Shown here: one piece after another, positions 1 through 64,000 of the stretch
Layout: every line of letters begins with the position of its first letter
How positions within the stretch are numbered: position 1 is the first letter of the stretch
NCBI RefSeq assembly: GCF_035917235.1
Contig: NZ_CP108423.1
Location: 7,531,501 to 7,595,500, forward strand
DNA: 64,000 nt
From: Streptomyces sp. NBC_01294
GTDB taxonomy: Bacteria; Actinomycetota; Actinomycetes; Streptomycetales; Streptomycetaceae
Reading direction: 5' to 3'
Notes under the pieces: model-generated
The model's input: the letters and a program-made list of their open reading frames with translations, nothing else
Told to the model about the DNA's origin: nothing
The model's database searches: none
Translations under genes and position numbers: made by a program

Positions 1-848
1 GGATCGTCGGCCTGTCCCTGCTCGTCGGCGCCCTGCAGAACCGGGTCGCCGAATTCAACGCCGAGGGCTCCGGGGCGGCCCTCGCCACCGTCGCCACGCT
101 CGCCACCCTCAGCCTGGTCCTGCCGACCTTCACCACGAGCAAGCCCGGCCCGGAGTTCTCCACCGCCCAGCTGGCCTTCGCCGCCGTCGCCTCGCTCGCC
201 CTGTACGGCCTGTTCATCGCCGTCCAGACGGTCCGTCACCGGGACTACTTCCTGCCCGTGGAGACCGAGTCGCGACCCGGCGCGCACGAGGGCCGGGACG
301 GCAGGAAGGGTCAGAACGGCCAGGACGGCCGGGACGGACAGAAGGGCGACGGCGCAGGAGGCGGCGACGACGACCACGCCGCGCCGCCCACCGCCCGTGC
401 CGCGCTGATCAGCCTCGGCCTGCTGATGGTCGCGCTCGTCGCGGTGGTCGGCGACGCCAAGGCCGTCTCCCCGGCCATCGAGAAGGGCGTGGCCGACGCC
501 GGCCTGCCCAACGCGGTCGTCGGTGTGATCATCGCCTTGCTCGTGCTGCTGCCCGAGACCCTTGCCGCCGTCCGCGCCGCCCGTCGCGGCCGCGTCCAGA
601 CCAGCCTCAACCTGGGCTACGGATCCGCCATCGCCAGCATCGGCCTGACCATCCCGGCCATCGCCCTGGCCTCGATCTGGCTCTCCGGCCCGCTCCTGCT
701 GGGCCTCGGCCCGGTCCACATGGTGCTGCTCGCCCTGACCGTCGTGGTCAGCGCCCTCACCATCGCACCGGGCCGCGCCACGCTGCTCCAGGGCGGCGTG
801 CACATCGTGCTGCTGGCCGCGTACCTCTTCCTGGCCGTCAGCCCGTGA
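1..848 (+). CDS. Calcium:proton antiporter, C-terminal part (5' end outside window)
   Basis: The frame is open from base 3 to the TGA at 846-848, so the gene begins before the window. The visible 281 residues hold hydrophobic segments before and after a charged Gly/Asp/Lys-rich loop (about residues 82-125). The second half carries a VLLPETLAAVRAARRGR stretch and a GYGSAIASIGLTIPAIA stretch. These repeated acidic helix motifs are typical of the CAX/ChaA family, which exchanges cytoplasmic Ca2+ (or Na+/K+) for protons at the plasma membrane. An internal ATG-like start at 258 would cut off membrane helices and is rejected. The gene lies outside the inserted island and ends 27 bp before the facing acylase fragment. 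Confidence 0.8.
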   Translation, partial: IVGLSLLVGALQNRVAEFNAEGSGAALATVATLATLSLVLPTFTTSKPGPEFSTAQLAFAAVASLALYGLFIAVQTVRHRDYFLPVETESRPGAHEGRDGRKGQNGQDGRDGQKGDGAGGGDDDHAAPPTARAALISLGLLMVALVAVVGDAKAVSPAIEKGVADAGLPNAVVGVIIALLVLLPETLAAVRAARRGRVQTSLNLGYGSAIASIGLTIPAIALASIWLSGPLLLGLGPVHMVLLALTVVVSALTIAPGRATLLQGGVHIVLLAAYLFLAVSP

Positions 849-875
849 CGGCCGCGGCCGGGAAGAGGCCGCGGG

Positions 876-1769
876 TCACCGCCGCTCGCGGGCCCAGACC
901 ACCTTCAGCTGCGGCGAGGTGAGGATGTCCCGCTCGCAGAACCGCGCCGTCACCCAGCGCTCCCGGGAGAACAACCGGGTCTGGTCCGCGAAGTACGGCG
1001 AGCCGGGGTCCGAGGACTGGCCGTACGTCAGCAGGGTGCGCGCCACCGGGCAGTGGCCGCCGTTCCAGCCGACCGCCTGGATGTGGCTGGACCCGTGCAC
1101 GACCTCCGGATAGCCGCCGGCCGCCGCGTTCCACGGCGCCTCGATCTTGTTCCAGACGCCGAGGGCCTCGGTGCCGCCGCCCACCGCGAGCCGCTGCCCG
1201 CCGCGGACCACGAACTGGTGCTCGCCCAGCGGGGCGTCCAGCGCGATCCCGGCGGCCCTCAGCTCCGCCACCGCGTCCGCGAGCGCCCGCCCGATGCCGG
1301 GCGCCGCCTGGTTGAGCGTCCGGGGCGTGCGTACGGGGTCGGCCGCCGAGAACGGCACCAGCCACAGGTCCTTGGCCGGTGTCGAAGCCGTCAGCCGGCG
1401 CCAGAACCGGTCGAACAGCAGCGCGCCGCGGCTGGCGCTGTCGGTCGTACGGTCCCAGTCCGCCAGCACCCCGCAGGCCGCCGAGACGTCCACCGCCGCG
1501 CCGTCGCTCGCCGTCGCGCTGCCGCCGGGCAGGGCGGCGCACGCCTTCGCCGCGTCCGCCGCCGCCAGATCACCGGCCGGCGCCCGGTTGGCGAACTGCT
1601 GCTCCTGCAGGTCGGCCACGGTCAGCCGGCCCTTCGCGGCCATCGCCGACACGTCCTCGACCGCTCCGCGCGTGCGCAGCGAGCGCGGGGTGGCGACGTT
1701 GCCCCAGATCCGCTCGTACCCGGTCAGCGGCCGGTCGGCGTTGGTCAGCCAGGCACTGTCGTTGGAGTT
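876..1769 (-). pseudogene. Penicillin acylase family protein, 3' fragment
   Basis: This encodes the last 297 residues of the beta chain of a penicillin/acyl-homoserine-lactone acylase (Ntn hydrolase). It contains segments typical of the family, such as DSAWLTNADRPLTGYERIWG, FDRFWRRL and the C-terminal HGSSHIQAVGW. There is no signal peptide, no alpha chain and no nucleophile serine. An apparent start at 1775 (MDN) is created by the junction and is not real. The missing 5' part is at 56034-57616 on the same strand. Joining the two at the shared TTGGAGTT restores the frame, so this copy was broken by the island insertion. It is probably not expressed as a functional enzyme. Confidence 0.9.
1762..1769. 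repeat. Left 8-bp direct repeat TTGGAGTT bounding the island
   Basis: TTGGAGTT occurs here and again at 56034-56041, in the same orientation and at the two break points of the acylase gene. On the minus strand it reads AACTCCAA, the Asn-Ser codons of the acylase. It can be a target-site duplication or the core of attL/attR. The sequences just inside the two repeats are not obvious inverted repeats of each other, which favours site-specific recombination or a rearranged element over a simple transposon. Confidence 0.7.
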
Positions 1770-1849
1770 ATCCAACGTAGGAAGCGTGGAGAAAGGCGCT
1801 GGTCAACCTGGCTGATAGAGCTCGGAGATGAAGTTCCAACGGCGGGATC

Positions 1850-2212
1850 TCACTTCACCTCCCGAGCAGAAGAGGCGGCCGCCCGGCGCAGAATTTCACG
1901 CTCCAGGCGCCACTCCTGCTCGCCCTTGAGTAGCCGGGTGTGCTCCGCCCGCAGCCGGGCCAGCTCCTCGGCCACGCTGACGCCGGCGTCACGGCCGTCG
2001 CACGTGGCCGGGGCCTCATCCTTGCGGACCCACGTCCGCAGTGACTCCGCGGTGACACCGAGATCCGCGGCCACCGCCGCGTACGTCCGCTTCCCAGCCG
2101 CAGCCCGAAAGAGCGCGACAGCGTCCTTCCTGAACTCCTCCGAATACGGAGACCTGCGTCCCACCTGGACATCCCTCCCTGAACCATCAAGATCCATTGT
2201 CGGGGTGTCCAC
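1850..2212 (-). pseudogene. IS3-family OrfA (HTH transposase subunit) of a truncated IS
   Basis: The 120-residue product has the IS3 OrfA signature: YSEEFRKDAVALFR, then the helix-turn-helix YAAVAADLGVTAESLRTWVR, then a leucine-zipper-like segment ending EREILRRAAA. OrfA binds the IS ends and is normally fused by frameshift to OrfB, the DDE catalytic subunit. OrfB should follow below position 1850, but the sequence passes within about 80 bp into the acylase fragment, so OrfB is deleted. The natural start may be the GTG near 2164 (VGRRSPYSEEF). This is a non-autonomous remnant at the left edge of the island. Confidence 0.8.
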
Positions 2213-2231
2213 TCCAAGGGATCAGCCTCAG

Positions 2232-3233
2232 CTACGAACTCGCCCCAGTGCTCCGACCGGGTTGTGCGAGACGCTGTTCGATCAGGTTGAGCCCCGAACG
2301 CAGGCCCGTCAGCTGCCTGGTGCCCGCTTGAGGGACCGACTTCCAGCCTGGGCCGCCCACCAGGAGCGTGGTGTGGGACCTTGCCCCCCTGACCCCCCAC
2401 TCGACTCCCTCGACCGCACTCACCAGTTCCGCCGCAGCGGTGGGACGGCCCTGGGCCCACACCACCACCAGCGACGGGCCCACGCGTCGTACCGCCTCGA
2501 TCAAGGCTTCCGCCGGAAAGGCCGGCCCGAACATCTTCACCGGCAGTCCGCGCTCGGTGAGGGCTGCCCACAGCGCTTCCAGCGGAAGGCTGTGGAGTTC
2601 ATCTGGCGCGCAGGCCAGTACGATCGGCCGGACCCCCTCGCGGGTGGGCGGCCGAGGCTCGTGCCGGCGCCGCAGCGTTGAGGAGACCAGCCAGGACATC
2701 AGGTGCTCGACCTCGATGTAACGGTTGCCGGCAGAGGCCCACTTACGTCCGGCCGCGTGGAGCGTCGGGGCGATGATCTCCTCCCACGCCACCACACAGC
2801 CGTGGTCCTCGATCGCCCGGTCCAGGAGGGCCTCCACCGCGTCCCCGTCCAGTCGCACCGCCGCCCGTGCGAGACCGCGGCACTCGGCACGGACCGGCCC
2901 CAGGGGCAGCGTCGCGGGTCCTCCAGGAGCCCGCCCCCCGGTCGCGGGTGCATCGTCCTCGAACCGGAACGCTCCTGCGGCCTTCACCCGGGCAGCTCGC
3001 GCGGCCTCCGCGGGCGGTACCCCCTGCCCGGTCAGACGGCACATCTCCTCCAGACGTGCGATGTCCTCCGGCAGCCGGCGCCGATGCTTGCCCGCGACGC
3101 GGACAGCGGGCCCGATCGCATAACGCCGCTCCCACGAACGCAGCGTTCCCGCCGCCACTGCGAGACGCTGCGCCACGGCTCCCGTACTCATGCCGACCAC
3201 AGGCGGCGTCAGGGGCTGCTCTTCGACCTTCAC
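2232..3233 (-). CDS. litR: LitR/CarH-type MerR regulator with cobalamin-binding domain
   Basis: A 333-residue transcription factor that in this family uses adenosylcobalamin as a light sensor and controls carotenoid genes. The N-terminal MerR helix-turn-helix is visible (STGAVAQRLAVAAGTLRSWE, RRYAIGP). The middle has the B12-linked W-x10-E-H segment (WASAGNRYIEVEH), and the C-terminal Rossmann-like domain has the APDELH segment, whose His is the expected lower cobalt ligand. The GTG start at 3233 overlaps the tspO stop (GTGA), giving translational coupling; an ATG at 3191 is the alternative. It lies about 6 kb from crtE on the same island, so crtE and crtY are its likely targets. No LitS-type sigma factor is seen in the window. 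Confidence 0.85.
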   Translation of the reverse strand: MKVEEQPLTPPVVGMSTGAVAQRLAVAAGTLRSWERRYAIGPAVRVAGKHRRRLPEDIARLEEMCRLTGQGVPPAEAARAARVKAAGAFRFEDDAPATGGRAPGGPATLPLGPVRAECRGLARAAVRLDGDAVEALLDRAIEDHGCVVAWEEIIAPTLHAAGRKWASAGNRYIEVEHLMSWLVSSTLRRRHEPRPPTREGVRPIVLACAPDELHSLPLEALWAALTERGLPVKMFGPAFPAEALIEAVRRVGPSLVVVWAQGRPTAAAELVSAVEGVEWGVRGARSHTTLLVGGPGWKSVPQAGTRQLTGLRSGLNLIEQRLAQPGRSTGASS

Positions 3234-3724
3234 GGGTTCAGCTGCCAGATGGACGCGTTGAGGGCCGTTGCGAAGGCCACCCACAACAGGTACGGGACGA
3301 GCAGGAGCGCAGCGGTGCGGCTCAGTCGCCGGAACAGGACAACCGTGGTGGCGAGCGCGGCCAGCAGCAGGACGATGTCCAGAAGGGCGAGCCCGAACTG
3401 TCGGGCCGCGAAGAACAGCGGGGTCCAGGCCAGATTGAGGGTGAGCTGCACCGACCACCACATGCGGGCCCGCCGCACGCGCAGCTGATCCGGTTGGCGC
3501 CCGACCAGCCAGGCCGCGACCGCCATCATCCCGTACAGCACGGTCCAGACGGGCCCGAACAGCCAGGCCGGCGGGGCCCAGCCGGGCCGGACCAGCGCCG
3601 CGTAGACCTCACCCGCATCGGCGGAGGCCAGTGCTCCAAGTGCGGCGACGCCGTAACTCACTGCGAGGAAGCCCGCGAGGGCCCGCCACTGCCCCGATCC
3701 GTGCGGGCGGGCCGGGGCAGGCAT
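3230..3724 (-). CDS. tspO: TspO/MBR family tryptophan-rich membrane protein
   Basis: A 164-residue integral membrane protein with five hydrophobic segments and the family signature: RPGWAPPAWLFGPVWTVLYG near residues 47-66, LTLNLAWTPLFF, and LVPYLLWVAFATALNASIW at the end. TspO proteins bind porphyrins and are tied to oxidative and light stress. In Rhodobacter the homologue tunes photopigment genes (family knowledge). The ATG at 3724 was chosen because upstream sequence in this frame matches another gene (DUF427) read out of frame. It overlaps litR by 4 bp, so the pair is probably one transcript linking porphyrin and light sensing. Confidence 0.88.
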   Translation of the reverse strand: MPAPARPHGSGQWRALAGFLAVSYGVAALGALASADAGEVYAALVRPGWAPPAWLFGPVWTVLYGMMAVAAWLVGRQPDQLRVRRARMWWSVQLTLNLAWTPLFFAARQFGLALLDIVLLLAALATTVVLFRRLSRTAALLLVPYLLWVAFATALNASIWQLNP

Positions 3725-3924
3725 CGGTGCTGGTGTCGCGGAATGTGCCACGGCTGGCTCCCGGTGTACTCGATGACTTCTGACGCGCAGCGCGACCTGC
3801 GTCCGCCGCGGCCCGGCATCTCTTCCGCTCGGACACAGCTTCGTTGCTGCCTGTCTCCTCTTCTCCTGCCGCGCCGCTGCCGGATGCGCAAGTCGGGACC
3901 GTCCGGCGGCGGCGCGGTCGGGCA

Positions 3925-4262
3925 TCACCACCCCCGCGTACCCGGCGGGCCTTTGAAAGGCCCGTTGATCTCGGAGGTGATCCAGCCCCCGTAGAAGTCT
4001 CCCGGCTGCGCGACCACCTACTCGTCCCCGACTCGGCAGTGATCCACCCGGGACGGGTAGAAGGCCAGAAAGCCGGTGATCGCTGTGAATCCGGGGGAGG
4101 GGTCCTCGTAGCTCCACGCCACGTCCGGGACCCCGGTCATGCCTTCGATGCGCAGGTCCCAGTACGTGGCGGCGCCTTTCCACTCGCACCACGTTCGGGT
4201 ACCGGACTGCCTGGACAGCTCTTGGCGCGTGTCCTGGGGCGGAACGTAGAAGACCGGGGGGG
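3925..4262 (-). pseudogene. DUF427 protein, 3' part (IS-disrupted, internal stop)
   Basis: The minus strand reads PPVFYVPPQDTRQEL, then WCEWKGAATYWDL, then WSYEDPSPGF and FYPSRVDHCRVGDE, then TAG (4018-4020), and continues in frame to QPGDFYGGWITSEINGPFKG before TGA at 3925-3927. This is the second half of a DUF427 domain with one premature stop. The first half lies at 5962-6129. The break coincides with the edge of the IS110 element, so the gene was split by that insertion and also carries a nonsense change. Confidence 0.8.
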
Positions 4263-4325
4263 GGTGCCCCTATCTGTTTCGTCAACCCCGGTGGGGTCGG
4301 CTTGTAGGGGTTGATCCTGGTTTTC

Positions 4326-4354
4326 GGGAACGCCCCGCGAAGCGGGGCGTTCCC
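4326..4354 (-). terminator. Hairpin downstream of the IS110 transposase
   Basis: Perfect 13-bp arms GGGAACGCCCCGC and GCGGGGCGTTCCC enclose the loop GAA. It lies about 105 bp beyond the transposase stop. It could terminate the transposase transcript or shield it from the interrupted host gene. Confidence 0.6.
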
Positions 4355-4458
4355 GGCGGATCGGGTGCCTGGTGGGCAGAACGGTGGTCGGCAGCGCCGG
4401 GGTGGCCGTGCCGGTGTGCGGGCGTGATGGGGCCTGGAGGGCAGGGGTGGCGGAGATT

Positions 4459-5682
4459 TCAGGCGGCGAGGCCGACGTCGTCGGGGGTGCGTGGTTCGTA
4501 GAGGGCTCCGGTGCGGATCATCGCGTGGATGACGTTCACACGTTGGCGGGCCAGGCGGAGGATGGCCTGGGTGTGGGTCTTGCCGCGTGCGCGCTGGCGG
4601 TCGTAGTAGGTCCGGGAGGACGGGTCGGACTTGCAGCCGATCGCGGCGAACGCGGCTTGGAACAGGGCGCGTTTGAGGAGCCGGTTGCCGCGGTGGGGCG
4701 CGTGCTCGCCGCGGATGGAAGTGCCCGAGGACTTCGTGGCGGGGGCGAGTCCGGCGTAGGAGGCAAGGTGTCCGGCGGTGGGGAAGGTGGCGCCGTCACC
4801 GATCGCGACGATCACGGCCGCGGTGGTCCTGACGCCCATGCCGGGCAGGGACGTCAGGAGGTGGAAAAGAGGGAGGGCCTCCAGCAGGGCGGCGATCTCC
4901 TGCTCGGCCTGACGCCGCTGGGTGTGGGCGGCGGCGAGCTGGGCGGCGAGCCCAGGCACGATCAGCGCGCTGGCCTCGGTGCCGGGAACGACAAGGGTCT
5001 GTTCGGCGAGGGCGTCGAAGATCTCCGCGGTCAGGTGGTGAGCCTTGCGCGAGCCGTGGGCCTTGAGCAGGGCCTCGCAGCGGGCACGGCCGAGCTTCTT
5101 CAGCTTGGCCGGGGAGCCGTGCCGCTGCAGGAGGGCCTGGACGTAGGGGTAGGCCAGGCGTGGGCCGACCACTCGTTCCAGGTAGGGGTGAATCTGGGAG
5201 AGCAGGCCGCGCAGCCGGTTGGTGGTGCGGTTGACCTCGCCGGCCAGGTCGTTGTCATAGCCGGTGAGCATGGTCAGCTCGGCCGGTTTCTCGTCGTCGC
5301 GGTCCACCGCACGCAAGGTGTGGGGCATGGTACGGGCGGTGTCCGCGATGACGAACGCGTCGCGGGCGTCGGTCTTGGCCTCGCCTGGGTAGAGGTCGGC
5401 GGCCCGGCGCATCGACAGGCCGGGCAGGTAGGCGATGCGGCAGCCCGACGCACGGGCGGCGGCGATCGGCAGGGCGCCGATGTTGGCGACCTGGTCGACG
5501 ACGACCAGGACAGCGCCGAACTTCGCGACCAGCTTCTCGAACAGCTCCCGCAGCTTCGGCTCGGTGTTGGGCAGCCGCCTGTCGTGGACGGTCTTGCCCT
5601 GCCCGGTCAGACCATGGGCGTGGTGGAACTCCTTGCCCAGGTCAAGGCCGAGGAACAGATCTATGTCGACGGTGTCGACCAT
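4459..5682 (-). CDS. IS110-family transposase (DEDD recombinase)
   Basis: A 407-residue protein. The N-terminal RuvC-like DEDD domain shows LFLGLDLGKEFHHAH (first Asp), VLVVVDQVANIGALP and the KTDARDAFVIAD motif with the two last acidic residues. The C-terminal Transposase_20 domain shows LPGMGVRTTAAVIVAIGDG and the conserved serine region SSGTSIRGEHAPHRGNRLLK. The ATG at 5682 fits the family start (MVDTVDIDLFLGLD); upstream codons in frame are non-coding. Such enzymes act with a structured bridge RNA from the element's non-coding end. The gene appears intact, so the element may be active. Confidence 0.92.
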   Translation of the reverse strand: MVDTVDIDLFLGLDLGKEFHHAHGLTGQGKTVHDRRLPNTEPKLRELFEKLVAKFGAVLVVVDQVANIGALPIAAARASGCRIAYLPGLSMRRAADLYPGEAKTDARDAFVIADTARTMPHTLRAVDRDDEKPAELTMLTGYDNDLAGEVNRTTNRLRGLLSQIHPYLERVVGPRLAYPYVQALLQRHGSPAKLKKLGRARCEALLKAHGSRKAHHLTAEIFDALAEQTLVVPGTEASALIVPGLAAQLAAAHTQRRQAEQEIAALLEALPLFHLLTSLPGMGVRTTAAVIVAIGDGATFPTAGHLASYAGLAPATKSSGTSIRGEHAPHRGNRLLKRALFQAAFAAIGCKSDPSSRTYYDRQRARGKTHTQAILRLARQRVNVIHAMIRTGALYEPRTPDDVGLAA

Positions 5683-5967
5683 GCTCGCGTGCCCCCTCGA
5701 CGTGCACTCGTGCCCGATCCTGGCCGTCCCTGCGGCACCACACGCCGGCAACCACGTTACGCAGACATCCCGTCCCTGAAGCGGTCCGGCGTTGCGCCGG
5801 GCCAGGCGGTCGTCAGGCCCCTCATCAGCGGTCAAGCGGTGCCCCGAAGCCCGGCGGCAACACCCCCCAGGTCATCCCTTCATCATCCCTTCGACAGGGG
5901 GCAAACAGCCATACCGGGCCCGGGGGCCAGGCGCCCCGTTTCGGGGCCACGAGAAAGGTAACGGGGG
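5683..5967 (-). ncRNA. Candidate bridge-RNA region of the IS110 element
   Basis: This 285-bp non-coding end precedes the transposase start. IS110-group elements encode their guide (bridge/seek) RNA in this position (family knowledge). Two compact hairpins are visible: CCGGCG-TTG-CGCCGG at 5786-5800 and GCCCCG-TTT-CGGGGC at 5933-5947. The guide loops were not resolved by eye, so this is an inference from position plus structure. Confidence 0.4.
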
Positions 5968-6129
5968 GCTCGTTTCCAGCATCCGGACCGAGCGGCGGGT
6001 GTCGGCGATGCGGACCCCGGCGAACTCGAAGACCACGTGACGGCCGTCCGCCTCGAGGCGCGGCGGTCGGGGGTAGTCCCACACGGACTCGGCGGGTCGG
6101 CCCGATGTCCCGGTCGCGTTCACGGCCAC
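5962..6129 (-). pseudogene. DUF427 protein, 5' part (IS-disrupted)
   Basis: From the GTG at 6129 the minus strand reads ESVWDYPRPPRLEADGRHVV, then FEFAGVRIADTRRSVRMLET. This is the first DUF427 half-domain, and it breaks off at ETSPP inside the G-run where the IS110 element starts. The expected continuation (PPVFYVPPQD) is at about 4262. The upstream side abuts an IS21 remnant, so even the promoter is probably gone. Confidence 0.8.
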
Positions 6130-6700
6130 TCCCCGCTGTCACCGCGCGGCAGGAGCATCGCTCGGGCGAGGAAGGCCAGGTCGGAGGCGGTTTGCTGTCC
6201 GGTCCGCCGGTTCGCTTCAGTGTCGGCGCCGGTGGTGTCCCGGGCGGTGGTGCGGGGCATGTCAGCCCACCTCCCTGCCGCCGTCGATCACGGTGAACAA
6301 CCGGTCGTAGGAGCCGAGCTCACGTTGCTCGACCTCGACCAGCGGGCCGTTCTCGAGGACCGGATGTGACCGGCGGGCCGCTGGCGGTGGTGCTCTTGCC
6401 GCATGATCCGGCCGGTTTCGGCGTGGTGGGGGTCGGTGATGGTCTGGTGGCGGGCCCAGCAGCGCGTGTACTCGGCGACGATCTTCCTGCCGGCCGCGAG
6501 GACGATCACCTTCTCGTTGTCACAGAGGACGGTGACGTGGTGGCCGATCGCGGCCGGGTCGACGGAGTAGTCGCAGGTGTCGACGCGGACGTAGTGGTCG
6601 CGGCCCAGGCGGGTCTGAAACCGCCACCAGGCCGGCGGGTCCGAGGCCGGGAGAGCCAGCATCTGAGCCCGGTCCGCCTCCCACCGGTCCGTCGGACGGG
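6120..6700 (-). pseudogene. IS21-family remnant: istA 3' end and istB 5' end
   Basis: The minus strand from about 6700 reads the C-terminal beta-barrel part of IstA ([17 protein letters not shown], then [20 protein letters not shown]). It then shifts frame and ends [20 protein letters not shown] at the TGA at 6262-6264. An istB start follows at 6260 (MPRTTARDTTGADTEANR, then ASDLAFLARAM) but stops at 6120. The catalytic part of IstA and almost all of IstB are missing, so only a dead scrap remains. Confidence 0.75.
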
Positions 6701-6728
6701 TGCCCAGGGTCCGGTGGATCCTGCGGTT

Positions 6729-6899
6729 GGCGCCTCCTCGCCCAACACCATGGCGGAGGGCCTGGAGCGGCTGTTGGCCTTGGAGCCCGTGGTGGCCGAC
6801 GACATGGCACGCCGCGCCCGGGCGACGGTCCTGGGGCGATATTCGATCGAGGCCGCGGCCTCCGCGTTCGCCTCCGTCTACATCGGGCTGCCCGGGACG
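6729..6899 (+). pseudogene. Glycosyltransferase C-terminal remnant
   Basis: The plus frame containing ATG 6750 reads [20 protein letters not shown], then [20 protein letters not shown], resembling the last helices of a GT-B glycosyltransferase. It has no catalytic part and no proper stop before running into the hemH region. The left side abuts the IS21 remnant. Confidence 0.45.
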
Positions 6900-6990
6900 A
6901 GGGCGGCTGCCCTTCGGCCATCAGCCGGTTCCCGAGATCCCGTGTTCCGCAAGTATCCGCGTCCCACGAAGCCAGTTCCGAGAAACGAGT

Positions 6991-8138
6991 GTGAACCACG
7001 TGCTCAAGCCCGCCGCCCCCTACGACGCCCTCCTGCTGCTGTCCTTCGGCGGCCCCGAGGGGCCCGACGACGTCGTTCCGTTCCTGGAGAACGTCACGCG
7101 AGGGAGCGGTATCCCGCGCGAGCGGCTCAAGGAGGTCGGGCAGCACTACTTCGGCTTCGGCGGCGTCAGCCCGATCAACGGCCAGAACCGCGAGCTGCTG
7201 GAAGCCTTGCGCAAGGATTTCGCCGGGCACGGGCTGGACCTGCCGGTCTACTGGGGCAACCGCAACTGGGCCCGTACCTGAACGACGTCATGCGGGAGAT
7301 GGCCGCCGACGGGCGCCGGCGCGTCGCGGTGCTCGCGACCAGTGCGTACGCCTCGTACTCGGGCTGCCGGCAGTACCGCGAGAACCTCGCGGACGCGCTC
7401 GCCCTGCTGGTGGAAGAGGGCGTGGCCGAGGCGGACCTGCCGAAGGTCGACAAGCTGCGGCACTACTTCAACCACCCCGGCTTCGTGCAGCCCATGATCG
7501 ACGGGGTGCTGGCCTCGCTGGCCGCGCTGCCCGGGGAGGTCCGCGCCGGGGCGCACCTGGTCTTCACCACGCACTCCATCCCGATCGCGGCCGCGGACGC
7601 CTCCGGCCCGGTGGAGGACCACAGCGCGGACGGTGAGGGCGGGGCCTACGTCAAGCAGCACCTGGACGTCGCGAAGCTGATCGCCGACGCGGTCCGCGCC
7701 GAGACCGGCACCGAGCTGCCCTGGGAGCTCGTCTACCAGTCGCGCAGCGGGGCCGCGCACATCCCGTGGCTGGAGCCGGACATCTGTGACCACCTGGAGG
7801 CCCTGCACGGAGCGGGCGCCCCGGCGGTGGTCATGGTGCCGATCGGCTTCGTCTCGGACCACATGGAGGTGCTGTACGACCTCGACACGGAGGCGACGGC
7901 GAAGGCCGCCGAGCTGGGGCTGCCCGTCGCCCGCTCGGCCACCGTCGGGTCGGACCCCCGCTTTGTTGCCGCGGTCCGCGAACTCCTGGTGGAACGAGCC
8001 GCTGGCGAACGCGGCGAGGAGGTGCGACGCTGCACACTCGGACTGCTGGGGTCGAGTCCCAACCTCTGCGCGGTGGGCTGCTGCCCGCCGCGGGCGCCGC
8101 GGCCGGCAGCAGCGGGAGCCGACAGCCCCTTCGCGTGA
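6991..8138 (+). pseudogene. hemH: Ferrochelatase (coproporphyrin/protoporphyrin type) with one frameshift
   Basis: Two overlapping frames together give a full-length ferrochelatase, which inserts Fe2+ into the porphyrin or coproporphyrin ring. Frame 1 from the GTG at 6991 reads [20 protein letters not shown] to VYWGNRNWA and stops at 7281. Frame 2 continues from about 7272 with [20 protein letters not shown] through FTTHSIPIA (catalytic His region), [17 protein letters not shown] and the Cys-rich end NLCAVGCCP. The break is TGGGCCCGTACC, where one C fewer than expected is present. This is either a real null mutation or a sequencing error in a C-run. It is probably a second copy, since heme synthesis is essential. 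Confidence 0.85.
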
Positions 8139-8143
8139 CAGCA

Positions 8144-8184
8144 GTGCGGGGGACCGCGCCGGATTACGGCGCGTTCCCCCGCAC
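8144..8184. terminator. Bidirectional terminator between hemH and the DUF4383 gene
   Basis: 18-bp arms (8144-8161 and 8167-8184) with a single mismatch enclose the loop GATTA. The hairpin starts 6 bp after the hemH stop and ends 3 bp before the stop of the convergent gene, so it serves both. Confidence 0.75.
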
Positions 8185-8186
8185 GG

Positions 8187-8768
8187 TCATCGCGAGATTT
8201 CGCCTGCGTCGACAGAGCGGGTCGTAGGCGTGGGTGAGATGCGGGCAACGGGGTGGGCTGCCCGACTGGTGAGAGCGGGACGTGGCTGTGAGGGGCGGCC
8301 TGTTTCGTGGTTGGTGTGGCGGCTTTGCCAGTACGGGTTGTCGTGGGGGAGCTTGCTCGAGACACGGCCGTACATCCCGAAGGTCATGATGATCAGCCCC
8401 ATGACGAAGCTGAACATCACGTTCGTCATGCCGAAGTCGAGCACGTTGGCGTCCTTGCCGATGATGAAGATGTGCGCGAAGCCGCTGAGCAGAAACAGGA
8501 CTCCCACCGTGATGTTGAGGGTGGACGCAAAATTGCCGCCGATGAAGGCGCCCACGGCCAGTGCGAGCCCGACCACCACGGAGATGACACTGAGGGTGGT
8601 GTTCGTGGTCATCCCCGCGATCGTCTCCCCCTGGGTGTCGAACGGGCGCAGGGCATCCGCGAAGCCCAGTACCCCGAAGACAATCAGGACCAGGCCGCAG
8701 AGCAGGGCGCCATACCGGTAGACGGTGGCGAGGCAGTGATCGACGGGTAGCTCGTCACTCAGCTTCAT
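8187..8768 (-). CDS. DUF4383 four-helix membrane protein
   Basis: A 193-residue protein with four hydrophobic segments (about residues 18-40, 53-77, 83-104 and 112-134). It has the DUF4383 pattern GVLGFADALRPFDTQGE, then GNFASTLNITVGVLFLLSG, then FGMTNVMFSFVMGLIIMTFG. The hydrophilic tail is rich in Arg, Pro and Ser. The role is unknown; DUF4383 genes are common in actinobacterial stress clusters. It is convergent with hemH and separated from it by a strong hairpin. Confidence 0.8.
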   Translation of the reverse strand: MKLSDELPVDHCLATVYRYGALLCGLVLIVFGVLGFADALRPFDTQGETIAGMTTNTTLSVISVVVGLALAVGAFIGGNFASTLNITVGVLFLLSGFAHIFIIGKDANVLDFGMTNVMFSFVMGLIIMTFGMYGRVSSKLPHDNPYWQSRHTNHETGRPSQPRPALTSRAAHPVARISPTPTTRSVDAGEISR

Positions 8769-8800
8769 GTCGGCTCCTCATGGGTGGTCGTGCACTGTGA

Positions 8801-9008
8801 TCACTTCTCGTAGTTCGCGAGGGCCAGGCCGAGGCCGAAGAACGTGGGGCCACTCCCCGACGAAGATGACCCACCGGTCCGCACGCTCGATGTCCTCGCG
8901 GCTGCTGGAAGCCAGCCCTGATGCGAGCGACAGGCCGATGGGCAGGGTGACGGCCACGTAGGCATGCTCGCTTTTCACACCTGCGTCGTGCAGCTTCTTG
9001 ACGATCAT
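8801..9008 (-). pseudogene. Small conserved Streptomyces protein with a frameshift
   Basis: From 9008 the product reads KLHDAGVKSEHAYVAVTLPI, then ADRWVIFVGEW, and then loses frame. Shifting by two bases near 8850 gives TFFGLGLALANYEK followed by TGA at 8801-8803, which is the expected end (GEWAPTFFGLGLAL pattern recalled from homologues). Two bases seem to be missing in the CCCC run. The function of this short, probably membrane-associated family is unknown to me. It lies 32 bp upstream of the DUF4383 gene on the same strand. Confidence 0.55.
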
Positions 9009-9513
9009 GGCGAAGTCCCCTTCTGATCATTCCGGGAGAAGCGCCCGAGCCTCCGCAGAGGTGTCTTACTCGCCGAACCTATCCACAGCAGACACCACGG
9101 TCTATTTGCACCCTTTATGCAGCATTTCAATCGATGCACTGAACTGGCACCCTCCGGCCGGACGCGCGAACGCGCCGCGCGGAGCAGATGCAGGGGAACC
9201 GGTCCGCTCCCGCAGCGTCGGACCCTGGGAAACCCCTCCTTCCAGTAGGCGCCCTCCCGGCGATGCCCTGCCGTTGTCACTGCCGCCTGAACCATCGGCC
9301 GCAGTGGTGGCGGCCGCTCGTTCGAGCCCTCGACCTCCGCCTACCCGAGGTCGATGCACCCATTGGGTGGATCGCCTGGCAAGGCTGTCTGAGTTCCTTG
9401 ACCTGCGGGGGACCGATAGGTCGCAAGTTCAAAGGAATCGAACCGAGCGCATCCGTCCGACGGGCGAACGGGGAAGCAGATGGCGAGCGCCACTTCACGA
9501 CACGGAGGACTGA
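9009..9513. promoter_or_regulatory. Intergenic region upstream of crtE
   Basis: This 505-bp gap between divergent genes must contain the crtE promoter. An unusually AT-rich patch lies at about 9085-9140 and includes TTGCACCCTTTATGCAGCA. A Shine-Dalgarno GGAGGA precedes the ATG at 9514. No operator can be assigned by eye; a LitR or sigma-factor site is expected here from the known biology of crt clusters. Confidence 0.35.
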
Positions 9514-10740
9514 ATGCACGCGAAGTCGGTTGCTCGACACCCAGTCAAGGCACCCGGGCAGCTGACCGAGCACGGCACGCCGCCCACGATCCCCGCAGCT
9601 GCCACTGTCGACCTCGACCCGGCAGATGAGGTCACCCGCGAACTGGAGCGCTGCTGCGCCGAGTTCCTCGCCCACTGCCGGTCCCTCGATGCCGTCTTCA
9701 CCACCGACGTCGCGGAGCGGCTCGCCGACTTCACCCTCGGTGGAGGTTCGCGCATCCGATCCCGGTTCCTCTGGTGGGCCCTGCGGGCCTGCGGGGGCAG
9801 CGACACCCACGTGCCCGCCGCCCTGCGCGTCGCTGCCGCACTCGAACTCATCCAGAGCTGCGCTCTGGTTCACGACGATGTCATGGACCAGTCAGCCGTG
9901 CGCCGCGGCAGCCCCTCATTCCACGCACAGATCGACCTCCAGTACCCCGCATCCGCGCCCGCGCACATCCCCGGACGTCCCTCACCGTTCGCACAGGCGG
10001 CCGCAGTCCTCGCCGGAGACCTCGCGCTGTCCTGGGCGGACGACCTCGTCGCCGCAGCAGACCTCGACCCGCGGGTACGAACGGACATCCTGCGGATCTG
10101 GCGGGCCATGCGGACGGAAATGGTCGCCGGCCAGTACCTCGACCTGCACGGCCAGGCGACCTCCTCCTGCTCGGCCGGCCAGGCCATCCGCACGATCTGC
10201 CTCAAGACGGCCCGCTACACCGTCGAACGCCCCTTGGCCCTCGGCGCGGCGCTTGCCGGCGCCGACGATTCGACCGCCCACGCCCTGGCCGCCGCGGGAC
10301 GGTGCGCCGGCATCGCATTCCAGCTGCGCGACGACCTGCTCGGCGTGTTCGGAGACCCCGAGGTCACCGGCAAGCCCTCGGGCGACGACATCCGCTCCGG
10401 CAAAGCGACCTACTTGCTCGCCCTGGCCCACGCGCGCGCCCGTGCCACCGGCGCCACTGACGTCGTCGACCTCCTCAAGGAATGCCGGGAGAGCGGCGCC
10501 ATCCTCTCCGGCCCCGACCTTGCACGGGTCCGAGAAGCCCTGCACGCCACCGGCGCACCGGCGCAGATCGAACAGCAAATCGAACGTCTGGCGCACGCAT
10601 CCGAACGCCACCTCGCCGCAGCGCACCTGCACAGCCCCGCCGCCCAGCAACTCGGCGAACTGCTCAGACAGGTGGCCTCCCCCTCACCTCAAGACACGAC
10701 CATCGTCGAGCACACACGCCACCACGGAGACTCCGCATGA
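9514..10740 (+). CDS. crtE: Geranylgeranyl diphosphate synthase (polyprenyl synthetase)
   Basis: A 408-residue trans-prenyltransferase that makes C20 geranylgeranyl diphosphate, the carotenoid precursor. The first aspartate-rich motif is HDDVMD at residues 120-125. The second region is [20 protein letters not shown] at about 269-288, followed by [14 protein letters not shown]. The ATG at 9514 has a GGAGGA ribosome site; translation from there covers the whole family length plus a ~35-residue N-terminal extension. It is the first gene of the crtE-I-B-Rieske operon, and its stop overlaps crtI as ATGA. Confidence 0.95.
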
Positions 10741-12275
10741 GGACGATCAACGGCCGCACCGACCACGTGGTGGTCGTCGGCGCAGGCCTCGCCGGCCTCT
10801 CAGGCGCCCTCCACCTCCTCGGAGCCGGCCGGGCCGTAACCGTTGTCGAACGCGACCCCCTCCCCGGAGGTCGGGCCGGCCTACTCGAACGAGGCGGCTA
10901 CCGCTTCGACACGGGCCCCACCGTCCTGACCATGCCGCATCTGCTGGAGGATGCCTTCGCCGCTGTCGGCCAGAAGATGTCCGACCGGCTGACCCTGCAT
11001 TCCCTCCATCCCGCCTACCACGCCCGGTTCGCGGACGGCAGCAGCCTCGACGTCCACACCGACGTCCAGGCCATGGAAGCGGAAATCGAACGCTTCGCCG
11101 GAGGTCGCGAAGTAGCCGGGTACCGGCGTCTGCGCCAGTGGCTGCACGACCTTTACCAGGCGCAGATGGGCCGCTTCATCGACACCAACTTCGACTCACC
11201 CCTCTCCCTCCTGCACCCGGACCTGGCCCGACTCGCCGCGCTGGGCGGGTTCGGCCGCCTCCAGCCACAGATCGGCCGCTTCATCACCGACGAACGGCTG
11301 CAACGCGTCTTCTCCTTCCAGGCCCTCTACGCCGGAGTACCTCCGGCCCGGGCACTCGCCGCCTACGCCGTCATCGCCTACATGGACACCATCGCAGGCG
11401 TCTACTTCCCCGAAGGCGGCATGCACGCCGTACCCACCGCCATGTCCGCCGCCGCCGCCGCCGCAGGCGCCACCCTCCACTACGGCCAGAGCGTCACCCG
11501 CCTGGAGCGCACCGGCGACCGGATCACCGCCGTCATCACCGACCGCCAGCGCATCCCCTGCGACGCCGTGGTCCTGACACCGGACCTCCCCGTCACCTAC
11601 CAGTTGCTCGGTGCCCGCCCCCGCCGTCCGCTCGCCCTGCGCCACTCCCCGTCAGCCGTCGTCCTGCACGCCGGCACCGACCGAACCTGGCCCGAGCTGG
11701 CTCACCACACGATCTCCTTCGGTGCCGCGTGGAAACAGACCTTCCACGAACTCATCCGCACCGGACGCCTGATGAGCGACCCCTCCCTCCTCATCACCCG
11801 GCCCACCGCAACCGACCCGGGCCTCGCCCCGCCTGGCAAGCACACCCACTACGTCCTCGCCCCCTGCCCCAACACCACCGTCGGCCCCTCCACCGCATCC
11901 TGGAAGGACCTCGGCCCCCGCTACCGGGACACCCTGCTCAACGAACTCGAACGCCGCGGCCTGACCGGCTTCGCCGACGCCATCGACACCGAGGTCCTTG
12001 TCACCCCCGCCGACTGGGTCGCCCAGGGCCACGCCGCCGGAACCCCCTTCTCCGTCGCCCACACCTTCCCCCAGACCGGGCCCTTCCGCCCCAGCAACCT
12101 CCCACGAGGCGCCGCCAACGTCGTCCTCGCCGGCTGCGGAACCACCCCCGGCGTCGGCGTCCCCACCGTCCTCATCTCCGGCCGCCTCGCCGCCGCCCGC
12201 ATCACCGGACTCCCCGACACCCACCGCCGCCCCACGGCGCCCCCGCCCGCAGCGACGAAAGGCCGCCCCGCATGA
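10737..12275 (+). CDS. crtI: Phytoene desaturase
   Basis: A 512-residue FAD-dependent CrtI-type enzyme that converts colourless phytoene to lycopene by successive desaturations. The N-terminal Rossmann motif is [20 protein letters not shown], followed by [20 protein letters not shown] and [18 protein letters not shown]. The C-terminal FAD/NAD signature is [20 protein letters not shown]. The ATG at 10737 overlaps the crtE stop by 4 bp, which fixes the start against longer in-frame openings. Its end overlaps crtB in the same way, so the operon is translationally coupled. Confidence 0.95.
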
Positions 12276-13264
12276 CCCGACGCGAACTCGACGCCGCCGC
12301 CATCACCGACCCCACCTTGCGCGCCGCTTTCGAGCAGTGCCGCCGCCTCAACGCCCTCCACGGCAAGACCTACTTCCTCGCCACCAGGCTCCTGCCCCCA
12401 TCCCGCCGCCCCGCCGTGCACGCCCTCTACGCCTTCGCCCGCCTCGCCGACGACATCGTGGACGACCTCAACGCCCCCGCCGCGCCCGCCGACCGCGCCC
12501 GGCGCCTCCAGACGCTCTCAGAAGACCTCCGCACGGCGATCAAAGGCGGCCCCGGCCACCACCCTGTCGTCGCCGCCGTCGCCCACACCACGCGCCGTTA
12601 CCGCATCCCGCACAGCCATTTCGACGACTTCCTCACCTCCATGCGCAGCGACCTCACCGTCACCGACTACGCCACCCTGGACGCGCTGCGCGGCTACATG
12701 CACGGTTCCGCAGCCGTCATCGGCCTCCAAATGCTCCCCGTGCTCGGCCACACCACCCCGCGGGACGAGGCCGCCCCGCATGCCGCCGCACTCGGCGAGG
12801 CCTTCCAGCTCACCAACTTCATCCGCGATGTCGGAGAAGACCTCGACCGTGACCGCGTCTACCTGCCCGCCGACCTCCTCGCCGCCGACGGCGTGGACCG
12901 GGAACTGCTGCGCTGGAGCAGACGCACCGGCCGCCGCGACCCCCGCATCACCCGAGCCCTGCGCTCCGCCATCGCCCTGGCCCGGAGCTTCTACGAGCAA
13001 GCCCAACCGGGCCTGGACATGCTGGAACCCGTCTCCCGGCCTTGCGTCCGCACCGCCTTCGTGCTCTACGGGGAGATCCTCGACGCCGTTGTCCGCGACG
13101 GGTACGCCAGCGTCCACCGTCGTTCCTCGGTGCCCCTCACCCGCCGGGCAGCCGTCGCGGCGGCCGGACTGGCCAAGATCGTGGCAGCCCGCCTGACGAC
13201 ACCTGCCGCCCCCGCCCCACCCCCCGCCCCCGCCAAGCCTGCCCTTGAGGAGCCGTCACGATGA
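12272..13264 (+). CDS. crtB: Phytoene synthase
   Basis: A 330-residue squalene/phytoene synthase that condenses two geranylgeranyl diphosphates to phytoene. The two catalytic aspartate motifs are DDIVDD at residues 60-65 and [15 protein letters not shown] at about 185-199. [11 protein letters not shown] and [18 protein letters not shown] are also typical. The ATG at 12272 overlaps the crtI stop (ATGA). The C-terminal tail (about residues 310-330) is Ala/Pro-rich and probably disordered. It ends in an ATGA overlap with the Rieske gene. Confidence 0.95.
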
Positions 13265-14253
13265 GCCCGCGCCCCCGCCGCCGCTTCCCGGTCAGCCTGC
13301 GCCGCGACCCCGTGGCCTGGCACCGGCAGGAACCGACCTGGCGGGACGCCTCACCCCGACTCATCGACGCCTCCCTCAAGCGCGCCCAGGCACGTGCCGC
13401 CGGCAACTGGTACGTCCTCGGCCCCAGCGCCGCCATCCGCCCGGACTCCGGCTACGGGGCCACGGTCCAGGGCACGGAGATCGTGGCCTGGCGCGGCGCC
13501 GAAGGCACCCTCGTCGCCGGCCCCGGAGCCTGCCCTCACCTGGGCGCCGCCCTGGCCCAGGCCCCGGTGCGCTGCGGCACCCTGGTCTGTCCCTGGCACG
13601 GACTCGCCCTCAACGGCACCCCCTTCGCCGGCTGGAACCCCTACCCCGCCCACGACGACGGCGTCCTCGCCTGGGTACGCCTCGACGACCACGGCGGCGA
13701 GAAACCCCTCGACGCCCCCGCCGTGCCGCGCCGTCCGACAACCGCGACCTCCCTGGCCGCCGTCTACACCGGCACCGGAGTCTGCGAGCCCGAGGACATC
13801 GTCGCCAACCGCCTCGACCCCTGGCACGGAGCCTGGTTTCACCCCTACTCCTTCGTCGACCTCACCGTCCTCGACGACGGCGCCGAAACTGACGTCCTGA
13901 CCGTACGCGTCTCCTTCAAGCTTGCCCGGCGCATCGTCGTACCCGTGACCGCCGAGTTCACTGCCCCCGGCCCCCGCACCGTCGTCATGCACATCACCGA
14001 GGGCGAAGGCCAGGGCTCCGTCGTCGAAACCCACGCGACCCCCAGGGGAACCGGCTGCGACGGCCGCCCCCGCACCCAGGTCACCGAAGCCATCATCGCC
14101 ACCTCTCACCGCCCCGGCTTCACCCTCGCCCGCACCGCCGCCCCCCTGCTGCGCCCCCTCATGAGCCACGCCGCGGGCCGCCTGTGGCGAGACGACCTCG
14201 CCTACGCCGAACGCCGGTGGGAACTGCGCAGCAGCGGCCGCTTCCCCGGCTAA
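13261..14253 (+). CDS. Rieske [2Fe-2S] protein in the crtV position (DUF5914-like)
   Basis: A 330-residue protein. The N-terminal half has a Rieske cluster site: [15 protein letters not shown] supplies C-x-H, and [10 protein letters not shown] supplies C-x2-H, at about residues 89-117. The C-terminal half ([20 protein letters not shown] onward) resembles the substrate domain of Rieske oxygenase-like proteins. It occupies the fourth place of the crtEIBV operon of isorenieratene-producing Streptomyces. Whether this equals CrtV in published clusters, and what reaction it performs (ring or chain oxidation of a carotenoid is a guess), cannot be settled here. It is coupled to crtB by ATGA and faces crtU 28 bp away. 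Confidence 0.75.
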
Positions 14254-14281
14254 CCCGAGACCGACCCCGCCCGGCTGACCG

Positions 14282-15838
14282 TCACGGCATACGGTCCGGC
14301 TTCCGCCCCAGACGCGCCAGCGCCCGGGCCGCAGCCGTTCGGCCCCCGTCCGGAACCGTCCACAGCGTCTCGCCCCGCACGCCCCACCGCTCCAGCAGGG
14401 CGTTCGCCGCAAGAAATCCGCTGGTCGCCGCCCGTTCCATCAACGCGACCGGAAGCCCCGTACGCACCAGGTCCCCGGCGACCACCACCCGGACATCGCC
14501 CGTACGGACAGCAGGCCGGTCCCGGTAGCCGCCGACCGTGAACAGGGGGCAGTCCTCGCGCCACTCGTGCCGCGCGTCGATGATCTCGGCGTGCGCCGTC
14601 TCCGGGTACACCTCGCGCAGCCGCCGCACCAGCCGCTCCTGGACCTGCGGACGCTTCTCCGCCGGATCGACCGCATAGGCGTGCAGCTCCACCACCGAAC
14701 CGCCCGTCCGCAACGCCCACCGGTGCGCCTCACCCTCCCACCGGTCAAGGACGCTCACATTGTCGAGGCCGTCGAACCCGCTGGTGCCGAGGAAACCGTG
14801 CCGCTCTCCCGCCACCGGCCGCGACAGCCACAGCCGCGACACCAAGAACGGCGGCGCCGTACGCAACCCCGCGACCCGGGCCCGCCACGCAGGGTCCACC
14901 AGCTTCGGTGACGCGCCGACCAGCGCCCGGAGCCCGCCGGTGTCCAGGGCCAGCACCACACCGTCGAACCGCTCGGCAACCGCCGACTCCGCGACGATCT
15001 CCACCCGCTCCTCGCCGGCCGGGCGCACCTCTGCCACGGCCGTGTCCGTACGGATCTCCACGCCGAGCCCGCCCAGGTACCGTGCCAGCGGGTCCCACAG
15101 CGCCTGCGGGAACGGCTCGCGCGGCACGTCGAACAGCAGACCCTCACTGGAACCCAGGAAATAGATGTGGAACATCAGCACCAGCTCAGCCGCCGACAGC
15201 GTCGCCGGATCGGCGAAGAAGCTCCGCGAGAACACCTCGAACGCCAGGTGGTAGGCCGCCTCCGGGAAGCGGATGCTCTCCAGGAACGCGGTGGCACTCA
15301 CCCCGTCCAGCGCCTCGTACACCCCCGGAACAGCGACGTCCAGAAGAGGCAGAGCCGCCCGCGGATCCATCCGCCCCAGATCCCGCCAGCCGAACGACGG
15401 GCTCTGCGCGACGAATCCGAGCGCGCTGAGCGGCGGTGTGCGCGGCACCCGCGCGAAGCTGTCCTGTCCGCCATCACGGTGACGCAGCGGATAGTCGGCC
15501 AGCCCCGTCAGACCGACCAGCCCCGGATCGGTCCGGCGCAGCAGCGACCGCAGGTTGTAGTACTGCCTGAAGAACGCGTGAAAGCCCCGGCTCATCGTTG
15601 CCTGTGAGCCGTCCGCCAGCCGGGTGTTCCATCCGGACAGTCGGCCACCGAGCTGCGCGTCCCGCTCGTACAGGGTGACGCGCACGCCGCGCTCGGCGAG
15701 CACCGTGGCAGCCGACAGGCCCGCGATGCCCCCGCCCACCACGGCCACCCGCGGTCCGTCCCCCTCGACCCGCACCCGCCCACCGCGGGCATCGATCCGC
15801 CGCGCCCGCCGGTCCCGGCCCGGGTAGCCTCCGCTCAC
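14282..15838 (-). CDS. crtU: CrtU-type carotenoid desaturase/methyl-shift enzyme (isorenieratene synthase)
   Basis: A 518-residue FAD-dependent amine-oxidase-fold enzyme. The Rossmann motif is VAVVGGGIAGLSAATVLAER near residues 32-51, followed by LYERDAQLGGRLSGWNTRL and MSRGFHAFFRQYYNLRSLLR. The C-terminal FAD segment is VVVAGDLVRTGLPVALMERA. CrtU turns beta-ionone rings into aromatic rings, giving isorenieratene. The GTG start at 15838 overlaps the crtT stop (GTGA). A second GTG about 23 codons downstream is possible. It is the last gene of crtY-crtT-crtU. Confidence 0.9.
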   Translation of the reverse strand: MSGGYPGRDRRARRIDARGGRVRVEGDGPRVAVVGGGIAGLSAATVLAERGVRVTLYERDAQLGGRLSGWNTRLADGSQATMSRGFHAFFRQYYNLRSLLRRTDPGLVGLTGLADYPLRHRDGGQDSFARVPRTPPLSALGFVAQSPSFGWRDLGRMDPRAALPLLDVAVPGVYEALDGVSATAFLESIRFPEAAYHLAFEVFSRSFFADPATLSAAELVLMFHIYFLGSSEGLLFDVPREPFPQALWDPLARYLGGLGVEIRTDTAVAEVRPAGEERVEIVAESAVAERFDGVVLALDTGGLRALVGASPKLVDPAWRARVAGLRTAPPFLVSRLWLSRPVAGERHGFLGTSGFDGLDNVSVLDRWEGEAHRWALRTGGSVVELHAYAVDPAEKRPQVQERLVRRLREVYPETAHAEIIDARHEWREDCPLFTVGGYRDRPAVRTGDVRVVVAGDLVRTGLPVALMERAATSGFLAANALLERWGVRGETLWTVPDGGRTAAARALARLGRKPDRMP

Positions 15839-16545
15839 GCCGCCACCCGTCCGACGAAGGTGTGCGTGATCCCCGTCTGCCACCCCGGCAGCGGCAGCAC
15901 CCGGACATCCGTAAAGCCGGCTGTACGCATCCGCGCCGCGAATCGCTCGGCTGTGTCGAAGCCGAGCACACTGCGCCACAGGTGCTCATACAACCCAGCG
16001 TCACCACCCACCCGCCCCAATGGCATGATCACCGCCCGGCACACAGCCGTCCACAACGCCCGGTGCACCGCCCTGCCGCTGAGCGCGTACTCGTGTACGG
16101 CGATCCGCGCGCCCGGGGCCATGACCTTGCGCACGGCTGCCAGCGTCAGATCGGGATCGGGCACGTTGCGAAAGAGGTAGGCGGCGAAGACGGCATCGAA
16201 CGGCCCGTCGACGCCCGCCTCGCCGAGCCGGTCGGCCGACCCCTGCACGAAACGCACCCCGCCCGGCCACTTCTTGGCCGCAGCCCGCTCCAGCATGCCG
16301 GCTGAGGCGTCCACCCCCGTGACGTCGGCCGCTCCCGCAGCTGCCAGCAGAGCGGCGGTCGACGCGCCGGTACCACAGCCCAGGTCCAGTACCCGGGCCC
16401 CGCGGCCCGCGTCGGGCAGGCCCAGGCGGCGGGCCGAGCGGCGCAGATGCCCGTGGTAACCGGGACTCGCCGCGACCAGCAGGTCGTAACGTGCCGCGGC
16501 ATGGTCGAATGCAACCGACAGGGCGTCGTCGCGCAGCAGTGACAT
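15835..16545 (-). CDS. crtT: SAM-dependent methyltransferase CrtT
   Basis: A 236-residue class I methyltransferase. The SAM-binding motif is ARVLDLGCGTGASTAALLAA, followed by VTGVDASAGMLERAAAKKW and FDAVFAAYLFRNVPDPDLTL, as in the UbiE/COQ5-like group. It sits between crtY and crtU with 9 bp and a 4-bp overlap, the order known from Streptomyces crtYTU operons. Its exact role in isorenieratene synthesis is not clear from the literature I recall. Confidence 0.85.
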   Translation of the reverse strand: MSLLRDDALSVAFDHAAARYDLLVAASPGYHGHLRRSARRLGLPDAGRGARVLDLGCGTGASTAALLAAAGAADVTGVDASAGMLERAAAKKWPGGVRFVQGSADRLGEAGVDGPFDAVFAAYLFRNVPDPDLTLAAVRKVMAPGARIAVHEYALSGRAVHRALWTAVCRAVIMPLGRVGGDAGLYEHLWRSVLGFDTAERFAARMRTAGFTDVRVLPLPGWQTGITHTFVGRVAA

Positions 16546-16554
16546 GACAGCCTT

Positions 16555-17766
16555 TCAGAGGTGTCCCGGCCCTGCGGCCGGCACGGTTCGGAGAAGAAAC
16601 GGCAGTTCGACGAGGGACCGCAGCATCGGCAGAACAGGCGTGCGCAGACCGATCCCGAAGTCCTCCCACGGCGACGTCGCGCCATCCAGGAACCGCAGGA
16701 TCCGGTCGGCAGGCGCGGACGCGAAGAGGTCCGCGAAGAATGCCCCGCCGTCGACCCGACCCGAGTCCAATGCGCGCAGCAGCACCGCGTCCATCGCCCG
16801 GGCCCTGCGGCCATGCACGGCGGGCACCCGGGCGGGAGAGCGGCCGGACCGCACTGCCTCGGCGAGGTGGCGGCTCTGGCGCTGGATCGCGGCGAAGGTA
16901 TAGCCCGTCGACGGACGGGTAGCTCCGCCGGCAGCCCCGATCAAGTAGACCCGGCGGCCGTTGCGGCGGGGGTAGATTCCGTCGCTCATCGGGATCACTC
17001 CCTGCTCCCGCTCCCAGACGGTGTAGTCGCCGAGTCCCAGGACCGATGTGCAGTAGTGGCGCAGGGCGCGTTCGTACGCAGCCTCGTCCAGGGCAGCGGG
17101 GGAGAACTGCGTGTACTCGACGAGCGCTTCACAGGGGCCCAGCGGCAGCACATAGCCGAAGGCAAGTCCTCGGGACGGCTGCGGGAGGCGGAAGTCCATC
17201 AAGATCGCAGCCCCGGGATCGAAGACCGCTCTGGCCGTGCGCACGAACCAGCCACGGAAGTGCTGGAGCAGCGTGGTCCGGGCAGCGGGCAGCCGACGCA
17301 GCGGCCGGGAGTCGAAGACGATCCCCGACCGGAGCACCGAGAACGCCCCCGACACATCACGGCCCCGCACCACTGCCCCACCCGCGGCGTCGGATGCCGA
17401 CTCAACCGTCAACTGCCGCAAGCCGACACCGAACTCGCCGAGCCGCTCGGTCATCGCAGCCTCGAACCGGTCCGACCTCAGCATCTTGTACCTCATCGGA
17501 CCCAGCGGCCGGTCAATTACCCTGCCATCCGGTGCATACACACGCAGCCGTTTCCAACTCGCCGCCAGCAGGTGATCGTACGCACCGCCACCCGCCTCCC
17601 AATAGCACCAGGTCCGCTTGGGGGACCGCTGCTGCCCAGGCGGAGCCTCGACCACCACCACGCGCGGCGCCGCCCTTTCCCCTGGGATCGGCCGCGCGAG
17701 CCCGACCGCCAGGGAAAGCCCGGCCGCCCCGGCCCCGACCACGGTCACATCCGCGTCCCAACTCAA
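16555..17766 (-). CDS. crtY: Lycopene beta-cyclase
   Basis: A 403-residue CrtY/CrtL-type flavoprotein that closes the lycopene ends to beta-rings. The NAD/FAD motif is VTVVGAGAAGLSLAVGLARP at the N-terminus. Cyclase marks are RTWCYW, AAILMDFRLPQ, YVLPLGPCEALVEYTQFSP and the C-terminal GAAGGATRPSTGYTFAAIQR. The frame opens with a TTG at 17766 preceded by GGGAGG. It is the first gene of crtY-crtT-crtU; the promoter must lie in 17767-17940, directly before an IS256 insertion. Confidence 0.92.
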   Translation of the reverse strand: MSWDADVTVVGAGAAGLSLAVGLARPIPGERAAPRVVVVEAPPGQQRSPKRTWCYWEAGGGAYDHLLAASWKRLRVYAPDGRVIDRPLGPMRYKMLRSDRFEAAMTERLGEFGVGLRQLTVESASDAAGGAVVRGRDVSGAFSVLRSGIVFDSRPLRRLPAARTTLLQHFRGWFVRTARAVFDPGAAILMDFRLPQPSRGLAFGYVLPLGPCEALVEYTQFSPAALDEAAYERALRHYCTSVLGLGDYTVWEREQGVIPMSDGIYPRRNGRRVYLIGAAGGATRPSTGYTFAAIQRQSRHLAEAVRSGRSPARVPAVHGRRARAMDAVLLRALDSGRVDGGAFFADLFASAPADRILRFLDGATSPWEDFGIGLRTPVLPMLRSLVELPFLLRTVPAAGPGHL

Positions 17767-17865
17767 TCCCTCGGCCTCCCGCCCCGCGCGCCAACCGTCC
17801 CTCTTCCGCGCCTAACATCCCGGCGGATGCAGTAAACCGCCTGCCGGCTCCGGTAAACATCGGAC

Positions 17866-17940
17866 GCGGCCGAAGCAGCCGCGGAACATCGCCCGGGTGT
17901 GGGCCAAGCTGCACCGCCTGGTCCTCGACGAGCGGCGCGG
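17866..17940 (+). pseudogene. IS5-family transposase remnant
   Basis: The plus strand reads NIARVWAKLHRLVLDE, a segment found near the middle of IS5/DUF4096-type transposases. It is cut off at 17941 by the left end of the IS256 element. It also lies in the crtY upstream region, so the native crtY promoter may have been altered. Confidence 0.55.
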
Positions 17941-19310
17941 GACTGTAAAAGAAACGGTGTAACTCCGATCATGGAGGATTGCACCTGTGACCAGCGAGAA
18001 CATAGCCACGCCGTCTGAGGCGGAGGCCGCGTCGGCGGGCGTGGATGACCGGTTCCTGAACGAGCTCGTGGCCCGGGCTCAGGCCGAGGGCCTGCAGCTG
18101 ACCGGTGAGGGCGGGCTGCTCCAGCAGCTGACGAAGCGGCTGCTGGAGTCCGCTCTCGAGGGCGAGATGACAGATCATCTCGGCTATGACCGGCACGATC
18201 CGGCCGGGAAGAACGGCGGCAACTCGAGGAACGGAAAACGCTCCAAGACAGTCGTCACGGACGTAGGGCCGGTCGAGATCGACGTGCCGCGGGACCGCGA
18301 GGGAGCGTTCGAGCCGCAGATCGTCAAGAAGCGTCAGCGCCGGCTGTCCGGCGTCGACGAGATGGTCCTGTCGCTCTCCGCGAAGGGCCTCGCCCACGGC
18401 GAGATCTCCGCCCACCTGGCCGAGGTCTACGGAGCCGAGGTCTCCAAGCAGACCATCTCCACGATCACCGATTCGGTGATGGAGGGCATGGCCGAATGGC
18501 AGGCCCGCCCGCTCGACCGTGTCTATCCGGTCGTGTTCATCGACTGCATCAACGTGAAGATCCGCGACGGCCAGGTCGCCAACCGCCCCATCTATATGGC
18601 GTTGGCGGTCACGGCCGAAGGCCACCGCGACATCCTCGGCCTGTGGGCCGGCGGTGAGGGAGGCGAAGGCGCCAAGCACTGGCTCCGGGTCCTGACCGAG
18701 CTGAAGAACCGGGGCGTCGAGGACGTCCTCATGCTGGTCTGCGACGGGTTGAAGGGCCTGCCCGACGCGGTCGGCGAGGTCTGGCCCCAGACCGTCGTCC
18801 AGACCTGCGTCGTTCACCTGCTGCGAGCGTCGTTCCGCTATGCCGGCCGCCAGGACTGGGACAAGATCGCTAAAGCCCTCAAGCCTGTCTACACCGCTCC
18901 GACCGAAGACGCTGCCACCAGCCGGTTCCTCGAGTTCTGCGAGGAATGGGGCGGCAAATACCCGGCGATCGTGCGGTTGTGGGAGAACGCCTGGGCCGAA
19001 TTCGTCCCGTTCCTGCAGTTCGACGCCGAGATCCGCCGGATCGTCTGTACCACCAACGCGATCGAGTCCGTCAACGCGAGGATCCGCCGGGCCGTCCGTG
19101 CCCGCGGCCACTTCCCCTCGGAGAACGCCGCTCTGAAGTGCGTCTACCTCGCGGTGATGTCACTGGACCCGACCGGCGCCGGCCGCAAACGCTGGACCAC
19201 CCGCTGGAAGCGGGCCCTCCAAGCCTTCGACATCGCCTTCGACGGACGCCTCACCAACAACCGAATCTGAGCCTACAAACCAACCCAGTTACACCGAAAA
19301 CTTTACAGAC
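17941..19310 (+). mobile_element. IS256-family insertion sequence
   Basis: Imperfect 24-bp terminal inverted repeats are visible: 17941-17964, and the reverse complement of 19287-19310. They match at 18 of 24 positions and share CTGTAAA and CGGTGTAACT. One transposase gene fills the element. The flanks (CGGCGCGG on the left, CCAGCCCT on the right) are not a target duplication, so the copy has taken part in a rearrangement or lost one neighbour. Confidence 0.85.
17987..19270 (+). CDS. IS256-family transposase (Mutator type)
   Basis: A 427-residue DDE transposase from a GTG start with GGAGG upstream. Family marks are LLESALEGEMTDHLGYDRHD near residue 50, the catalytic region VVFIDCINVKIRDGQVANRP, LMLVCDGLKGLPDAVGEVWP, TCVVHLLRASFRY, and TTNAIESVNARIRRAVRARG with the final Glu. 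The gene is full length with no frameshift, so the element may still move. No direct role in the neighbouring crt genes. Confidence 0.95.
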   Translation: MTSENIATPSEAEAASAGVDDRFLNELVARAQAEGLQLTGEGGLLQQLTKRLLESALEGEMTDHLGYDRHDPAGKNGGNSRNGKRSKTVVTDVGPVEIDVPRDREGAFEPQIVKKRQRRLSGVDEMVLSLSAKGLAHGEISAHLAEVYGAEVSKQTISTITDSVMEGMAEWQARPLDRVYPVVFIDCINVKIRDGQVANRPIYMALAVTAEGHRDILGLWAGGEGGEGAKHWLRVLTELKNRGVEDVLMLVCDGLKGLPDAVGEVWPQTVVQTCVVHLLRASFRYAGRQDWDKIAKALKPVYTAPTEDAATSRFLEFCEEWGGKYPAIVRLWENAWAEFVPFLQFDAEIRRIVCTTNAIESVNARIRRAVRARGHFPSENAALKCVYLAVMSLDPTGAGRKRWTTRWKRALQAFDIAFDGRLTNNRI

Positions 19311-19602
19311 CCAGCCCTGGGCTCTTCTGGCCACAAGTACGCGAGCTGCCACCGCACAAGCGGCCGGCCGTGACCCGTTGCCACATTCCGCCGTGCATCC
19401 CGCCGACGGGTTGAGAGGCATGTCCAGCGGCGGGAGGCTCCCACGCTGTTGGCCGCGATGACCGGTACCGGTCAGCCGCCAGGGGAAGTGCGCAGGATAG
19501 GGCGAAGGAGAAATCGCACGCGTGACCGTGTCTCGGCGAGGGCAGTCGCGGCAGCGTTGCCGGGGTGGTGCGGGCGCGGGACGGTGCTTCCTGCGGAGCC
19601 GG
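19311..19602. other. Non-coding gap between IS256 and IS630
   Basis: No reading frame with recognisable protein features was seen in this 292-bp stretch. It probably contains the end of the IS630 element. Confidence 0.4.
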
Positions 19603-20687
19603 TTACTGAGGTTGTAGGCGTGGTGTCGTGAGTGTGAGGCCGGTCGCGGAGAGGCATCCGTTGATGATGTCGCCGCGGTATTGGATTTGGCGGAGGCCGT
19701 GTCGTAGCCGGCGGATGAGGTGGTCGGGGTCGGTGAAAACGGTGTTGGCCTGGCTGGTCCGGCGCAGAACCGACCAGATGCCTTCCACGGGGTTGAGGTC
19801 GGGTGCATAGGGCGGCAGGTGGTAGGCGGTGATCCAGTCCTGCGCGTCGATGAAGGCCCGCATCCGGCGGTCCTTGTGGACGTTCAAGTTGTCCCAGATG
19901 AGGACGATCGGCCCGTCCAACTGCTGGTGGGCTGCGATGAGGAGGTCGCGGTACTCGGTCCAGGCGAAGCTCTTGCGGCCGCCGCTCTTGTGGTCGGTAT
20001 GCCGTTTGGGCCGGTAGATCAGGCGAGAGCGTTCGCCGGCCTTGTAGCAGCACAGAGCGGCGATGGAGAAGCGGCGTTGGGAACGGCCTCTCACCCGAAT
20101 GACCGGTGTGCTGCCGCGTTTGCCCCAGGTGCGGGAGGTCGGCGGCGTCATCGAGAATCCTGCCTCGTCCTCGAAGACGAGCCAGGCCCCGAGCGCCGCC
20201 GCGATGGTTCCAGGTGCGGCCACACCTCCTTCACCCAGCCGGCCACCGCCGCCTCGTCCCGCTCGACGGCACGACGGGCCGGAACCTGATGGCTCCAACC
20301 GTGCCTCCGCAGCATCTGCGAGATCCCCGACAACGTCATGCTCTTGTGGAACCTCCGGCCGATCAGCGTCTTGATCCTGGCCAGCGTCCACCGCTGATCC
20401 GGCCACCCATGGGCGACCGGACCTTTGGCCAACTCCTCCTCAAGCACGGCGAACAGCACGTCGCTCAACTTCGGCCGGGACGCCGGGCCACGGGAACGAA
20501 CCGCGTCCTGACCGGCCTCCCGCCAGGCCCGACGCCACCGCTGGACCGACCGGACACTGACCCGTAACTCCTTCGCGATCTCCGTACTGCCCCGCCCATC
20601 GGCGAACATACCGACCGCTTCCATTCGGACCCGCTCACGGAACGCTTGCCTCTCCGCGGTCAGACCCCCACCCTGCGGATACCTCAT
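19603..20687 (-). CDS. IS630-family transposase in two overlapping frames
   Basis: Frame 1 (20687 to 20148) holds the helix-turn-helix half: FADGRGSTEIAKELRVSVRS, then VQRWRRAWREAGQDAVRSRG, then WTLARIKTLIGRRFHKSMTL. Frame 2 (about 20210 to 19603) holds the DDE half: AWLVFEDEAGFSMTPP (first Asp), PIVLIWDNLNVHKDRRM (second Asp) and YAPDLNPVEGIWSVLRR (Glu). The frames overlap near 20150-20210. IS630 elements often join such halves by programmed frameshifting, so this may be an intact transposase rather than a mutant. Terminal repeats were not resolved. Confidence 0.85.
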
Positions 20688-20747
20688 ACCTCCGGCATAC
20701 CGCGACAATCAGCAACCGTCAGCCCCTACGACAAGACGACTTCAAGG

Positions 20748-21625
20748 TCAGTAGTCGTGGGCCACGACGGCGACCGGTGCGGTGGAGTGATGCAGTACGG
20801 CGTGGGTGATCGGTCCGATGTGGGAGCCGAGGGTGGAGCTGCGGATCCGGCGGCCGACGACGACGAGAGAAGCGTCGGAGGCGGCCTCGACGAGCTGGAT
20901 CGCGGCGTGGCCGATGGGCGCCCGCACTTCGACCTCGACCGACGGGAACTTGTCGCGCCATGGCCTGAGCATCTCTTGCAGTGTGGCGGTGATGCCGTGG
21001 GCCGTCTCCTGCAGAACAACGGGGTCGAGGGCGGGCGCGTAGCTCAGGATCGGCGGTGGAGTCCACCCGTGCAGCACGTGGAGGGCGGCCCGGTGGTGGG
21101 CTGCCTCTTCGAAGGCGAAGGCGAGGAGCTTGTCGCAGAGCTGACGGGTGTCCACGCCGGCCACGACGGCTCCGTGCGTGCGCAGTCCGTCGGCGGGGGT
21201 CACGGCGTTGCCGGAGGAGCGGACCAGCACCACAGGATGTTCGGTCGCGGCGATGGTGGCCGAGCCGACCGAACCGACGATGAACCCGGCGATGCTGCCG
21301 AGCCCGCGTGAGCCGATGACGAGCATTGTCGAGGAGCGCGCGGCGGCTGCGAGGGCCTCGGAAGGCGGTCCGGGACCTCTTGGGTGGTGATGTCCAGGAG
21401 CGGGTGCAGGCGCCGTAGCTCGTTGGACGTCTCGCGCAGCAGGTTCTCGGCCCACTGGCCGCGTATCTCGGTGCTCGCCAGAAGGAGGGGCGGCTGCTCG
21501 AGCCATTCCGTGGCGTGGACCAGCTCCAGTGCAGTGTTCCTGAGTTCGGCCTCGCGCGCGGCCCAGTGGGCGGCGGCGGTGCTGGCGCCGGAGCCGTCGA
21601 GGCCGACGGTCACCTGGTTGGTCAT
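20748..21625 (-). pseudogene. Universal stress protein (tandem Usp), frameshifted
   Basis: Frame 1 from ATG 21625 reads TNQVTVGLDGSGASTAAAHW to LRRLHPLLDITTQEV and then drifts out of frame. From about 21375 another frame continues with SEALAAAARSSTMLVIGSRG, LGSIAGFIVGSVGSATIAAT and the second Usp domain ending STAPVAVVAHDY. Both domains carry the G-x2-G-x9-G-S ATP-binding pattern or a close variant. A single lost base explains the break. Its sequence is close to the intact paralogue at 46361-47230. Paired palindromes lie upstream at 21692-21726. Confidence 0.8.
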
Positions 21626-21691
21626 GAGGAACATCTACCTGGGATGGCGCGCTACTGCCTCCAGAGTCCCCCGACGGCTCACGCTGGAGAA

Positions 21692-21726
21692 GGGCCGAGA
21701 GGGCCCGTATCAGACCGATCGGCCCT
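21692..21726. promoter_or_regulatory. Paired OsdR/DevR-like palindromes between two usp genes
   Basis: GGGCCGAGAGGGCCC (21692-21706) and CAGACCGATCGGCCCT (21711-21726) lie in the divergent region between the two usp genes. The 19-20 bp offset places them on the same DNA face. The same paired design recurs before six other transcription units of this island. Confidence 0.5.
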
Positions 21727-21957
21727 GGTAGGGGAGTAGGCAAGGCGAGGTCGGCCTGGCGGGCGAGCCGGTCGGCTTCCGATGGATACCGCCACTCGCT
21801 CGTGCTCGTCCACAGGGAGCTCGGTGATGCCGTGCGCGACACGTGGCTTCGCGACATTCTTGAAGGAGCTGACCGGATCCACCAGGCGACCTCGTTCGTC
21901 ATCAGGTTTCGGAGCGTGTGATGGATGACACCTCCTGGCTTTCGGTGAGGAGGATTC

Positions 21958-22869
21958 ATGGCAGTCGGTATGACGCATGGTCCTGAGCTCGGCGCTGTGG
22001 TGGCGGGAGTGGATGGATCCCGGTCTGCGGAGCGGGCGGTGTTCTGGGCCGCGGCGGAGGCCGTGCGGCGGGATGGCACCTTGCACCTCGTGCACGGCGC
22101 GGACACCGACAGCCGGATGCTGTATGCATCTATGTACGCCATCGAGCGGATACGTCGGGCGGGCCGGGACCTGCTCGAGGAGACCGCCGCCAAGGTCGCC
22201 GAACGCCATCCGGGGCTGCACGTGTCGACCGAACTCAGTCCCCACGAGCCGGTCGCCGGCCTGCACGCTGCGGCTGCGGACTCCGACACCATCGTGGTCG
22301 GTAGCCGCGGCCTCGGCGGCTTCGAGTCACTGATGCTGGGTTCGGTCGGCCTGAAGGTCGCCGCGGGCGCCAAGGCGCCCGTGGTCGTGGTCCGGGGGGA
22401 CGAGAACACCGCCGAAGCAGGGGTCGTGCTGGCCGCCATCCGTGACGAACATGATGTGGAGTGCGCGAGGTACGCGGCGAGTGAGGCGGAGCTGCGCCGG
22501 TCGTCACTGCGGTTGTTGCACGTCTGGAATGTGCTGGAGTCCGTGGCGGAGAGCGTGACCGTGCTCGACGATGCGGACGAGGGAGTGCAGGTGCACGTAC
22601 GAAGGGTGACGTCAGTGGCCCACCGGATCCGTGACGAGTTCCCGGCCCTGAGCCTGCACGTCGACACAGAGAAGAGTTCGTCCGTCGCAAGGGTGATGGT
22701 GGAGGCGTCACGCCACGCGGACCTGTTGGTCATGGGCGGACGGCGCACCCCCGGATACTTCGGGCCCACCCTGGGCTGGGCGACGCACAGCCTCCTGCAC
22801 CACTCACACTGCCCCGTGGAACTCATTCCGCGCCATGGCAAGCAGGACGACGAGGACCAAGGGTTGTGA
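21958..22869 (+). CDS. Universal stress protein, two Usp domains
   Basis: A 303-residue protein with tandem UspA domains (about residues 11-147 and 153-294). The first domain has VVAGVDGSRSAERAVFWAAA and the nucleotide-binding pattern VVGSRGLGGFESLMLGSVGL. In the second the ATP loop is degenerate (MGGRRTPGYFGPTLGWATHS), so only one site may bind ATP. Usp proteins support survival under hypoxia and starvation. It is divergent from the frameshifted usp, with the palindrome pair between them; one of five usp loci in the island. Confidence 0.9.
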   Translation: MAVGMTHGPELGAVVAGVDGSRSAERAVFWAAAEAVRRDGTLHLVHGADTDSRMLYASMYAIERIRRAGRDLLEETAAKVAERHPGLHVSTELSPHEPVAGLHAAAADSDTIVVGSRGLGGFESLMLGSVGLKVAAGAKAPVVVVRGDENTAEAGVVLAAIRDEHDVECARYAASEAELRRSSLRLLHVWNVLESVAESVTVLDDADEGVQVHVRRVTSVAHRIRDEFPALSLHVDTEKSSSVARVMVEASRHADLLVMGGRRTPGYFGPTLGWATHSLLHHSHCPVELIPRHGKQDDEDQGL

Positions 22870-22960
22870 CCACCCCGAAGGCCGCGGAATCGGCGTCAGC
22901 CTCGTGGAACACCTCCGGGCCAGCTGCGGTGAGTCCGTCAGTGGGCGGCCCCGCAGCTGC

Positions 22961-23105
22961 TGTGAGTTCCACACGCACGTCCACCATGCCTTGGACGGCG
23001 CGGGCGGCGCGCATGACCAGAGGGACCAGAGCACGGTTGTGGAGGCTGCCCCGGAGCGTCCTCACCCTCCTCGACCGAGCAGTCGAGTGAACCGGCGGCG
23101 CCGGT
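22961..23105 (-). pseudogene. BON-domain remnant of a CBS-BON gene
   Basis: The minus strand reads LDCSVEEG, loses frame, then continues VRTLRGSLHNRALVPLVMRA and ARAVQGMVDVRVEL. This matches the C-terminal BON domain of the CBS-BON protein at 52790-53434 (DCTVEEGVVTLRGDLRDRAL). The CBS domains are absent. It is a decayed duplicate next to a usp gene. Confidence 0.7.
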
Positions 23106-23686
23106 TCCGGGGTCAAGGCCAAGGGGGCCGGACAGCCCCGTTCACCGTGGCTGCACCCCGCCCGCGCCCGCACCGGCCGCAGTCGGGAACCGTGGCCAGG
23201 CACTTTGCTTGACGCCTGGCACGCTGGGCGGACCGGCAGTCCTCGTGCCTGGTGGCGGCCCGTGTCGGCCGTGCCGTTTTCGCCGCGAGGGCCGATTCTG
23301 GAAGCGCGGGGCATGCGCACGTGGCCTTCATCGCCCGGCTGTGGATGCCGCGCCGAAGGGCCGTCTTCGACTGAGGAGCCTTCTGTTGCTCACACGGGTC
23401 CGTTGGTCGGTGTAACACGCGTCGCGGTCGGCCAAGCCCGGGCCGCCGCGTGAGCCACTTCCGCGACAGCGACCTCGCCGTGCTCATCGTGTCTGGCTCG
23501 GCAGGGTGGTGTCGGCCCCCGTGCCACGGCTCACCACAGGGTTCTCACCCCTGCCGTGCGCCGGGCAGGCTTGGCCTACCGGTCAGGTCCCGCCGGACGG
23601 GCGTACATTCTTAACAGTGGGGCTGATGTTCCCAGCGATCACGAAGTACGGGCTGCCGACGGACAGCCCGGGGGCAGGAGCGTGAC
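23106..23686. other. 580-bp stretch without a recognisable gene
   Basis: No frame shows recognisable domains. A lightly AT-rich ACATTCTTAACAGT at about 23605 could be part of the promoter of the DUF5994 gene. Confidence 0.35.
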
Positions 23687-24250
23687 ATGACCACCACCCC
23701 CGGCCGGACCTCATCCCGCGACCTGGCCACAGTGCTCCCGGCCCGTCTGTCCCTCACGCCGAAGACCACCCTCACTGGCCAGCTGGACGGGGCTTGGTGG
23801 CCGCGCTCGCGCGACCTCCAAGTGGAACTTCCGCCCCTTGCGGCGACACTGGACGAAGTCTGGGGACGCATCACACGCGTCACCGTGAACCCCACCCGCT
23901 GGCCCGTCGTACCTCACACGGTGAACACCGACGGGCACATCATCCACGTGGGCTGGTTCACCGAACAGCACCCTGACAAGCTGATCCTGCTCTCCTACAC
24001 CGTCGGCCGCTGGGACCTGCTCGTAATCCCGCCCGAGACTGAGCCCGCCGCCGCGGCACGGCTCATGGCAGCCGCAGCCATCCCCGGCAGCGTCCTTACC
24101 GCCGGCGCTCTCATGGCCGACGAAGCGGCCATCGGTCGCGGTCTACGGGACACCCGAAACCGTGAGGACAGCTGGGAGAGCGAAGGTGGATCCCGCACGG
24201 CACCCTCCGGTCGGCGAGACCTGCCTCCGACCGGAGGCACCTGGAAGTGA
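23687..24250 (+). CDS. DUF5994 family protein
   Basis: A 187-residue soluble protein. Conserved-looking blocks are RLSLTPKTTLTGQLDGAWWP, VWGRITRVTVNPTRWPVVPH and TVGRWDLLVIPPETEPAAAA. I recognise the pattern as the actinobacterial DUF5994 family, often found beside usp and CBS genes. The function is unknown. The last ~35 residues (after GRGLRDT) are hydrophilic and may be frame-altered. The ATG at 23687 follows GGCAGGAGCGTGAC. Confidence 0.7.
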   Translation: MTTTPGRTSSRDLATVLPARLSLTPKTTLTGQLDGAWWPRSRDLQVELPPLAATLDEVWGRITRVTVNPTRWPVVPHTVNTDGHIIHVGWFTEQHPDKLILLSYTVGRWDLLVIPPETEPAAAARLMAAAAIPGSVLTAGALMADEAAIGRGLRDTRNREDSWESEGGSRTAPSGRRDLPPTGGTWK

Positions 24251-24526
24251 GCAGCGGGGAGACACACCCTCGTCCTCGCCAGGCGATCCTCTCCCTGACC
24301 GCAGCCAGCACGTCTGCCCGCCCGCGTGGCAATCGGCACGAGGAGCCACGCTGCCTGTCAATTCGGCGACACCTGCGTCGTCCGACGCCGACACGGATTT
24401 CGCCAGCGCGCACCCGGAGCTCCGGCACTGCCGCCAGGCGCGGGCCGCCGAGCCCGGAAGCCTCCGTATAGGCCGGGGGCAGATGAGGCTGGCCGGGACA
24501 TCCGGCTTCGGCAGCGCGCGTGGCCA
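24251..24526. other. Non-coding gap downstream of DUF5994
   Basis: The gap is flanked by convergent genes. No gene or clear hairpin was recognised. Confidence 0.35.
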
Positions 24527-25870
24527 TCACATTTCTCGGTGTTCGCCGGACCTGTGGGGAACGACGCCGAGGTGGGGGAGATGGCGGACAAACCAGTCCA
24601 GCGCGGCGTCGGCCACGGCGTCCAGCGCGCCGGGTTCCTCGAAGAGGTGGGTCGCACCAGGAACCACCCCCATCTGGTGCTCGCAGCGCAGGTGCGCCGC
24701 GGCCTGACGGTTGAGGTCCAGTACCTGATCGTCGGCTCCGCCGACGATCAGCAGGGTCGGAGCACGTACGGCCGCGAGCCGGGAGACCGCCAGGTCGGGG
24801 CGTCCGCCCCGCGAGACGATCGCGGCGATGTCCGATCGCGGTTCGGCGGCGGCCATGAGCGCGGCTGCGGCGCCCGTGCTGGCGCCGAAGTAGCAGATGC
24901 GCAGGGCAAGCCGCGCCCGGATCCATCCCGTGGCCTGAGTCAAGCGGAGGGCGAGGAGCGGTACGTCGAAGACCTTCGCCCGGTCACGTGCCTCGGCCGG
25001 GGTGAGGAGATCGAAGAGCAGCGTTGCCAGCCCCGCACGGTTCAGGACCTCGGCCACGTGGCGGTTTCGGGGACTGAGGCGACTGCTGCCGCTGCCGTGC
25101 GCGAAGACGACGACGCCCTCGGCGTCCTTGGGCACGGTCAACAGCCCGGGCAGCGCCGTGCCTCCCGCGTCCACCACCACTTCACCAGTCTGTGGCGCGA
25201 CCCGATCTGAAGCCTGTGCCGGTGCTGGCGGGCGTGCCCGCGCCGCCTCGGCCAACAGCGCGGCGACCTCCTCGTCTCCCACCTGCGAGAAGTCCTCGTA
25301 CCACTGGCCGACCGCGGAGAAATGACGGGGCACTGACAGGCACACGACCTCGTCCGCCTCGCGCCGAAGCTGTTCCAGTGCCTGGGGAGCCGCCACGGGA
25401 ACGGCGAGGATCACCTGCTCGACCCCGTGCTCCCGCGCAACCTGGCACGCCACGGACGCGGTCGATCCGGTGGCGATGCCGTCGTCCACGACGACCACCG
25501 TCCGTCCGGTGAGCGGGATCCGTTCCCCTCCCCGGCGGTAGCGTGCCTGTCGCCGTTCCAGCTCCGCCCGTTCGGCTTCCTCGACCCTGGCGCAGTCCCC
25601 CTCTCCGAGGCCGGCTGCACGGACCGTCGCTCCGTTGATCAGCCGTACGCCGCCCTCGCCGATGGCGCCGAAGGCCACCTCGGGTTGGAAGGGCACCCCG
25701 AGTTTGCGGACCACGATCACGTCCAGCGGTGCGCCCAGGACGCGCGCGACCTCCGCGGCCACGGGTACTCCGCCGCGGGGGAGCCCGAGTACCACCGGCT
25801 CGACCAGCCCGAGCCGGGCCAGCTCACCGGCCAGTTGTCTGCCAGCGGCCGTTCGATTGGAGAAGAACAT
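24527..25870 (-). CDS. Phosphoribosyltransferase fused to a dienelactone-hydrolase-like domain
   Basis: A 447-residue two-domain protein. Residues 1-215 form a type I phosphoribosyltransferase fold, with GLPRGGVPVAAEVARVLGAP and the PRPP loop VVVVDDGIATGSTA at 125-138. Residues 228-447 form an alpha/beta hydrolase: VVVFAHGSGSS (oxyanion region), nucleophile S331 in YFGASTGAA, an Asp near 380 in VGGADDQVLDL, and H408 in GATHLF. ATG 25870 has GGAGG upstream. The substrate is unknown. Similar fusions and single-domain pairs occur in actinobacterial dormancy-type clusters, in my recollection. Confidence 0.8.
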   Translation of the reverse strand: MFFSNRTAAGRQLAGELARLGLVEPVVLGLPRGGVPVAAEVARVLGAPLDVIVVRKLGVPFQPEVAFGAIGEGGVRLINGATVRAAGLGEGDCARVEEAERAELERRQARYRRGGERIPLTGRTVVVVDDGIATGSTASVACQVAREHGVEQVILAVPVAAPQALEQLRREADEVVCLSVPRHFSAVGQWYEDFSQVGDEEVAALLAEAARARPPAPAQASDRVAPQTGEVVVDAGGTALPGLLTVPKDAEGVVVFAHGSGSSRLSPRNRHVAEVLNRAGLATLLFDLLTPAEARDRAKVFDVPLLALRLTQATGWIRARLALRICYFGASTGAAAALMAAAEPRSDIAAIVSRGGRPDLAVSRLAAVRAPTLLIVGGADDQVLDLNRQAAAHLRCEHQMGVVPGATHLFEEPGALDAVADAALDWFVRHLPHLGVVPHRSGEHREM

Positions 25871-26244
25871 ACCGCGCCTCCTTTCACGGCCCCGATCCGT
25901 CGGCAAGCGTCCGCAGAGACACCGGCCGGAGGGCCGGGTCGGAACCAGACGGTTTCGGTGGCAGGCCAGGCCGCGGTGGTGCGCGGGGTTCGAGCTCAGG
26001 AGCCCCGACAACCTGCGCATCACGTGCTGGCGGGCACGCAACAGAACCCCTGACTTCAGGGTCGTACCGGTGCACGAAGTCCGCATCCGGATGGTGCCCG
26101 CGTCGAGCGGTCGGCGGGCCGACCTCGTGGCCGTCATGGACTCCGCGGTGGCGGCCGGTGAGGTGGTGTCGCCGTCGGCGTTCAGACGGGGCCATGCTGG
26201 AGGTCCGATAACAAGGCCTCACAACGCGGCGAGGGGAGACCGCC
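25871..26244. other. Gap between divergent PRTase and CBS genes
   Basis: It presumably contains both promoters. A coding-like fragment on the plus strand (VPVHEVRIRMVPASSGRRAD, then LVAVMDSAVAAGEVVSP) at about 26065-26180 has no start or recognisable family. A weak half-match to the regulon palindrome, GGGGCCATGCTGGAGGTCC, lies near 26189. Confidence 0.3.
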
Positions 26245-26796
26245 ATGGCATCGGCGACGCACCCGCAGGCGCATCCCCCAGCGGCCGGGGCGAACATGGC
26301 CGTCATGGCCTGGACCGTCGGGGAGGTCATGCGGACGGAGGTGGTGGCCGTCGCCGCCGACGAGACCGTGCTCATGGCCTGGGAGCTGCTGGAGAGGACC
26401 GGTGCTGCGTACCTTCCTGTCCTGCTGCCGGACGGCCGCTGCTCCGGACTCCTCGACCGCTGCGAAGTCGCGGTCGCGTGCTCCGCGCCCGCAGTCGTGC
26501 TCTCGGCGCAGGACGTCGGCACCCTGCTTTCCGGGCGTCGGCGGCCGACTGTCAGGCCCGAGGAAAGCGTGCGCAAGGCAGCGGTCGCCATGACGGACAA
26601 CAACTGCGAGGCGCTTCCAGTGCTCGGCAGCGCCGGCAGGCTGGTCGGCCTGCTGACGGCCTCCGACATCGTGGCCGGCCTCGTGCGGTACCCGGCCTCC
26701 GCGTCCGGCAACGCCGAGGCGCCTGCGATCGGACCCTCCACGCTGACTCCGGGACTCGGGCCCCGCCGCGACGACCGGGCGAACCCTGTCCCATGA
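26245..26796 (+). CDS. CBS-domain pair protein
   Basis: A 183-residue protein with two CBS domains at about residues 22-75 (TVGEVMRTEVVAVAADETVL to YLPVLLPDGRCSGLLDR) and 95-150 (RRPTVRPEESVRKAAVAMTD to VGLLTASDIVAGL). CBS pairs bind adenosyl ligands and act as energy sensors. There is no other domain; the last 30 residues are Pro/Arg-rich. The first CBS is less conserved than those of the CBS-BON paralogues. It is one of several CBS genes in the stress block. Confidence 0.8.
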   Translation: MASATHPQAHPPAAGANMAVMAWTVGEVMRTEVVAVAADETVLMAWELLERTGAAYLPVLLPDGRCSGLLDRCEVAVACSAPAVVLSAQDVGTLLSGRRRPTVRPEESVRKAAVAMTDNNCEALPVLGSAGRLVGLLTASDIVAGLVRYPASASGNAEAPAIGPSTLTPGLGPRRDDRANPVP

Positions 26797-27388
26797 ACGG
26801 CACCACAGGATGAGGGCAGGACGACCAGGACGAACGACCGGGCGGGCACACAGAGGACAAGCCCGAAGCAGTGGCAGTCACCAGGTGACGCCGATGGACC
26901 GAGCGGTCCGCTGCCCGCACGCGAGAAGCCTGTCGGGCCACCGCCTGTACGGCCGGGGCGCCTCACCACGGGATCGGTCCGTGGAGACCATCCGGGTCCG
27001 CGAACTGGTCGGCTGATCCGCACCGCGCGCCGTTGCCAGCCGGTGACTGCGGCCGAGACCACCAGGCCAGTCTTCCGTGCAGTTCTCACAGCCAGTTGCC
27101 GAGTCCGCGCCTAGGACCAATGGGGACAGGAGCGGGACCAGTCGGCCCCTGTGAGGAGACTGGCCGGTGTCTAGCCTGGTGAGTGGGCTGCGAGGCGAGC
27201 ATGGGACTCGGCTTCGCCGGTGTCAACGGCGGCGAGGCCTTGCCTGATCACCGGCTTGTGATGGCCCCCGGTACGCAATCCGGGCGAGGGATCTCACCTC
27301 GCAGGTCCCGTGGTGTGCCGGGACGTGGCACGGCCCGTCGACTGGCGGGGCCGAGAACGATCTGCGGGGGCGCGACGCTGGAGGAACC
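26797..27388. promoter_or_regulatory. Regulatory gap with paired OsdR/DevR-like palindromes, upstream of the M50 protease gene
   Basis: The two sites are AGGACCAATGGGGACA (27113-27128) and GGGACCAGTCGGCCCC (27134-27149), about 20 bp apart. They lie some 240 bp before the protease start, so a long leader or a short gene may lie between. A 69-codon frame at 27183-27392 has no recognisable features. The rest of this 592-bp region appears non-coding. Confidence 0.45.
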
Positions 27389-28564
27389 GTGAAGCCGACA
27401 TTCGTACTGGGCCGGATCGCGGGAGTCCGGGTCGGTGTGCACTGGAGCATCCTGGTCATCTTCATGCTCATCGCACTCGGGCTGGCCGAGGGACGGTTGC
27501 CGGATGCTTACCCGGGGCGCTCCTGGTGGGTGTACTGGCTGGTGGGGCTGTTGGCCGCCGCGCTCTTCTTCGCGTCTCTGCTCGCCCACGAACTGGCCCA
27601 CGCCCTGGTGGCCCGGCGCAACAAGGTGGCAGTGGACGACATCGTGCTGTGGCTGCTGGGCGGCGTGGCCAGGCTCAGGTCGGAGGCATCCACGCCCGCA
27701 GCCGAACTGCGGATCGCCGGCGTCGGACCCCTCGTGAGCCTGGCTCTGGGGGTGGGCTTCGCGCTGGCCGGGTGGCTGGTCGTCACTGCTGCCGGGCCCG
27801 GGCTGGCGAGCGAGGCGCTGATGTGGCTCGCGGTGATCAATCTCTTGCTGGCTTTGTTCAACTCTGTGCCGGCCGCTCCATTGGACGGAGGCCGACTGCT
27901 GCGCGCCTTCCTCTGGTGGAGGACGGGAGACCGGGCACGGGCCACGGCCGGTGCGGCAGCGGCGGGGCGCGGGTTCGGCTGGTTCCTCCTCCTGTTTGGC
28001 CTGCTGCTGTTCGCGCGCGGTGACGTGGTCGGCGGGCTGTGGCTCGTCATGATCGCCTGGTTCCTGATCGCCGCCGCGACCGCGGAGGGGCAGCAGGCAC
28101 AGTTGCGGGCGGTGCTGGCGGGTGTAGCGGTGCGGCATGCCATGACGCCCTCCCCGGTCACCGTTCCCGCCGGGTTGACCATTGCGGCGCTCCTGGCAGA
28201 TCCCCGCTACCGCTACCACCACTCGGCTTTCCCGGTCATCGGTGATGACGGACGCTCCCCGGTGGGGCTGTTGACGCTTTCCGCGGCAGGGCGGGTGGCC
28301 GAGAGACAACGCGAGGTGACGAGGGTTGGGGACGTGATGGTCCCGCGGTCGGACGTCACCGTGGTCGGCCCGGACGACCAGTTGGCTGAAGTGCTGCCGC
28401 AGATGCTGGCGGGGGGCGGGCAGCGTGCCCTCGTCGTCGACGAGAGCGGCAGCCTGGTCGGCATCGTCGCGTCCTCGGACATCAGCCGCACCGTGTCCTG
28501 GCTGATGACGGCCCCGGCCAAGGGGCGCCCACACAGCGGCGGCGGCCCCAGAGATATGCCCTGA
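27389..28564 (+). CDS. Site-2 protease family (M50) metalloprotease with CBS domains
   Basis: A 391-residue membrane protein from a GTG start with GGAGGAACC upstream. Zinc ligands are in LLAHELAHALVARRN (H67-E68-x2-H71) and the third-ligand region LFNSVPAAPLDGGRLLRAFL (Asp166). Four to six hydrophobic segments span residues 17-215. Two CBS domains follow at about 250-310 (VRHAMTPSPVTVPAGLTIAA) and 320-370 (VGDVMVPRSDVTVVGPDDQL). This SpoIVFB/Rip3-like arrangement couples intramembrane proteolysis to ligand sensing. The substrate may be an anti-sigma factor, which is inferred from the family. Confidence 0.9.
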   Translation: MKPTFVLGRIAGVRVGVHWSILVIFMLIALGLAEGRLPDAYPGRSWWVYWLVGLLAAALFFASLLAHELAHALVARRNKVAVDDIVLWLLGGVARLRSEASTPAAELRIAGVGPLVSLALGVGFALAGWLVVTAAGPGLASEALMWLAVINLLLALFNSVPAAPLDGGRLLRAFLWWRTGDRARATAGAAAAGRGFGWFLLLFGLLLFARGDVVGGLWLVMIAWFLIAAATAEGQQAQLRAVLAGVAVRHAMTPSPVTVPAGLTIAALLADPRYRYHHSAFPVIGDDGRSPVGLLTLSAAGRVAERQREVTRVGDVMVPRSDVTVVGPDDQLAEVLPQMLAGGGQRALVVDESGSLVGIVASSDISRTVSWLMTAPAKGRPHSGGGPRDMP

Positions 28565-28678
28565 GCAGCAGCGGGTTCCACGCGGAGCGGCGAGTGGCTT
28601 CCCGGATCCGCGTCGCCGGGACCGCATGGCGCCCTGCAGCGGCGCAGGAGGGTGTGCCGTAATGGGTCATCCCTTGGG

Positions 28679-29587
28679 TCACGGTGCTTCCTGAGCCGGT
28701 GCACCGTGGTGCTGTGGGACGACTGCGACGGGGCACAGGGCATGATGCAGGGCTCGGTGGGCGACCCTCCCCAGTTCCATGCCGATCAGGCTGCCTGGCC
28801 GCCGTGCGCCGACGATCAAGAGGTCTGCTGCGGCAGACCGCTCCGTGAGCACCTTGCGTGCGTTGCCTTCGAGTGTGGTGCGGCGGAGCCGTACCTGTGG
28901 ATGTTCCCGGGCCGCGGTTTCCACGGCTTTGTCGAGGAGCGTTTTAGCCCGCTCCTCGTGGTCGCGGGTGGCGTCGCCGGGCAGGACCATGTGGTCGACC
29001 GGTTCGTGTGGTGAGCGTCGCCAGGTGCAGACGACATCGAGTTCCGCGTCCCGTGCCGCGGCCTCGCGGAAGGCGAACCGTACGGCGGGAGAGTCCACGT
29101 CGTAGGGGCCTATGCCGAGCAGTACGCGCCCGTGGCGTGCTTCCAGAGCGTGCCGGTCCCCGCGCACGACGACGACTGGGCCGGAGGACCTGGCGGTCAC
29201 GACCAAGGCCACGGATCCGAGCAGAAGGTCGGCGAGTTCCCCACGTCCGCGCGAGCCGACGACGACGGCGTCTGCCGTGCGTCCCTCGCGTAGCAGAGCA
29301 CTCGCCGCGTCCTCGGCCGTGATGTCCGTCGTGACCTGCAGGCCGGGTGTGCGTCGCCGAACGCGCTCGGCGCAGACCCCCACGATGTTCTCGGCGAGGA
29401 CCTGTCCGGAGGGACGGTCCAGGCTCCAGGCTGGTACGGCTCCCTCGTACCGCTCCCAGAACGAGGCGTACACGATGCGCAGGGGGAGCGCGAGTCGTAC
29501 TGCCTCGTCCGCGGCCCAGTCCGTCGCGGTGAGACTGGAATCGGAACCGTCGACGCCTACGACAAGGGGAGCCAGGGTCTTCATCAT
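28679..29587 (-). CDS. Universal stress protein, two Usp domains
   Basis: About 302 residues from tandem ATG codons at 29587/29584 (MMKTLAPLVVGVDGSDSSLT). Domain 1 has VVVGSRGRGELADLLLGSVA. Domain 2 has LLIVGARRPGSLIGMELGRV and ends HHALCPVAVVPQHHG. Both keep the G-x2-G-x9-G pattern or a variant of it. A long imperfect palindrome with GGGAC and GTCCC halves lies 50-70 bp upstream (29631-29668). It is convergent with the M50 protease gene. Confidence 0.88.
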   Translation of the reverse strand: MMKTLAPLVVGVDGSDSSLTATDWAADEAVRLALPLRIVYASFWERYEGAVPAWSLDRPSGQVLAENIVGVCAERVRRRTPGLQVTTDITAEDAASALLREGRTADAVVVGSRGRGELADLLLGSVALVVTARSSGPVVVVRGDRHALEARHGRVLLGIGPYDVDSPAVRFAFREAAARDAELDVVCTWRRSPHEPVDHMVLPGDATRDHEERAKTLLDKAVETAAREHPQVRLRRTTLEGNARKVLTERSAAADLLIVGARRPGSLIGMELGRVAHRALHHALCPVAVVPQHHGAPAQEAP

Positions 29588-29630
29588 CCCCACCGCCTCT
29601 CGAGACTCAGATCGACTCACTGGCACGCTC

Positions 29631-29668
29631 ACACCAGACCGGGACGGCCGCCCGGTCCCCGGTCTCAA
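29631..29668. promoter_or_regulatory. Imperfect palindrome upstream of usp
   Basis: AGACCGGGAC and GTCCCCGGTCT flank a GC-rich centre between about 29635 and 29668. This resembles DevR-type half sites (GGGAC...GTCCC), but the arms are offset and the paired spacing seen elsewhere is absent. Weak candidate. Confidence 0.3.
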
Positions 29669-29816
29669 CTCGTTTGGGAAGCCACGGCCGCGTGGCAGCC
29701 CTTAGCAGGACCCGGCGGCCGTCTCGCAGACCACGTCGCGGTTGACGACGGCAGGTGAAGTACCTGTTCTTCCATTCTCGCCCTGCAGCGGTGAGGCGCC
29801 GCCCGGGCAAGTCCCC

Positions 29817-30899
29817 TCATACCTTCGGCCGTCTTCGTAGAGTGACTGCCCCATGACGCGAGGCGACGGTGAGGAGGAGCCAGCTCACCCACCCGATCGG
29901 CTGCAGCACCCAGTAACTCGCGATCCGGTACAGGAGTGTGAGCGCGATGGCCTGATCCGCGGGGAGTCCGTAGAGGACCAGGAGCGCGGCGAGGCTGGTT
30001 TCGATGACTCCGAGGCTGCCGGGTGTGAGCCGCAGGGCCCCCGTCATCTGAGTGAGGGTGTAGGCGATCAGTGTCCCCGGCCAGGGCAGCGCGATCCCCA
30101 GTCCCCATGCGCAGGCGATGAGGCAGGCCACGTCCAGAATCCAGTTCGAGACGGCCAGGGCGAACGGCGCCAGCCATGGGCGCACGCCGGGCCTACTTAC
30201 TCGAACGTGTCGGACGAGGCGGGACAGCCCTTCCTCGATGTCCCACATGCGGGGGGTGCGGACTCCGATCTTTCGCCACAGACGCCATGCGCGGCGCCGC
30301 AAGGAAGGAAACCGTGACAGGGCAACCACCGCGGTGGCGGCGAGCACGAGGGCCACCGTCAGCCAGAGCACGGCGGAGCGCAGACCGGCTCCGGGCCCCG
30401 ATCCGCTGCCGGTAAGGACACCGACCACCAGCAAGAAGAACAGGGCGAGAGCGGACAGCAAGCCGGAGACCGCGAGGACGGACCCTGCGAGCACCAGCGA
30501 TACGTGTCGGCGCCGCAACTGCCCGAACAGCCATGCAGCGGCGAATGCCGCACCACCGGGGAGTGCTCCAGCCACTGCGTTGGCTGCGGCGACCATGGCA
30601 CCCATCAGGGGGAATCCCAGACGGGCGCCACCCAGTTTCAGCAGCCACCATTGCATTGCCGCCATACACGTCAGGGACAGCACCTCAAGCAGGGCGCCCA
30701 GTACCAGCCACGCCGGCGGCACCGCCCCCATCAGGCGGAGGGCCGAGGCGATGTCGTGGCGCCGGTTCACAGCGGCGACCGCGGCAGCCGTCACGAATAC
30801 GGCCGACAGAAGCCACCACAACGGGTGACGGGCCGAGGCGGGCAGCGGCCGGGGAACCGGTTGCCCGGTACCGTCCGATTCGCCAGTTCCATGCGCCAT
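29817..30899 (-). CDS. Lysylphosphatidylglycerol synthase-like/UPF0104 membrane protein
   Basis: A protein of about 360 residues with eight or so hydrophobic segments, including WWLLSAVFVTAAAVAAVN, AMVAAANAVAGALPGGAAFA and ALRLTPGSLGVIETSLAALL. The last is the conserved GxxPGGxGxxE-like block of the UPF0104 (YbhN/AglD2) family. These proteins are putative lipid transporters or the membrane part of LPG synthases; no aminoacyl-transferase domain is present. ATG 30899 or 30908 are both possible; neither has a strong ribosome site. Confidence 0.75.
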   Translation of the reverse strand: MAHGTGESDGTGQPVPRPLPASARHPLWWLLSAVFVTAAAVAAVNRRHDIASALRLMGAVPPAWLVLGALLEVLSLTCMAAMQWWLLKLGGARLGFPLMGAMVAAANAVAGALPGGAAFAAAWLFGQLRRRHVSLVLAGSVLAVSGLLSALALFFLLVVGVLTGSGSGPGAGLRSAVLWLTVALVLAATAVVALSRFPSLRRRAWRLWRKIGVRTPRMWDIEEGLSRLVRHVRVSRPGVRPWLAPFALAVSNWILDVACLIACAWGLGIALPWPGTLIAYTLTQMTGALRLTPGSLGVIETSLAALLVLYGLPADQAIALTLLYRIASYWVLQPIGWVSWLLLTVASRHGAVTLRRRPKV

Positions 30900-30908
30900 A
30901 CAGGCCAC

Positions 30909-31402
30909 GTTACGGACGGGCTTGCCTTCGGCGCGGCATACGCCGCGCGCACCCGCCCGGCTCTGCGGATCAGGACGATTGCGGTGCTGATCTCCGGCAG
31001 CGGGCGCAGCGCCGCAGGGTCAGTGCCCCCTCCGGGCAGGACCGGTTCCGTCCCGGGCGGTCGTCGAATTCCCAACCACTCGGACGCATGCGGTCCTCGC
31101 ACTCTGCACCCGGCGCGTTTCCCCACTGCCGCAGCCCCCCGGCCTGCCCCTCACTCTCGCCGCACTCGACGCCGTCAGTGATCGGCGCGGTGAGCCAGCC
31201 CACCCATTACGCGCACCGGGTCCTGCTCCCAGGCGGATGCAGGCGGGCAGGCCGCTTTGCCCCCACCAACACGGCAAGTCGGCCGGGTCAAATATTGAGG
31301 CCAAGAGGGTGCCAGAGCCTCAGCGAGCCTCGCGTCCGTTCGGGGGACACGGGGCCAGGATGGGGGCCGAAGGCGCGGGGCCGCCGGTGGAAGGAGAGTG
31401 CA
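30909..31402. other. 494-bp gap upstream of the STAS gene
   Basis: No gene recognised. The last part contains GGGGGCCGAAGGCGCGGGGC (about 31363), only loosely like the regulon palindrome, and AAGGAG before the STAS start. Confidence 0.35.
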
Positions 31403-31810
31403 TTGATCACCATTGACGTTCAGCACCGTGGCAGTTCGGCCATGGTCGGCATCAGCGGGAAACTGGACGAGAGTGCGGGCGCGCTGCTCCAGCGGGCCTT
31501 GGACGACGTCACCGTTTGCGAGCGGGATCTGATGGTGGATCTGCACGGCCTGCTGTCCATGGACGCCGACGGACTGCTGCACCTCCTGGAGCTGCACCGG
31601 CGCGCCGAGCGCCTGGGGCTGCGAGTGCTTGTGGTCGGGTGGCAGCCCCAGCCGCAGCAGATGATGGCCCAGGTTGCCGGGATTCCTGGTCCGGGATCGG
31701 CCACCGGGGAGCGATACGCACTGGCAGGCTTCCGCCGACTGATCGAGCAACGGGCACAACGTGCACGGGACATCGCCGACTTCGGTGCCGGATGGCTGCC
31801 CCGAGTTTAG
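31403..31810 (+). CDS. STAS-domain protein (anti-anti-sigma factor like)
   Basis: A 135-residue protein opened by a TTG at 31403 with AAGGAG 7 bp upstream. The frame is far longer, but upstream codons are not protein-like. The STAS fold is indicated by VGISGKLDESAGALLQRALD, then LMVDLHGLLSMDADGLLHLL, then ERLGLRVLVVGWQ. The usual phosphorylated Ser/Thr lies at S555-equivalent position LLSMDADG (Ser about residue 52). It may tie the stress genes to a sigma-B-like partner-switching system; no partner kinase is seen nearby. Confidence 0.7.
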   Translation: MITIDVQHRGSSAMVGISGKLDESAGALLQRALDDVTVCERDLMVDLHGLLSMDADGLLHLLELHRRAERLGLRVLVVGWQPQPQQMMAQVAGIPGPGSATGERYALAGFRRLIEQRAQRARDIADFGAGWLPRV

Positions 31811-32041
31811 GCTTCGACAGCTGAGCCGCACATGTCAGGCGTTGCGACGCGAAGCGGTCAGCCGACTGGTCAGCTCCACCACGCACAGGTACCACCAGAA
31901 GAACCAGTCGAGGACGTCCCGCCGTACCCGCCACGCTGGTCGGCTCGGCGGAGGGAGCGACGGCCGCGGCTCCGTGAGAGGTCCGACGGACTTCTCACGG
32001 ACGGAGTGATCGCCTATCCGATGGGCCAATCTCCGGGTGCA

Positions 32042-32309
32042 CGGTGACGGTTGGGCTGGACATGAGCTCCTCGGCGAGCACCGCTCCGGCCTTGGACGCC
32101 TCCTCCAGCTGCCCCGGAAATCTCGGGTTGTCCCGCCGGAACTCCGCCTTGGGTAGAAGATCGGCCTCGGAGACGACGCCCACGACGTGTCCTGCGCCCT
32201 CCAGCACCGGCAGGGCGCTGACCTTCCACTGATGCACCAGCTCGACCATGTCCTTGTACGAGGCCTTGCGGCCCACGGCGATGGCCGTATGCGTCATCAC
32301 GTCGCTGAT
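32042..32309 (-). pseudogene. Truncated CBS-BON gene (first CBS domain only)
   Basis: The minus strand reads MMTHTAIAVGRKASYKDMVE, then LVHQWKVSALPVLEGAGHVV, then LMSSPTVTVHP, and then loses similarity. It is nearly identical to the N-terminal half of the protein at 52790-53434. The expected start is spoiled (TAG just upstream of AISDVMTH). The second CBS and the BON domains are missing. It follows the cNMP-binding gene at 32368-32832, as its intact paralogue follows the one at 53475-53939. A coding-like scrap at about 31835-31930 (RRDVLDWFFWWYLCVVEL) beyond it is unidentified. Confidence 0.8.
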
Positions 32310-32367
32310 GGCCTAACGGGTTGCATGCATGACCGGCTCCTTGGATCCCGCTCTCGGTCCGAGCGGC

Positions 32368-32832
32368 TCACAGCGTGCTGCCACTTCCGTGGGGGGCGTA
32401 CAGGTCGAGCAGGCGAATCCGTGCGGATAGAAGCCGGTGGGCGAGTACCTGACCCACCCAGTGGCCGATCGCGGACCCGAACGCCGGGTCTGCGTCCATC
32501 ATCATCCGCACGGCCGCGGCGTCGAACTCGTGGGTACGTACAGGTGTCATCGCCTCGGCGCCGAAGTGCCATGTGTAGGGGCGGAACAGCCAGGACCAGC
32601 CGACCAGCTCACCGGGACCGAGGCTCTCGATCACCGCAGGTTTCGTGCCGGGCACCTTGACGTCGAGAGTGACGGTGCCGGTCCGCACGATCCAGAACCG
32701 ATCTGCAGGGCCTCCTTCGCTGAAGATCCGTGTTCCCTCCACGAAGTTCACCTCGTGGGCCACGCTCATCAGCCGTGTACGGTGCTCCGCCGAGAGGGCG
32801 GCAGTGATCCGGATGGGAGAAGGGGTGCTCAT
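32368..32832 (-). CDS. Cyclic-nucleotide-binding-domain protein (CRP-like sensor, no HTH)
   Basis: A 154-residue protein that is essentially one cNMP-binding beta-barrel: VEGTRIFSEGGPADRFWIVR, VTLDVKVPGTKPAVIESLGP and GELVGWSWLFRPYTWHFGAE. The usual PBC arginine signature (GExxL...RxA) is altered to GELVGWSWLF. There is no DNA-binding domain; about 40 helical residues follow the barrel. It is a close paralogue of 53475-53939. Paired palindromes lie at 32889-32924, 57-92 bp upstream of the ATG. Confidence 0.85.
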   Translation of the reverse strand: MSTPSPIRITAALSAEHRTRLMSVAHEVNFVEGTRIFSEGGPADRFWIVRTGTVTLDVKVPGTKPAVIESLGPGELVGWSWLFRPYTWHFGAEAMTPVRTHEFDAAAVRMMMDADPAFGSAIGHWVGQVLAHRLLSARIRLLDLYAPHGSGSTL

Positions 32833-32888
32833 GGCGGCCTCCGTTCGAGTCCGTTTCCAGTCTTGCTCAGAGGTCCCTCGCAGGGCAT

Positions 32889-32924
32889 GGGCCGACCGGC
32901 CCCACAGGTGGCCCAATCAGACCC
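32889..32924. promoter_or_regulatory. Paired OsdR/DevR-like palindromes upstream of the cNMP-binding gene
   Basis: GGGCCGACCGGCCC (32889-32902) and TGGCCCAATCAGACCC (32909-32924) are offset by 21 bp. The stretch between site and gene (GCGGCCTCCGTTCGAGTCCG) is repeated almost exactly before the paralogue at 53939. The remaining plus-strand DNA to 33238 shows no gene. Confidence 0.5.
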
Positions 32925-33238
32925 GCACGAAGTGCAGCCTTCTCCGAATGCGGCGCGCAAGGGCTCGCAGAGACCCGGCAGGTCCAAGTGGAAGCGGCCG
33001 GGAACGGATACCGTCCGCCGGTACGCGCACGCAGGGGAATGGATGGCAACGGGAGCTGTGGTCACCTGGCGCTGGCCGAGCGGCCCTGGTGAGGGTGTCG
33101 TGAGGCGTGGCGTGCCGACGTCCGGCAGGCTGTTCTCTGCCATGCTTGCGCGGTTGCGAGAGCTGCCGCGGCTGCGGTTCTCGGGATGCCGCGGCCGACG
33201 CGGCCGACTCCGGCCGGCCGCAGGAGCAGGAGCTCGAC

Positions 33239-33877
33239 ATGAGTGAAAGAGCGCTGGAGCAGACGGAGCAGGCTGTCCGCCGTGTGGCGCACGTGCTTCG
33301 GCTGGCTCACGCCGCCGTAGGCCAGGCGACAGACTTGCTGGCGACGCCCAAGGCCGGGCTGGAGCAGGGGATGATCACCCTGAGCGGAGCGCTGGGCGAG
33401 CTCCGGCAGGAGACGGACGAGCTGGTCGCGGCAGATACTTCCATCGGAACGATCGAGGAGGCAGACCTCCGCTCCCTGGTGACGGACATGTACGTCGGCC
33501 AGGACGCGGGACGCATCGATCTGCTGATCCGTCAGGTCGGTGACATCGCATGGGCGCGCCGGTCGAGGCAGCCTCTTCCCGACGAAGTGCGGTTCCGCGT
33601 ACGTGACATGGGCGATGACTGCCTTGCATTGGTCGGACGGGCGGCTGATGTCGTTGAGTTGTCCGCGCCTCATGCGGTCATGGACAGGCAGGTGGAGGAC
33701 ATCGACCGCCGCCAGCGGGAGCTCTGTCGCGTCCTGCTGTCCAGCAGGGACTCGCTCACCACCCGTGACGCCGTCGACGCGGCGGTCCTCGGCCGCTGCT
33801 ACCAGGAGTGCGCCCAGAGAGCCGTTGCCGTGGCCCGTCACATCGCCCTGCTCCAGGAGACCGCACCAGGCCGGTGA
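33239..33877 (+). CDS. PhoU-like helical protein
   Basis: A 212-residue, almost entirely helical protein with two similar halves: about residues 15-100 with ADTSIGTIEEADLRSLVTDM, and 110-205 with VMDRQVEDIDRRQRELCRVL. This is the two-repeat three-helix plan of the PhoU superfamily. PhoU proteins bind metal clusters and modulate phosphate transport and signalling, but no pst/phoR genes are near, so it is probably a stress-linked paralogue. ATG 33239 was chosen because the upstream frame is Cys/Arg-rich and unlike protein. Confidence 0.6.
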   Translation: MSERALEQTEQAVRRVAHVLRLAHAAVGQATDLLATPKAGLEQGMITLSGALGELRQETDELVAADTSIGTIEEADLRSLVTDMYVGQDAGRIDLLIRQVGDIAWARRSRQPLPDEVRFRVRDMGDDCLALVGRAADVVELSAPHAVMDRQVEDIDRRQRELCRVLLSSRDSLTTRDAVDAAVLGRCYQECAQRAVAVARHIALLQETAPGR

Positions 33878-33894
33878 GCAGGCCGGTGGGCGGG

Positions 33895-34950
33895 TCAGGG
33901 CAGGCCGGCCACAGCGGTCTGCTCCACGATCAATTGCCACACGCCCTTGTGCAGGACCACGTTGCCGTGGGTGACCAGCATCGCCGCCTGGACGGGGTCG
34001 GCCGGGTCGATCAGCAGTTCACCGTCACGTACGAGGTGCCCGAGTAGTGCCGTGACGTTGTGCGAGTATGCCGCGGAAGCCGCTTGGGGGATGCACTCCG
34101 GGAGTCGGCAGGCGCCGATCAGAGTGACGCCGGGGCCCACGGTCGTCGTGGACTCCGGCAGCACGCCTTCGACGTTTCCGCCGTCCGGTCCGACGGCGGT
34201 ATCGATGATCACGGAGCCTGGCCGCATGCCCGCCATGGCCCGTGCCGTCACCAGCACCGGTGGCCGCAGGCCCCGGCGTGGGCGGACCGTGGTGATGACA
34301 ATGTCGGCACCTGCCACCAGGCCGGAAAATCTCGGACCGTACGGCGGAACAAGATCGCTGACGGCTACGGTCGCCCCAAGGCGGCGGAGGATGTCTGCAG
34401 CCTGCCGGGCAGCGGCATCGGAGCCGAGGACCAATGCCCGAACCGCCCGGGGAGCGGCGGGAACAACCGTGCCCGACAGGGGATGCCCGAACCGATCGGC
34501 TGCCAGCAGGGCCGCCTTGTAGCCGGCGAGCCGGGCCTGGGAGGCGACGGCGTCCATGGGCCGGGCCAGTACCGAGGTGTCGGGAGCCAGGTCCAGCCCG
34601 ATGGCGGTCACGCCCTCGTCCGCCCACCGCCGCACGTCGAACGGAATGCGCAGGGGATCCAGGAGCGCGATCAGAACCTGGCCGTGGCGAAACCGGTGTC
34701 CCGCCGGGAAGGCGGGCGGTCGTACGCCCACGAGAATGTCCGCGCGATGGAGCAGTTCGTCGCGCGTCGCGACCCGCGCACCCGACTGCCGGTAAAGGAG
34801 GTCGGGCAGCCAGGAGGCTGCTCCGGCCCCGGATTCCACCAGCACTTCCAGCCCGAGCGCCTGCACCGCGCCCACGGCGTCCGGCACGAGGGCAACGCGT
34901 CGCTCCCCGGGCGCGGTCTCCCCGCACACGCCGACGATCATGGGAGCCAT
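33895..34950 (-). CDS. Alanine dehydrogenase/NAD(P) transhydrogenase alpha-subunit-like protein
   Basis: A 351-residue protein with the AlaDH/PntA N-terminal and NAD-binding domains. It shows MIVGVCGETAPGERRVALVP (start motif with the RVAL segment), YKAALLAADRFGHPLSGTVV, VRALVLGSDAAARQAADILR (NAD-binding Rossmann fold), GSVIIDTAVGPDGGNVEG and the end VTHGNVVLHKGVWQ. It lacks the PntA membrane helices and no pntB is adjacent. GSDAAA replaces the canonical GxGxAG, so nucleotide preference may differ. Good ribosome site GGAGGG before ATG 34950. Divergent from the oxoprolinase gene. Confidence 0.75.
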   Translation of the reverse strand: MAPMIVGVCGETAPGERRVALVPDAVGAVQALGLEVLVESGAGAASWLPDLLYRQSGARVATRDELLHRADILVGVRPPAFPAGHRFRHGQVLIALLDPLRIPFDVRRWADEGVTAIGLDLAPDTSVLARPMDAVASQARLAGYKAALLAADRFGHPLSGTVVPAAPRAVRALVLGSDAAARQAADILRRLGATVAVSDLVPPYGPRFSGLVAGADIVITTVRPRRGLRPPVLVTARAMAGMRPGSVIIDTAVGPDGGNVEGVLPESTTTVGPGVTLIGACRLPECIPQAASAAYSHNVTALLGHLVRDGELLIDPADPVQAAMLVTHGNVVLHKGVWQLIVEQTAVAGLP

Positions 34951-35052
34951 CACTGCTGCACCACCCTCCGAACGCGTTCCCCGTTCAGTATGGATCTCCC
35001 TCAGGGCGAGTCGCATGGTCACTGAGCGTGCCGCACGGGTAATGCTGGGTAC

Positions 35053-38000
35053 ATGGCCCCCAGTACCGGTCTCGGATGGCAGTTCTGGGTCGACCGAGGA
35101 GGCACGTTCACCGACATCGTGGCCCGCTCCCCGGACGGCGAACTGCTGACCCGCAAGATCCTTTCGGATAATCCGGCTCACTATCACGACGCGGCCGTCG
35201 CGGGAATCCGCGCGCTGCTCGGCCTTACCGAGCAGGAGGGGATCCCCGGCGGAGCGATCGATGCGGTGCGGATGGGTACCACGGTGGCGACCAATGCCCT
35301 GCTGGAGCGCGCCGGTGAGCCGACCGCACTGGTGATCACCCGCGGCTTCCGGGACGCCCTGCGCATCGGCTACCAGAACCGCCCCCGGATCTTCGACCGG
35401 GAGATCGTCCTCCCCGAGGCCCTGTACGACCGGGTGATCGAGGTCTCCGAACGCGTCACCGCCGACGGCACGGTGCTGACGCCGCCCGATCTGGAGGCCC
35501 TTGCCCCCGAGTTGAGACGTGCGCACGCCGACGGGTTCCGCGCCGTGGCGGTCGTCTGCATGCACAGCAGCCTCCACCCCGCACACGAGCAGGCGATCGG
35601 CGCCCTGGCCGAGCGGATCGGCTTTCCTCAGATCTCGTTGTCCAGCGAGGTCAGTCCGCTGATGAAGCTGGTCCCGCGCGCGGACACCGCTGTGGTCGAC
35701 GCCTACCTCTCTCCCGTCCTGCGCCGCTACGTACAGCAGGTGGCCGATGAGCTGCGCGGCGTTCGGCTGATGTTCATGCAGTCCAACGGCGGTCTGGCCG
35801 AGGCGGGACACTTCCGGGGCAAGGACGCGATCCTGTCCGGTCCGGCCGGCGGCATCGTCGGTATGGCGCGCATGTCGCAGCTGGCGGGCTTCGAGAAGGT
35901 CATCGGTTTCGATATGGGCGGCACTTCCACCGACGTGTCCCATTTCGCCGGCGGGTACGAGCGGGTGTCCACCTCCCACGTGGCGGGAGTCCGGATCCAG
36001 GCGCCGATGCTGGATATCCACACCGTCGCGGCCGGCGGCGGGTCCGTCCTGCACTTCGACGGCATCCGCTACCGGGTGGGACCCGACTCGGCCGGAGCGG
36101 ACCCCGGCCCCGCCTGCTACCGAGCGGGGGGCCCACTGACCCTCACCGACGCCAATGTGATGCTCGGCCGCGTGCAGCCGGCCCACTTCCCGCACGTCTT
36201 CGGGCCGGGCGGCGACCAGCCCCTGGACCACGAGGTCGTACGGCGGCTCTTCACCGAGCTCGCCGGGAAGATCCGGGCGCACACTGGCGACCGGCGTTCT
36301 CCGGAGCAGGTAGCCGAAGGCTATCTGCAGGTGGCGGTGGCCAACATGGCGACCGCCGTCAAACGGATCTCCGTACAGCGGGGCCACGACGTCACCGAGT
36401 ACGCGCTGACCTCCTTCGGCGGAGCCGGCGGACAGCACGCGTGCGCCGTCGCCGACTCCCTCGGTATCCGCACCGTTCTCGTACCACCCATGGCCGGAGT
36501 GCTCTCCGCGCTCGGCATCGGACTCGCCGACACCACTACCCTGCGCGAGCAGTCGGTGGAACTTCCCCTCGAAGAGCCGAGCATGGCGCGGATCCTCGCT
36601 GTGGCGCGCGAACTGGAAGACGCCGCCCGCGCCGTGCTCCACGACGAGGACGTCCCCGCCGACCGAATCCAGGTGTCGCGGCAGGCACGGTTGCGGTACG
36701 ACGGCACCGACACGACCGTCACGGTGGCACTGGCCGACCCCACCGCCATGACAGCGGAATTCGAGCAGAACCACCGGGCGACGTACTCGTTCCTCCTGGA
36801 CCGCCCCGTCATCGTCGACGCCCTCTCGGTGGAGGCGACGGGACTGACCCGGCAGCCCGATCTAGGCCGCCTCACCCTGACCGGAACGGCTGACGACGGC
36901 GCGCAGGAAGCGGACACCGTACCGCTCCATACTGGCGGAACCTGGCGCGATGTCCCCCTGCGGCGACGGGAGTGTCTGGGATCGGGCGCCGTCGTGGCCG
37001 GTCCGGCCGTCATCGCCGAGGCCGACGCCACCACCGTTGTCGACCCCGGCTGGCAGGCAACCGCGACCACCACAGGGCATCTGCGTCTCGAACGCGTGGT
37101 CGGGCTTGCCCAGACCGGGGTCGAGACCAGGGCGGACCCCGTCATGCTGGAGATCTTCAACAGCCTCTTCGTGTCGATCGCCGAGCAGATGGGCGGCCGT
37201 CTGGAGGCAACGGCTCAGTCAGTCAACATCAAGGAACGACTGGACTTCTCCTGCGCGCTCTTCGACCCGGATGGCAATCTCGTTGCCAACGCCCCGCACA
37301 TCCCGGTGCACCTGGGCTCGATGGGCACCGCCGTCAGCGAAGTGATCCGCCGCCGCCGCGGTGCGATGCGGCCCGGCGACGCCTACGCGGTCAACGACCC
37401 GTACCACGGCGGCACTCACCTGCCCGACATCACCGTGGTCACTCCGGTCTTCGACGAGCGGGGCGAGAGGGACGGGGCCCCTGGCGCGGAGATCCTCTTC
37501 TTCGTCGCCTCACGTGGTCACCACGCGGAGATCGGCGGCCTGACACCGGGATCCATGCCGTCGAACAGCCACGAGATCGACGAGGAAGGAGTGCTCTTCG
37601 ACAACTGGCTGCTCGTCGAGAACGGCAGGCTCCGGGAGGACGAGACGCTGCGACTGCTGACGGATGCGCCCTACCCGTCGCGAGACCCGGCAACCAACCT
37701 CGCCGACCTGCGGGCCCAGATCGCCGCCAACCGCAAGGGCGTCGAGGAGGTCGGCAAGATGATCGACCACTTCGGCCTCGACGTTGTGCGCGCCTATATG
37801 CGCCACGTCCAGGACCACGCCGAGGAGGCCGTCCGCCGCGCGCTCGTCTCCCTCGCCGACGGTGCGTACCGCTACGAGATGGATTCCGGCGCGGTCATCT
37901 CCGTACGCATCACCGTGGATCGCGAGCAGCGGTCGGCAACGATCGACTTCACCGGTACATCGCCACAGCTGGAGACGAACTTCAACGCGCCGACAGCCGT

Positions 38001-38700
38001 GGTGAACGCGGCAGTCCTGTACGTCTTCAGGACGCTGCTGGCCGAGGACATCCCGCTCAACGACGGCTGTCTCAGGCCACTGCGCATCATCGTCCCGGCC
38101 GGATCGATGCTCGCGCCGGTCTACCCCGCGGCCATCGTCGCAGGGAACGTCGAGACCTCGCAGGCGATCACCGGGGCCCTGTACGCCGCGCTGGGTGCCC
38201 AGGCAGAGGGCAGCGGCACGATGAACAACCTCACCTTCGGCAACGAACGCCACCAGTACTACGAAACCATCGCCTCCGGCTCCGGCGCAGGACCGGGGTT
38301 TGACGGGGCATCCGCGGTGCAAACCCACATGACCAACTCCAGGCTCACCGACCCCGAGGTTCTCGAGTGGCGCCTTCCGGTGCTGCTGGAGGAGTTCTCC
38401 GTGCGCAGCGGCAGCGGCGGCGAGGGCCGATGGCGGGGCGGTGACGGCACCGTACGCAAGATCCGCTTCCGCGAACCGATGATGGTCAGTACCCTCTCCG
38501 GCCACCGCCGAGTCCCGCCCTACGGCATGGCCGGCGGAGCCCCCGGCGCGCTGGGCGTCAACCACGTGGAGCGGGCCGACGGAACCTCCGTCCCGATGGC
38601 AGGCTGCGACTCCGTCGAGGTCCGGACCGGCGATGTGCTCGTGGTGGAGACCCCAGGAGGAGGCGGGTACGGCGAGCCGGGCCAAGAGGGAGAGCGATGA
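35053..38700 (+). CDS. 5-Oxoprolinase-type hydantoinase, HyuA and HyuB fused
   Basis: A 1215-residue cytosolic enzyme. Residues 1-690 are hydantoinase A/oxoprolinase: [36 protein letters not shown] and the ATPase-like [20 protein letters not shown]. Residues about 700-1215 are hydantoinase [61 protein letters not shown] and [20 protein letters not shown]. The family cleaves 5-oxoproline (or hydantoins) with ATP, recycling glutamate. The fused eukaryote-like form is intact. It stands apart from the stress genes in function; upstream it is divergent from the PntA-like gene. Confidence 0.93.
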
Positions 38701-38729
38701 TCTGGATGTCAAGGGGCGCGGGCGGGCCC

Positions 38730-38985
38730 TCATACGGCGATGAGCCGATCGGCCACCTCCGATACCCCGTCGATCTTGCGGATTTCGGCAAGGATCCTGC
38801 CCACGGCGGTTCCGCCCACAGAACCGGAGAGCGTACTGCCCCGCGTGTGCCGAGACCTGGACGGTGTCCGCGGCCTCCGGCGCCGTGGAGCGGACCACGG
38901 CTTCGATCTCGGTGCGCAACCCGGCGTCACCGACCAGGGCATCGAGTAGGGCGTGCCGGAGGACCGTTCCCACATGACCAGCACC
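38730..38985 (-). pseudogene. BON-domain remnant (frameshifted)
   Basis: The minus strand reads VLRHALLDALVGDAGLRTEI, then EAVVRSTAPEAADTVQVSAH, in one frame. It then continues LSGSVGGTAVGRILAEIRKI and DGVSEVADRLIAV in another. Together they form the end of a CBS-BON protein (BON consensus VTLSGxV...DGVxxVxxxL). The CBS part has been lost. It sits just downstream of the oxoprolinase gene. Confidence 0.65.
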
Positions 38986-39419
38986 GGGCGTTGGTCTCGA
39001 CCACCCTGTGGCGGCGGGGGATACCGGTGGGGTCGGATGGAATGGAGAGTGCCGGGAAGCCCAGCCCCGCGTTTCCCACGATCCGGCGCCCGCTGAACGG
39101 ACGGCCAGTGCCGGACGGTCCCTTTCCAGAGCCGCGCGTCCCATGCTCGGCCTCAGGACCCCGGAGCGTGGTGAGGCTGCGTCCATAACGGCCGAGGGAA
39201 CCCCCAACGGGGAGGGATGACAAACCCGGGATGCAAGCATCTGACCACCGACGCAACGGATCACCGATGGCCGTAACGGGCGCGGGCACCTTGGTGGGCG
39301 GCCGGGCCCGCACATCACTCGGTGGGGTGCCGTGCGCCGTTTGCCCCGTGGCACAGGACGTCATCCCGCGAGTGGGGCAAGCTGTGCCTGGAGACGCCCG
39401 GAGAAGGAAGCGGGTACGT
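38986..39419. other. 433-bp gap upstream of the maturation protease gene
   Basis: No recognisable gene or regulon palindrome was seen. AGAAGGAAG precedes the protease ATG. Confidence 0.35.
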
Positions 39420-39956
39420 ATGAAGCCGCTCGCCGGTACGGCGGTCATCGGGATCGGAAACGAGTTCAGGCGCGATGACGGGGTGGGGTGGGCGACCATC
39501 GCTTTGCTGCGCGCGCGGAAAGCGCAGCGACCTCTCCCGTCCGGTACTGAGCTCACACAGTGCGACGGAGAACCCGGCCGGCTGATCAGCCTCTGGGAAG
39601 GCAAGGCCCTCACCTTCGTCGTCGACGCCTGCTTCCCACCCGCGGCGCAGCCTGGGCGGACACATCGGTGGTGTGTGGCCCCGGGCGAGATGCCGCACCC
39701 GGCTGCCGCAGGCAGGCAGAGCACCCACGGGCTGGGGCTCGCCGAGGCCTTGTGCCTCGCCGACAGTCTCGGGCGCGGTCCCGGCCGTCTCATTGTGTAC
39801 GCGGTCGAGGGAGCGGACCGCTCGCTGGGCACGGGGCTCACCCCGGCGGTGGCGGCCGCCCTGCCGCTTCTGGCCCGGCGCATCGAGGAAGACGTCCGGC
39901 AGTACAGCCGGAGAACTCGCCGGACCAGCTTCGAACCCGGGAGCCCGCTGGTCTGA
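39420..39956 (+). CDS. Hydrogenase maturation protease (HycI/HyaD family)
   Basis: A 178-residue peptidase. The N-terminal signature is VIGIGNEFRRDDGVGWATIA (first Ni/Zn ligand acid in the RRDDGVG motif). FVVDACFPP gives the second Asp, and STHGLGLAEALCLADSLGRG the His. These enzymes clip the C-terminus of the [NiFe]-hydrogenase large subunit after nickel insertion. No hydrogenase structural or hyp genes are in the window, so its partner lies elsewhere. Hydrogenases are part of DevR-type hypoxia responses in some actinobacteria, which fits its neighbours. Confidence 0.82.
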   Translation: MKPLAGTAVIGIGNEFRRDDGVGWATIALLRARKAQRPLPSGTELTQCDGEPGRLISLWEGKALTFVVDACFPPAAQPGRTHRWCVAPGEMPHPAAAGRQSTHGLGLAEALCLADSLGRGPGRLIVYAVEGADRSLGTGLTPAVAAALPLLARRIEEDVRQYSRRTRRTSFEPGSPLV

Positions 39957-40179
39957 CATGCTGCCGGATCTAGGCACGTGGAGACCGAGAGGTGCACCAT
40001 GACCGACGCTTCGGACGCCGGAGCCGTCCTCGACCACCAGGACGCACAGGTGCTTCATCGAGTACCGCTTACGGTCGCTTCACGGCTACCGGCGCGAGCG
40101 CGGGGACGACAGGGCTCCGGCCGGCCGGAACCGGACACCTCAGCGCCCTTCCAGTCATCTACCAGACGGAGCAGCCGGC
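39957..40179. other. Gap upstream of usp
   Basis: A weak palindrome-like GGGGACGACAGGGCTCC starts at 40102. An open frame from ATG 40001 (MTDASDAGAVLDHQDAQVLH) has no recognisable family and may be the start of a lost gene. Confidence 0.3.
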
Positions 40180-41055
40180 ATGGAGCCAGTCGTCACCGTG
40201 GGCCTCGACGGCTCACCCGAGAGCCTCGCCGCTGCCCGTTGGGCCGCTGACGAAGCCGACCGCCGCAAACTCACGCTGCGCCTGTTGCACGCGTGGCCCC
40301 TGCTGGCTCCGGAACCGACCCACGTCCCCTCCGAGATGGATCAGAACTACTGGGCGAAGCGGATCGTGCACAACGCGAAGGCGGAGCTCCAAGCGCGCCA
40401 CCCGGGCCTGACCATCGTCGGCAACCTGGTCGCCGAGGATGCTCAGGAGGCGCTGCTGAAAGCGTCAGCGGAGTCCGAGATGACCGTGCTCGGTTCGCGA
40501 GGACTGGAGCCCGTCGAGAGCTATTTCCTGGGCGACATCAGCATGCCCGTCGTCGCACGGGCCGAGCGGCCGGTGGTCCTGGTGCGCGCCGGGACGCGCG
40601 AAGAGGGTCCGCCGTCCGCTCCAGGTGCCTCAGGCGGCGTAGTGGTGGCATTGAAACTGCACGGTCCGTGCGACGACCTGCTCGCGTTCTCCTTCGCCGC
40701 CGCCGCGGCACGGGGCGTTCCCCTGCAAGCCGTCCACGGCCGGAGCGTTCCCCTCCACGCTCACGCTCCCTGGGGCACGGACCACGACGTGACCGAGAAG
40801 ATCACGCAGGACGCGCGGAAGCTCCTGAGCGACGCCCTTCGCCCCTGGCGCGAGAAGTTCCCGAGTGTGGAGGTGGCCGACAGCGTCGGTCTTGAAAGCC
40901 CCACCAAGGCCGTGGTGCGGGCCGCAGAGGGCGCAGGGCTGCTGGTCGTCGGCCGACGCAGGCACCGCCCTGCCCTGGCACCCCCATTGGGTTCCGTGGC
41001 CACCGCCGCGATCCATCACGCGCGCTGCCCCGTCGCCGTCATTCCCCATGACTGA
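40180..41055 (+). CDS. Universal stress protein, two Usp domains
   Basis: A 291-residue protein. Domain 1: VVTVGLDGSPESLAAARWAA and VLGSRGLEPVESYFLGDISM. Domain 2: GLLVVGRRRHRPALAPPLGS, then HHARCPVAVIPHD. In domain 1 the GS of the G-x9-GS loop is replaced by GD, so ATP binding may be weak. The stop overlaps the next start by 8 bp, indicating a coupled operon with the kinase-like gene. Confidence 0.88.
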   Translation: MEPVVTVGLDGSPESLAAARWAADEADRRKLTLRLLHAWPLLAPEPTHVPSEMDQNYWAKRIVHNAKAELQARHPGLTIVGNLVAEDAQEALLKASAESEMTVLGSRGLEPVESYFLGDISMPVVARAERPVVLVRAGTREEGPPSAPGASGGVVVALKLHGPCDDLLAFSFAAAAARGVPLQAVHGRSVPLHAHAPWGTDHDVTEKITQDARKLLSDALRPWREKFPSVEVADSVGLESPTKAVVRAAEGAGLLVVGRRRHRPALAPPLGSVATAAIHHARCPVAVIPHD

Positions 41056-42634
41056 GCCGAGCCACCACGAGGAGCCGCCGGTGCCGGCGCACCGGACCGA
41101 CGCGTCCGCGCTCCGGACCGGCACCGGCCTCCAGGTTCCGCCACTACCGCGCGCAGAGGTGTGCGAGACGCACACCGCGGTCCTGTTCTTCGTCGGTGAC
41201 CGCGCCTACAAGCTGAAGAAGCCGGTCGACCTGGGGTTCCTCGACTACACGACCACGGCGGCCCGGCGGGCCGTGTGCGAACGAGAAGTCGCCCTCAACC
41301 GTCGCTTCGCCCCTGATGTCTACCTGGGCCTGGGTGAATTTCGCGGACCGGACGCGGACACGCCCGAACCTCTCGTGGTGATGCGCCGCATGCCGGCGGA
41401 ACGCCGCCTGTCCCTGCTCGTGAGTCAAGGCGCCGACGTCGACGAAGCCCTGCGGTCTGTCGCACGCCTCCTTGCCTCCCGTCACGCGGACGCGCCCCGC
41501 GGCCCGGACATCGACGAGCAGGGCAGGCGGGACGCGCTGTCAGCGCGCTGGGAAGCAAGCTTCACGCAGGTCAGGGGACTGACCGAGGACGGCCAGCTGC
41601 TCGACGGGGTGGAGGAGACCGAGCGCTTGGTGCGTCGCTATCTCGCCGGCCGCGAGAAACTGTTCGACGCGCGTATTGGGCAGGGGCGGGTGGTCGACGG
41701 CCATGGCGACCTGCTCGCCCAGGACATCTTCTGTCTCGACGACGGACCCCGCGTCCTGGACTGTCTGGAATTCGACGACCGCCTTCGCTCCGTCGACGGT
41801 CTCGACGACGCGGCCTTCCTCGCCATGGACCTGGAGCAGACGGGTGCCCCGGAGGCCGCGGCGTTCTTCCTCGCCCAGTACAGCGAGTACTCCGGCGACC
41901 CCGCACCGCCGTCCCTATGGCACCACTACGTCGCTTACCGCGCGTTCGTCCGTGCCAAGGTCTCCCTGATCCAGGCAGCTCAAGGCGCCCGCGGCGCGCA
42001 TGCGGCAGCGCGGCGACTGGTCACCACGACGCTGCGCCACCTGCGTACCTCCGCTGTCGGCCTGACCCTCGTCGGCGGCCTCCCGGGCAGCGGAAAGTCC
42101 ACGCTCTCCGGCGCACTGGCCGATCGCCTGGGCGTCACGCTGCTCAGCAGCGACCGCCTCCGCAAGGAGCTGGCAGGCATGCCGGCGGAGGAATCCGCGG
42201 CCTCCGACTACGGCGAAGGGCTGTACACGCCCGAATGGACCGCGAGGACGTACGCGGCCCTGCTCGACCGGGCGTCCGCCCTCCTGTCCCGCGGCGAGTC
42301 CGTCGTCCTCGACGCCACCTGGTCCGATGCGGGACAGCGCGAAGCCGCCCTGCGCATGGCCGAACGCGCCAGCGCCGACCTGGTGGCCCTGCACTGCCAG
42401 GCTCCGGGCGAGGTGTCGGCCGCACGCCTGAGCACCCGCGCCCCCGGGGCGTCCGACGCCACCCCCGATGTGGCCAGGGCCATGGCAGCCACGGAGCCGC
42501 CGTGGGACGAGGCCGTCCCCATCGACACCGGCGGCCCTTTGGAGGCCGCGGTCATCCAGGCGATGGCGGCCGTACGCCCGTACGGCGCCGGCCAGGCCCC
42601 GGTCTTCCGCCGCCCCTACATGGAACCGGACTGA
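41048..42634 (+). CDS. Bifunctional APH-like phosphotransferase/AAA (zeta-like) kinase
   Basis: A 528-residue protein with two parts. Residues 37-330 resemble aminoglycoside phosphotransferase-like proteins: ETHTAVLFFVGDRAYKLKKP, and the catalytic-loop HGDLLAQDIFCLD at 219-231 followed by LDCLEFDDRLR. Residues 335-510 form a P-loop kinase: LVGGLPGSGKSTLSGALADR at 341-360, then LLSSDRLRKELAGMPAEESA and VVLDATWSDAGQREAALRMA. The substrate is unknown. The ATG at 41048 overlaps the usp end, so the two are co-expressed. Such Usp-linked ATPases are frequent in hypoxia-type regulons. Confidence 0.82.
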   Translation: MTEPSHHEEPPVPAHRTDASALRTGTGLQVPPLPRAEVCETHTAVLFFVGDRAYKLKKPVDLGFLDYTTTAARRAVCEREVALNRRFAPDVYLGLGEFRGPDADTPEPLVVMRRMPAERRLSLLVSQGADVDEALRSVARLLASRHADAPRGPDIDEQGRRDALSARWEASFTQVRGLTEDGQLLDGVEETERLVRRYLAGREKLFDARIGQGRVVDGHGDLLAQDIFCLDDGPRVLDCLEFDDRLRSVDGLDDAAFLAMDLEQTGAPEAAAFFLAQYSEYSGDPAPPSLWHHYVAYRAFVRAKVSLIQAAQGARGAHAAARRLVTTTLRHLRTSAVGLTLVGGLPGSGKSTLSGALADRLGVTLLSSDRLRKELAGMPAEESAASDYGEGLYTPEWTARTYAALLDRASALLSRGESVVLDATWSDAGQREAALRMAERASADLVALHCQAPGEVSAARLSTRAPGASDATPDVARAMAATEPPWDEAVPIDTGGPLEAAVIQAMAAVRPYGAGQAPVFRRPYMEPD

Positions 42635-43002
42635 GCAGCGTGGCGAGCCTGTGTGCAGTCGCCCGCTCGCCGCAACGAACGTCCTGTTCCAAAGGGCCCG
42701 GGCGAGCCGGTGGTCCCAGCACGAAGCCAGGGCGGCTGATCACGACGACCGGGTGAATCAGGGTCTCTCCGGCATGACGCACGTGCAGGGGGAGGTAGTG
42801 CGGCCTCTATTGCCGGTGCCGGCCCGGCCGGAGAGAAGAAGCGCGAAGCGGACGGCCGCGGTGATTGCTTTGCCCTGCGGCAGATCTGTCTCGCCCCCGG
42901 CAAGAGCAGGTGCCGAATGCCTCCGGTGGACCCGCCCCTTGGCATGGCGCACAGTGGCACGTGACGCCGTACACCCGCTGTCTTGATCACGGAGGCTTTG
43001 TC
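42635..43002. other. 368-bp gap
   Basis: No gene or palindrome pair recognised. CACGGAGG lies just before the next start. Confidence 0.35.
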
Positions 43003-43194
43003 ATGACCCAGAGCACCCCTTCCGAACAGGACCGTTTGTCCCTCGTCGAAGCACAGGTGCAGACGCTCGCCCAGGCAGTGCGGGCACTGGCCGAAGGGTT
43101 GGAGGCCAACCCCTCACAGGAGACAGAAGGATCGGCCCACGCGGCGCGCGGCGCACGGCTCGCTCATGAGCTTCTCCTGGCCCAGGGCCTGTAG
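43003..43194 (+). CDS. Small helical hypothetical protein (63 residues)
   Basis: ATG 43003 has GGAGG 9 bp upstream. The product is SEQDRLSLVEAQVQTLAQAV, then RALAEGLEANPSQETEGSAH, then RLAHELLLAQGL. Heptad-like Leu/Val spacing suggests a short coiled coil. There is no recognised family. A strong hairpin follows at 43277. It lies directly before the CBS-BON array, on the opposite strand. Confidence 0.6.
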   Translation: MTQSTPSEQDRLSLVEAQVQTLAQAVRALAEGLEANPSQETEGSAHAARGARLAHELLLAQGL

Positions 43195-43276
43195 TGCCAC
43201 TGGGAGGACCGCATGGTGGAAGGCGACGAGGGGGGTAGGAGACGTCCACTCCCTCCTCATCGGCACAGCCGCTCGA

Positions 43277-43299
43277 GGAGCCGCCCAGTGGGCGGCTCC
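43277..43299. terminator. Perfect hairpin terminator
   Basis: 10-bp arms GGAGCCGCCC and GGGCGGCTCC enclose the loop AGT. It lies 82 bp after the small gene and about 190 bp beyond the last CBS-BON stop on the other strand, so it may serve both. Confidence 0.65.
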
Positions 43300-43485
43300 G
43301 GGGCTTTCCGTGGATCAGTAGAGGCTGGCGACGATTCGATCGTTCATGATGGCTTCCCCATGCATGGGGGATGACCGGGATCCACTTGACGGGCCACGTT
43401 CACCGTGAGGAGGGGATGGTTCGACCGCGCCGACGTGCTGACCGGCCGCGGGATCCGGAGGTACTCGACACGGTGGTTGGCTCGC

Positions 43486-44142
43486 TCAGGCTGAGGGCGT
43501 GTCGTCGATGGCGTATCCGAGACGTGAGGTGACGGAGACCACGCCGTCCACGGTCCGGCAGAGGCGTTCGATGAGTGGGATGAGGCTTTTGTAGTCGACC
43601 GTTCCTTGCAGCTCGACCCGGCCGTCGGTGACGCCCACGGTGATGGCCGAGGGGCTCTGGCGCAGGCTGAGTTCGAGCACGTCACCCATGATTTCGTGAC
43701 GGATGTCCTCGTCGTCCCGGAGGAAGATCCGTAGCAGGTCCCGTCGGCTGACGATTCCGATCAGTACGTCCGCGTCGTCCACGACCAGGAGCCGCTTGAC
43801 TCCTTGTGCTTCCATCAACCGGGCGGCTTCGGCGACGGTCCAGTCGGGTCTGGCGCACACGGGGGGCGAGGACATCAGCTCCTCGGCGCGCGTACCTGCG
43901 GCCTTGTCCTCCTGCCAGGCCTCCCGTTCGGGAAGTGACCTGAAGTAGTCGCTTTGGCCTGCGGATTTCGGCAGCAGGTCCCGTTCCGAGATCACGCCGA
44001 GCGGGTGGCCGGAATGGTCGACGACTGGGACGGCCGACACTTTGTGTTCCGTCAGGGTGCGGGCGATCTCCTTGAAGGGGGCGTTGTTGGGGACGGTGAC
44101 GACCTCGCGGGTCATCAGCTCGCGGACTTCCCGATGCTTCAT
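43486..44142 (-). CDS. CBS-BON protein (array member 1)
   Basis: A 218-residue protein with CBS 1 at about residues 6-60 (VRELMTREVVTVPNNAPFKE to VVDHSGHPLGVISERDLLPK), CBS 2 at about 87-140 (EELMSSPPVCARPDWTVAEA to LVVDDADVLIGIVSRRDLLR) and BON at about 150-212 (ITVGVTDGRVELQGTVDYKS to VDGVVSVTSRLGYAIDD). The BON domain is usually a membrane- or phospholipid-associated module. Last gene of a three-gene run (gaps 12 and 9 bp) headed by 45396. Confidence 0.9.
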   Translation of the reverse strand: MKHREVRELMTREVVTVPNNAPFKEIARTLTEHKVSAVPVVDHSGHPLGVISERDLLPKSAGQSDYFRSLPEREAWQEDKAAGTRAEELMSSPPVCARPDWTVAEAARLMEAQGVKRLLVVDDADVLIGIVSRRDLLRIFLRDDEDIRHEIMGDVLELSLRQSPSAITVGVTDGRVELQGTVDYKSLIPLIERLCRTVDGVVSVTSRLGYAIDDTPSA

Positions 44143-44151
44143 GCTCTTCTC

Positions 44152-44778
44152 CTACCGCTCGGTGGGCGTTCGAGCGCCGACCGACACGTCGTCCTGTGCG
44201 TAGTCGAGCCGGTTGACCACGTCGACGACGCCGTCGACGCTCTGGCACAGGCGCAGCACGATGGGGACCAGGCTGCGCCGGCTTACGGTGCCGCTGAGGG
44301 TCACCAGCCCGTCGGTGACCTCGACGGTCAACGACGACGGGCTGAGCCCGAGGGTGTGGGTCACCACGTCTTCGAGGATTTCCTCCTGGATCGCGTGGTC
44401 CCTGCGCAGGAAGAGCTGGAGCAGGTCGCTGCGGCTCAGGATGCCGATCAGTCGGCCGGCGGCGTCCACCACGGGCAGCCTCTTGACCTGCCGCCCCCGC
44501 ATGACCCGCGCTGCGCGGACGACGCTCCATTCGGTCTGTGCGGTGATGGCGGGGCTGGTCATGAGATCGGCGGCCGTGTTCGTGCCGCTGCCGGAGCTGC
44601 GCTTGCGCAGCAGGTCGGCCTCGGAGACGACGCCCACGGGACGTTCGGCCTCGTCCACCACGGGCACGGCGGAAATGTCGAACTCCTTGAGGAGCCTGGC
44701 GATTTCCTTGAACGGGGTGCCCCGCTGGACGCTGACGGCTGTCGGGGTCATCAGGTCGGCGACGCTGCGGTGCCTCAT
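44152..44778 (-). CDS. CBS-BON protein (array member 2)
   Basis: A 208-residue paralogue of its neighbours, with CBS 1 (VADLMTPTAVSVQRGTPFKE, PVGVVSEADLLRKRSSGSGT), CBS 2 (DLMTSPAITAQTEWSVVRAA, LIGILSRSDLLQLFLRRDH) and BON (LTVEVTDGLVTLSGTVSRRS, CQSVDGVVDVVNRLDYAQDD). It starts 12 bp after member 3 and is followed after 9 bp by member 1. The linker between the CBS domains is shorter than in member 1. Confidence 0.9.
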   Translation of the reverse strand: MRHRSVADLMTPTAVSVQRGTPFKEIARLLKEFDISAVPVVDEAERPVGVVSEADLLRKRSSGSGTNTAADLMTSPAITAQTEWSVVRAARVMRGRQVKRLPVVDAAGRLIGILSRSDLLQLFLRRDHAIQEEILEDVVTHTLGLSPSSLTVEVTDGLVTLSGTVSRRSLVPIVLRLCQSVDGVVDVVNRLDYAQDDVSVGARTPTER

Positions 44779-44790
44779 CGTCGGCCTCCC

Positions 44791-45396
44791 TCACGTGCGG
44801 ACTTCGGCGTCGAGGCGCACGGCCGTGACGTCCACTACCCCCGGTACGGTGCGTGCGACTCGGACCAGCACGTCCTTCAGGGCCGGGTCGGGGATGGAGC
44901 CGTCCAGATGCACGATGCCGTCGGCCACATGCACCTGGACCATGGCCGATCCGGCGGGGATGAGCTCTGCCATGATCAGTTCGCGGAGCTCCTCGGCGAT
45001 GTCGGCGTCGGGGCGGAGGTAGATCTTGAGGAGGTCGCTCCGGCTGACCACGCCGACGAGGCGGCCGTCGCCGTCGACGACGGGGAGCCGCTTGAGGTGG
45101 CCGCGGGCCATCAGACGGGCGGCGCCGGGGATGGTGGCGTCCTTGGTCACCGTGACCGCCGGTACGGTCATCAGCTGCCCGGCGGTGACTGCCCGGGACT
45201 CGTCCGTGCCCTGGGCCTTGAGCAGCAGATCCGCTTCGGATACCACGCCGGCGACCCGTCCTTCCTCCGACAGGACGGGCAGGGCGCTGATCCGCCACTG
45301 CCGCATGGCCTCCACGACGTCCTTGAACGGTGCTCTGCGGTCGACGGAGATGACGGCATGAGTCATCACGTCCTCGACGGTGCGAAGCTGCTTCAT
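44791..45396 (-). CDS. CBS-BON protein (array member 3, first in operon)
   Basis: A 201-residue protein from ATG 45396, preceded by GGAGG; an in-frame start at 45426 lacks one. It has CBS 1 (VEDVMTHAVISVDRRAPFKD, RVAGVVSEADLLLKAQGTDE), CBS 2 (QLMTVPAVTVTKDATIPGAA, LVGVVSRSDLLKIYLRPDAD) and BON (VQVHVADGIVHLDGSIPDPA, VPGVVDVTAVRLDAEVRT). The palindrome pair at 45460-45495 lies 64-99 bp upstream, placing the whole run under the same regulator. Confidence 0.9.
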   Translation of the reverse strand: MKQLRTVEDVMTHAVISVDRRAPFKDVVEAMRQWRISALPVLSEEGRVAGVVSEADLLLKAQGTDESRAVTAGQLMTVPAVTVTKDATIPGAARLMARGHLKRLPVVDGDGRLVGVVSRSDLLKIYLRPDADIAEELRELIMAELIPAGSAMVQVHVADGIVHLDGSIPDPALKDVLVRVARTVPGVVDVTAVRLDAEVRT

Positions 45397-45459
45397 GATG
45401 CCTCCAGTAGCGGCGTCTTGATACATCCGATCGTGGACACCTGTGCCCGCCTGGCGGTA

Positions 45460-45495
45460 GGGCCGTCAGGGGATCACTTCGGGCTGATTGGCCCT
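45460..45495. promoter_or_regulatory. Paired OsdR/DevR-like palindromes upstream of the CBS-BON run
   Basis: GGGCCGTCAGGGGATC (45460-45475) and GGGCTGATTGGCCCT (45481-45495) are offset by 21 bp. The second is close to the consensus; the first is degenerate. A coding-like plus-strand scrap at 45540-45640 (GPWEDAEKRLAAVHRTIGIR) has no start and no recognised family. Confidence 0.45.
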
Positions 45496-45645
45496 GTTCT
45501 CCAGGTGACGGGCGTACTTCATGAACGGATGAAATTGACGGCAAGGGTCCCTGGGAGGATGCGGAGAAGCGGCTGGCGGCCGTGCACCGCACGATCGGGA
45601 TCCGCGAGAAGCAGGCGGAACTCTTTCCGCCCTGTGTCGCGGGGG

Positions 45646-46332
45646 TCAATGCGTGGCATGGCGAGGGTCGGCAACTGGAGACAGGTCGTCGATCGCGTAG
45701 CCGAGGGCTTGGTCCACGCTGACGACCCCGTCGACCGACTGGCACAGTCGTTCGACAATCGGAATGGTTGACCGCTCCTGGACCTGGCCGCTCAGGGAGA
45801 CGACCCCTTCGTTTACGGTCACGGCAACGCCTCCCGGGGTCATCCTGAGCGTCCGGCCCAGTACGTCGTCGACGATTTCATCGCGGATGGCGTCGTCGCG
45901 ACGGAGCATGGGCCGCAACAGGTCGGTGCGGCTGACGATGCCCACCAGGGTTCCGGTCTCGTCGACCACCGGCAGACGCTTGACACCTCGCTCGTGCAGG
46001 AAGCGGGCCGTCTCGACGATGCCCCACTCCGGACGGGCGGTCAGGACCGGGGTGGACATCAGATCGCCGGCGGTCCGGGCGCCCATGGAGGCACGGTCCA
46101 TGGGCGCCGCGGCGCGCATGGGGTCGCGCCCTTCGGTATCGGGCAGCCCGGCCTGCCTGCGAAGCAGGTCGGCTTCGGAGACGATGCCGATCGGATGGTG
46201 ACGGGTGTCCACGACGGGCAGGGCCGAGACCCCGTTGTCATCGAGGCTCCGGGCGACCGTTTTGAGTGACGCTTCAGGGGCGGCCGTGGCCACGTTCCTG
46301 GTCATGACGTCTGCGACAGTGCGGTGAGACAT
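45646..46332 (-). CDS. CBS-BON protein (array member 4)
   Basis: A 228-residue protein with CBS 1 (VADVMTRNVATAAPEASLKT, IGIVSEADLLRRQAGLPDTE), a long Met/Ala-rich linker, CBS 2 (DLMSTPVLTARPEWGIVETA, LVGIVSRTDLLRPMLRRDDA) and BON (VAVTVNEGVVSLSGQVQERS, LCQSVDGVVSVDQALGYAID). It starts 28 bp after the usp gene at 46361-47230 and shares that gene's promoter and palindromes. Confidence 0.9.
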   Translation of the reverse strand: MSHRTVADVMTRNVATAAPEASLKTVARSLDDNGVSALPVVDTRHHPIGIVSEADLLRRQAGLPDTEGRDPMRAAAPMDRASMGARTAGDLMSTPVLTARPEWGIVETARFLHERGVKRLPVVDETGTLVGIVSRTDLLRPMLRRDDAIRDEIVDDVLGRTLRMTPGGVAVTVNEGVVSLSGQVQERSTIPIVERLCQSVDGVVSVDQALGYAIDDLSPVADPRHATH

Positions 46333-46360
46333 GGTCCGATCTCCCTTGTGAGTAGGTCCG

Positions 46361-47230
46361 TCAGTCGTGAGCGATGACCGCGACGGGGGCGGCGGCGTGG
46401 TGCAGGACCGCGTGGGCCACGGACCCCAGATGCGCCCCCAGAGGCGAGCGGCGCAGATGGCGGCCCACCACGACGAGGTCCGCGTTCGCTGCGGCTTGGA
46501 CGAGCTGGTCGCCGGCGGGCCCCATGAACGCCTCGTGGGTGACGCAAACGGACGGGAACTTGTGCCGCCACGGCATCAGCATGTCGTCGAGCATCACGGT
46601 GACACTCCGGCCGACCTCCCGCTCGTTCTCCGGGTCGAAGAAGGGCGCGTACTGGTACATGGAGGGCAGCTTCCAACCGTGGACCGCACGCAGGGCGCAG
46701 CCGCGACGGTCGGCTTCCTCGAAGGCGAAGGCCAAAACCTTGTCCGCTGCCTCGTGGATGTCGATCCCCAGGACGATCTCCCCGTACCGGACGGGCTGGG
46801 CCTCCTCGGGCGCGTCCGACACGCGTACGAGTGCCACCGGCGTCTCGGTGGCCGCCAGAGTCGACAAGCTCACCGAGCCGATGAGGAATCCGACGAGACC
46901 TCCCACCCCGCGGGAGCCGAGTACGAGCAGCCCGGCGTCCACCGCCTCCGCGGCCAGGGCTGCCGCAGGCCTGCCTGAGAGGCATCTCGTCGAGACCTCC
47001 AGCCCGGGATGCCGGCGTCGCACGTCCTCCAATGCCTCGGTGAGCGCCTCGTCGGCCCAACGGTCGGCCGCTTCGCTGCCCAGCCCTGGTACCGCGGGAC
47101 TGATCAGCCAGTCGACAGCGTGGACGAGCCTCAGCGGCACGTCCCGCAAGGCCGCCTCCCGGGCGCCCCACAGAGCCGCAGCCCGGCTCTCGCGAGAGCC
47201 GTCCACGCCGACGGTCACATGGTGCTTCAT
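46361..47230 (-). CDS. Universal stress protein, two Usp domains
   Basis: A 289-residue protein from ATG 47230 with AAGGAGG upstream. Domain 1: HHVTVGVDGSRESRAAALWG and VLGSRGVGGLVGFLIGSVSL. Domain 2: EIVLGIDIHEAADKVLAFAF, VVVGRHLRRSPLGAHLGSVA and AAAPVAVIAHD. The first domain has a complete ATP motif. It is the closest relative of the frameshifted usp at 20748-21625. First gene of a usp/CBS-BON operon with a clear palindrome pair at 47303-47337. Confidence 0.9.
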   Translation of the reverse strand: MKHHVTVGVDGSRESRAAALWGAREAALRDVPLRLVHAVDWLISPAVPGLGSEAADRWADEALTEALEDVRRRHPGLEVSTRCLSGRPAAALAAEAVDAGLLVLGSRGVGGLVGFLIGSVSLSTLAATETPVALVRVSDAPEEAQPVRYGEIVLGIDIHEAADKVLAFAFEEADRRGCALRAVHGWKLPSMYQYAPFFDPENEREVGRSVTVMLDDMLMPWRHKFPSVCVTHEAFMGPAGDQLVQAAANADLVVVGRHLRRSPLGAHLGSVAHAVLHHAAAPVAVIAHD

Positions 47231-47302
47231 GGCCAGAACCTCCTTGGGCGGCGCGGGACGGCGGTCCTCTTCCAGCGTCACCTGCGGCGCGATGACCGAG
47301 GA

Positions 47303-47337
47303 GGGGCCGAGTGGCCCCATGTGGGACCGATCAGCCC
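47303..47337. promoter_or_regulatory. Paired OsdR/DevR-like palindromes upstream of usp
   Basis: GGGGCCGAGTGGCCCC (47303-47318) and GGGACCGATCAGCCC (47323-47337) lie 73-107 bp before the usp start. Both are near-perfect copies of the motif, offset by about 20 bp. Confidence 0.55.
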
Positions 47338-47341
47338 CCCG

Positions 47342-47540
47342 CTACTCCATGGAGGCGCGCGAGGCGACGTAGTCCGCGCAGCCGTCCAGGGTGTTCACCG
47401 CCGGATAGTCGGACTCGGGCAGGGCGAGACCGGTGCGCTCGCTCAGCGCCTCGATGAAATTTGAGGGAGTCGAGCTGTCGGCAAACCGCCGTGCGCCGGC
47501 GCGCCCATACTCGGGAGGGGGGAGTGATCCGTCGCAGGCA
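47342..47540 (-). pseudogene. Acyl-carrier-protein-like remnant
   Basis: The minus strand gives DSLK in one frame and FIEALSERTGLALPESDYPA, then VNTLDGCADYVASR, in the next. The latter resembles the second half of a phosphopantetheine carrier protein, where DSL would hold the modified serine. One extra T in AAATTT separates the frames. The N-terminal part is not recognisable. Low-certainty call. Confidence 0.4.
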
Positions 47541-47589
47541 TCGTTCTCCGCGGCCGGGACAAGGCGTGTGTGAGGGCGAAGGCACACGT

Positions 47590-48024
47590 TCAGGAGGGCG
47601 GCCCGGGTGGTTCCTCGAGGACGCTCCACGCGACGGGACCGAGTAGGTCCGCCACCCGCTGGAAGACGTCCATCAGCAGGTCATCCACGGTCAGCATGCC
47701 CACCACCTGGCTTCCGTCCAGCACGGGCAGGCGGCGGACCCCAGTTCTCCGGAAGGTCCGGTACGCCTCGTGGATGTCGTCGGTCGCATTCACGGTGACG
47801 ACTGGGGATGTCATCACCGCATCCACCGGCTCGCCCATATCCAGGCCCTCGGCCAGCGCGCGCAAGGCCAGGTCACGGTCGGTGACGATACCCCGAAGCG
47901 CCCCACCTTCCGTGACCACCACGGAACCGATCCCGTACTCGCCCATCTGCCGGGCCACCTCACCGACCGGTGTCCGCGGAGGAATCGTCACTGCTGGTGC
48001 GCTCATTCGATCGGATACGTTCAT
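47590..48024 (-). CDS. CBS-domain pair protein
   Basis: A 144-residue protein consisting of two CBS domains: residues 1-58 (VSDRMSAPAVTIPPRTPVGE, VVVTEGGALRGIVTDRDLAL) and 66-125 (VDAVMTSPVVTVNATDDIHE, LPVLDGSQVVGMLTVDDLLM). There is no BON domain. It belongs to the IMPDH-like short CBS proteins that bind AMP/ATP-type ligands. No palindrome pair was seen upstream. Confidence 0.85.
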   Translation of the reverse strand: MNVSDRMSAPAVTIPPRTPVGEVARQMGEYGIGSVVVTEGGALRGIVTDRDLALRALAEGLDMGEPVDAVMTSPVVTVNATDDIHEAYRTFRRTGVRRLPVLDGSQVVGMLTVDDLLMDVFQRVADLLGPVAWSVLEEPPGPPS

Positions 48025-48077
48025 CGTTCAGCTGCTCCCTGAAGCCTGCAGCCCGTGGGGCAGCAGGAGGTTGGAGT

Positions 48078-48281
48078 TCATGCTGCGGCTTCGGTGTCCA
48101 CGGGCCGTTCTGACAGCCGCCCTTCCAGCATGCCGTCGGTCAGCTGCACGGCGCGATGGCCAAGGGCGTTGAGGAGCCGAACGGCGTCGTGGGGCAGGAC
48201 GCAGTACTCGCTGCGGCAGTAGGCGACGACTTCGGAGCTGGGCGGCAGTTCCGCCTGGCCCGACGTGGCAGCGGGCACCCG
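48078..48281 (-). pseudogene. Rhodanese-domain C-terminal remnant
   Basis: The minus strand reads ELPPSSEVVAYCRSEYCVLP, then HDAVRLLNALGHRAVQLTDG, then MLEGRL, and stops at 48078. It keeps the active-site loop CRSEYC of rhodanese sulfurtransferases, as in ArsR-rhodanese proteins. The N-terminal half is missing. Confidence 0.65.
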
Positions 48282-48869
48282 TCCGGGTGAGAGAACCACG
48301 GCTGATCGGCGGGTGCGCAAGCGGTCACGCCCCTGGTCTCCCGAAGCTGCCGCGACTTGCAATGTAACTCAGCGTGTCATGCGGGCCTTGGCCTCGGACT
48401 TCCAGCGTCGCCACTCGGATGTTCTTCCGCTCGGACTGCGCCATCGCCGCGAAGCGCAGCGCGCGGGGCATGAGCGTTGAGTGCGTATCCGGTTCGGAAT
48501 GTCGTGGGTGGGGTGCTGTGCCGCCCGGGCCGGCCCGGCAACACGCACCGACAGGAACTACCTCGATGCCGGCCCGTGTGTCCGGCCGGGGGCGGTGCCG
48601 AAGCCACCCATGTGGCCGCAGGCTTTCACTGGTGGCCCGAGTTGACAGTCATCACCTCTCGTTTAGGCCGAATGGTCCCCTCAAGGGACCCGATGGTCTC
48701 AAGACCGTTCTCCAGGCCAGGCGCAGATTGGAGGAGTCCCTGTTGGGCGCTCGAGCCCAGGGCAGATGAATCGAGGAGGGGGAAACTTAGGCACAGCGTG
48801 TTCCCGGACCCTCAGAAAAGGTCACTCGGAGTTCCGTGCTCTGTCACCACAACCAACCAGGAGGCGGCC
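48282..48869. promoter_or_regulatory. 588-bp gap with paired OsdR/DevR-like palindromes before a CBS gene
   Basis: AGGCCGAATGGTCCCC (48665-48680) and GGGACCCGATGGTCTC (48685-48700) are offset by 20 bp, about 170 bp before the CBS start. A 39-codon minus-strand frame (48325-48444, MAQSERKNIRVATLEVRGQG) may be a gene start whose remainder is lost. Otherwise no gene is visible. Confidence 0.45.
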
Positions 48870-49289
48870 GTGACGACCGCGCGAGAGATCATGCACGAGG
48901 GCGCGTCCTGCGTCCGCGAGGAGGAGACGCTCATGGACGCGGCACGCCGCATGAGCGAACTGGGAGTGGGAGCACTCCCGATCTGTGGGCCGGATGACCG
49001 GCTGCACGGCATCATCACCGACCGTGACATCGTGATCAAGTGCCTGGCCAAGGGCAAGGACCCGCACCACATGACGGCGGGCATGCTGGCTGAGGGCAAG
49101 CCGTTCACGGTGGCCGCGGACGCGGACAGCGGACAGGTCCTGCAGATCATGCAAGAGCACCGTGTCCGACGACTGCCCGTCATCGAAGACCACCGGCTCG
49201 TCGGCATGATCAGCGAAGCCGACCTGGCACGCCATCTGTCAGAAGACCAGGTTGGGCACTTCGTCGAAGCCGTCTGCGCCGTCCCTTGA
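48870..49289 (+). CDS. CBS-domain pair protein
   Basis: A 139-residue protein from a GTG at 48870 with CCAGGAGG upstream. It has CBS 1 (AREIMHEGASCVREEETLMD, LHGIITDRDIVIKCLAKGKD) and CBS 2 (MLAEGKPFTVAADADSGQVL, RLPVIEDHRLVGMISEADLA). This is the short hypoxic-response-protein-1-like architecture (Hrp1 of the mycobacterial DosR regulon has the same two-CBS plan). The paired palindromes upstream fit that regulon. Confidence 0.88.
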   Translation: MTTAREIMHEGASCVREEETLMDAARRMSELGVGALPICGPDDRLHGIITDRDIVIKCLAKGKDPHHMTAGMLAEGKPFTVAADADSGQVLQIMQEHRVRRLPVIEDHRLVGMISEADLARHLSEDQVGHFVEAVCAVP

Positions 49290-49931
49290 AGCCCTGTGCG
49301 GGCGGGTAAGGGATCTGGGGCCCGGCTGGCTGGCAGCTCACGTGCTACGCCGGGCGGCCCACCGGCGGACCCCAGAACTGCCGATTGGAGAGACCGTGAC
49401 GGCACATGCGACTCCACTCGGGGAACTCGTGGCAGCTCCCCCTGAACCGGTCTGTCGTGGTCCGAGTGGCACGCTGCCGACGCGCACGACGCCGACGCCT
49501 CCTCCCGGGGATCCGGGGAGGGACCAACCCGGGCTGCGTCCCATACACACCATCCGGGTGCTTGATCTCTTCGGCTGATCCGTCGGCCTCGTGTCGGAGA
49601 TGTGCAGTGACTGTGGCGCGGCCACGGGGACGGCCGGCGCAACGCGTGACAAGAGACGGCACTGCTTGCAGCGACGCTGCTCCGTCCGAGGAAGCGGAGC
49701 CGCGCGGACACCCAGCTCCGCCCCAGGGCGTCGACATGGCATCCGCCGATCGCGGCGAAGAAGCCGCTGCCGAGCGCCCGCCCACGTGCCGGCGGCCGCG
49801 CGTAGTGGCCAGGTTGAGAAAGTACATCGCGGGGCCGAGGGCCGAGGCACCGGGGAGGCCGACGCGTTCGGCGACCGCCGGTGCCCAGGTCCGTCGTATG
49901 CGCAGGAGCAGAGCGTCCTCCTTGCAAGACG
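49290..49931. other. 642-bp stretch without a confident gene
   Basis: A 60-codon plus frame (GTG 49396 to 49578, GGAGAG upstream; VTAHATPLGELVAAPPEPVC) is possible but has no recognisable family. Longer frames on either strand look like composition artefacts. Confidence 0.35.
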
Positions 49932-50207
49932 ATGAACCCTGACACCACAGGAAGCGGCATCCATGCACACCTGGGGGACCAGATGGTCGTGGGCGGCCCC
50001 ACGGTCGGCAAGCCCGGCCGTGACGGCGAAGTCGTCGGACTGCACCATGACGACGGCACTCCGCCGTACGACATCCGCTGGTCGGACACCGGCCGCGTCA
50101 CGCTCTACTTTCCTGGTCCGGATGCCCACGTCAGGCATTTGGGCGACGCCGAGGGAAAGCCGGCAGACCGCCAGGCACAGCGGCGGCCGCGCACGTCTCC
50201 GAAGTGA
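49932..50207 (+). CDS. DUF1918 domain protein
   Basis: A 91-residue protein. The core GDQMVVGGPTVGKPGRDGEV, then VGLHHDDGTPPYDIRWSDTG, then RVTLYFPGPDAHV is the SH3-like DUF1918 fold (usually MxAxVGDRLVVxGxxVGxxxRxGEIVEV). It has a ~12-residue N-terminal and a ~25-residue basic C-terminal extension. The role is unknown; homologues are common beside usp genes in actinobacteria. Confidence 0.85.
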   Translation: MNPDTTGSGIHAHLGDQMVVGGPTVGKPGRDGEVVGLHHDDGTPPYDIRWSDTGRVTLYFPGPDAHVRHLGDAEGKPADRQAQRRPRTSPK

Positions 50208-50276
50208 ACCCATCGCAACGCGGGGCTACCGTGGAGAGAGACGTCAGTTCCATTCCCGCGTGCCCTTGGAGGTGCC

Positions 50277-50945
50277 GTGGTCGGGGAGGGCCACGACACC
50301 CCGCGCACCCCGCTGCCCCGTCTGAGGCTGGATGAACTGCTCGACGAACTCCAGGTACGGATAGATGAGGTACGCGGCACCCGGGACCACCTGAACGGTC
50401 TCCTGGAAGCCGTCATGTCGGTCGGTCGTGAACTCGACCTGCCGCAGGTCCTGACGGGGATCGTGGAAGCTGCAGTGGTACTTGTGGACGCGGAGTACGC
50501 GGCCCTGGGAGTGATCGGGGATGACCGCAAACTCGCGGAATTCCTCCCCGTCGGCATCAGCGACGAGCTGCGTGCCCAGATCGGTGATCTGCCTTCCGGG
50601 CACGGCATCCTCGGAGAGCTGATCCGTCACCCCGAACCGCTGCGCCTGACGGAACTGTCCGACCATCCGGCCTCGTACGGTTTCCCGGCCCACCACCCGC
50701 CCATGCACACCTTCCTCGGAGTGCCCATCCGGGTGCGCGAGGAGGTGTTCGGCAACCTCTACATGACCGAGAAGCGGGGCCGGGCGGACTTCGACGCCGA
50801 GGACGAGGCCGTCCTGTCGACTCTGGCTGTCGCGGCCGGAATCGCGATCGAGAATGCACGGCTCTTCGAGGACGTCCGGCTCAGAGAACGCTGGCTGGAG
50901 GCCAGCTCCGACTTCACGAACGAGCTGCTGTCCGGCTCCTCCTAG
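50277..50945 (+). pseudogene. osdK: OsdK/DevS-like sensor kinase, N-terminal part (first GAF) up to an in-frame TAG
   Basis: 222 residues from a GTG at 50277 (TTGGAGG upstream) encode a coiled lead (LDELLDELQVRIDEVRGTRD) and a GAF domain (about 55-198): GDLPSGHGILGELIRHPEPL, SYGFPAHHPPMHTFLGVPIR and VFGNLYMTEKRGRADFDAED. In mycobacterial DosS/DosT this first GAF binds heme; His140 in HHPPM is a candidate axial ligand by analogy. The frame ends in LLSGSS then TAG (50943-50945), and the next codons continue the same protein in the same frame. The kinase is thus one gene interrupted by a single stop. Confidence 0.85.
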
Positions 50946-52010
50946 ATCCAGGTATTGGAAGGGATGCTGGAGCGGGCCCGCGAGATCACTGCGGCCGACA
51001 TGGGCGTCTTCTACCTGGTCGGCCCGGGCGGCGAGCTGCGCGGCTCACTGGCCGTCGGCGAGGGAGCCGAGGCACATCGGGGCATCGTGCTGCCGAGCAG
51101 TGAGGGAACCCTTGCCGCAGCGGCCCTCGCCCAGGACGGATTGATCACGGTCCCGGACGTCGAGAGCGACGAGCGCGTGACCGTACAGCCGGAGCGGTGG
51201 AAGGGCTTCGGGCCCGCGGTAGCGGTGACGGTGGGCACCAAGGAGCGGCTGAGCGGCGTACTGATGCTGGCCCGTCGACGCGGTCGCGCACCGTTCGCGG
51301 CTACGGAGACCTTGGCCTTGCCTGGCTTCGCGGGGCAGGCCGCGATCGCCCTGGAGCTTGCCGATCGCCGGCGGGACGCGGAGCAGATGAGTCTGCTCGA
51401 GGACCACGACCGCATTGCCCGGGACCTGCATGACCTCGCGATCCAGCGGCTGTTCGCCACTGGAATGACCTTGCAGAGCGCCCAACGCTTCGTGGAGCAC
51501 CCCGAGGCGTCCGAGAGGTTGAGACGGGCCATTGACGACCTCGACACCACCATCAAGATCGTCCGGTCGACCATCTTCGGCCTTCGAGAACACGAGATGC
51601 CGGATGCGGAGCCGAAACTCAGGCTCCGCGCAGTCCGAGCGGTTGACGAGGCCGCTGCCGTGCTGGGCTTCGCCCCCGCCTTGCGGATGGAGGGGCTGGT
51701 AGAAACCGACGTGCCAGTGTCAGTGGCCGATGAGGCGCTGGCCGTGATCGGTGAGGCGCTCAGCAACGTCGTTCGGCACGCCCGTGCCCGGCATACGGAA
51801 GTCTCCATCGCGGCGGTCGACGGCGTACTCGTGGTCACCGTGACCGACGACGGCGTCGGAATCCCAGAACATGGGCGCCGCAGCGGGCTCCGCAACCTGG
51901 CCGAGCGGGCAGAGAAGCTGGGCGGCCGACTGACCGTCTCGACACGAGGCGCGGCGGGACACGGCACCCGCCTCGAATGGACGGTTCCCTTGCCCAGGGC
52001 CGACGCCTGA
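50946..52010 (+). pseudogene. osdK: OsdK/DevS-like sensor kinase, C-terminal part (second GAF, HisKA_3, HATPase)
   Basis: The same reading frame continues IQVLEGMLERAREITAADMG with a second GAF (to about residue 140 of this part). The dimerisation helix follows with phospho-acceptor His in DRIARDLHDLAIQRLFATGM, then the ATPase domain with N-box GEALSNVVRHARARHTEV and G-boxes TDDGVGIPEHG and RGAAGHGTRLEW. A TTG at 50955 (or the ATG two codons later) could start a separate heme-free kinase. A ribosome site is not obvious, though GGAAGGG lies just before the ATG. It ends 14 bp from the convergent response regulator. Confidence 0.87.
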
Positions 52011-52024
52011 CCCCGTAGCGGTTG

Positions 52025-52717
52025 TCAGGGCTTGCCCGCTTCGTGCTCGTGTACTTGGGCGGCGATGACCGCGGCTTGGACCCGGCGTTCGACGCCCAGT
52101 TTGCCGAGCAGCCGGGAGATGTGGTTCTTGACGGTCTTCTCGGACAGATAGAGCTGCTTGGCGATCTGCCGGTTGGTCAGGCCGCTGCCGATGAGTTCTA
52201 GGACGGCCCGCTCGCGCTCAGTGAGCGCGGTGAGGCGCTCGTCCTCCGGCGGCTTGGCGGCTTCCGGGTCCCGCAGTGAGTGCATGAGCCGGGCGGTGGT
52301 TGCGGGGTCGAGCATCGACTGCCCCGTTGCGACCGTCCGCACGGCGGCGACCAGGTCGGATCCCTTGATCTGTTTGAGCACGTAGCCGGCGGCGCCGGCC
52401 ATGATCGCGTCGAGGAGGGCGTCCTCGTCGTCGAAGGACGTGAGCATGAGGCAGGCGAGCTCCGGCATGCGCGAGCGCAGCTCGCGGCAGACGGTGATGC
52501 CGTCGCCGTCCGGCAGCCGTACGTCCAGGACCGCCACGTGCGGCCGCAGGGCCGGACCCCGGGCTAGAGCCTGCTCGGCGGTGGCGGCCTCGCCCACCAC
52601 TTCGATGTCGGGTTCGGCGTCGAGGAGGTCGTGCAGCCCCCGGCGGACGACCTCGTGGTCGTCCAGGAGGAACACCCTGATGGGCGCCTCCGCAGAAGCA
52701 GCCGGTGTATCGGACAT
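52025..52717 (-). CDS. osdR: DevR/OsdR-type NarL-family response regulator
   Basis: A 230-residue regulator. The receiver (residues 13-130) has the acid pair D19-D20 in VFLLDDHEVVRRGLHDLLDA, phospho-acceptor D65 in VAVLDVRLPDGDG, T93 and K115. The DNA-binding LuxR-type domain is at about 163-215 (LTERERAVLELIGSGLTNRQ, IAKQLYLSEKTVKNHISRLL). The wording VRRGLHDLLDAEPDIEVVGE and AGAAGYVLKQIKG closely matches mycobacterial DevR/DosR. The partner kinase is the convergent GAF kinase. The repeated GGGCCGATCGGCCC-like pairs in the island are its likely targets. ATG 52717 was chosen over 52753 because the receiver begins near residue 13. Confidence 0.92.
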   Translation of the reverse strand: MSDTPAASAEAPIRVFLLDDHEVVRRGLHDLLDAEPDIEVVGEAATAEQALARGPALRPHVAVLDVRLPDGDGITVCRELRSRMPELACLMLTSFDDEDALLDAIMAGAAGYVLKQIKGSDLVAAVRTVATGQSMLDPATTARLMHSLRDPEAAKPPEDERLTALTERERAVLELIGSGLTNRQIAKQLYLSEKTVKNHISRLLGKLGVERRVQAAVIAAQVHEHEAGKP

Positions 52718-52789
52718 CCACGCCCCTGAGGTCGGTGTACGTCTCAGTCGCATTGTCGCAGGAAGGGTCGGAAAGTACCGGGGAGCGGG

Positions 52790-53434
52790 TCATACGGCCG
52801 TACCGACCGGACCTGCGAGCTCCATCCGCACGTCCACGACCCCTTCGACGGCGCGGGCGGCGCGGGCGATCAGAGGTGCCAGGGCGCGGTCCCGTAGGTC
52901 GCCCCGCAGGGTGACGACGCCCTCCTCGACCGTGCAGTCGATGCCTACCGGGGGAGCCAGTTCCGCGAGGACGGCATTGCGGACCTCGTCTTCGATTTCC
53001 TCGTCGGGCCGCAGGAACACCTTGAGCAGGTCACTGCGGCTGACGACGCCCTCCAGCAGGCCGATGGCATTGACCACCGGCAGCCGTTTCACGCCCTTCC
53101 TGGCCATGATGCGGGCGGCTTCGGTGATCGTGGCGTCCGGGTGCACGGTGACGGCAGGGCTGGACATGAGCTCCTCGGCGAGCACTGCTCCGGCCTTGGA
53201 CGCCTCCTCCATCTGCTCGGGCAGTCTCGGGTCGTTCCGCCGGAACTCCTCCTTGGGCAGAAGATCGGCCTCGGAGACGACGCCCACGACCCGGCCCTCT
53301 CCTTCGAGTACCGGCAGTGCGCTGACCTTCCACTGATGCATCAGCTCGACGATCTCCTTGTACGAGGCCTCGCGGCCGATGGCCACGGCGGTCTGGGTCA
53401 TGACATCGCTGACGGTGTACTGGGATGCGGGCAT
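52790..53434 (-). CDS. CBS-BON protein downstream of the cNMP-binding gene
   Basis: A 214-residue protein with CBS 1 (VSDVMTQTAVAIGREASYKE, VVGVVSEADLLPKEEFRRND), CBS 2 (ELMSSPAVTVHPDATITEAA, LEGVVSRSDLLKVFLRPDEE) and BON (IDCTVEEGVVTLRGDLRDRA, AVEGVVDVRMELAGPV). It starts 40 bp after the cNMP-binding gene, forming a two-gene unit. Remnants of close copies are at 32042-32309 (CBS half) and 22961-23105 (BON half). Confidence 0.92.
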   Translation of the reverse strand: MPASQYTVSDVMTQTAVAIGREASYKEIVELMHQWKVSALPVLEGEGRVVGVVSEADLLPKEEFRRNDPRLPEQMEEASKAGAVLAEELMSSPAVTVHPDATITEAARIMARKGVKRLPVVNAIGLLEGVVSRSDLLKVFLRPDEEIEDEVRNAVLAELAPPVGIDCTVEEGVVTLRGDLRDRALAPLIARAARAVEGVVDVRMELAGPVGTAV

Positions 53435-53474
53435 GGCCGGCTCCCTCACATGATCTCGATGGGGAGGATCCGGT

Positions 53475-53939
53475 TCACAGCGAGTTGCCGCTGCCATGAG
53501 GCGCGTAGAGGTCGAGGAGCCGGACCCTGGCGGCCACGAGCCGGTGGGCGAGCACCTGGCCCACCCAGTGGTCCATGGCGGAGCCGAATCGGGGGTCGGC
53601 CTCCATCATCGAGCGCACGGCGGCCGCATCGAACTCGTGGGCGCGTACAGGGCTCGTCGCCTCCGCACCGAAGTGCCAGGTGTAGGGAGGGAACAGCCAG
53701 GACCAGCCGACCAGCTCGCCGGAACCAAGCGCCTCGATCACCGCTGCCTGTCTGCCGGGCACGTGAACGTCGAGGCCGACCGTGCCGGATCGCACGATCC
53801 AGAACCGGTCGGCGTGGCCTCCCTCATTGAAGAGGCGGGTACCTACGGGAAAATCGACCTCACGCGCGATGTCCGTCAGACGGGCGCGGTACTCCGCCGA
53901 CAGGGCGTTGGCGATCCGGGTGGGGGAAGGTGTGCTCAT
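53475..53939 (-). CDS. Cyclic-nucleotide-binding-domain protein (CRP-like sensor, no HTH)
   Basis: A 154-residue single cNMP-binding barrel: PVGTRLFNEGGHADRFWIVR, GLDVHVPGRQAAVIEALGSG and ELVGWSWLFPPYTWHFGAEA. There is a short C-terminal helix pair and no DNA-binding or catalytic domain. It is collinear with its paralogue at 32368-32832. It probably signals by protein contact, or through the co-transcribed CBS-BON protein (inference). Paired palindromes lie at 53995-54030. Confidence 0.87.
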   Translation of the reverse strand: MSTPSPTRIANALSAEYRARLTDIAREVDFPVGTRLFNEGGHADRFWIVRSGTVGLDVHVPGRQAAVIEALGSGELVGWSWLFPPYTWHFGAEATSPVRAHEFDAAAVRSMMEADPRFGSAMDHWVGQVLAHRLVAARVRLLDLYAPHGSGNSL

Positions 53940-53994
53940 CGCGGCCTCCGTTCGAGTCCGCCTTCAGTCTGGGACACGGCAGGGCTGCGGGGAT

Positions 53995-54030
53995 GGGCCG
54001 ATCGGCCCTGGTCGTGACCCCGACGGGCCC
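53995..54030. promoter_or_regulatory. Paired OsdR/DevR-like palindromes in a divergent promoter
   Basis: GGGCCGATCGGCCC (53995-54008), the most perfect copy in the window, and GACCCCGACGGGCCC (54016-54030) are offset by 21 bp. They lie between the cNMP-binding gene (minus) and the SHOCT gene (plus), and may control both. Confidence 0.6.
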
Positions 54031-54120
54031 ATGCCCTGACGCCGCAGGCCGGTGGACAGTAGGAACACGCGGACCTGCCCTGTGGCCGAGTCCCAAGCCG
54101 TTGCCCCAGGAGCGTGAACC

Positions 54121-54405
54121 ATGTTCTGGTACGAACACGGAATGGGCGGATGGGGCTGGGTCGCCATGTCGTTCAGCATGGTCCTCCTCGTGGCTCTGGC
54201 CGTCATGGCAGTCGTTCTGCTCCTCCGCAGCGTCGACCGTTTCCCCTCAGGCCCGGTAGAGCCCCGCACTACGCCTTCCGCCAAGCAGGTGCTCGCCGAA
54301 CGGTTCGCCCGAGGGGAGATCGACGAGGCAGAGTTCGAACGGAGTCTGACCGTGCTGCGTGAGCACGGGCCTGGTCGAAGCCGGCCCGGACCGGGAGAGG
54401 GCTGA
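54121..54405 (+). CDS. SHOCT-domain membrane protein
   Basis: A 94-residue protein with one transmembrane helix (about residues 16-38: SFSMVLLVALAVMAVVLLLR) and a C-terminal SHOCT motif (AKQVLAERFARGEIDEAEFE). SHOCT motifs are short oligomerisation modules. The N-terminus is Trp/Gly-rich (MFWYEHGMGGWGW). It is divergent from the cNMP-binding gene, with the palindrome pair between. Confidence 0.85.
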   Translation: MFWYEHGMGGWGWVAMSFSMVLLVALAVMAVVLLLRSVDRFPSGPVEPRTTPSAKQVLAERFARGEIDEAEFERSLTVLREHGPGRSRPGPGEG

Positions 54406-54498
54406 ACCCGGCCCTACGAGAGGGAGGCAAGGCGCGTCAGGAAGCCTCCCGGTCTCGCGATCAATCGGGAAGAGGGAGCCGAGCAAGGGGCGCGAACG

Positions 54499-54966
54499 AT
54501 GAACCACGAAGCGACGCGGCGACCAGATCTCAGCAGCCCGGATGGGGCGCCAACTCGGAGCATGAAGCCGTTGGATCGAAGCGAAGCACTGAGCCTGCTC
54601 GGCACGGTATCGCTGGGACGCATCGTCTTCACCGAGCATGCTCTCCCGGCCGTGAGGCTGGTCAATCATCTCGTGGACGGGGAGGACATCGTCGTCCGGC
54701 TCCAGGACGGCGGAGCGCTCGCATCGCTCGTGGCGACGCCCGACGCCCCCGGGGTCGTTGTCGCCTACGAGGCAGATGTCGTGGACCCCGAGACCTGCCT
54801 CGGCTGGAGCGTCGTCGTCACCGGCTACGTCTCTCTGGTAGCCGAGGAGGACGGGGCCGACCCGTACGCGGCGCTGCTAGTGCCGTGGGTACGTCAGACG
54901 ATGACCAGGGCCCTGCGCATCAGGCCGGATCTTGTCACGGGCTTCCTGCTCGACGCGGCCGAGTAG
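54499..54966 (+). CDS. Pyridoxamine-5'-phosphate-oxidase-like FMN-binding protein
   Basis: A 155-residue split-barrel protein: LDRSEALSLLGTVSLGRIVF, PAVRLVNHLVDGEDIVVRLQ, GVVVAYEADVVDPETCLGWS, VVVTGYVSLV. This is the PPOX/flavin-nucleotide-binding plan of the small Rv2004-/Rv3131-type neighbours in hypoxia regulons, where it binds FMN or F420. GAACGATG gives no strong ribosome site; ATG 54499 is followed by about 20 hydrophilic residues, so M22 (MKPLDRSEAL) is an alternative start. Confidence 0.85.
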   Translation: MNHEATRRPDLSSPDGAPTRSMKPLDRSEALSLLGTVSLGRIVFTEHALPAVRLVNHLVDGEDIVVRLQDGGALASLVATPDAPGVVVAYEADVVDPETCLGWSVVVTGYVSLVAEEDGADPYAALLVPWVRQTMTRALRIRPDLVTGFLLDAAE

Positions 54967-55093
54967 TCGCCCCCGGACCCCTGGTCGGCGGCTTACGTGT
55001 GAAGTAGAGGCCGACGGGCGGGACCTGGACTGTCGGTGCCCGTGAGGTAGGGGCGCTCGCGGGATGCTGTGGGCAGCGGCGAGAAGGAGTGCC

Positions 55094-55288
55094 ATGCCCG
55101 AGCGTCTGAAATCTGCCTTCGAGCCACCCGCTCTGGCCGGCTACCAGCGCAGCTGGTGTCGCGGCGACCTGCTCGCGGGTATCACCGTCGCCGCGTACCT
55201 CGTGCCCCAGGGCATGGCCTACGCGGTCGTGGCTGGGCTGGCGCCGGTGGTAGGCCTGTGGGCCGTCCTGCCGGCGATGGTCCTGTAA
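55094..55288 (+). pseudogene. SulP-family sulfate/anion transporter, 5' remnant
   Basis: 64 residues from ATG 55094 (GAAGGAG upstream) match the start of SulP permeases: [20 protein letters not shown], then [20 protein letters not shown], then [11 protein letters not shown] and a stop created at the break (TAA 55286-55288). The remaining ~450 residues are absent. The gene was cut near the right edge of the island. Confidence 0.85.
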
Positions 55289-55402
55289 ATACTTGGACAT
55301 GTTTCGGAGGAAAGGTGCCGCTGGGTGAGGCGCTGATGCTGACTTTTGCTGACTTCCAGGAACCCATAACGCCCTGACCTGCGGAAATTCCCAGAGGTTT
55401 AA

Positions 55403-55567
55403 TGGTTCTGGAACTGGATCGGACGGTCCCAAGAGGACATCGCACAGGCCCGCGAAGACTGGATCAACGGCACCCGCTACGGCGAGGTGAAGGGCTACGA
55501 CGGCCCTCCGATTCCGGCTCCAGAGCTTCCCGCAACTCGCCTGAAACCTCGGGGTCGTGTGCGCTGA
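55403..55567 (+). pseudogene. Pirin-family protein, 3' remnant
   Basis: The plus frame reads WFWNWIGRSQEDIAQAREDW, then INGTRYGEVKGYDGPPIPAP, then LKPRGRVR and TGA at 55565-55567. This is the conserved C-terminal tail of pirin-like cupins (FIGRSHEEVAAARxDW...RYGxVxGYDGxPLPAPxLPxxxLKPRGR). The two cupin barrels are missing. It has been joined to the SulP remnant by a deletion. Confidence 0.8.
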
Positions 55568-56033
55568 CCTGTGTTGATGCCGGAAGCGGGGTCGCGTGAG
55601 TGGCAAGTGTGAGCTGCTTGGCCCAACAGGCGGGCGCTCGTAGATCGGCCCCACTCAGGGGTGCCTGACCTGCTCGTCGGCCCGGAACGCGGCGTGGACA
55701 CCCCGCAGCACCTCCCACAGCGCCTCGCCCTCGCCTGGCAGTGCGGATATCGCGTTCGTCGTACATCTAGCGGCCTTTGTGCTTGTAGCAGCGCACCGGG
55801 ACGTCACCGAAGAAGACGTGGCCGCGCTGCAACAGGCCTGGTATGTGGGGGAGTTCGTCGGGATCCAGCGGGACCGACGCGCTGTGTCAGCTCCGAGAAG
55901 AGGGAGCGCGCGTATGGCCGGACACCCGCCAGCCCTCAACGACCAGCGGGCACCCGGTCCTGCCCACCCCCACCCTGACCTGCTGCTATTTACGCGCCAG
56001 TGATCGCGTAGTAACCATGCCTTGATCATGGTC
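55568..56033. other. Right edge of the island, unassigned remnants
   Basis: Frames here look like pieces of proteins but none is recognised. On the minus strand one frame ends LPGEGEALWEVLRGVHAAFR at 55655, and another reads PDELPHIPGLLQRGHVFFGD. They continue uninterrupted from the acylase frame only by chance. An integrase could once have stood here. Confidence 0.3.
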
Positions 56034-56041
56034 TTGGAGTT
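56034..56041. repeat. Right 8-bp direct repeat TTGGAGTT bounding the island
   Basis: Partner of 1762-1769. On the minus strand it is the Asn-Ser codon pair of the acylase (VENSK here, DNSND at the left end). Confidence 0.7.
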
Positions 56042-57616
56042 CTCGACGTACGGGGCGCCCCGCAGCGTGGGCGCCTTCCCCGGGCCGAAGACGCCCGGCT
56101 GCACCGCGTCCGGATCCGAGCCGGGCGCGCACGCGCCGCGCGAACCGTCCAGCACCGCCAGCCCCGAGGCCGGGTACGTGGCCCGGCCCAGCGGGGTCGA
56201 GCAGCCGGCCGCCAGCTCGTCGGTGATCCGGGGGAGCACCTGGGTCTGGGTGAACAGGGTGCCGCCCGCCGAATCCGCGGCCACCGTGTTGACCCACGGC
56301 AGGCCCTGGGTGCGCTTGAGGGCCTCCTGGATCCCGGCGACCGAGCGGGCCTTGCCCATCGCGAGGGCGGTGTCGGAGCCGCGCAGGTTCGCCGCGTTCG
56401 GGTCGTTCAGCGCGTACGCCGTCCGGTCGGTCCAGGGCAGCGGCAGACCGGCGCCGAGGTTCGAGACCACCGGTCCGTAGCGCGTCCACCACTGGGTGCG
56501 GGTGACCGGAGCGCCGCCCGCCACCGGGACGGTGACGGTCCGCCGGGTCATCTTCTCCGGCGTGCCGTCGACCAGGTAGGCGGTCGGGTCGGCCGGGTCG
56601 AGGGTGAGCTGATGCAGGTTCACGGGGGTGCCGGTGGCGACCGTGTGGCTCCAGGCCACCTTCTCGTTGAAGCCGATGTTGACCACGGTGGTGCCGAGCA
56701 GGGAGCCGCCAGACACGTTCAGCTCGCCCGGGATGGTCTGCTGCGACTGCCAGAAGCGGCGCCCGCCCTGCCACGGGTAGTGCGGGTTGCCGAGCAGCAG
56801 TCCGCGCCCGCTCGCCGTGGTGGAGCCGGCGAAGGCCACCGCGTTGGAGCCCATGTCGTACCGGCTGGTGTCGAAGAACTCTCGCGCGGCCTCGGCGGCG
56901 GCCGCCGGATCGACCTCCGGTGCCGGAGCCGGTACCGGTGCCGGTGCGGTGCGGGCGCCTGTCGCGCCCGCTGTGCCCGACGCGCCCGGTGGCTGCGCCG
57001 CCGTGATGCCGTCGATGCCGCTCCCCTGGCCGCCGAGGACCGAGACCGCGAAGCCGCGGGCGGCCACGTCGGTCGTGGTGACCGGGCGGACCCAGCCGGC
57101 GCCCTTGCACGCCGGGTCGGTGACCTTGTTCTGCGCGAGCCACGCGTTGTAGCCGGCGGCCCAGCCGCGCATCAGCTCCTTGAGGTCCTTGGTGGGACCG
57201 GCCGGGGCGGGGGTCGCCAGCAGTTTCTCCACGGTGCCGGACTCCCGGACGCCCCTGAAGTACAGGTCGCTGGAGAGGTTCCGGGTGGCGGAGGAGAGCG
57301 ATCCGTCGGGTGCGGCGTCGGGCCCGAACCAGCGCGAGCGCTCACCGGCGACGGTCACGAACCCGTCCGCCAGGACGCAGACCTGGTCGGCGGCCTGCGC
57401 CCAGCCGGTGCCGAAGCCGAGCCGCGCGTAGTCGCGGGCGAGGATGTGGGGTATGCCGTTCTCGGTGTACCGGATGACGGCGGACAGGCCGCCGCCGGCC
57501 GGTATCCGGTCCGCGGTCGCCGCCGAGGCCTGCGGCATCGCGGCCGTCGCGGCGAGCAGAGCGGATCCGGTGACGGCGACGCGGCGGAGTATCGGACGGG
57601 TGCTGAGGTGCAACAT
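56034..57616 (-). pseudogene. Penicillin acylase family protein, 5' fragment
   Basis: ATG 57616 (GGGAGGC upstream) opens a secreted protein. A signal peptide (about residues 1-32, RRVAVTGSALLAATAAMPQA) is followed by the alpha chain (IRYTENGIPHILARDYARLG) and the beta chain starting at the autoprocessing serine in YDMGSNAVAFAGS, then GLLLGNPHYPWQGGRRFWQS. It reaches APYVENS, where the island begins; beyond that the frame runs into foreign DNA to 55655. With the 3' piece (876-1769) it would encode 822 residues, the usual family size. The acylase hydrolyses amide-linked acyl chains (penicillin, acyl-homoserine lactones or similar). Confidence 0.92.
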
Positions 57617-57770
57617 GCCTCCCAAGTAGCCTGCGGATGGGTGTGGTTACCCGATGAACAGGCGGTGCGTCCGTGCCCCCACACTCATGCAGGCGGTCCG
57701 ATGATCTGTCAACATCCCGTTTGGTATCCCGGTCATTGACCTCGGGCGCGCGCGGGACGAGGATCGCGCC

Positions 57771-59384
57771 ATGACGGCAGCTCGAGCAGGGCAAGCAGGG
57801 CAAGCAGGGCGGGCGGGACAGGCGGGACAGGCAGGACAGGCAGGACAGGCAGGACAGGCAGGACAGGCAGGACAGGCAGTGCGGCACCGGACGGTCGACG
57901 GGCTGGTGCACGAGAGCGCGCGTCGGGTCCCCGACCGCCTCGCCGTCCGCTACCGCGAGCGGAGCTGGACGTACGCGGAGCTCGACGCGGCCGTCACCAC
58001 CGGCGCCGCCGTGCTGCGGGAGCGGTACGGGCTGGCCGACGGCGACCGGGTCGCCACCTTCGCGCACAACTCCGACGCCTACCTCATCGCCTTCCTCGCC
58101 TGCGCCCGGGCCGGACTCACCCACGTACCCGTCAACCAGAACCTCACCGGCGACGACCTCGCGTACATCCTCGACGACTCCGCCAGCGCCCTGGTGCTCG
58201 CCGATCCGGACCTGGCCGGTCGGGTCCCCGACGGCAAACGCGTACGGGCACTGCGCGACGCCCCGGATTCCTTCCTGGCGGAGCTGGCCGAGCCGCTCGC
58301 CTTTGAACCCGACAGGGAACCGGGCGGGTTGGCGCAGCTCCTGTACACCTCGGGCACCACCGCCCTGCCCAAGGGCGCGATGATGACGCACCGGGCCCTC
58401 GCCCACGAGTACGAGAGCGCGATCGAGGCGCTGGACCTGGCCGAGGAGGACCGGCCCGTGCACTCGCTGCCGCTGTACCACTCGGCGCAGATGCACGTCT
58501 TCCTGATGCCGTACCTGGCGGTGGGGGCGCGGAACACCATCGTGGACGCGCCGGTCGCGGAACAGCTCTTCGACCTCGTCGAGGCGGGGGAGGCGAACAG
58601 CCTCTTCGCGCCGCCCACGGTCTGGATCGGCCTGGCCAACCACCCGCAGTTCGCGGTGCGTGAGCTGGGCGCGCTGAGCAAGGCGTACTACGGGGCCTCG
58701 ATCATGCCGGTCCCGGTCCTGGAACGGCTGCGCGAGCGGCTCCCCGGGCTCGGCTTCTACAACTGCTTCGGTCAGAGCGAGATCGGGCCGCTGGCCACGG
58801 TGCTCGGGCCGCGGGAGCACGAGGGGCGGATGGAGTCCTGCGGGCGGCCGGTCCGCCACGTCGAGGCGAAGGTCGTCGACGAGGACGGCAAGGACGTGCC
58901 GGACGGCACGGCAGGCGAGGTCGTCTACCGCTCGCCGCAGCTGTGCCTGGGGTACTGGAACGACCCGGAGGCCACGGAGCGGGCCTTCCGGGACGGCTGG
59001 TTCCGCTCGGGCGACCTCGCGGTGCGCGACGCGCACGGGTACTTCACGGTGGTGGACCGGGTCAAGGACGTCATCAACTCGGGTGGGGTGCTGGTTGCCT
59101 CGCGGCAGGTGGAGGACGTGCTCTACACCCACCCGGGCGTGGCCGAGGTGGCGGTGGTCGGGCTGCCCGACGAGCGGTGGATCGAGGCGGTCACGGCGGT
59201 GGTGGTGGCGCGTGGGGAGGCGACGGAGGCGGAGCTGATGACCTACGCGCGGGAGCGGCTCGCCCACTTCAAGGCCCCGAAACGCGTGCTCTTCGTCGAC
59301 GCCCTCCCGCGCAACGCCAGCGGCAAGATCCTCAAGCGGGAACTCCGCGACCGCTTCGCCCCGCCTCCGGCCCCTGCGGACTGA
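57771..59384 (+). CDS. AMP-dependent acyl-CoA ligase (FadD-like) with repetitive N-terminus
   Basis: A 537-residue ANL-superfamily ligase that activates a carboxylic acid as acyl-AMP, then acyl-CoA. Core motifs are LLYTSGTTALPKGAMMTH (P-loop), FGQSEIGPLATVLGPREHEG, FRSGDLAVRDAHGYFTVVDR, VKDVINSGGVLVASRQVEDV and the catalytic-Lys end ALPRNASGKILKREL. Residues 6-40 are a run of GQA/GRA triplets from a 9-bp repeat (GGACAGGCA), not part of the fold. A start after the repeat (for example the GTG at about 57879) would still give a full enzyme. Confidence 0.9.
   Translation: MTAARAGQAGQAGRAGQAGQAGQAGQAGQAGQAGQAVRHRTVDGLVHESARRVPDRLAVRYRERSWTYAELDAAVTTGAAVLRERYGLADGDRVATFAHNSDAYLIAFLACARAGLTHVPVNQNLTGDDLAYILDDSASALVLADPDLAGRVPDGKRVRALRDAPDSFLAELAEPLAFEPDREPGGLAQLLYTSGTTALPKGAMMTHRALAHEYESAIEALDLAEEDRPVHSLPLYHSAQMHVFLMPYLAVGARNTIVDAPVAEQLFDLVEAGEANSLFAPPTVWIGLANHPQFAVRELGALSKAYYGASIMPVPVLERLRERLPGLGFYNCFGQSEIGPLATVLGPREHEGRMESCGRPVRHVEAKVVDEDGKDVPDGTAGEVVYRSPQLCLGYWNDPEATERAFRDGWFRSGDLAVRDAHGYFTVVDRVKDVINSGGVLVASRQVEDVLYTHPGVAEVAVVGLPDERWIEAVTAVVVARGEATEAELMTYARERLAHFKAPKRVLFVDALPRNASGKILKRELRDRFAPPPAPAD
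57786..57880 (+). repeat. Tandem 9-bp repeats (GGACAGGCA) inside the ligase N-terminus
   Basis: Degenerate GGGCAAGCA/GGGCGGGC copies are followed by about six clean GGACAGGCA units. Each unit adds Gly-Gln-Ala, so copy-number change keeps the frame. Confidence 0.85.
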
Positions 59385-59434
59385 TCCGGCCGGGGTCCGG
59401 ATCGGGGCCCGGGTCGGGGTGCGGTGGGGTGCTG

Positions 59435-59478
59435 CCGGTCAGGCCGGTCAGGCCGGTCAGGCCGGTCAGGCCGGTCGG
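59435..59478. repeat. Tandem 9-bp repeats (CCGGTCAGG) between ligase and BrkB genes
   Basis: About five CCGGTCAGG units lie in the short convergent intergenic region, overlapping the 3' end of the BrkB gene. The period is the same as that of the repeat at the other end of the ligase gene. Confidence 0.8.
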
Positions 59479-60329
59479 GGCGGGCCGGGATGGTCGGGGT
59501 GGCCGCTGTCGGCGGGCAGGATTCCGGTGCGCCGGAAGCGGCGCAGGGTGAGGTACTCGTGGAAGAGGCGGCCGACCAGCGCGCCGCCGTAGACCACGAA
59601 GCCGACTCCGACGAGCCAGGACTGGACGACCAGCAGGGTGCCGAAGGGGCCGTAGGTCACGGCGTTGGACGCGATGAGCGGCGAGAACACCAGCTGCGAG
59701 AACATCCGCAGCCCCAGCAGCCCGAGACTGGTCGCGAGCGTGCCCGGCACCAGGGCACGCCAGCGGACCCGGCCGCCGAGCAGCAGCCGCTGGGAGCCCC
59801 AGAAGAAGAGGCACGTGCCGATGAGGTCGCCCAGCGTGCCGAGGACGGTCCCGACGGCGTCGTCCGACGGTTGGGGGATCCCCACGAGCAGGGCGAGGTA
59901 GCAGACCAGCAGGGCGAGCCAGACGACGTGCCGCCACATGGTGTGCCAACGGGCGGTCGGCAGGTCCCACACCTTCTCGTAGCCCGTCTGCACGGCCGAG
60001 CCGAAGGTCAGGCCGAACACCGCGAGAGCGGCCAGACCGAAGGCGGTGGTCCGCTCCAGTGCCATGTCCGCAGCGCTGAACAGCATCTCGACCCGGCCAC
60101 GCGAGGACTCCGTCACCCCGAGGGCCTGGCCGAGCCAGCGGCCGAAGCCCGAACCGCTGCCCGGCGCGGCGGCCGCGACGACGACCAGCAGCGGCACGAG
60201 GGTGAGGAACCCGAGGGCCGCGAAGCCCATCGCCCGGTGCATCAGCTCCATCTCCCGGCCGCGGCTCCAGGCCAGCCCGGCGGGGGAGGCCTGGAGCCGG
60301 ACATAGAGCTTCCGGAAGGTCGAGGTCAC
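59466..60329 (-). CDS. YihY/virulence factor BrkB family membrane protein
   Basis: A 287-residue protein with six hydrophobic segments: GFAALGFLTLVPLLVVVAAA, ERTTAFGLAALAVFGLTFGS, VVWLALLVCYLALLVGI and others, and the motif VQTGYEKVWDLPTARWHTMW typical of this family. The function is uncertain; these are inner-membrane proteins once wrongly called RNase BN. The Pro-rich tail (SGHPDHPGPPRPA) lies over the 9-bp repeats. Convergent with the ligase gene. Confidence 0.88.
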   Translation of the reverse strand: MTSTFRKLYVRLQASPAGLAWSRGREMELMHRAMGFAALGFLTLVPLLVVVAAAAPGSGSGFGRWLGQALGVTESSRGRVEMLFSAADMALERTTAFGLAALAVFGLTFGSAVQTGYEKVWDLPTARWHTMWRHVVWLALLVCYLALLVGIPQPSDDAVGTVLGTLGDLIGTCLFFWGSQRLLLGGRVRWRALVPGTLATSLGLLGLRMFSQLVFSPLIASNAVTYGPFGTLLVVQSWLVGVGFVVYGGALVGRLFHEYLTLRRFRRTGILPADSGHPDHPGPPRPA

Positions 60330-60428
60330 GCCTCATGCACTACCCGCGAGCGCAACCGCGCTCCCGGGAGCCGCCCCGAAATGGACCCGAAGGGGTGGTT
60401 TCAGCCGCCCGGACGCGAGTCTGTGCCC

Positions 60429-61730
60429 CTACCCTGCGCCGCGGAGGTCCACCAGTCTCTTGATCTTCCCCACCGAACGCTCCAGGCTCTCCGGATCGAC
60501 CACCTCCACCCGGACGGAGACCCCGATCCCCTCCTTGACGGCCCGGACCACCTCGGCGCCCGCGGCCTCCCGCCGATCGGCAACCGTCTCCCGGCGCGCC
60601 TCCACCCGTACGGTCAGGGCGTCCATGCGCCCCTCGCGGGTCAGCCGCAGCTGGAAGTGAGGAGCCAGGCCGGGCGTGCGCAGCAGGACCTCCTCGATCT
60701 GGGTCGGGTACAGGTTCACCCCGCGCAGGATGATCATGTCGTCGCTGCGGCCCGTGACCTTCTCCATCCGCCGGAAGGCCGGCCGGGCGGTGCCGGGCAG
60801 CAGCCGCGTCAGATCCCGGGTGCGGTAGCGGATGACGGGCATGGCCTCCTTGGTGAGAGAGGTGAACACCAGCTCGCCGTGCTCGCCCTCCGGCAGCACC
60901 GCGCCCGTCAGGGGGTCGACCACCTCGGGATAGAAGTGGTCCTCCCAGATGTGGAGACCGTCCTTGGTCGAGGCGAACTCCTGCGCGACACCCGGCCCGA
61001 TGACCTCGGACAGGCCGTATATGTCCACCGCGTCTATGCCGAGCCGTTCCTCGATCTCCCGGCGCATCTCCTCGGTCCACGGCTCCGCGCCGAAGATCCC
61101 GGTCCGCAGTGAGGTGGCGCGCGGGTCGATGCCCTGGCGCTCCATCTCGTCCAGCAGGGTCAGCATGTAGGAAGGCGTCACCATGATGACCTCCGGCCGG
61201 AAGTCCTCGATGAGCCGGACCTGCCGGTCCGTCATCCCGCCCGAGGCGGGCACGACCGTACAGCCGAGGCGTTCGGCGCCGTAGTGCGCGCCGAGGCCGC
61301 CCGTGAAGAGGCCGTAGCCGTAGGCGATGTGGATGATCTGGCCGGGCCGGCCACCCGCCGCGCGTATGGATCGGGCGACGACATCGGCCCAGGTGGAGAG
61401 GTCATTGTCGGTGTACCCGACGACGGTGGGACGCCCGGTCGTGCCGCTGGAGGCGTGGATGCGGCGCACTTCGGACCGCGGTACGGCGAACATCCCGAAG
61501 GGGTACTGGTCGCGCAGGTCGGTCTTGGTGGTCAAGGGGAACAGGGCGAGGTCGGCGAGGGAGCGGCAGTCGTCGGGATGCACGCCGGCCTTGTCGAAGG
61601 CCTGCCGGTAGAACGGCACCCGTTCGTAGGCGCGGTGCAGGGTCGCGCGCAGCCGCGTCAGCTGGAGGGCGGCCAGCTCGTCGCGGCCGAGCCGCTCGCC
61701 GTCGTCGTGGAAATCCGGGTGCACCGCCAT
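60429..61730 (-). CDS. paaK: Phenylacetate-CoA ligase
   Basis: A 433-residue PaaK. Motifs: FPLTTKTDLRDQYPFGMFAV, IHASSGTTGRPTVVGYTDND (P-loop), IHIAYGYGLFTGGLGAHYGA, DAVDIYGLSEVIGPGVAQEF and TGRSDDMIILRGVNLYPTQI, with the end VGKIKRLVDLRG carrying the catalytic Lys. It activates phenylacetate to its CoA thioester, the entry step of the paa aerobic hybrid pathway. No other paa catabolic genes are in the window. A 28-bp perfect palindrome 18 bp upstream is the expected PaaR repressor site. Confidence 0.95.
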   Translation of the reverse strand: MAVHPDFHDDGERLGRDELAALQLTRLRATLHRAYERVPFYRQAFDKAGVHPDDCRSLADLALFPLTTKTDLRDQYPFGMFAVPRSEVRRIHASSGTTGRPTVVGYTDNDLSTWADVVARSIRAAGGRPGQIIHIAYGYGLFTGGLGAHYGAERLGCTVVPASGGMTDRQVRLIEDFRPEVIMVTPSYMLTLLDEMERQGIDPRATSLRTGIFGAEPWTEEMRREIEERLGIDAVDIYGLSEVIGPGVAQEFASTKDGLHIWEDHFYPEVVDPLTGAVLPEGEHGELVFTSLTKEAMPVIRYRTRDLTRLLPGTARPAFRRMEKVTGRSDDMIILRGVNLYPTQIEEVLLRTPGLAPHFQLRLTREGRMDALTVRVEARRETVADRREAAGAEVVRAVKEGIGVSVRVEVVDPESLERSVGKIKRLVDLRGAG

Positions 61731-61747
61731 GTCGTCACCTCATCGTG

Positions 61748-61775
61748 AATCTACCGAACGATCATTCGGTAGATT
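61748..61775. promoter_or_regulatory. PaaR-type operator palindrome
   Basis: AATCTACCGAA and TTCGGTAGATT are perfect 11-bp arms around CGATCA. ACCGAACGxTCxTTCGGT is the TetR-family PaaR box of phenylacetate genes in actinobacteria (knowledge). It sits between paaK and the divergent hydrolase gene. Confidence 0.8.
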
Positions 61776-61828
61776 GCCAGGCCTCCGCAGGTGAAATCAA
61801 TGACTCGAACGAGTGATCGTCTGTTGTG

Positions 61829-62695
61829 ATGGCCCCCATGCCTACCTTCACCACCTACGACGGAACCGAACTCGCCTACCACCTCCAAGGGGAGGGTGAA
61901 CCGCTGGTGTGCGTCCCGGGCGGCGCCATGCGGGCCTCCGTGTACCTGGGCGACCTCGGCGGACTGGCCGACGGCCGCCGTCTCATCCTGCTCGACCTGC
62001 GCGGTACGGGCGACTCCGGGATGCCGGCGGACGAGTCGACGTACCGCGTCGACCACCAGGTCGGCGACGTCGAGGCCCTGCGGGCACACCTCGGCCTGGA
62101 GCGCATGGACCTCCTCGCGCACTCCGCCGGCGGGAACCTCGCCCAGCTCTACGCGGCCGCACACCCGGAGCGGCTGCGCCGGACCGTGCTGGTCACTCCG
62201 ACCGCGTGGGCGGTGGACCTCCCGGTCACCCCGGAGCAGCGGCTGGAGGCGGCCCGGCTGCGCGCGGGGAGCGAACCGTACGACACGGCCATCGATGCCT
62301 ACGAGCGGATCCTGGCGGACGCGGGCGCGGGCGGGAGCGAGGTGGACTGGGATCTGGCCGCGCCGCTGTTCTACGGGCGCTGGGACGCGGCGGCCCGGGC
62401 GCACTGCGCGGCGAACGCGCACCAGCAGAACGAGAAGGCCGCCGAGGCCTATGCGGGCCCCGGAGCCTTCGATCCGCCCGCGACCCGTGCGGGCCTCCGC
62501 CGGGTCTCGGGCGAGGTCCTGGTGCTGGCCGCGGAGCTGGACGGCAACCCCCGTCCGGTGCTGGCGGCGGAGCTTGCAGGCCTGTTCCGGCGGGGCGCGG
62601 TCGACGTCCAGCCCCGGGCCGGGCACTTCCCGTGGCTGGACGACCCGGGGTGGTTCTCGGCTCGGGTGGAACGCTTCCTCTCGTCCGGGGTTTGA
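61829..62695 (+). CDS. Alpha/beta hydrolase
   Basis: About 288 residues. An alpha/beta-hydrolase fold is shown by LVCVPGGAMRASVYLGDLGG (oxyanion region), LILLDLRGTGDSGMPADEST, nucleophile Ser in MDLLAHSAGGNLAQLYAAAH, and the terminal His in RAGHFPWLDDPGWF. VLAAELDGNPRPV gives the third acid. The substrate is unknown (proline-iminopeptidase or epoxide/ester hydrolase type). A GTG immediately before the ATG is also possible. Divergent from paaK across the PaaR box, so it may share that control. Confidence 0.87.
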   Translation: MAPMPTFTTYDGTELAYHLQGEGEPLVCVPGGAMRASVYLGDLGGLADGRRLILLDLRGTGDSGMPADESTYRVDHQVGDVEALRAHLGLERMDLLAHSAGGNLAQLYAAAHPERLRRTVLVTPTAWAVDLPVTPEQRLEAARLRAGSEPYDTAIDAYERILADAGAGGSEVDWDLAAPLFYGRWDAAARAHCAANAHQQNEKAAEAYAGPGAFDPPATRAGLRRVSGEVLVLAAELDGNPRPVLAAELAGLFRRGAVDVQPRAGHFPWLDDPGWFSARVERFLSSGV

Positions 62696-63006
62696 CCGAC
62701 GGTCGCCGACGAGGCGCGGGGCGGGTGCGCCTCAAAGATCGGGGCTCCGCCCCGGGCCCCGCGCCTCAAACGCCGACGGGGCTGAAGGGTGGGGCTCCGC
62801 CCCGGGCCCCGCGCCTCAAACGCCGGCGGGGCTTGAAGATCGGGGCTCCGCCCCGGACCCCGCTCCTCAAACGCCGGAGGGGCTGGATTTGGCCCGGCGA
62901 GGCTGGGTTTGGCTGGCGAGGGTGGGTTTGCCCGCCGGGGTGGCGTTGGCTCGGCGGGGCTGGGTTTGGCCGGCCGGGTGGGGTGGGGTGGGCTTGCCGG
63001 GGTGGG
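62696..63006. repeat. Intergenic tandem repeats (three ~50-bp units)
   Basis: Units starting at 62741, 62791 and 62842 share GGGGCTCCGCCCCGG, then CCTCAAACGCCG. GGGGCTCCGCCCC is itself a hairpin. This type of element is widespread between Streptomyces genes. From 62885 a G/T-rich degenerate stretch (GGGTTTGG motifs) follows to the next gene; no gene is present. Confidence 0.75.
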
Positions 63007-64000
63007 TCAGTTGATCGTGTCTGATTCCGTTGCGATCGTTTTGGCCCAGCGGTAGTCCGCCTTGCCGCTCGGGGAGCGTTGGATGGCGGGTGCGATGACC
63101 AGTTGGCGGGGGATCTTGTAGCCCGCCAGTCTGGTGCGGCAGTGGCTCTGGATCTCGTCCAGGGTCGGGGCCGGGGCGCCCGACCGGACCTGGACCACCG
63201 CGGCCACGTGGCTGCCCCAGGTCGGGTCCGGGACTCCGGCGACCAGGGCGTCGTAGACGTCGGGGTGCGACTTCAGCGCCTGCTCGACCTCTTCCGGGTA
63301 GACCTTCTCGCCGCCCGTGTTGATGCACTGCGAGCCGCGGCCGAGCACCGTGACGATGCCCTGTTCGTCGACGGTCGCCATGTCGCCGAGCAGCACCCAG
63401 CGCTCCGCGCCCTTCCGGAAGAAGGTCTCGGCGGTCTTGGCCGGGTCGTTGTAGTAGCCGAGCGGGACGTGGCCGCGCTGGGCGAGGCGCCCCGGTTCGC
63501 CCACCGCCACCGGCTCGTGCGTCACCGGGTCCACCACCTGCGTACGGTCGTTGACCTCTAGGCGGAAGCCCTTCTCCGGACTGGAGTCGTCCGTCGCCCG
63601 GCCGTTGGACCCGGACTCGGACGATCCGAAGTTGTTCAGGAGCAGCACGTTCGGCACCAGCCGCTGGAACTCCGCGCGCACCGTCTCCGACATGATCGCC
63701 CCGGAGGAGGAGACGCTGAACAGCGAGGACAGGTCCGTCCCCTTGAGCGGGCCGTTGAGGGCGTCGATGAGCGGCCTGAGCATCGCGTCGCCGACCAGCG
63801 ACACGCTCGACACCTTCTCCTTCTCGATCGTGCGGAGCACCTCTTCCGGTGCGTACTTGCGGTGGATGACCACCCGCTGGCCGTAGTTGAAGGCGATGAA
63901 CGAGGTCAGCGTCGATGTGCCGTGCATCAGCGGGGGCGCGGGGAAGAAGGTCAGCCCCGCACCCTTGGAGGCGACGCGCTCGGCCAGCTCCTCCGGCCGC
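63007..64000 (-). CDS. Acyl-CoA ligase (FadD family), C-terminal part, runs past the window end
   Basis: The minus frame is open from the window end to TGA at 63007-63009, giving 330 residues. Motifs: TFFPAPPLMHGTSTLTSFIA, LLLNNFGSSESGSNGRATDD, GRLAQRGHVPLGYYNDPAKT, LGDMATVDEQGIVTVLGRGS, CINTGGEKVYPEEVEQALKS and the Lys end IQRSPSGKADYRW. This matches the FadD/fatty-acid or steroid-side-chain ligase group. The N-terminal P-loop lies outside the window. Confidence 0.9.
   Translation of the reverse strand, partial: RPEELAERVASKGAGLTFFPAPPLMHGTSTLTSFIAFNYGQRVVIHRKYAPEEVLRTIEKEKVSSVSLVGDAMLRPLIDALNGPLKGTDLSSLFSVSSSGAIMSETVRAEFQRLVPNVLLLNNFGSSESGSNGRATDDSSPEKGFRLEVNDRTQVVDPVTHEPVAVGEPGRLAQRGHVPLGYYNDPAKTAETFFRKGAERWVLLGDMATVDEQGIVTVLGRGSQCINTGGEKVYPEEVEQALKSHPDVYDALVAGVPDPTWGSHVAAVVQVRSGAPAPTLDEIQSHCRTRLAGYKIPRQLVIAPAIQRSPSGKADYRWAKTIATESDTIN

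Follow-up and report, generated by a model that had tools for sequence, protein, structure and literature searches.

Eight pairs of palindromic boxes in the window, a stretch of 64,000 nucleotides from Streptomyces sp. NBC_01294, very probably mark the promoters of a DevR/OsdR-type regulon, at which paired OsdR dimers would recruit RNA polymerase and the regulator would act on its own gene, as judged from the sequence. The boxes are 16-bp palindromes of the OsdR type and stand next to each other, two or more per promoter, as in DevR/OsdR regulons. In addition, most of the pairs are followed by a -10-like element at a fixed distance, which is new.

Box pairs and their genes

All seven box pairs of the initial annotation were found, displaced by at most 1 bp, and their boxes are of the OsdR/DevR type by sequence and match the published OsdR box (PMC5069765). 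The offset of 20-21 bp given for them is correct for six pairs and not for the seventh, which is spaced at 22 bp (centre-to-centre distances of 20, 21, 21, 21, 20, 21 and 22). The gene classes named as targets, i.e., usp, CBS, CBS-BON, cNMP-binding and M50-CBS protease genes, were also assigned correctly.

The pair at 21691..21726 (minus strand, spacing 20) belongs to the usp gene at 21200-21625 (-), with A-NNN-T at 21667..21663 and a predicted start at about 21656. For the pair at 27113..27149 (plus strand, spacing 21), the nearest homologous gene is the M50-CBS protease gene at 27389 (+), with a leader of 205 nt and the -10 sequence TAGCCT at 27172-27177, and the composite model described below scores both strands about equally. 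The pair at 32888..32924 (minus strand, spacing 21) precedes a cNMP-binding gene with a refined start at 32832 (-), a leader of 20 nt and a predicted transcription start at 32852. Within the terminal repeat lie the weakest pair at 45459..45495 (minus strand, spacing 21, score 14.1), which belongs to a CBS-BON gene with a refined start at 45396 (-), a leader of 27 nt and a predicted transcription start at about 45423; the strongest pair at 47303..47338 (minus strand, spacing 20, score 27.1), belonging to a usp gene with a refined start at 47230 (-), a leader of 37 nt and a predicted transcription start at 47267; and the pair at 48664..48700 (plus strand, spacing 21, score 16.5), belonging to a CBS gene with a likely start at 48870 (+) and a leader of 134 nt. 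The divergent pair at 53994..54031 (spacing 22, score 23.4) is flanked by the run of cNMP-binding (53939), CBS-BON and osdR genes (-), with a leader of 20 nt and a predicted transcription start at 53959, and by a SHOCT gene at 54121 (+). The eighth pair, at 39107..39143 (spacing 21, no strand assigned), was not listed in the initial annotation and lies upstream of a hydrogenase maturation protease gene at 39231 (+); it has no strict A-NNN-T on the strand of the nearest intact gene, and the composite model favours the minus strand. For five of the eight pairs, the leaders are 20-37 nt long and bear a GGAGGA-like stretch (4-5 of 6).

The regulator, its kinase and the terminal repeat

The presence of a DevR-type regulator among these genes was confirmed, as the protein encoded at 52025-52717 is closest to DevR (3c3w) among solved structures with an E-value of 7e-73. 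Its gene (52025..52753, minus strand, likely start 52717) is the third behind the 53994 pair, in one run with the cNMP-binding gene, which comes first (53475..53939, minus strand), and the CBS-BON gene (52790..53497, minus strand), so that the regulator would drive its own expression. The protein consists of a Response_reg and a GerE domain, and none of the 25 NCBIfam models listed for it reaches its cut-off. VraR and NarL likewise combine a REC domain with a GerE-type HTH, but are far more distant from it than DevR (E 3e-40 and 4e-35, respectively). In the alignment with DevR, the stretches VAVLDVRLPDG and EKTVKN are common to both proteins, and the phospho-acceptor Asp and the recognition-helix residues are kept, as in DevR/OsdR regulators. 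Lys182 of DevR presumably lies in the EKTVKN stretch, and the identity of the other contact residues is presumed as well. Lys182 is named in PMC5999986, and Asp54 is the phospho-acceptor of DevR (PMC3029386).

An in-frame TAG interrupts the neighbouring DevS-like kinase gene, and it does so in each of the two repeat copies. The GAF-A half (50277..50945, plus strand) terminates at this TAG, and the half containing GAF-B, HisKA_3 and the ATPase (50955..52010, plus strand) continues past it in the same frame, meaning that the kinase beside the regulator is not an intact DevS/DosT-type GAF-GAF-HisKA_3 haem kinase. The GAF-A half matches DevS and DosT and has kept a His and a Tyr, which we take to be the positions of the DevS haem pocket. 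None of the other kinases compared carries a stop at the TAG position (0 of 15 and 0 of 37 in two overlapping sets), and the paralogue in the left arm is intact with one frame of 582 aa. Since the local kinase is split, the probable source of the phosphate is either this intact paralogue or a joint action of the two halves. With an interrupted kinase next to a regulator present in duplicate, the genome lends itself to the question of whether cross-phosphorylation by paralogous DevS-type kinases occurs. The regulator is duplicated along with the terminal inverted repeat of about 655 kb, whose right-hand part in the window (40044..64000, inner edge at about 40040) is 99.94% identical, in mirrored orientation, to the left arm. 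The edge of this repeat cuts through the “island” of the initial annotation.

The genome contains the window regulator in two identical copies, together with a paralogue (88%) at 664110 and a relative (59%) at 3.96 Mb. With two further close OsdR copies, the window regulator need not act alone, and the left-arm cluster has its own box pairs together with the intact kinase frame; a dikinase gene lies behind a pair at 678804. Candidate sites of the regulon lie at 671, 676, 679 and 683 kb and at 7.176 Mb. A reading in which the boxes are chiefly occupied by a different close regulator, such as the 88% left-arm paralogue, and not by the window protein is nevertheless unlikely, because the recognition-helix stretch EKTVKN is the same as in DevR, so that every close copy should recognise the same box, and because the window osdR itself lies in a run behind a pair.

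The OsdR (SCO0204) regulon of S. coelicolor shares the 16-bp palindrome AGGGCCGATCGGCCCT with the window, and EMSA has demonstrated that S. coelicolor OsdR binds this consensus (PMC5069765). The gene classes around osdR overlap as well, comprising usp, Crp-like, pyridoxamine oxidase and PPDK genes (PMC5069765). However, S. coelicolor has an osdR-osdK operon, whereas here the regulator gene comes after those for the cNMP-binding and CBS-BON proteins and converges with the kinase gene. In Streptomyces, both sporulation and stress have been connected with the dormancy regulator (PMC5069765). The sites are given singly in that paper, its main text makes no use of the word “spacing”, and in its Table 1 SCO0517 alone can be seen to be a 20-bp pair; the fixed -10 distance is an addition to this description of OsdR.

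The -10-like element and the proposed mechanism

Downstream of most pairs, a -10-like element of the form A-NNN-T was identified; counted from the centre of the gene-proximal box, its T is base 36 or 37. It is present in this phase at seven of the eight window pairs, a count that is not blind, as the pattern was first noticed in a display including the window. In the relatives it occurs at 59 of 140 ends and in the held-out loci at 59 of 176 ends, and in non-redundant held-out ends the frequency is 44 of 116 as opposed to 2.8% expected. In the held-out scan, the best 80 loci were kept and 15 were left out, comprising 3 judged to be training loci and 12 sharing 60-base words with them. The element was found on neither side in 13 of the 70 pairs of the relatives (offsets 31-33) and in 35 of the 90 held-out pairs (offsets 31/32). 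Directly ahead of the conserved A, 56% of 81 ends carry G and 4% carry T. Among the approaches discarded, TANNNT as a guide downstream of the boxes matched in only 2 of 37 promoters, including the correctly placed match of 27113, and Gibbs sampling yielded only a blurred element, which was resolved once the alignment was anchored first on TG and next on A-NNN-T. A gene caller relying on third-codon GC over-extended the starts, so that 35 of 70 pairs fell within genes, and was replaced by homology-based gene ends.

The distance to A-NNN-T places the boxes near -43.5 and -64.5, and with the starts predicted from this phased element, the only indication used, the proximal box would overlap the -35 region. 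We propose that a phosphorylated OsdR dimer would bind each 16-bp palindrome. The two dimers of a pair, centred near -64.5 and -43.5, would occupy one face of the DNA with about two helical turns between them and may bind cooperatively. From its place over the -35 region, the proximal dimer would recruit the polymerase to a poor -10 element (ANNNT, in most cases lacking the leading T), possibly in response to low oxygen or a redox signal. The layout is the same as that of DevR/DosR in M. tuberculosis, where primary and secondary boxes lie close together, the proximal one covers the -35 region, binding is cooperative and the -10 elements likewise stray from TANNNT (PMC3029386, PMC7018068, PMC5360333). 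Unlike in M. tuberculosis, the boxes in this other genus have GGCC-type arms, and the targets include CBS-BON and M50 genes. Coverage of the -35 region is also the place of a repressor, from which OsdR would block the polymerase; repression is nonetheless improbable, since most of the -10 elements have no leading T of TANNNT, as expected for activator-dependent promoters, and since DevR of M. tuberculosis activates with the same layout (PMC3029386, PMC5360333).

What were look-alike palindromes thereby become a testable promoter rule, in which two boxes spaced by about 21 bp are followed by a -10 element at a constant distance. This rule was upheld in loci unseen by the matrix and would allow the prediction of OsdR targets and starts across Streptomyces. 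A wider reading is put forward tentatively and is, taken as a whole, rather doubtful: a rigid OsdR module may exist throughout the genus (two boxes with a centre-to-centre distance of 20-23 bp, followed by ANNNTG about 32 bp from the second centre), precise enough to predict starts, and in this genome the regulator and half of the regulon may have been doubled by a terminal repeat with its edge inside the cluster, its own kinase being broken and the doubled regulator dependent on a paralogous kinase found only in the other arm.

Specificity of the pairs

Counting consensus matches was too blunt, as it missed weaker partner boxes and returned stray pairs such as 56400. Matrix 1 was built from the 25 S. 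coelicolor sites in Table 1 of PMC5069765 and used with spacings of 20-22. At a summed score of at least 8 it returned nine window pairs, namely six of the seven claimed, 39107, 8364 and 17787, compared with a mean of 1.8 and a maximum of 7 in sixty Markov simulations, and it missed the claimed pair 48665 at this threshold. At a score of at least 12, five window pairs compare with a simulated mean of 0.45 and a maximum of 2. Matrix 2 was iterated on 20 osdR loci from 15 other Streptomyces genomes, drawn from 51 matching genomes among 61 searched, and never included the window. Its top eight window pairs are exactly the seven claimed and 39107, with scores of 27.1, 23.7, 23.4, 23.2, 21.0, 19.6, 16.5 and 14.1. 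Thus, six pairs reach at least 19, as opposed to a mean of 0.04 and a maximum of 1 in 100 order-2 Markov simulations and none in a 520-kb background taken from this genome, which excludes both arm clusters and three stretches containing model hits. With off-spacing controls in the window, no pair of at least 17 was found at 24-27 bp and one at 30-33 bp. The two weakest pairs, 48665 (16.5) and 45460 (14.1), are individually not significant against the background and are supported by their position and the phased -10 element. Random pairing of the GGCC-rich palindromes common in 70% GC DNA can hardly account for the pairs, being possible for 45459 or 48664 alone and refuted for the set, because, although low-scoring pairs are frequent in the background (5 of at least 15 and 14 of at least 13), those of at least 19 are confined to the window in this comparison, and the fixed -10 element, unused by the matrix, is present in held-out loci.

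The composite model R2 gave a similar picture, its best 15 rows in the window all coming from the eight pairs. Genome-wide, with 150 of 29886 candidates scored and three places counted twice as repeat copies, 12 of the 14 rows at E<1e-3 lie in the two arm clusters, with the remaining two side by side at 7.176 Mb. The boxes-only model R1 is less specific: in the window, an intragenic site at 14334 outranks several pairs and 45460 receives only 6.6 bits, and of its 18 genome-wide rows at E<0.1, 5 map away from the arm clusters, to 7.176, 1.330 and 2.067 Mb (150 of 26012 candidates scored). With 150 candidates each, neither genome scan is exhaustive. Alignment A1 took in 62 of the 66 listed pairs.

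The spacing of two helical turns was borne out across the genus, as it recurs in held-out loci. With the published matrix, the partner spacing around strong sites peaks at 20-23 bp in the 20 loci of relatives, and the peak is also found in 65 held-out named loci and after removal of redundancy. In addition, the non-redundant held-out loci hint at more boxes, at distances of about 43, 53-55 and 64 bp.

Paired OsdR/DevR-type boxes and their spacing

The initial annotation had placed seven pairs of 15-16-bp palindromic OsdR/DevR-type boxes at 21692, 27113, 32889, 45460, 47303, 48665 and 53995, all of which are present, with coordinates that agree within one base. To avoid circularity, the window pairs were scored with two matrices that were both built without window sequence. 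The first matrix was derived from 25 S. coelicolor sites in Table 1 of PMC5069765 and gave nine window pairs with a summed score of at least 8 at centre-to-centre spacings of 20-22 bp, namely six of the seven proposed pairs, a new pair at 39107 and two others (8364, 17787). Sixty Markov simulations averaged 1.8 such pairs, and none gave more than 7. For the second matrix, 15 other genomes supplied 20 osdR loci (400 kb) for iterative training, and 80 pairs were found across 19 of these loci, with spacings of 21 (35 pairs), 22 (25), 20 (12) and 23 bp (8), the only ones allowed. Its eight best pairs in the window are the seven proposed ones and 39107, and no other. Six window pairs score at least 19, compared with a mean of 0.04 in 100 order-2 Markov simulations and with none in 520 kb of the same genome from which the arm clusters and hit-bearing stretches were excluded, so that spaced pairs of this score are not equally frequent in DNA of matched composition. 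Since the 520-kb background holds five pairs scoring at least 15 and 14 scoring at least 13, neither 48664 (16.5) nor 45459 (14.1) would be convincing if taken singly.

In the relatives, the spacing was evaluated using the published matrix with every offset from 14 to 59 open (109 strong sites, 20 loci). Partner counts at 20-23 bp were 10, 22, 29 and 8, as opposed to 0-6 at any other offset, mutual strong partners being counted both ways. In a held-out set of 65 of the best 80 named loci, which are not independent by descent since all lie around one shared gene in congeneric or closely related strains, the peak again lay at 20-23 bp (16, 40, 25, 17) versus 0-17 at other offsets, where the highest count (17) occurred at 32 bp. 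After redundancy reduction, 27 partners for 90 strong sites were found at 21 bp, and 0-7 at offsets outside 20-23 bp. The held-out loci (among L136-L215) additionally have weak partner peaks near 43, 53-55 and 64 bp, possibly multiples of the helical turn.

A -10 element at a fixed distance

When the promoters were aligned on the gene-proximal box, a recurring downstream element was noticed. Plain TANNNT is almost absent downstream of the boxes in these promoters. Once aligned on TG, 81% of 81 ends (an end being one side of a pair) carry an A four bases ahead of the T; the A content of the DNA is about 15%. A and T at this distance are the conserved positions of an actinobacterial -10 element, ANNNT, described for M. 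smegmatis (PMC6448022). With the first base past the proximal-box centre as offset 0, A at 31 or 32 combined with T at 35 or 36 is found in seven of the eight window pairs, a count that is not blind because the window was included in the display where the pattern was first noticed. The same offsets are occupied in 59 of 140 ends in the relatives (3.3% expected), in 59 of 176 ends in the held-out loci (2.9% expected), and in 44 of 116 ends of the non-redundant held-out set (2.8% expected); 35 of 90 held-out pairs have A-NNN-T on neither side. If the T is position -7, the box centres would lie near -43.5 and -64.5.

For five of the eight window pairs, the leaders that follow measure 20, 20, 27, 31 and 37 nt and contain a GGAGGA-like stretch, and longer leaders occur at pairs 48664 (134 nt) and 27113 (205 nt). 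Pair 39107 has no strict A-NNN-T on the strand of the nearest intact gene. Downstream of its minus-strand promoter lies a small, apparently frame-broken coding remnant (38730-38984, minus strand), the DNA of which is 85% identical to the left arm.

The window box corresponds to the OsdR box of S. coelicolor in the accessible part of the published account (PMC5069765), in which the word "spacing" does not appear and box pairs are not discussed, and one 20-bp pair is readable in Table 1. For DevR of M. tuberculosis, close-packed boxes with the proximal site over the -35 region are described in two papers (PMC3029386, PMC5360333). A rule combining paired boxes with a -10 element in Streptomyces was not found in the open-access literature, which was mostly surveyed by listing, and the promoter rule described here is sharper than any found in print.

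Regulator, kinase and genes behind the pairs

The gene classes expected behind the pairs were recovered: two usp, two cNMP-binding, one CBS-BON, one CBS and one M50-CBS protease gene. Behind pair 39107 lies a hydrogenase maturation protease gene. The usp gene at 21200-21625 is probably truncated, as its Pfam match stops halfway through the domain. Outside the window, 74 pairs were surveyed (70 in relatives, four in the left arm). For 32 of them, a gene homologous to one in the window follows within 350 bp: 15 usp, seven CBS-BON, three osdR, two cNMP, two pyridoxamine oxidase, and one each of hydrogenase protease, GAF kinase and SHOCT. A single pair falls within a gene, and the remaining 41 lack a neighbour of this kind.

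The proposed DevR-type nature of the regulator (52025-52717, minus strand) is borne out by its closest solved relative, DevR (E 7e-73), followed by VraR (3e-40). Its gene is third in the run cNMP/CBS-BON/osdR behind pair 53994, which makes autoregulation likely. The DevS-like kinase carries an in-frame TAG (50943-50945) between two GAF domains, as does its copy in the left repeat; no stop occurs at that site in 15 kinases of the relatives' loci or in 37 of the overlapping set of named loci. In the alignment, the GAF-A half retains the positions that we take to be the DevS haem ligand and distal tyrosine. The window itself thus lacks an intact cognate kinase, a feature of DevR/OsdR systems; this excepted, the putative regulon appears from its sequence to work like DevR/OsdR.

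The cluster is bordered on the left by Mutator-type and DDE_3 transposase genes (17987-20406), which adjoin carotenoid-type genes (lycopene cyclase, 16555-17766; polyprenyl synthase, 9514-10740). At 24527-26137, a single reading frame encodes a phosphoribosyltransferase domain together with a region that weakly matches alpha/beta-hydrolases.

Terminal repeat and genome-wide distribution

The window occupies positions 7531501-7595500 of an 8.23 Mb contig. From window base 40044 onward it is the mirror image of the left arm, with 99.94% identity over the 44 kb compared; the contig ends mirror one another, and a further gene pair (537625/7688390) is mirrored at the same distance. The 44-kb identity and the mirrored ends suggest that the chromosome is linear and ends in inverted repeats about 655 kb long. 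The stress/dormancy cluster regarded as an island (21692-54030) is present, but the inner edge of the repeat (window ~40040) cuts through it, between the hydrogenase maturation protease and usp genes. Past this edge, the left arm (L013 and L014, contig 660001-700000) carries another, diverged cluster that includes an 88% OsdR paralogue, an intact kinase frame and four box pairs of its own (671361, 676201, 678804 and 683402). By coordinates, usp lies behind 671361 and pyruvate phosphate dikinase behind 678804, and a beta-CASP nuclease gene adjoins 683402, with a CBS-BON gene beyond it.

A composite model of two boxes and the -10 element, trained on relatives, gave at least 14 matches with E <1e-3 in the genome, a list that is possibly incomplete because 150 of 29886 candidates were scored. 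Among those scored, the window and the left arm account for six matches each and the other two lie at 7.176 Mb, three places being counted twice as repeat copies. The boxes-only model was less clean: the arm clusters hold 13 of at least 18 matches with E <0.1 (150 scored of 26012), and the others lie at 7.176, 1.330 and 2.067 Mb. The stretch L104 has two more paired promoters 600 bp apart at 9589-10225 (contig 7176089-7176725). By eye, the ORF behind the first resembles OsmC and the short ORF behind the second a narK remnant.
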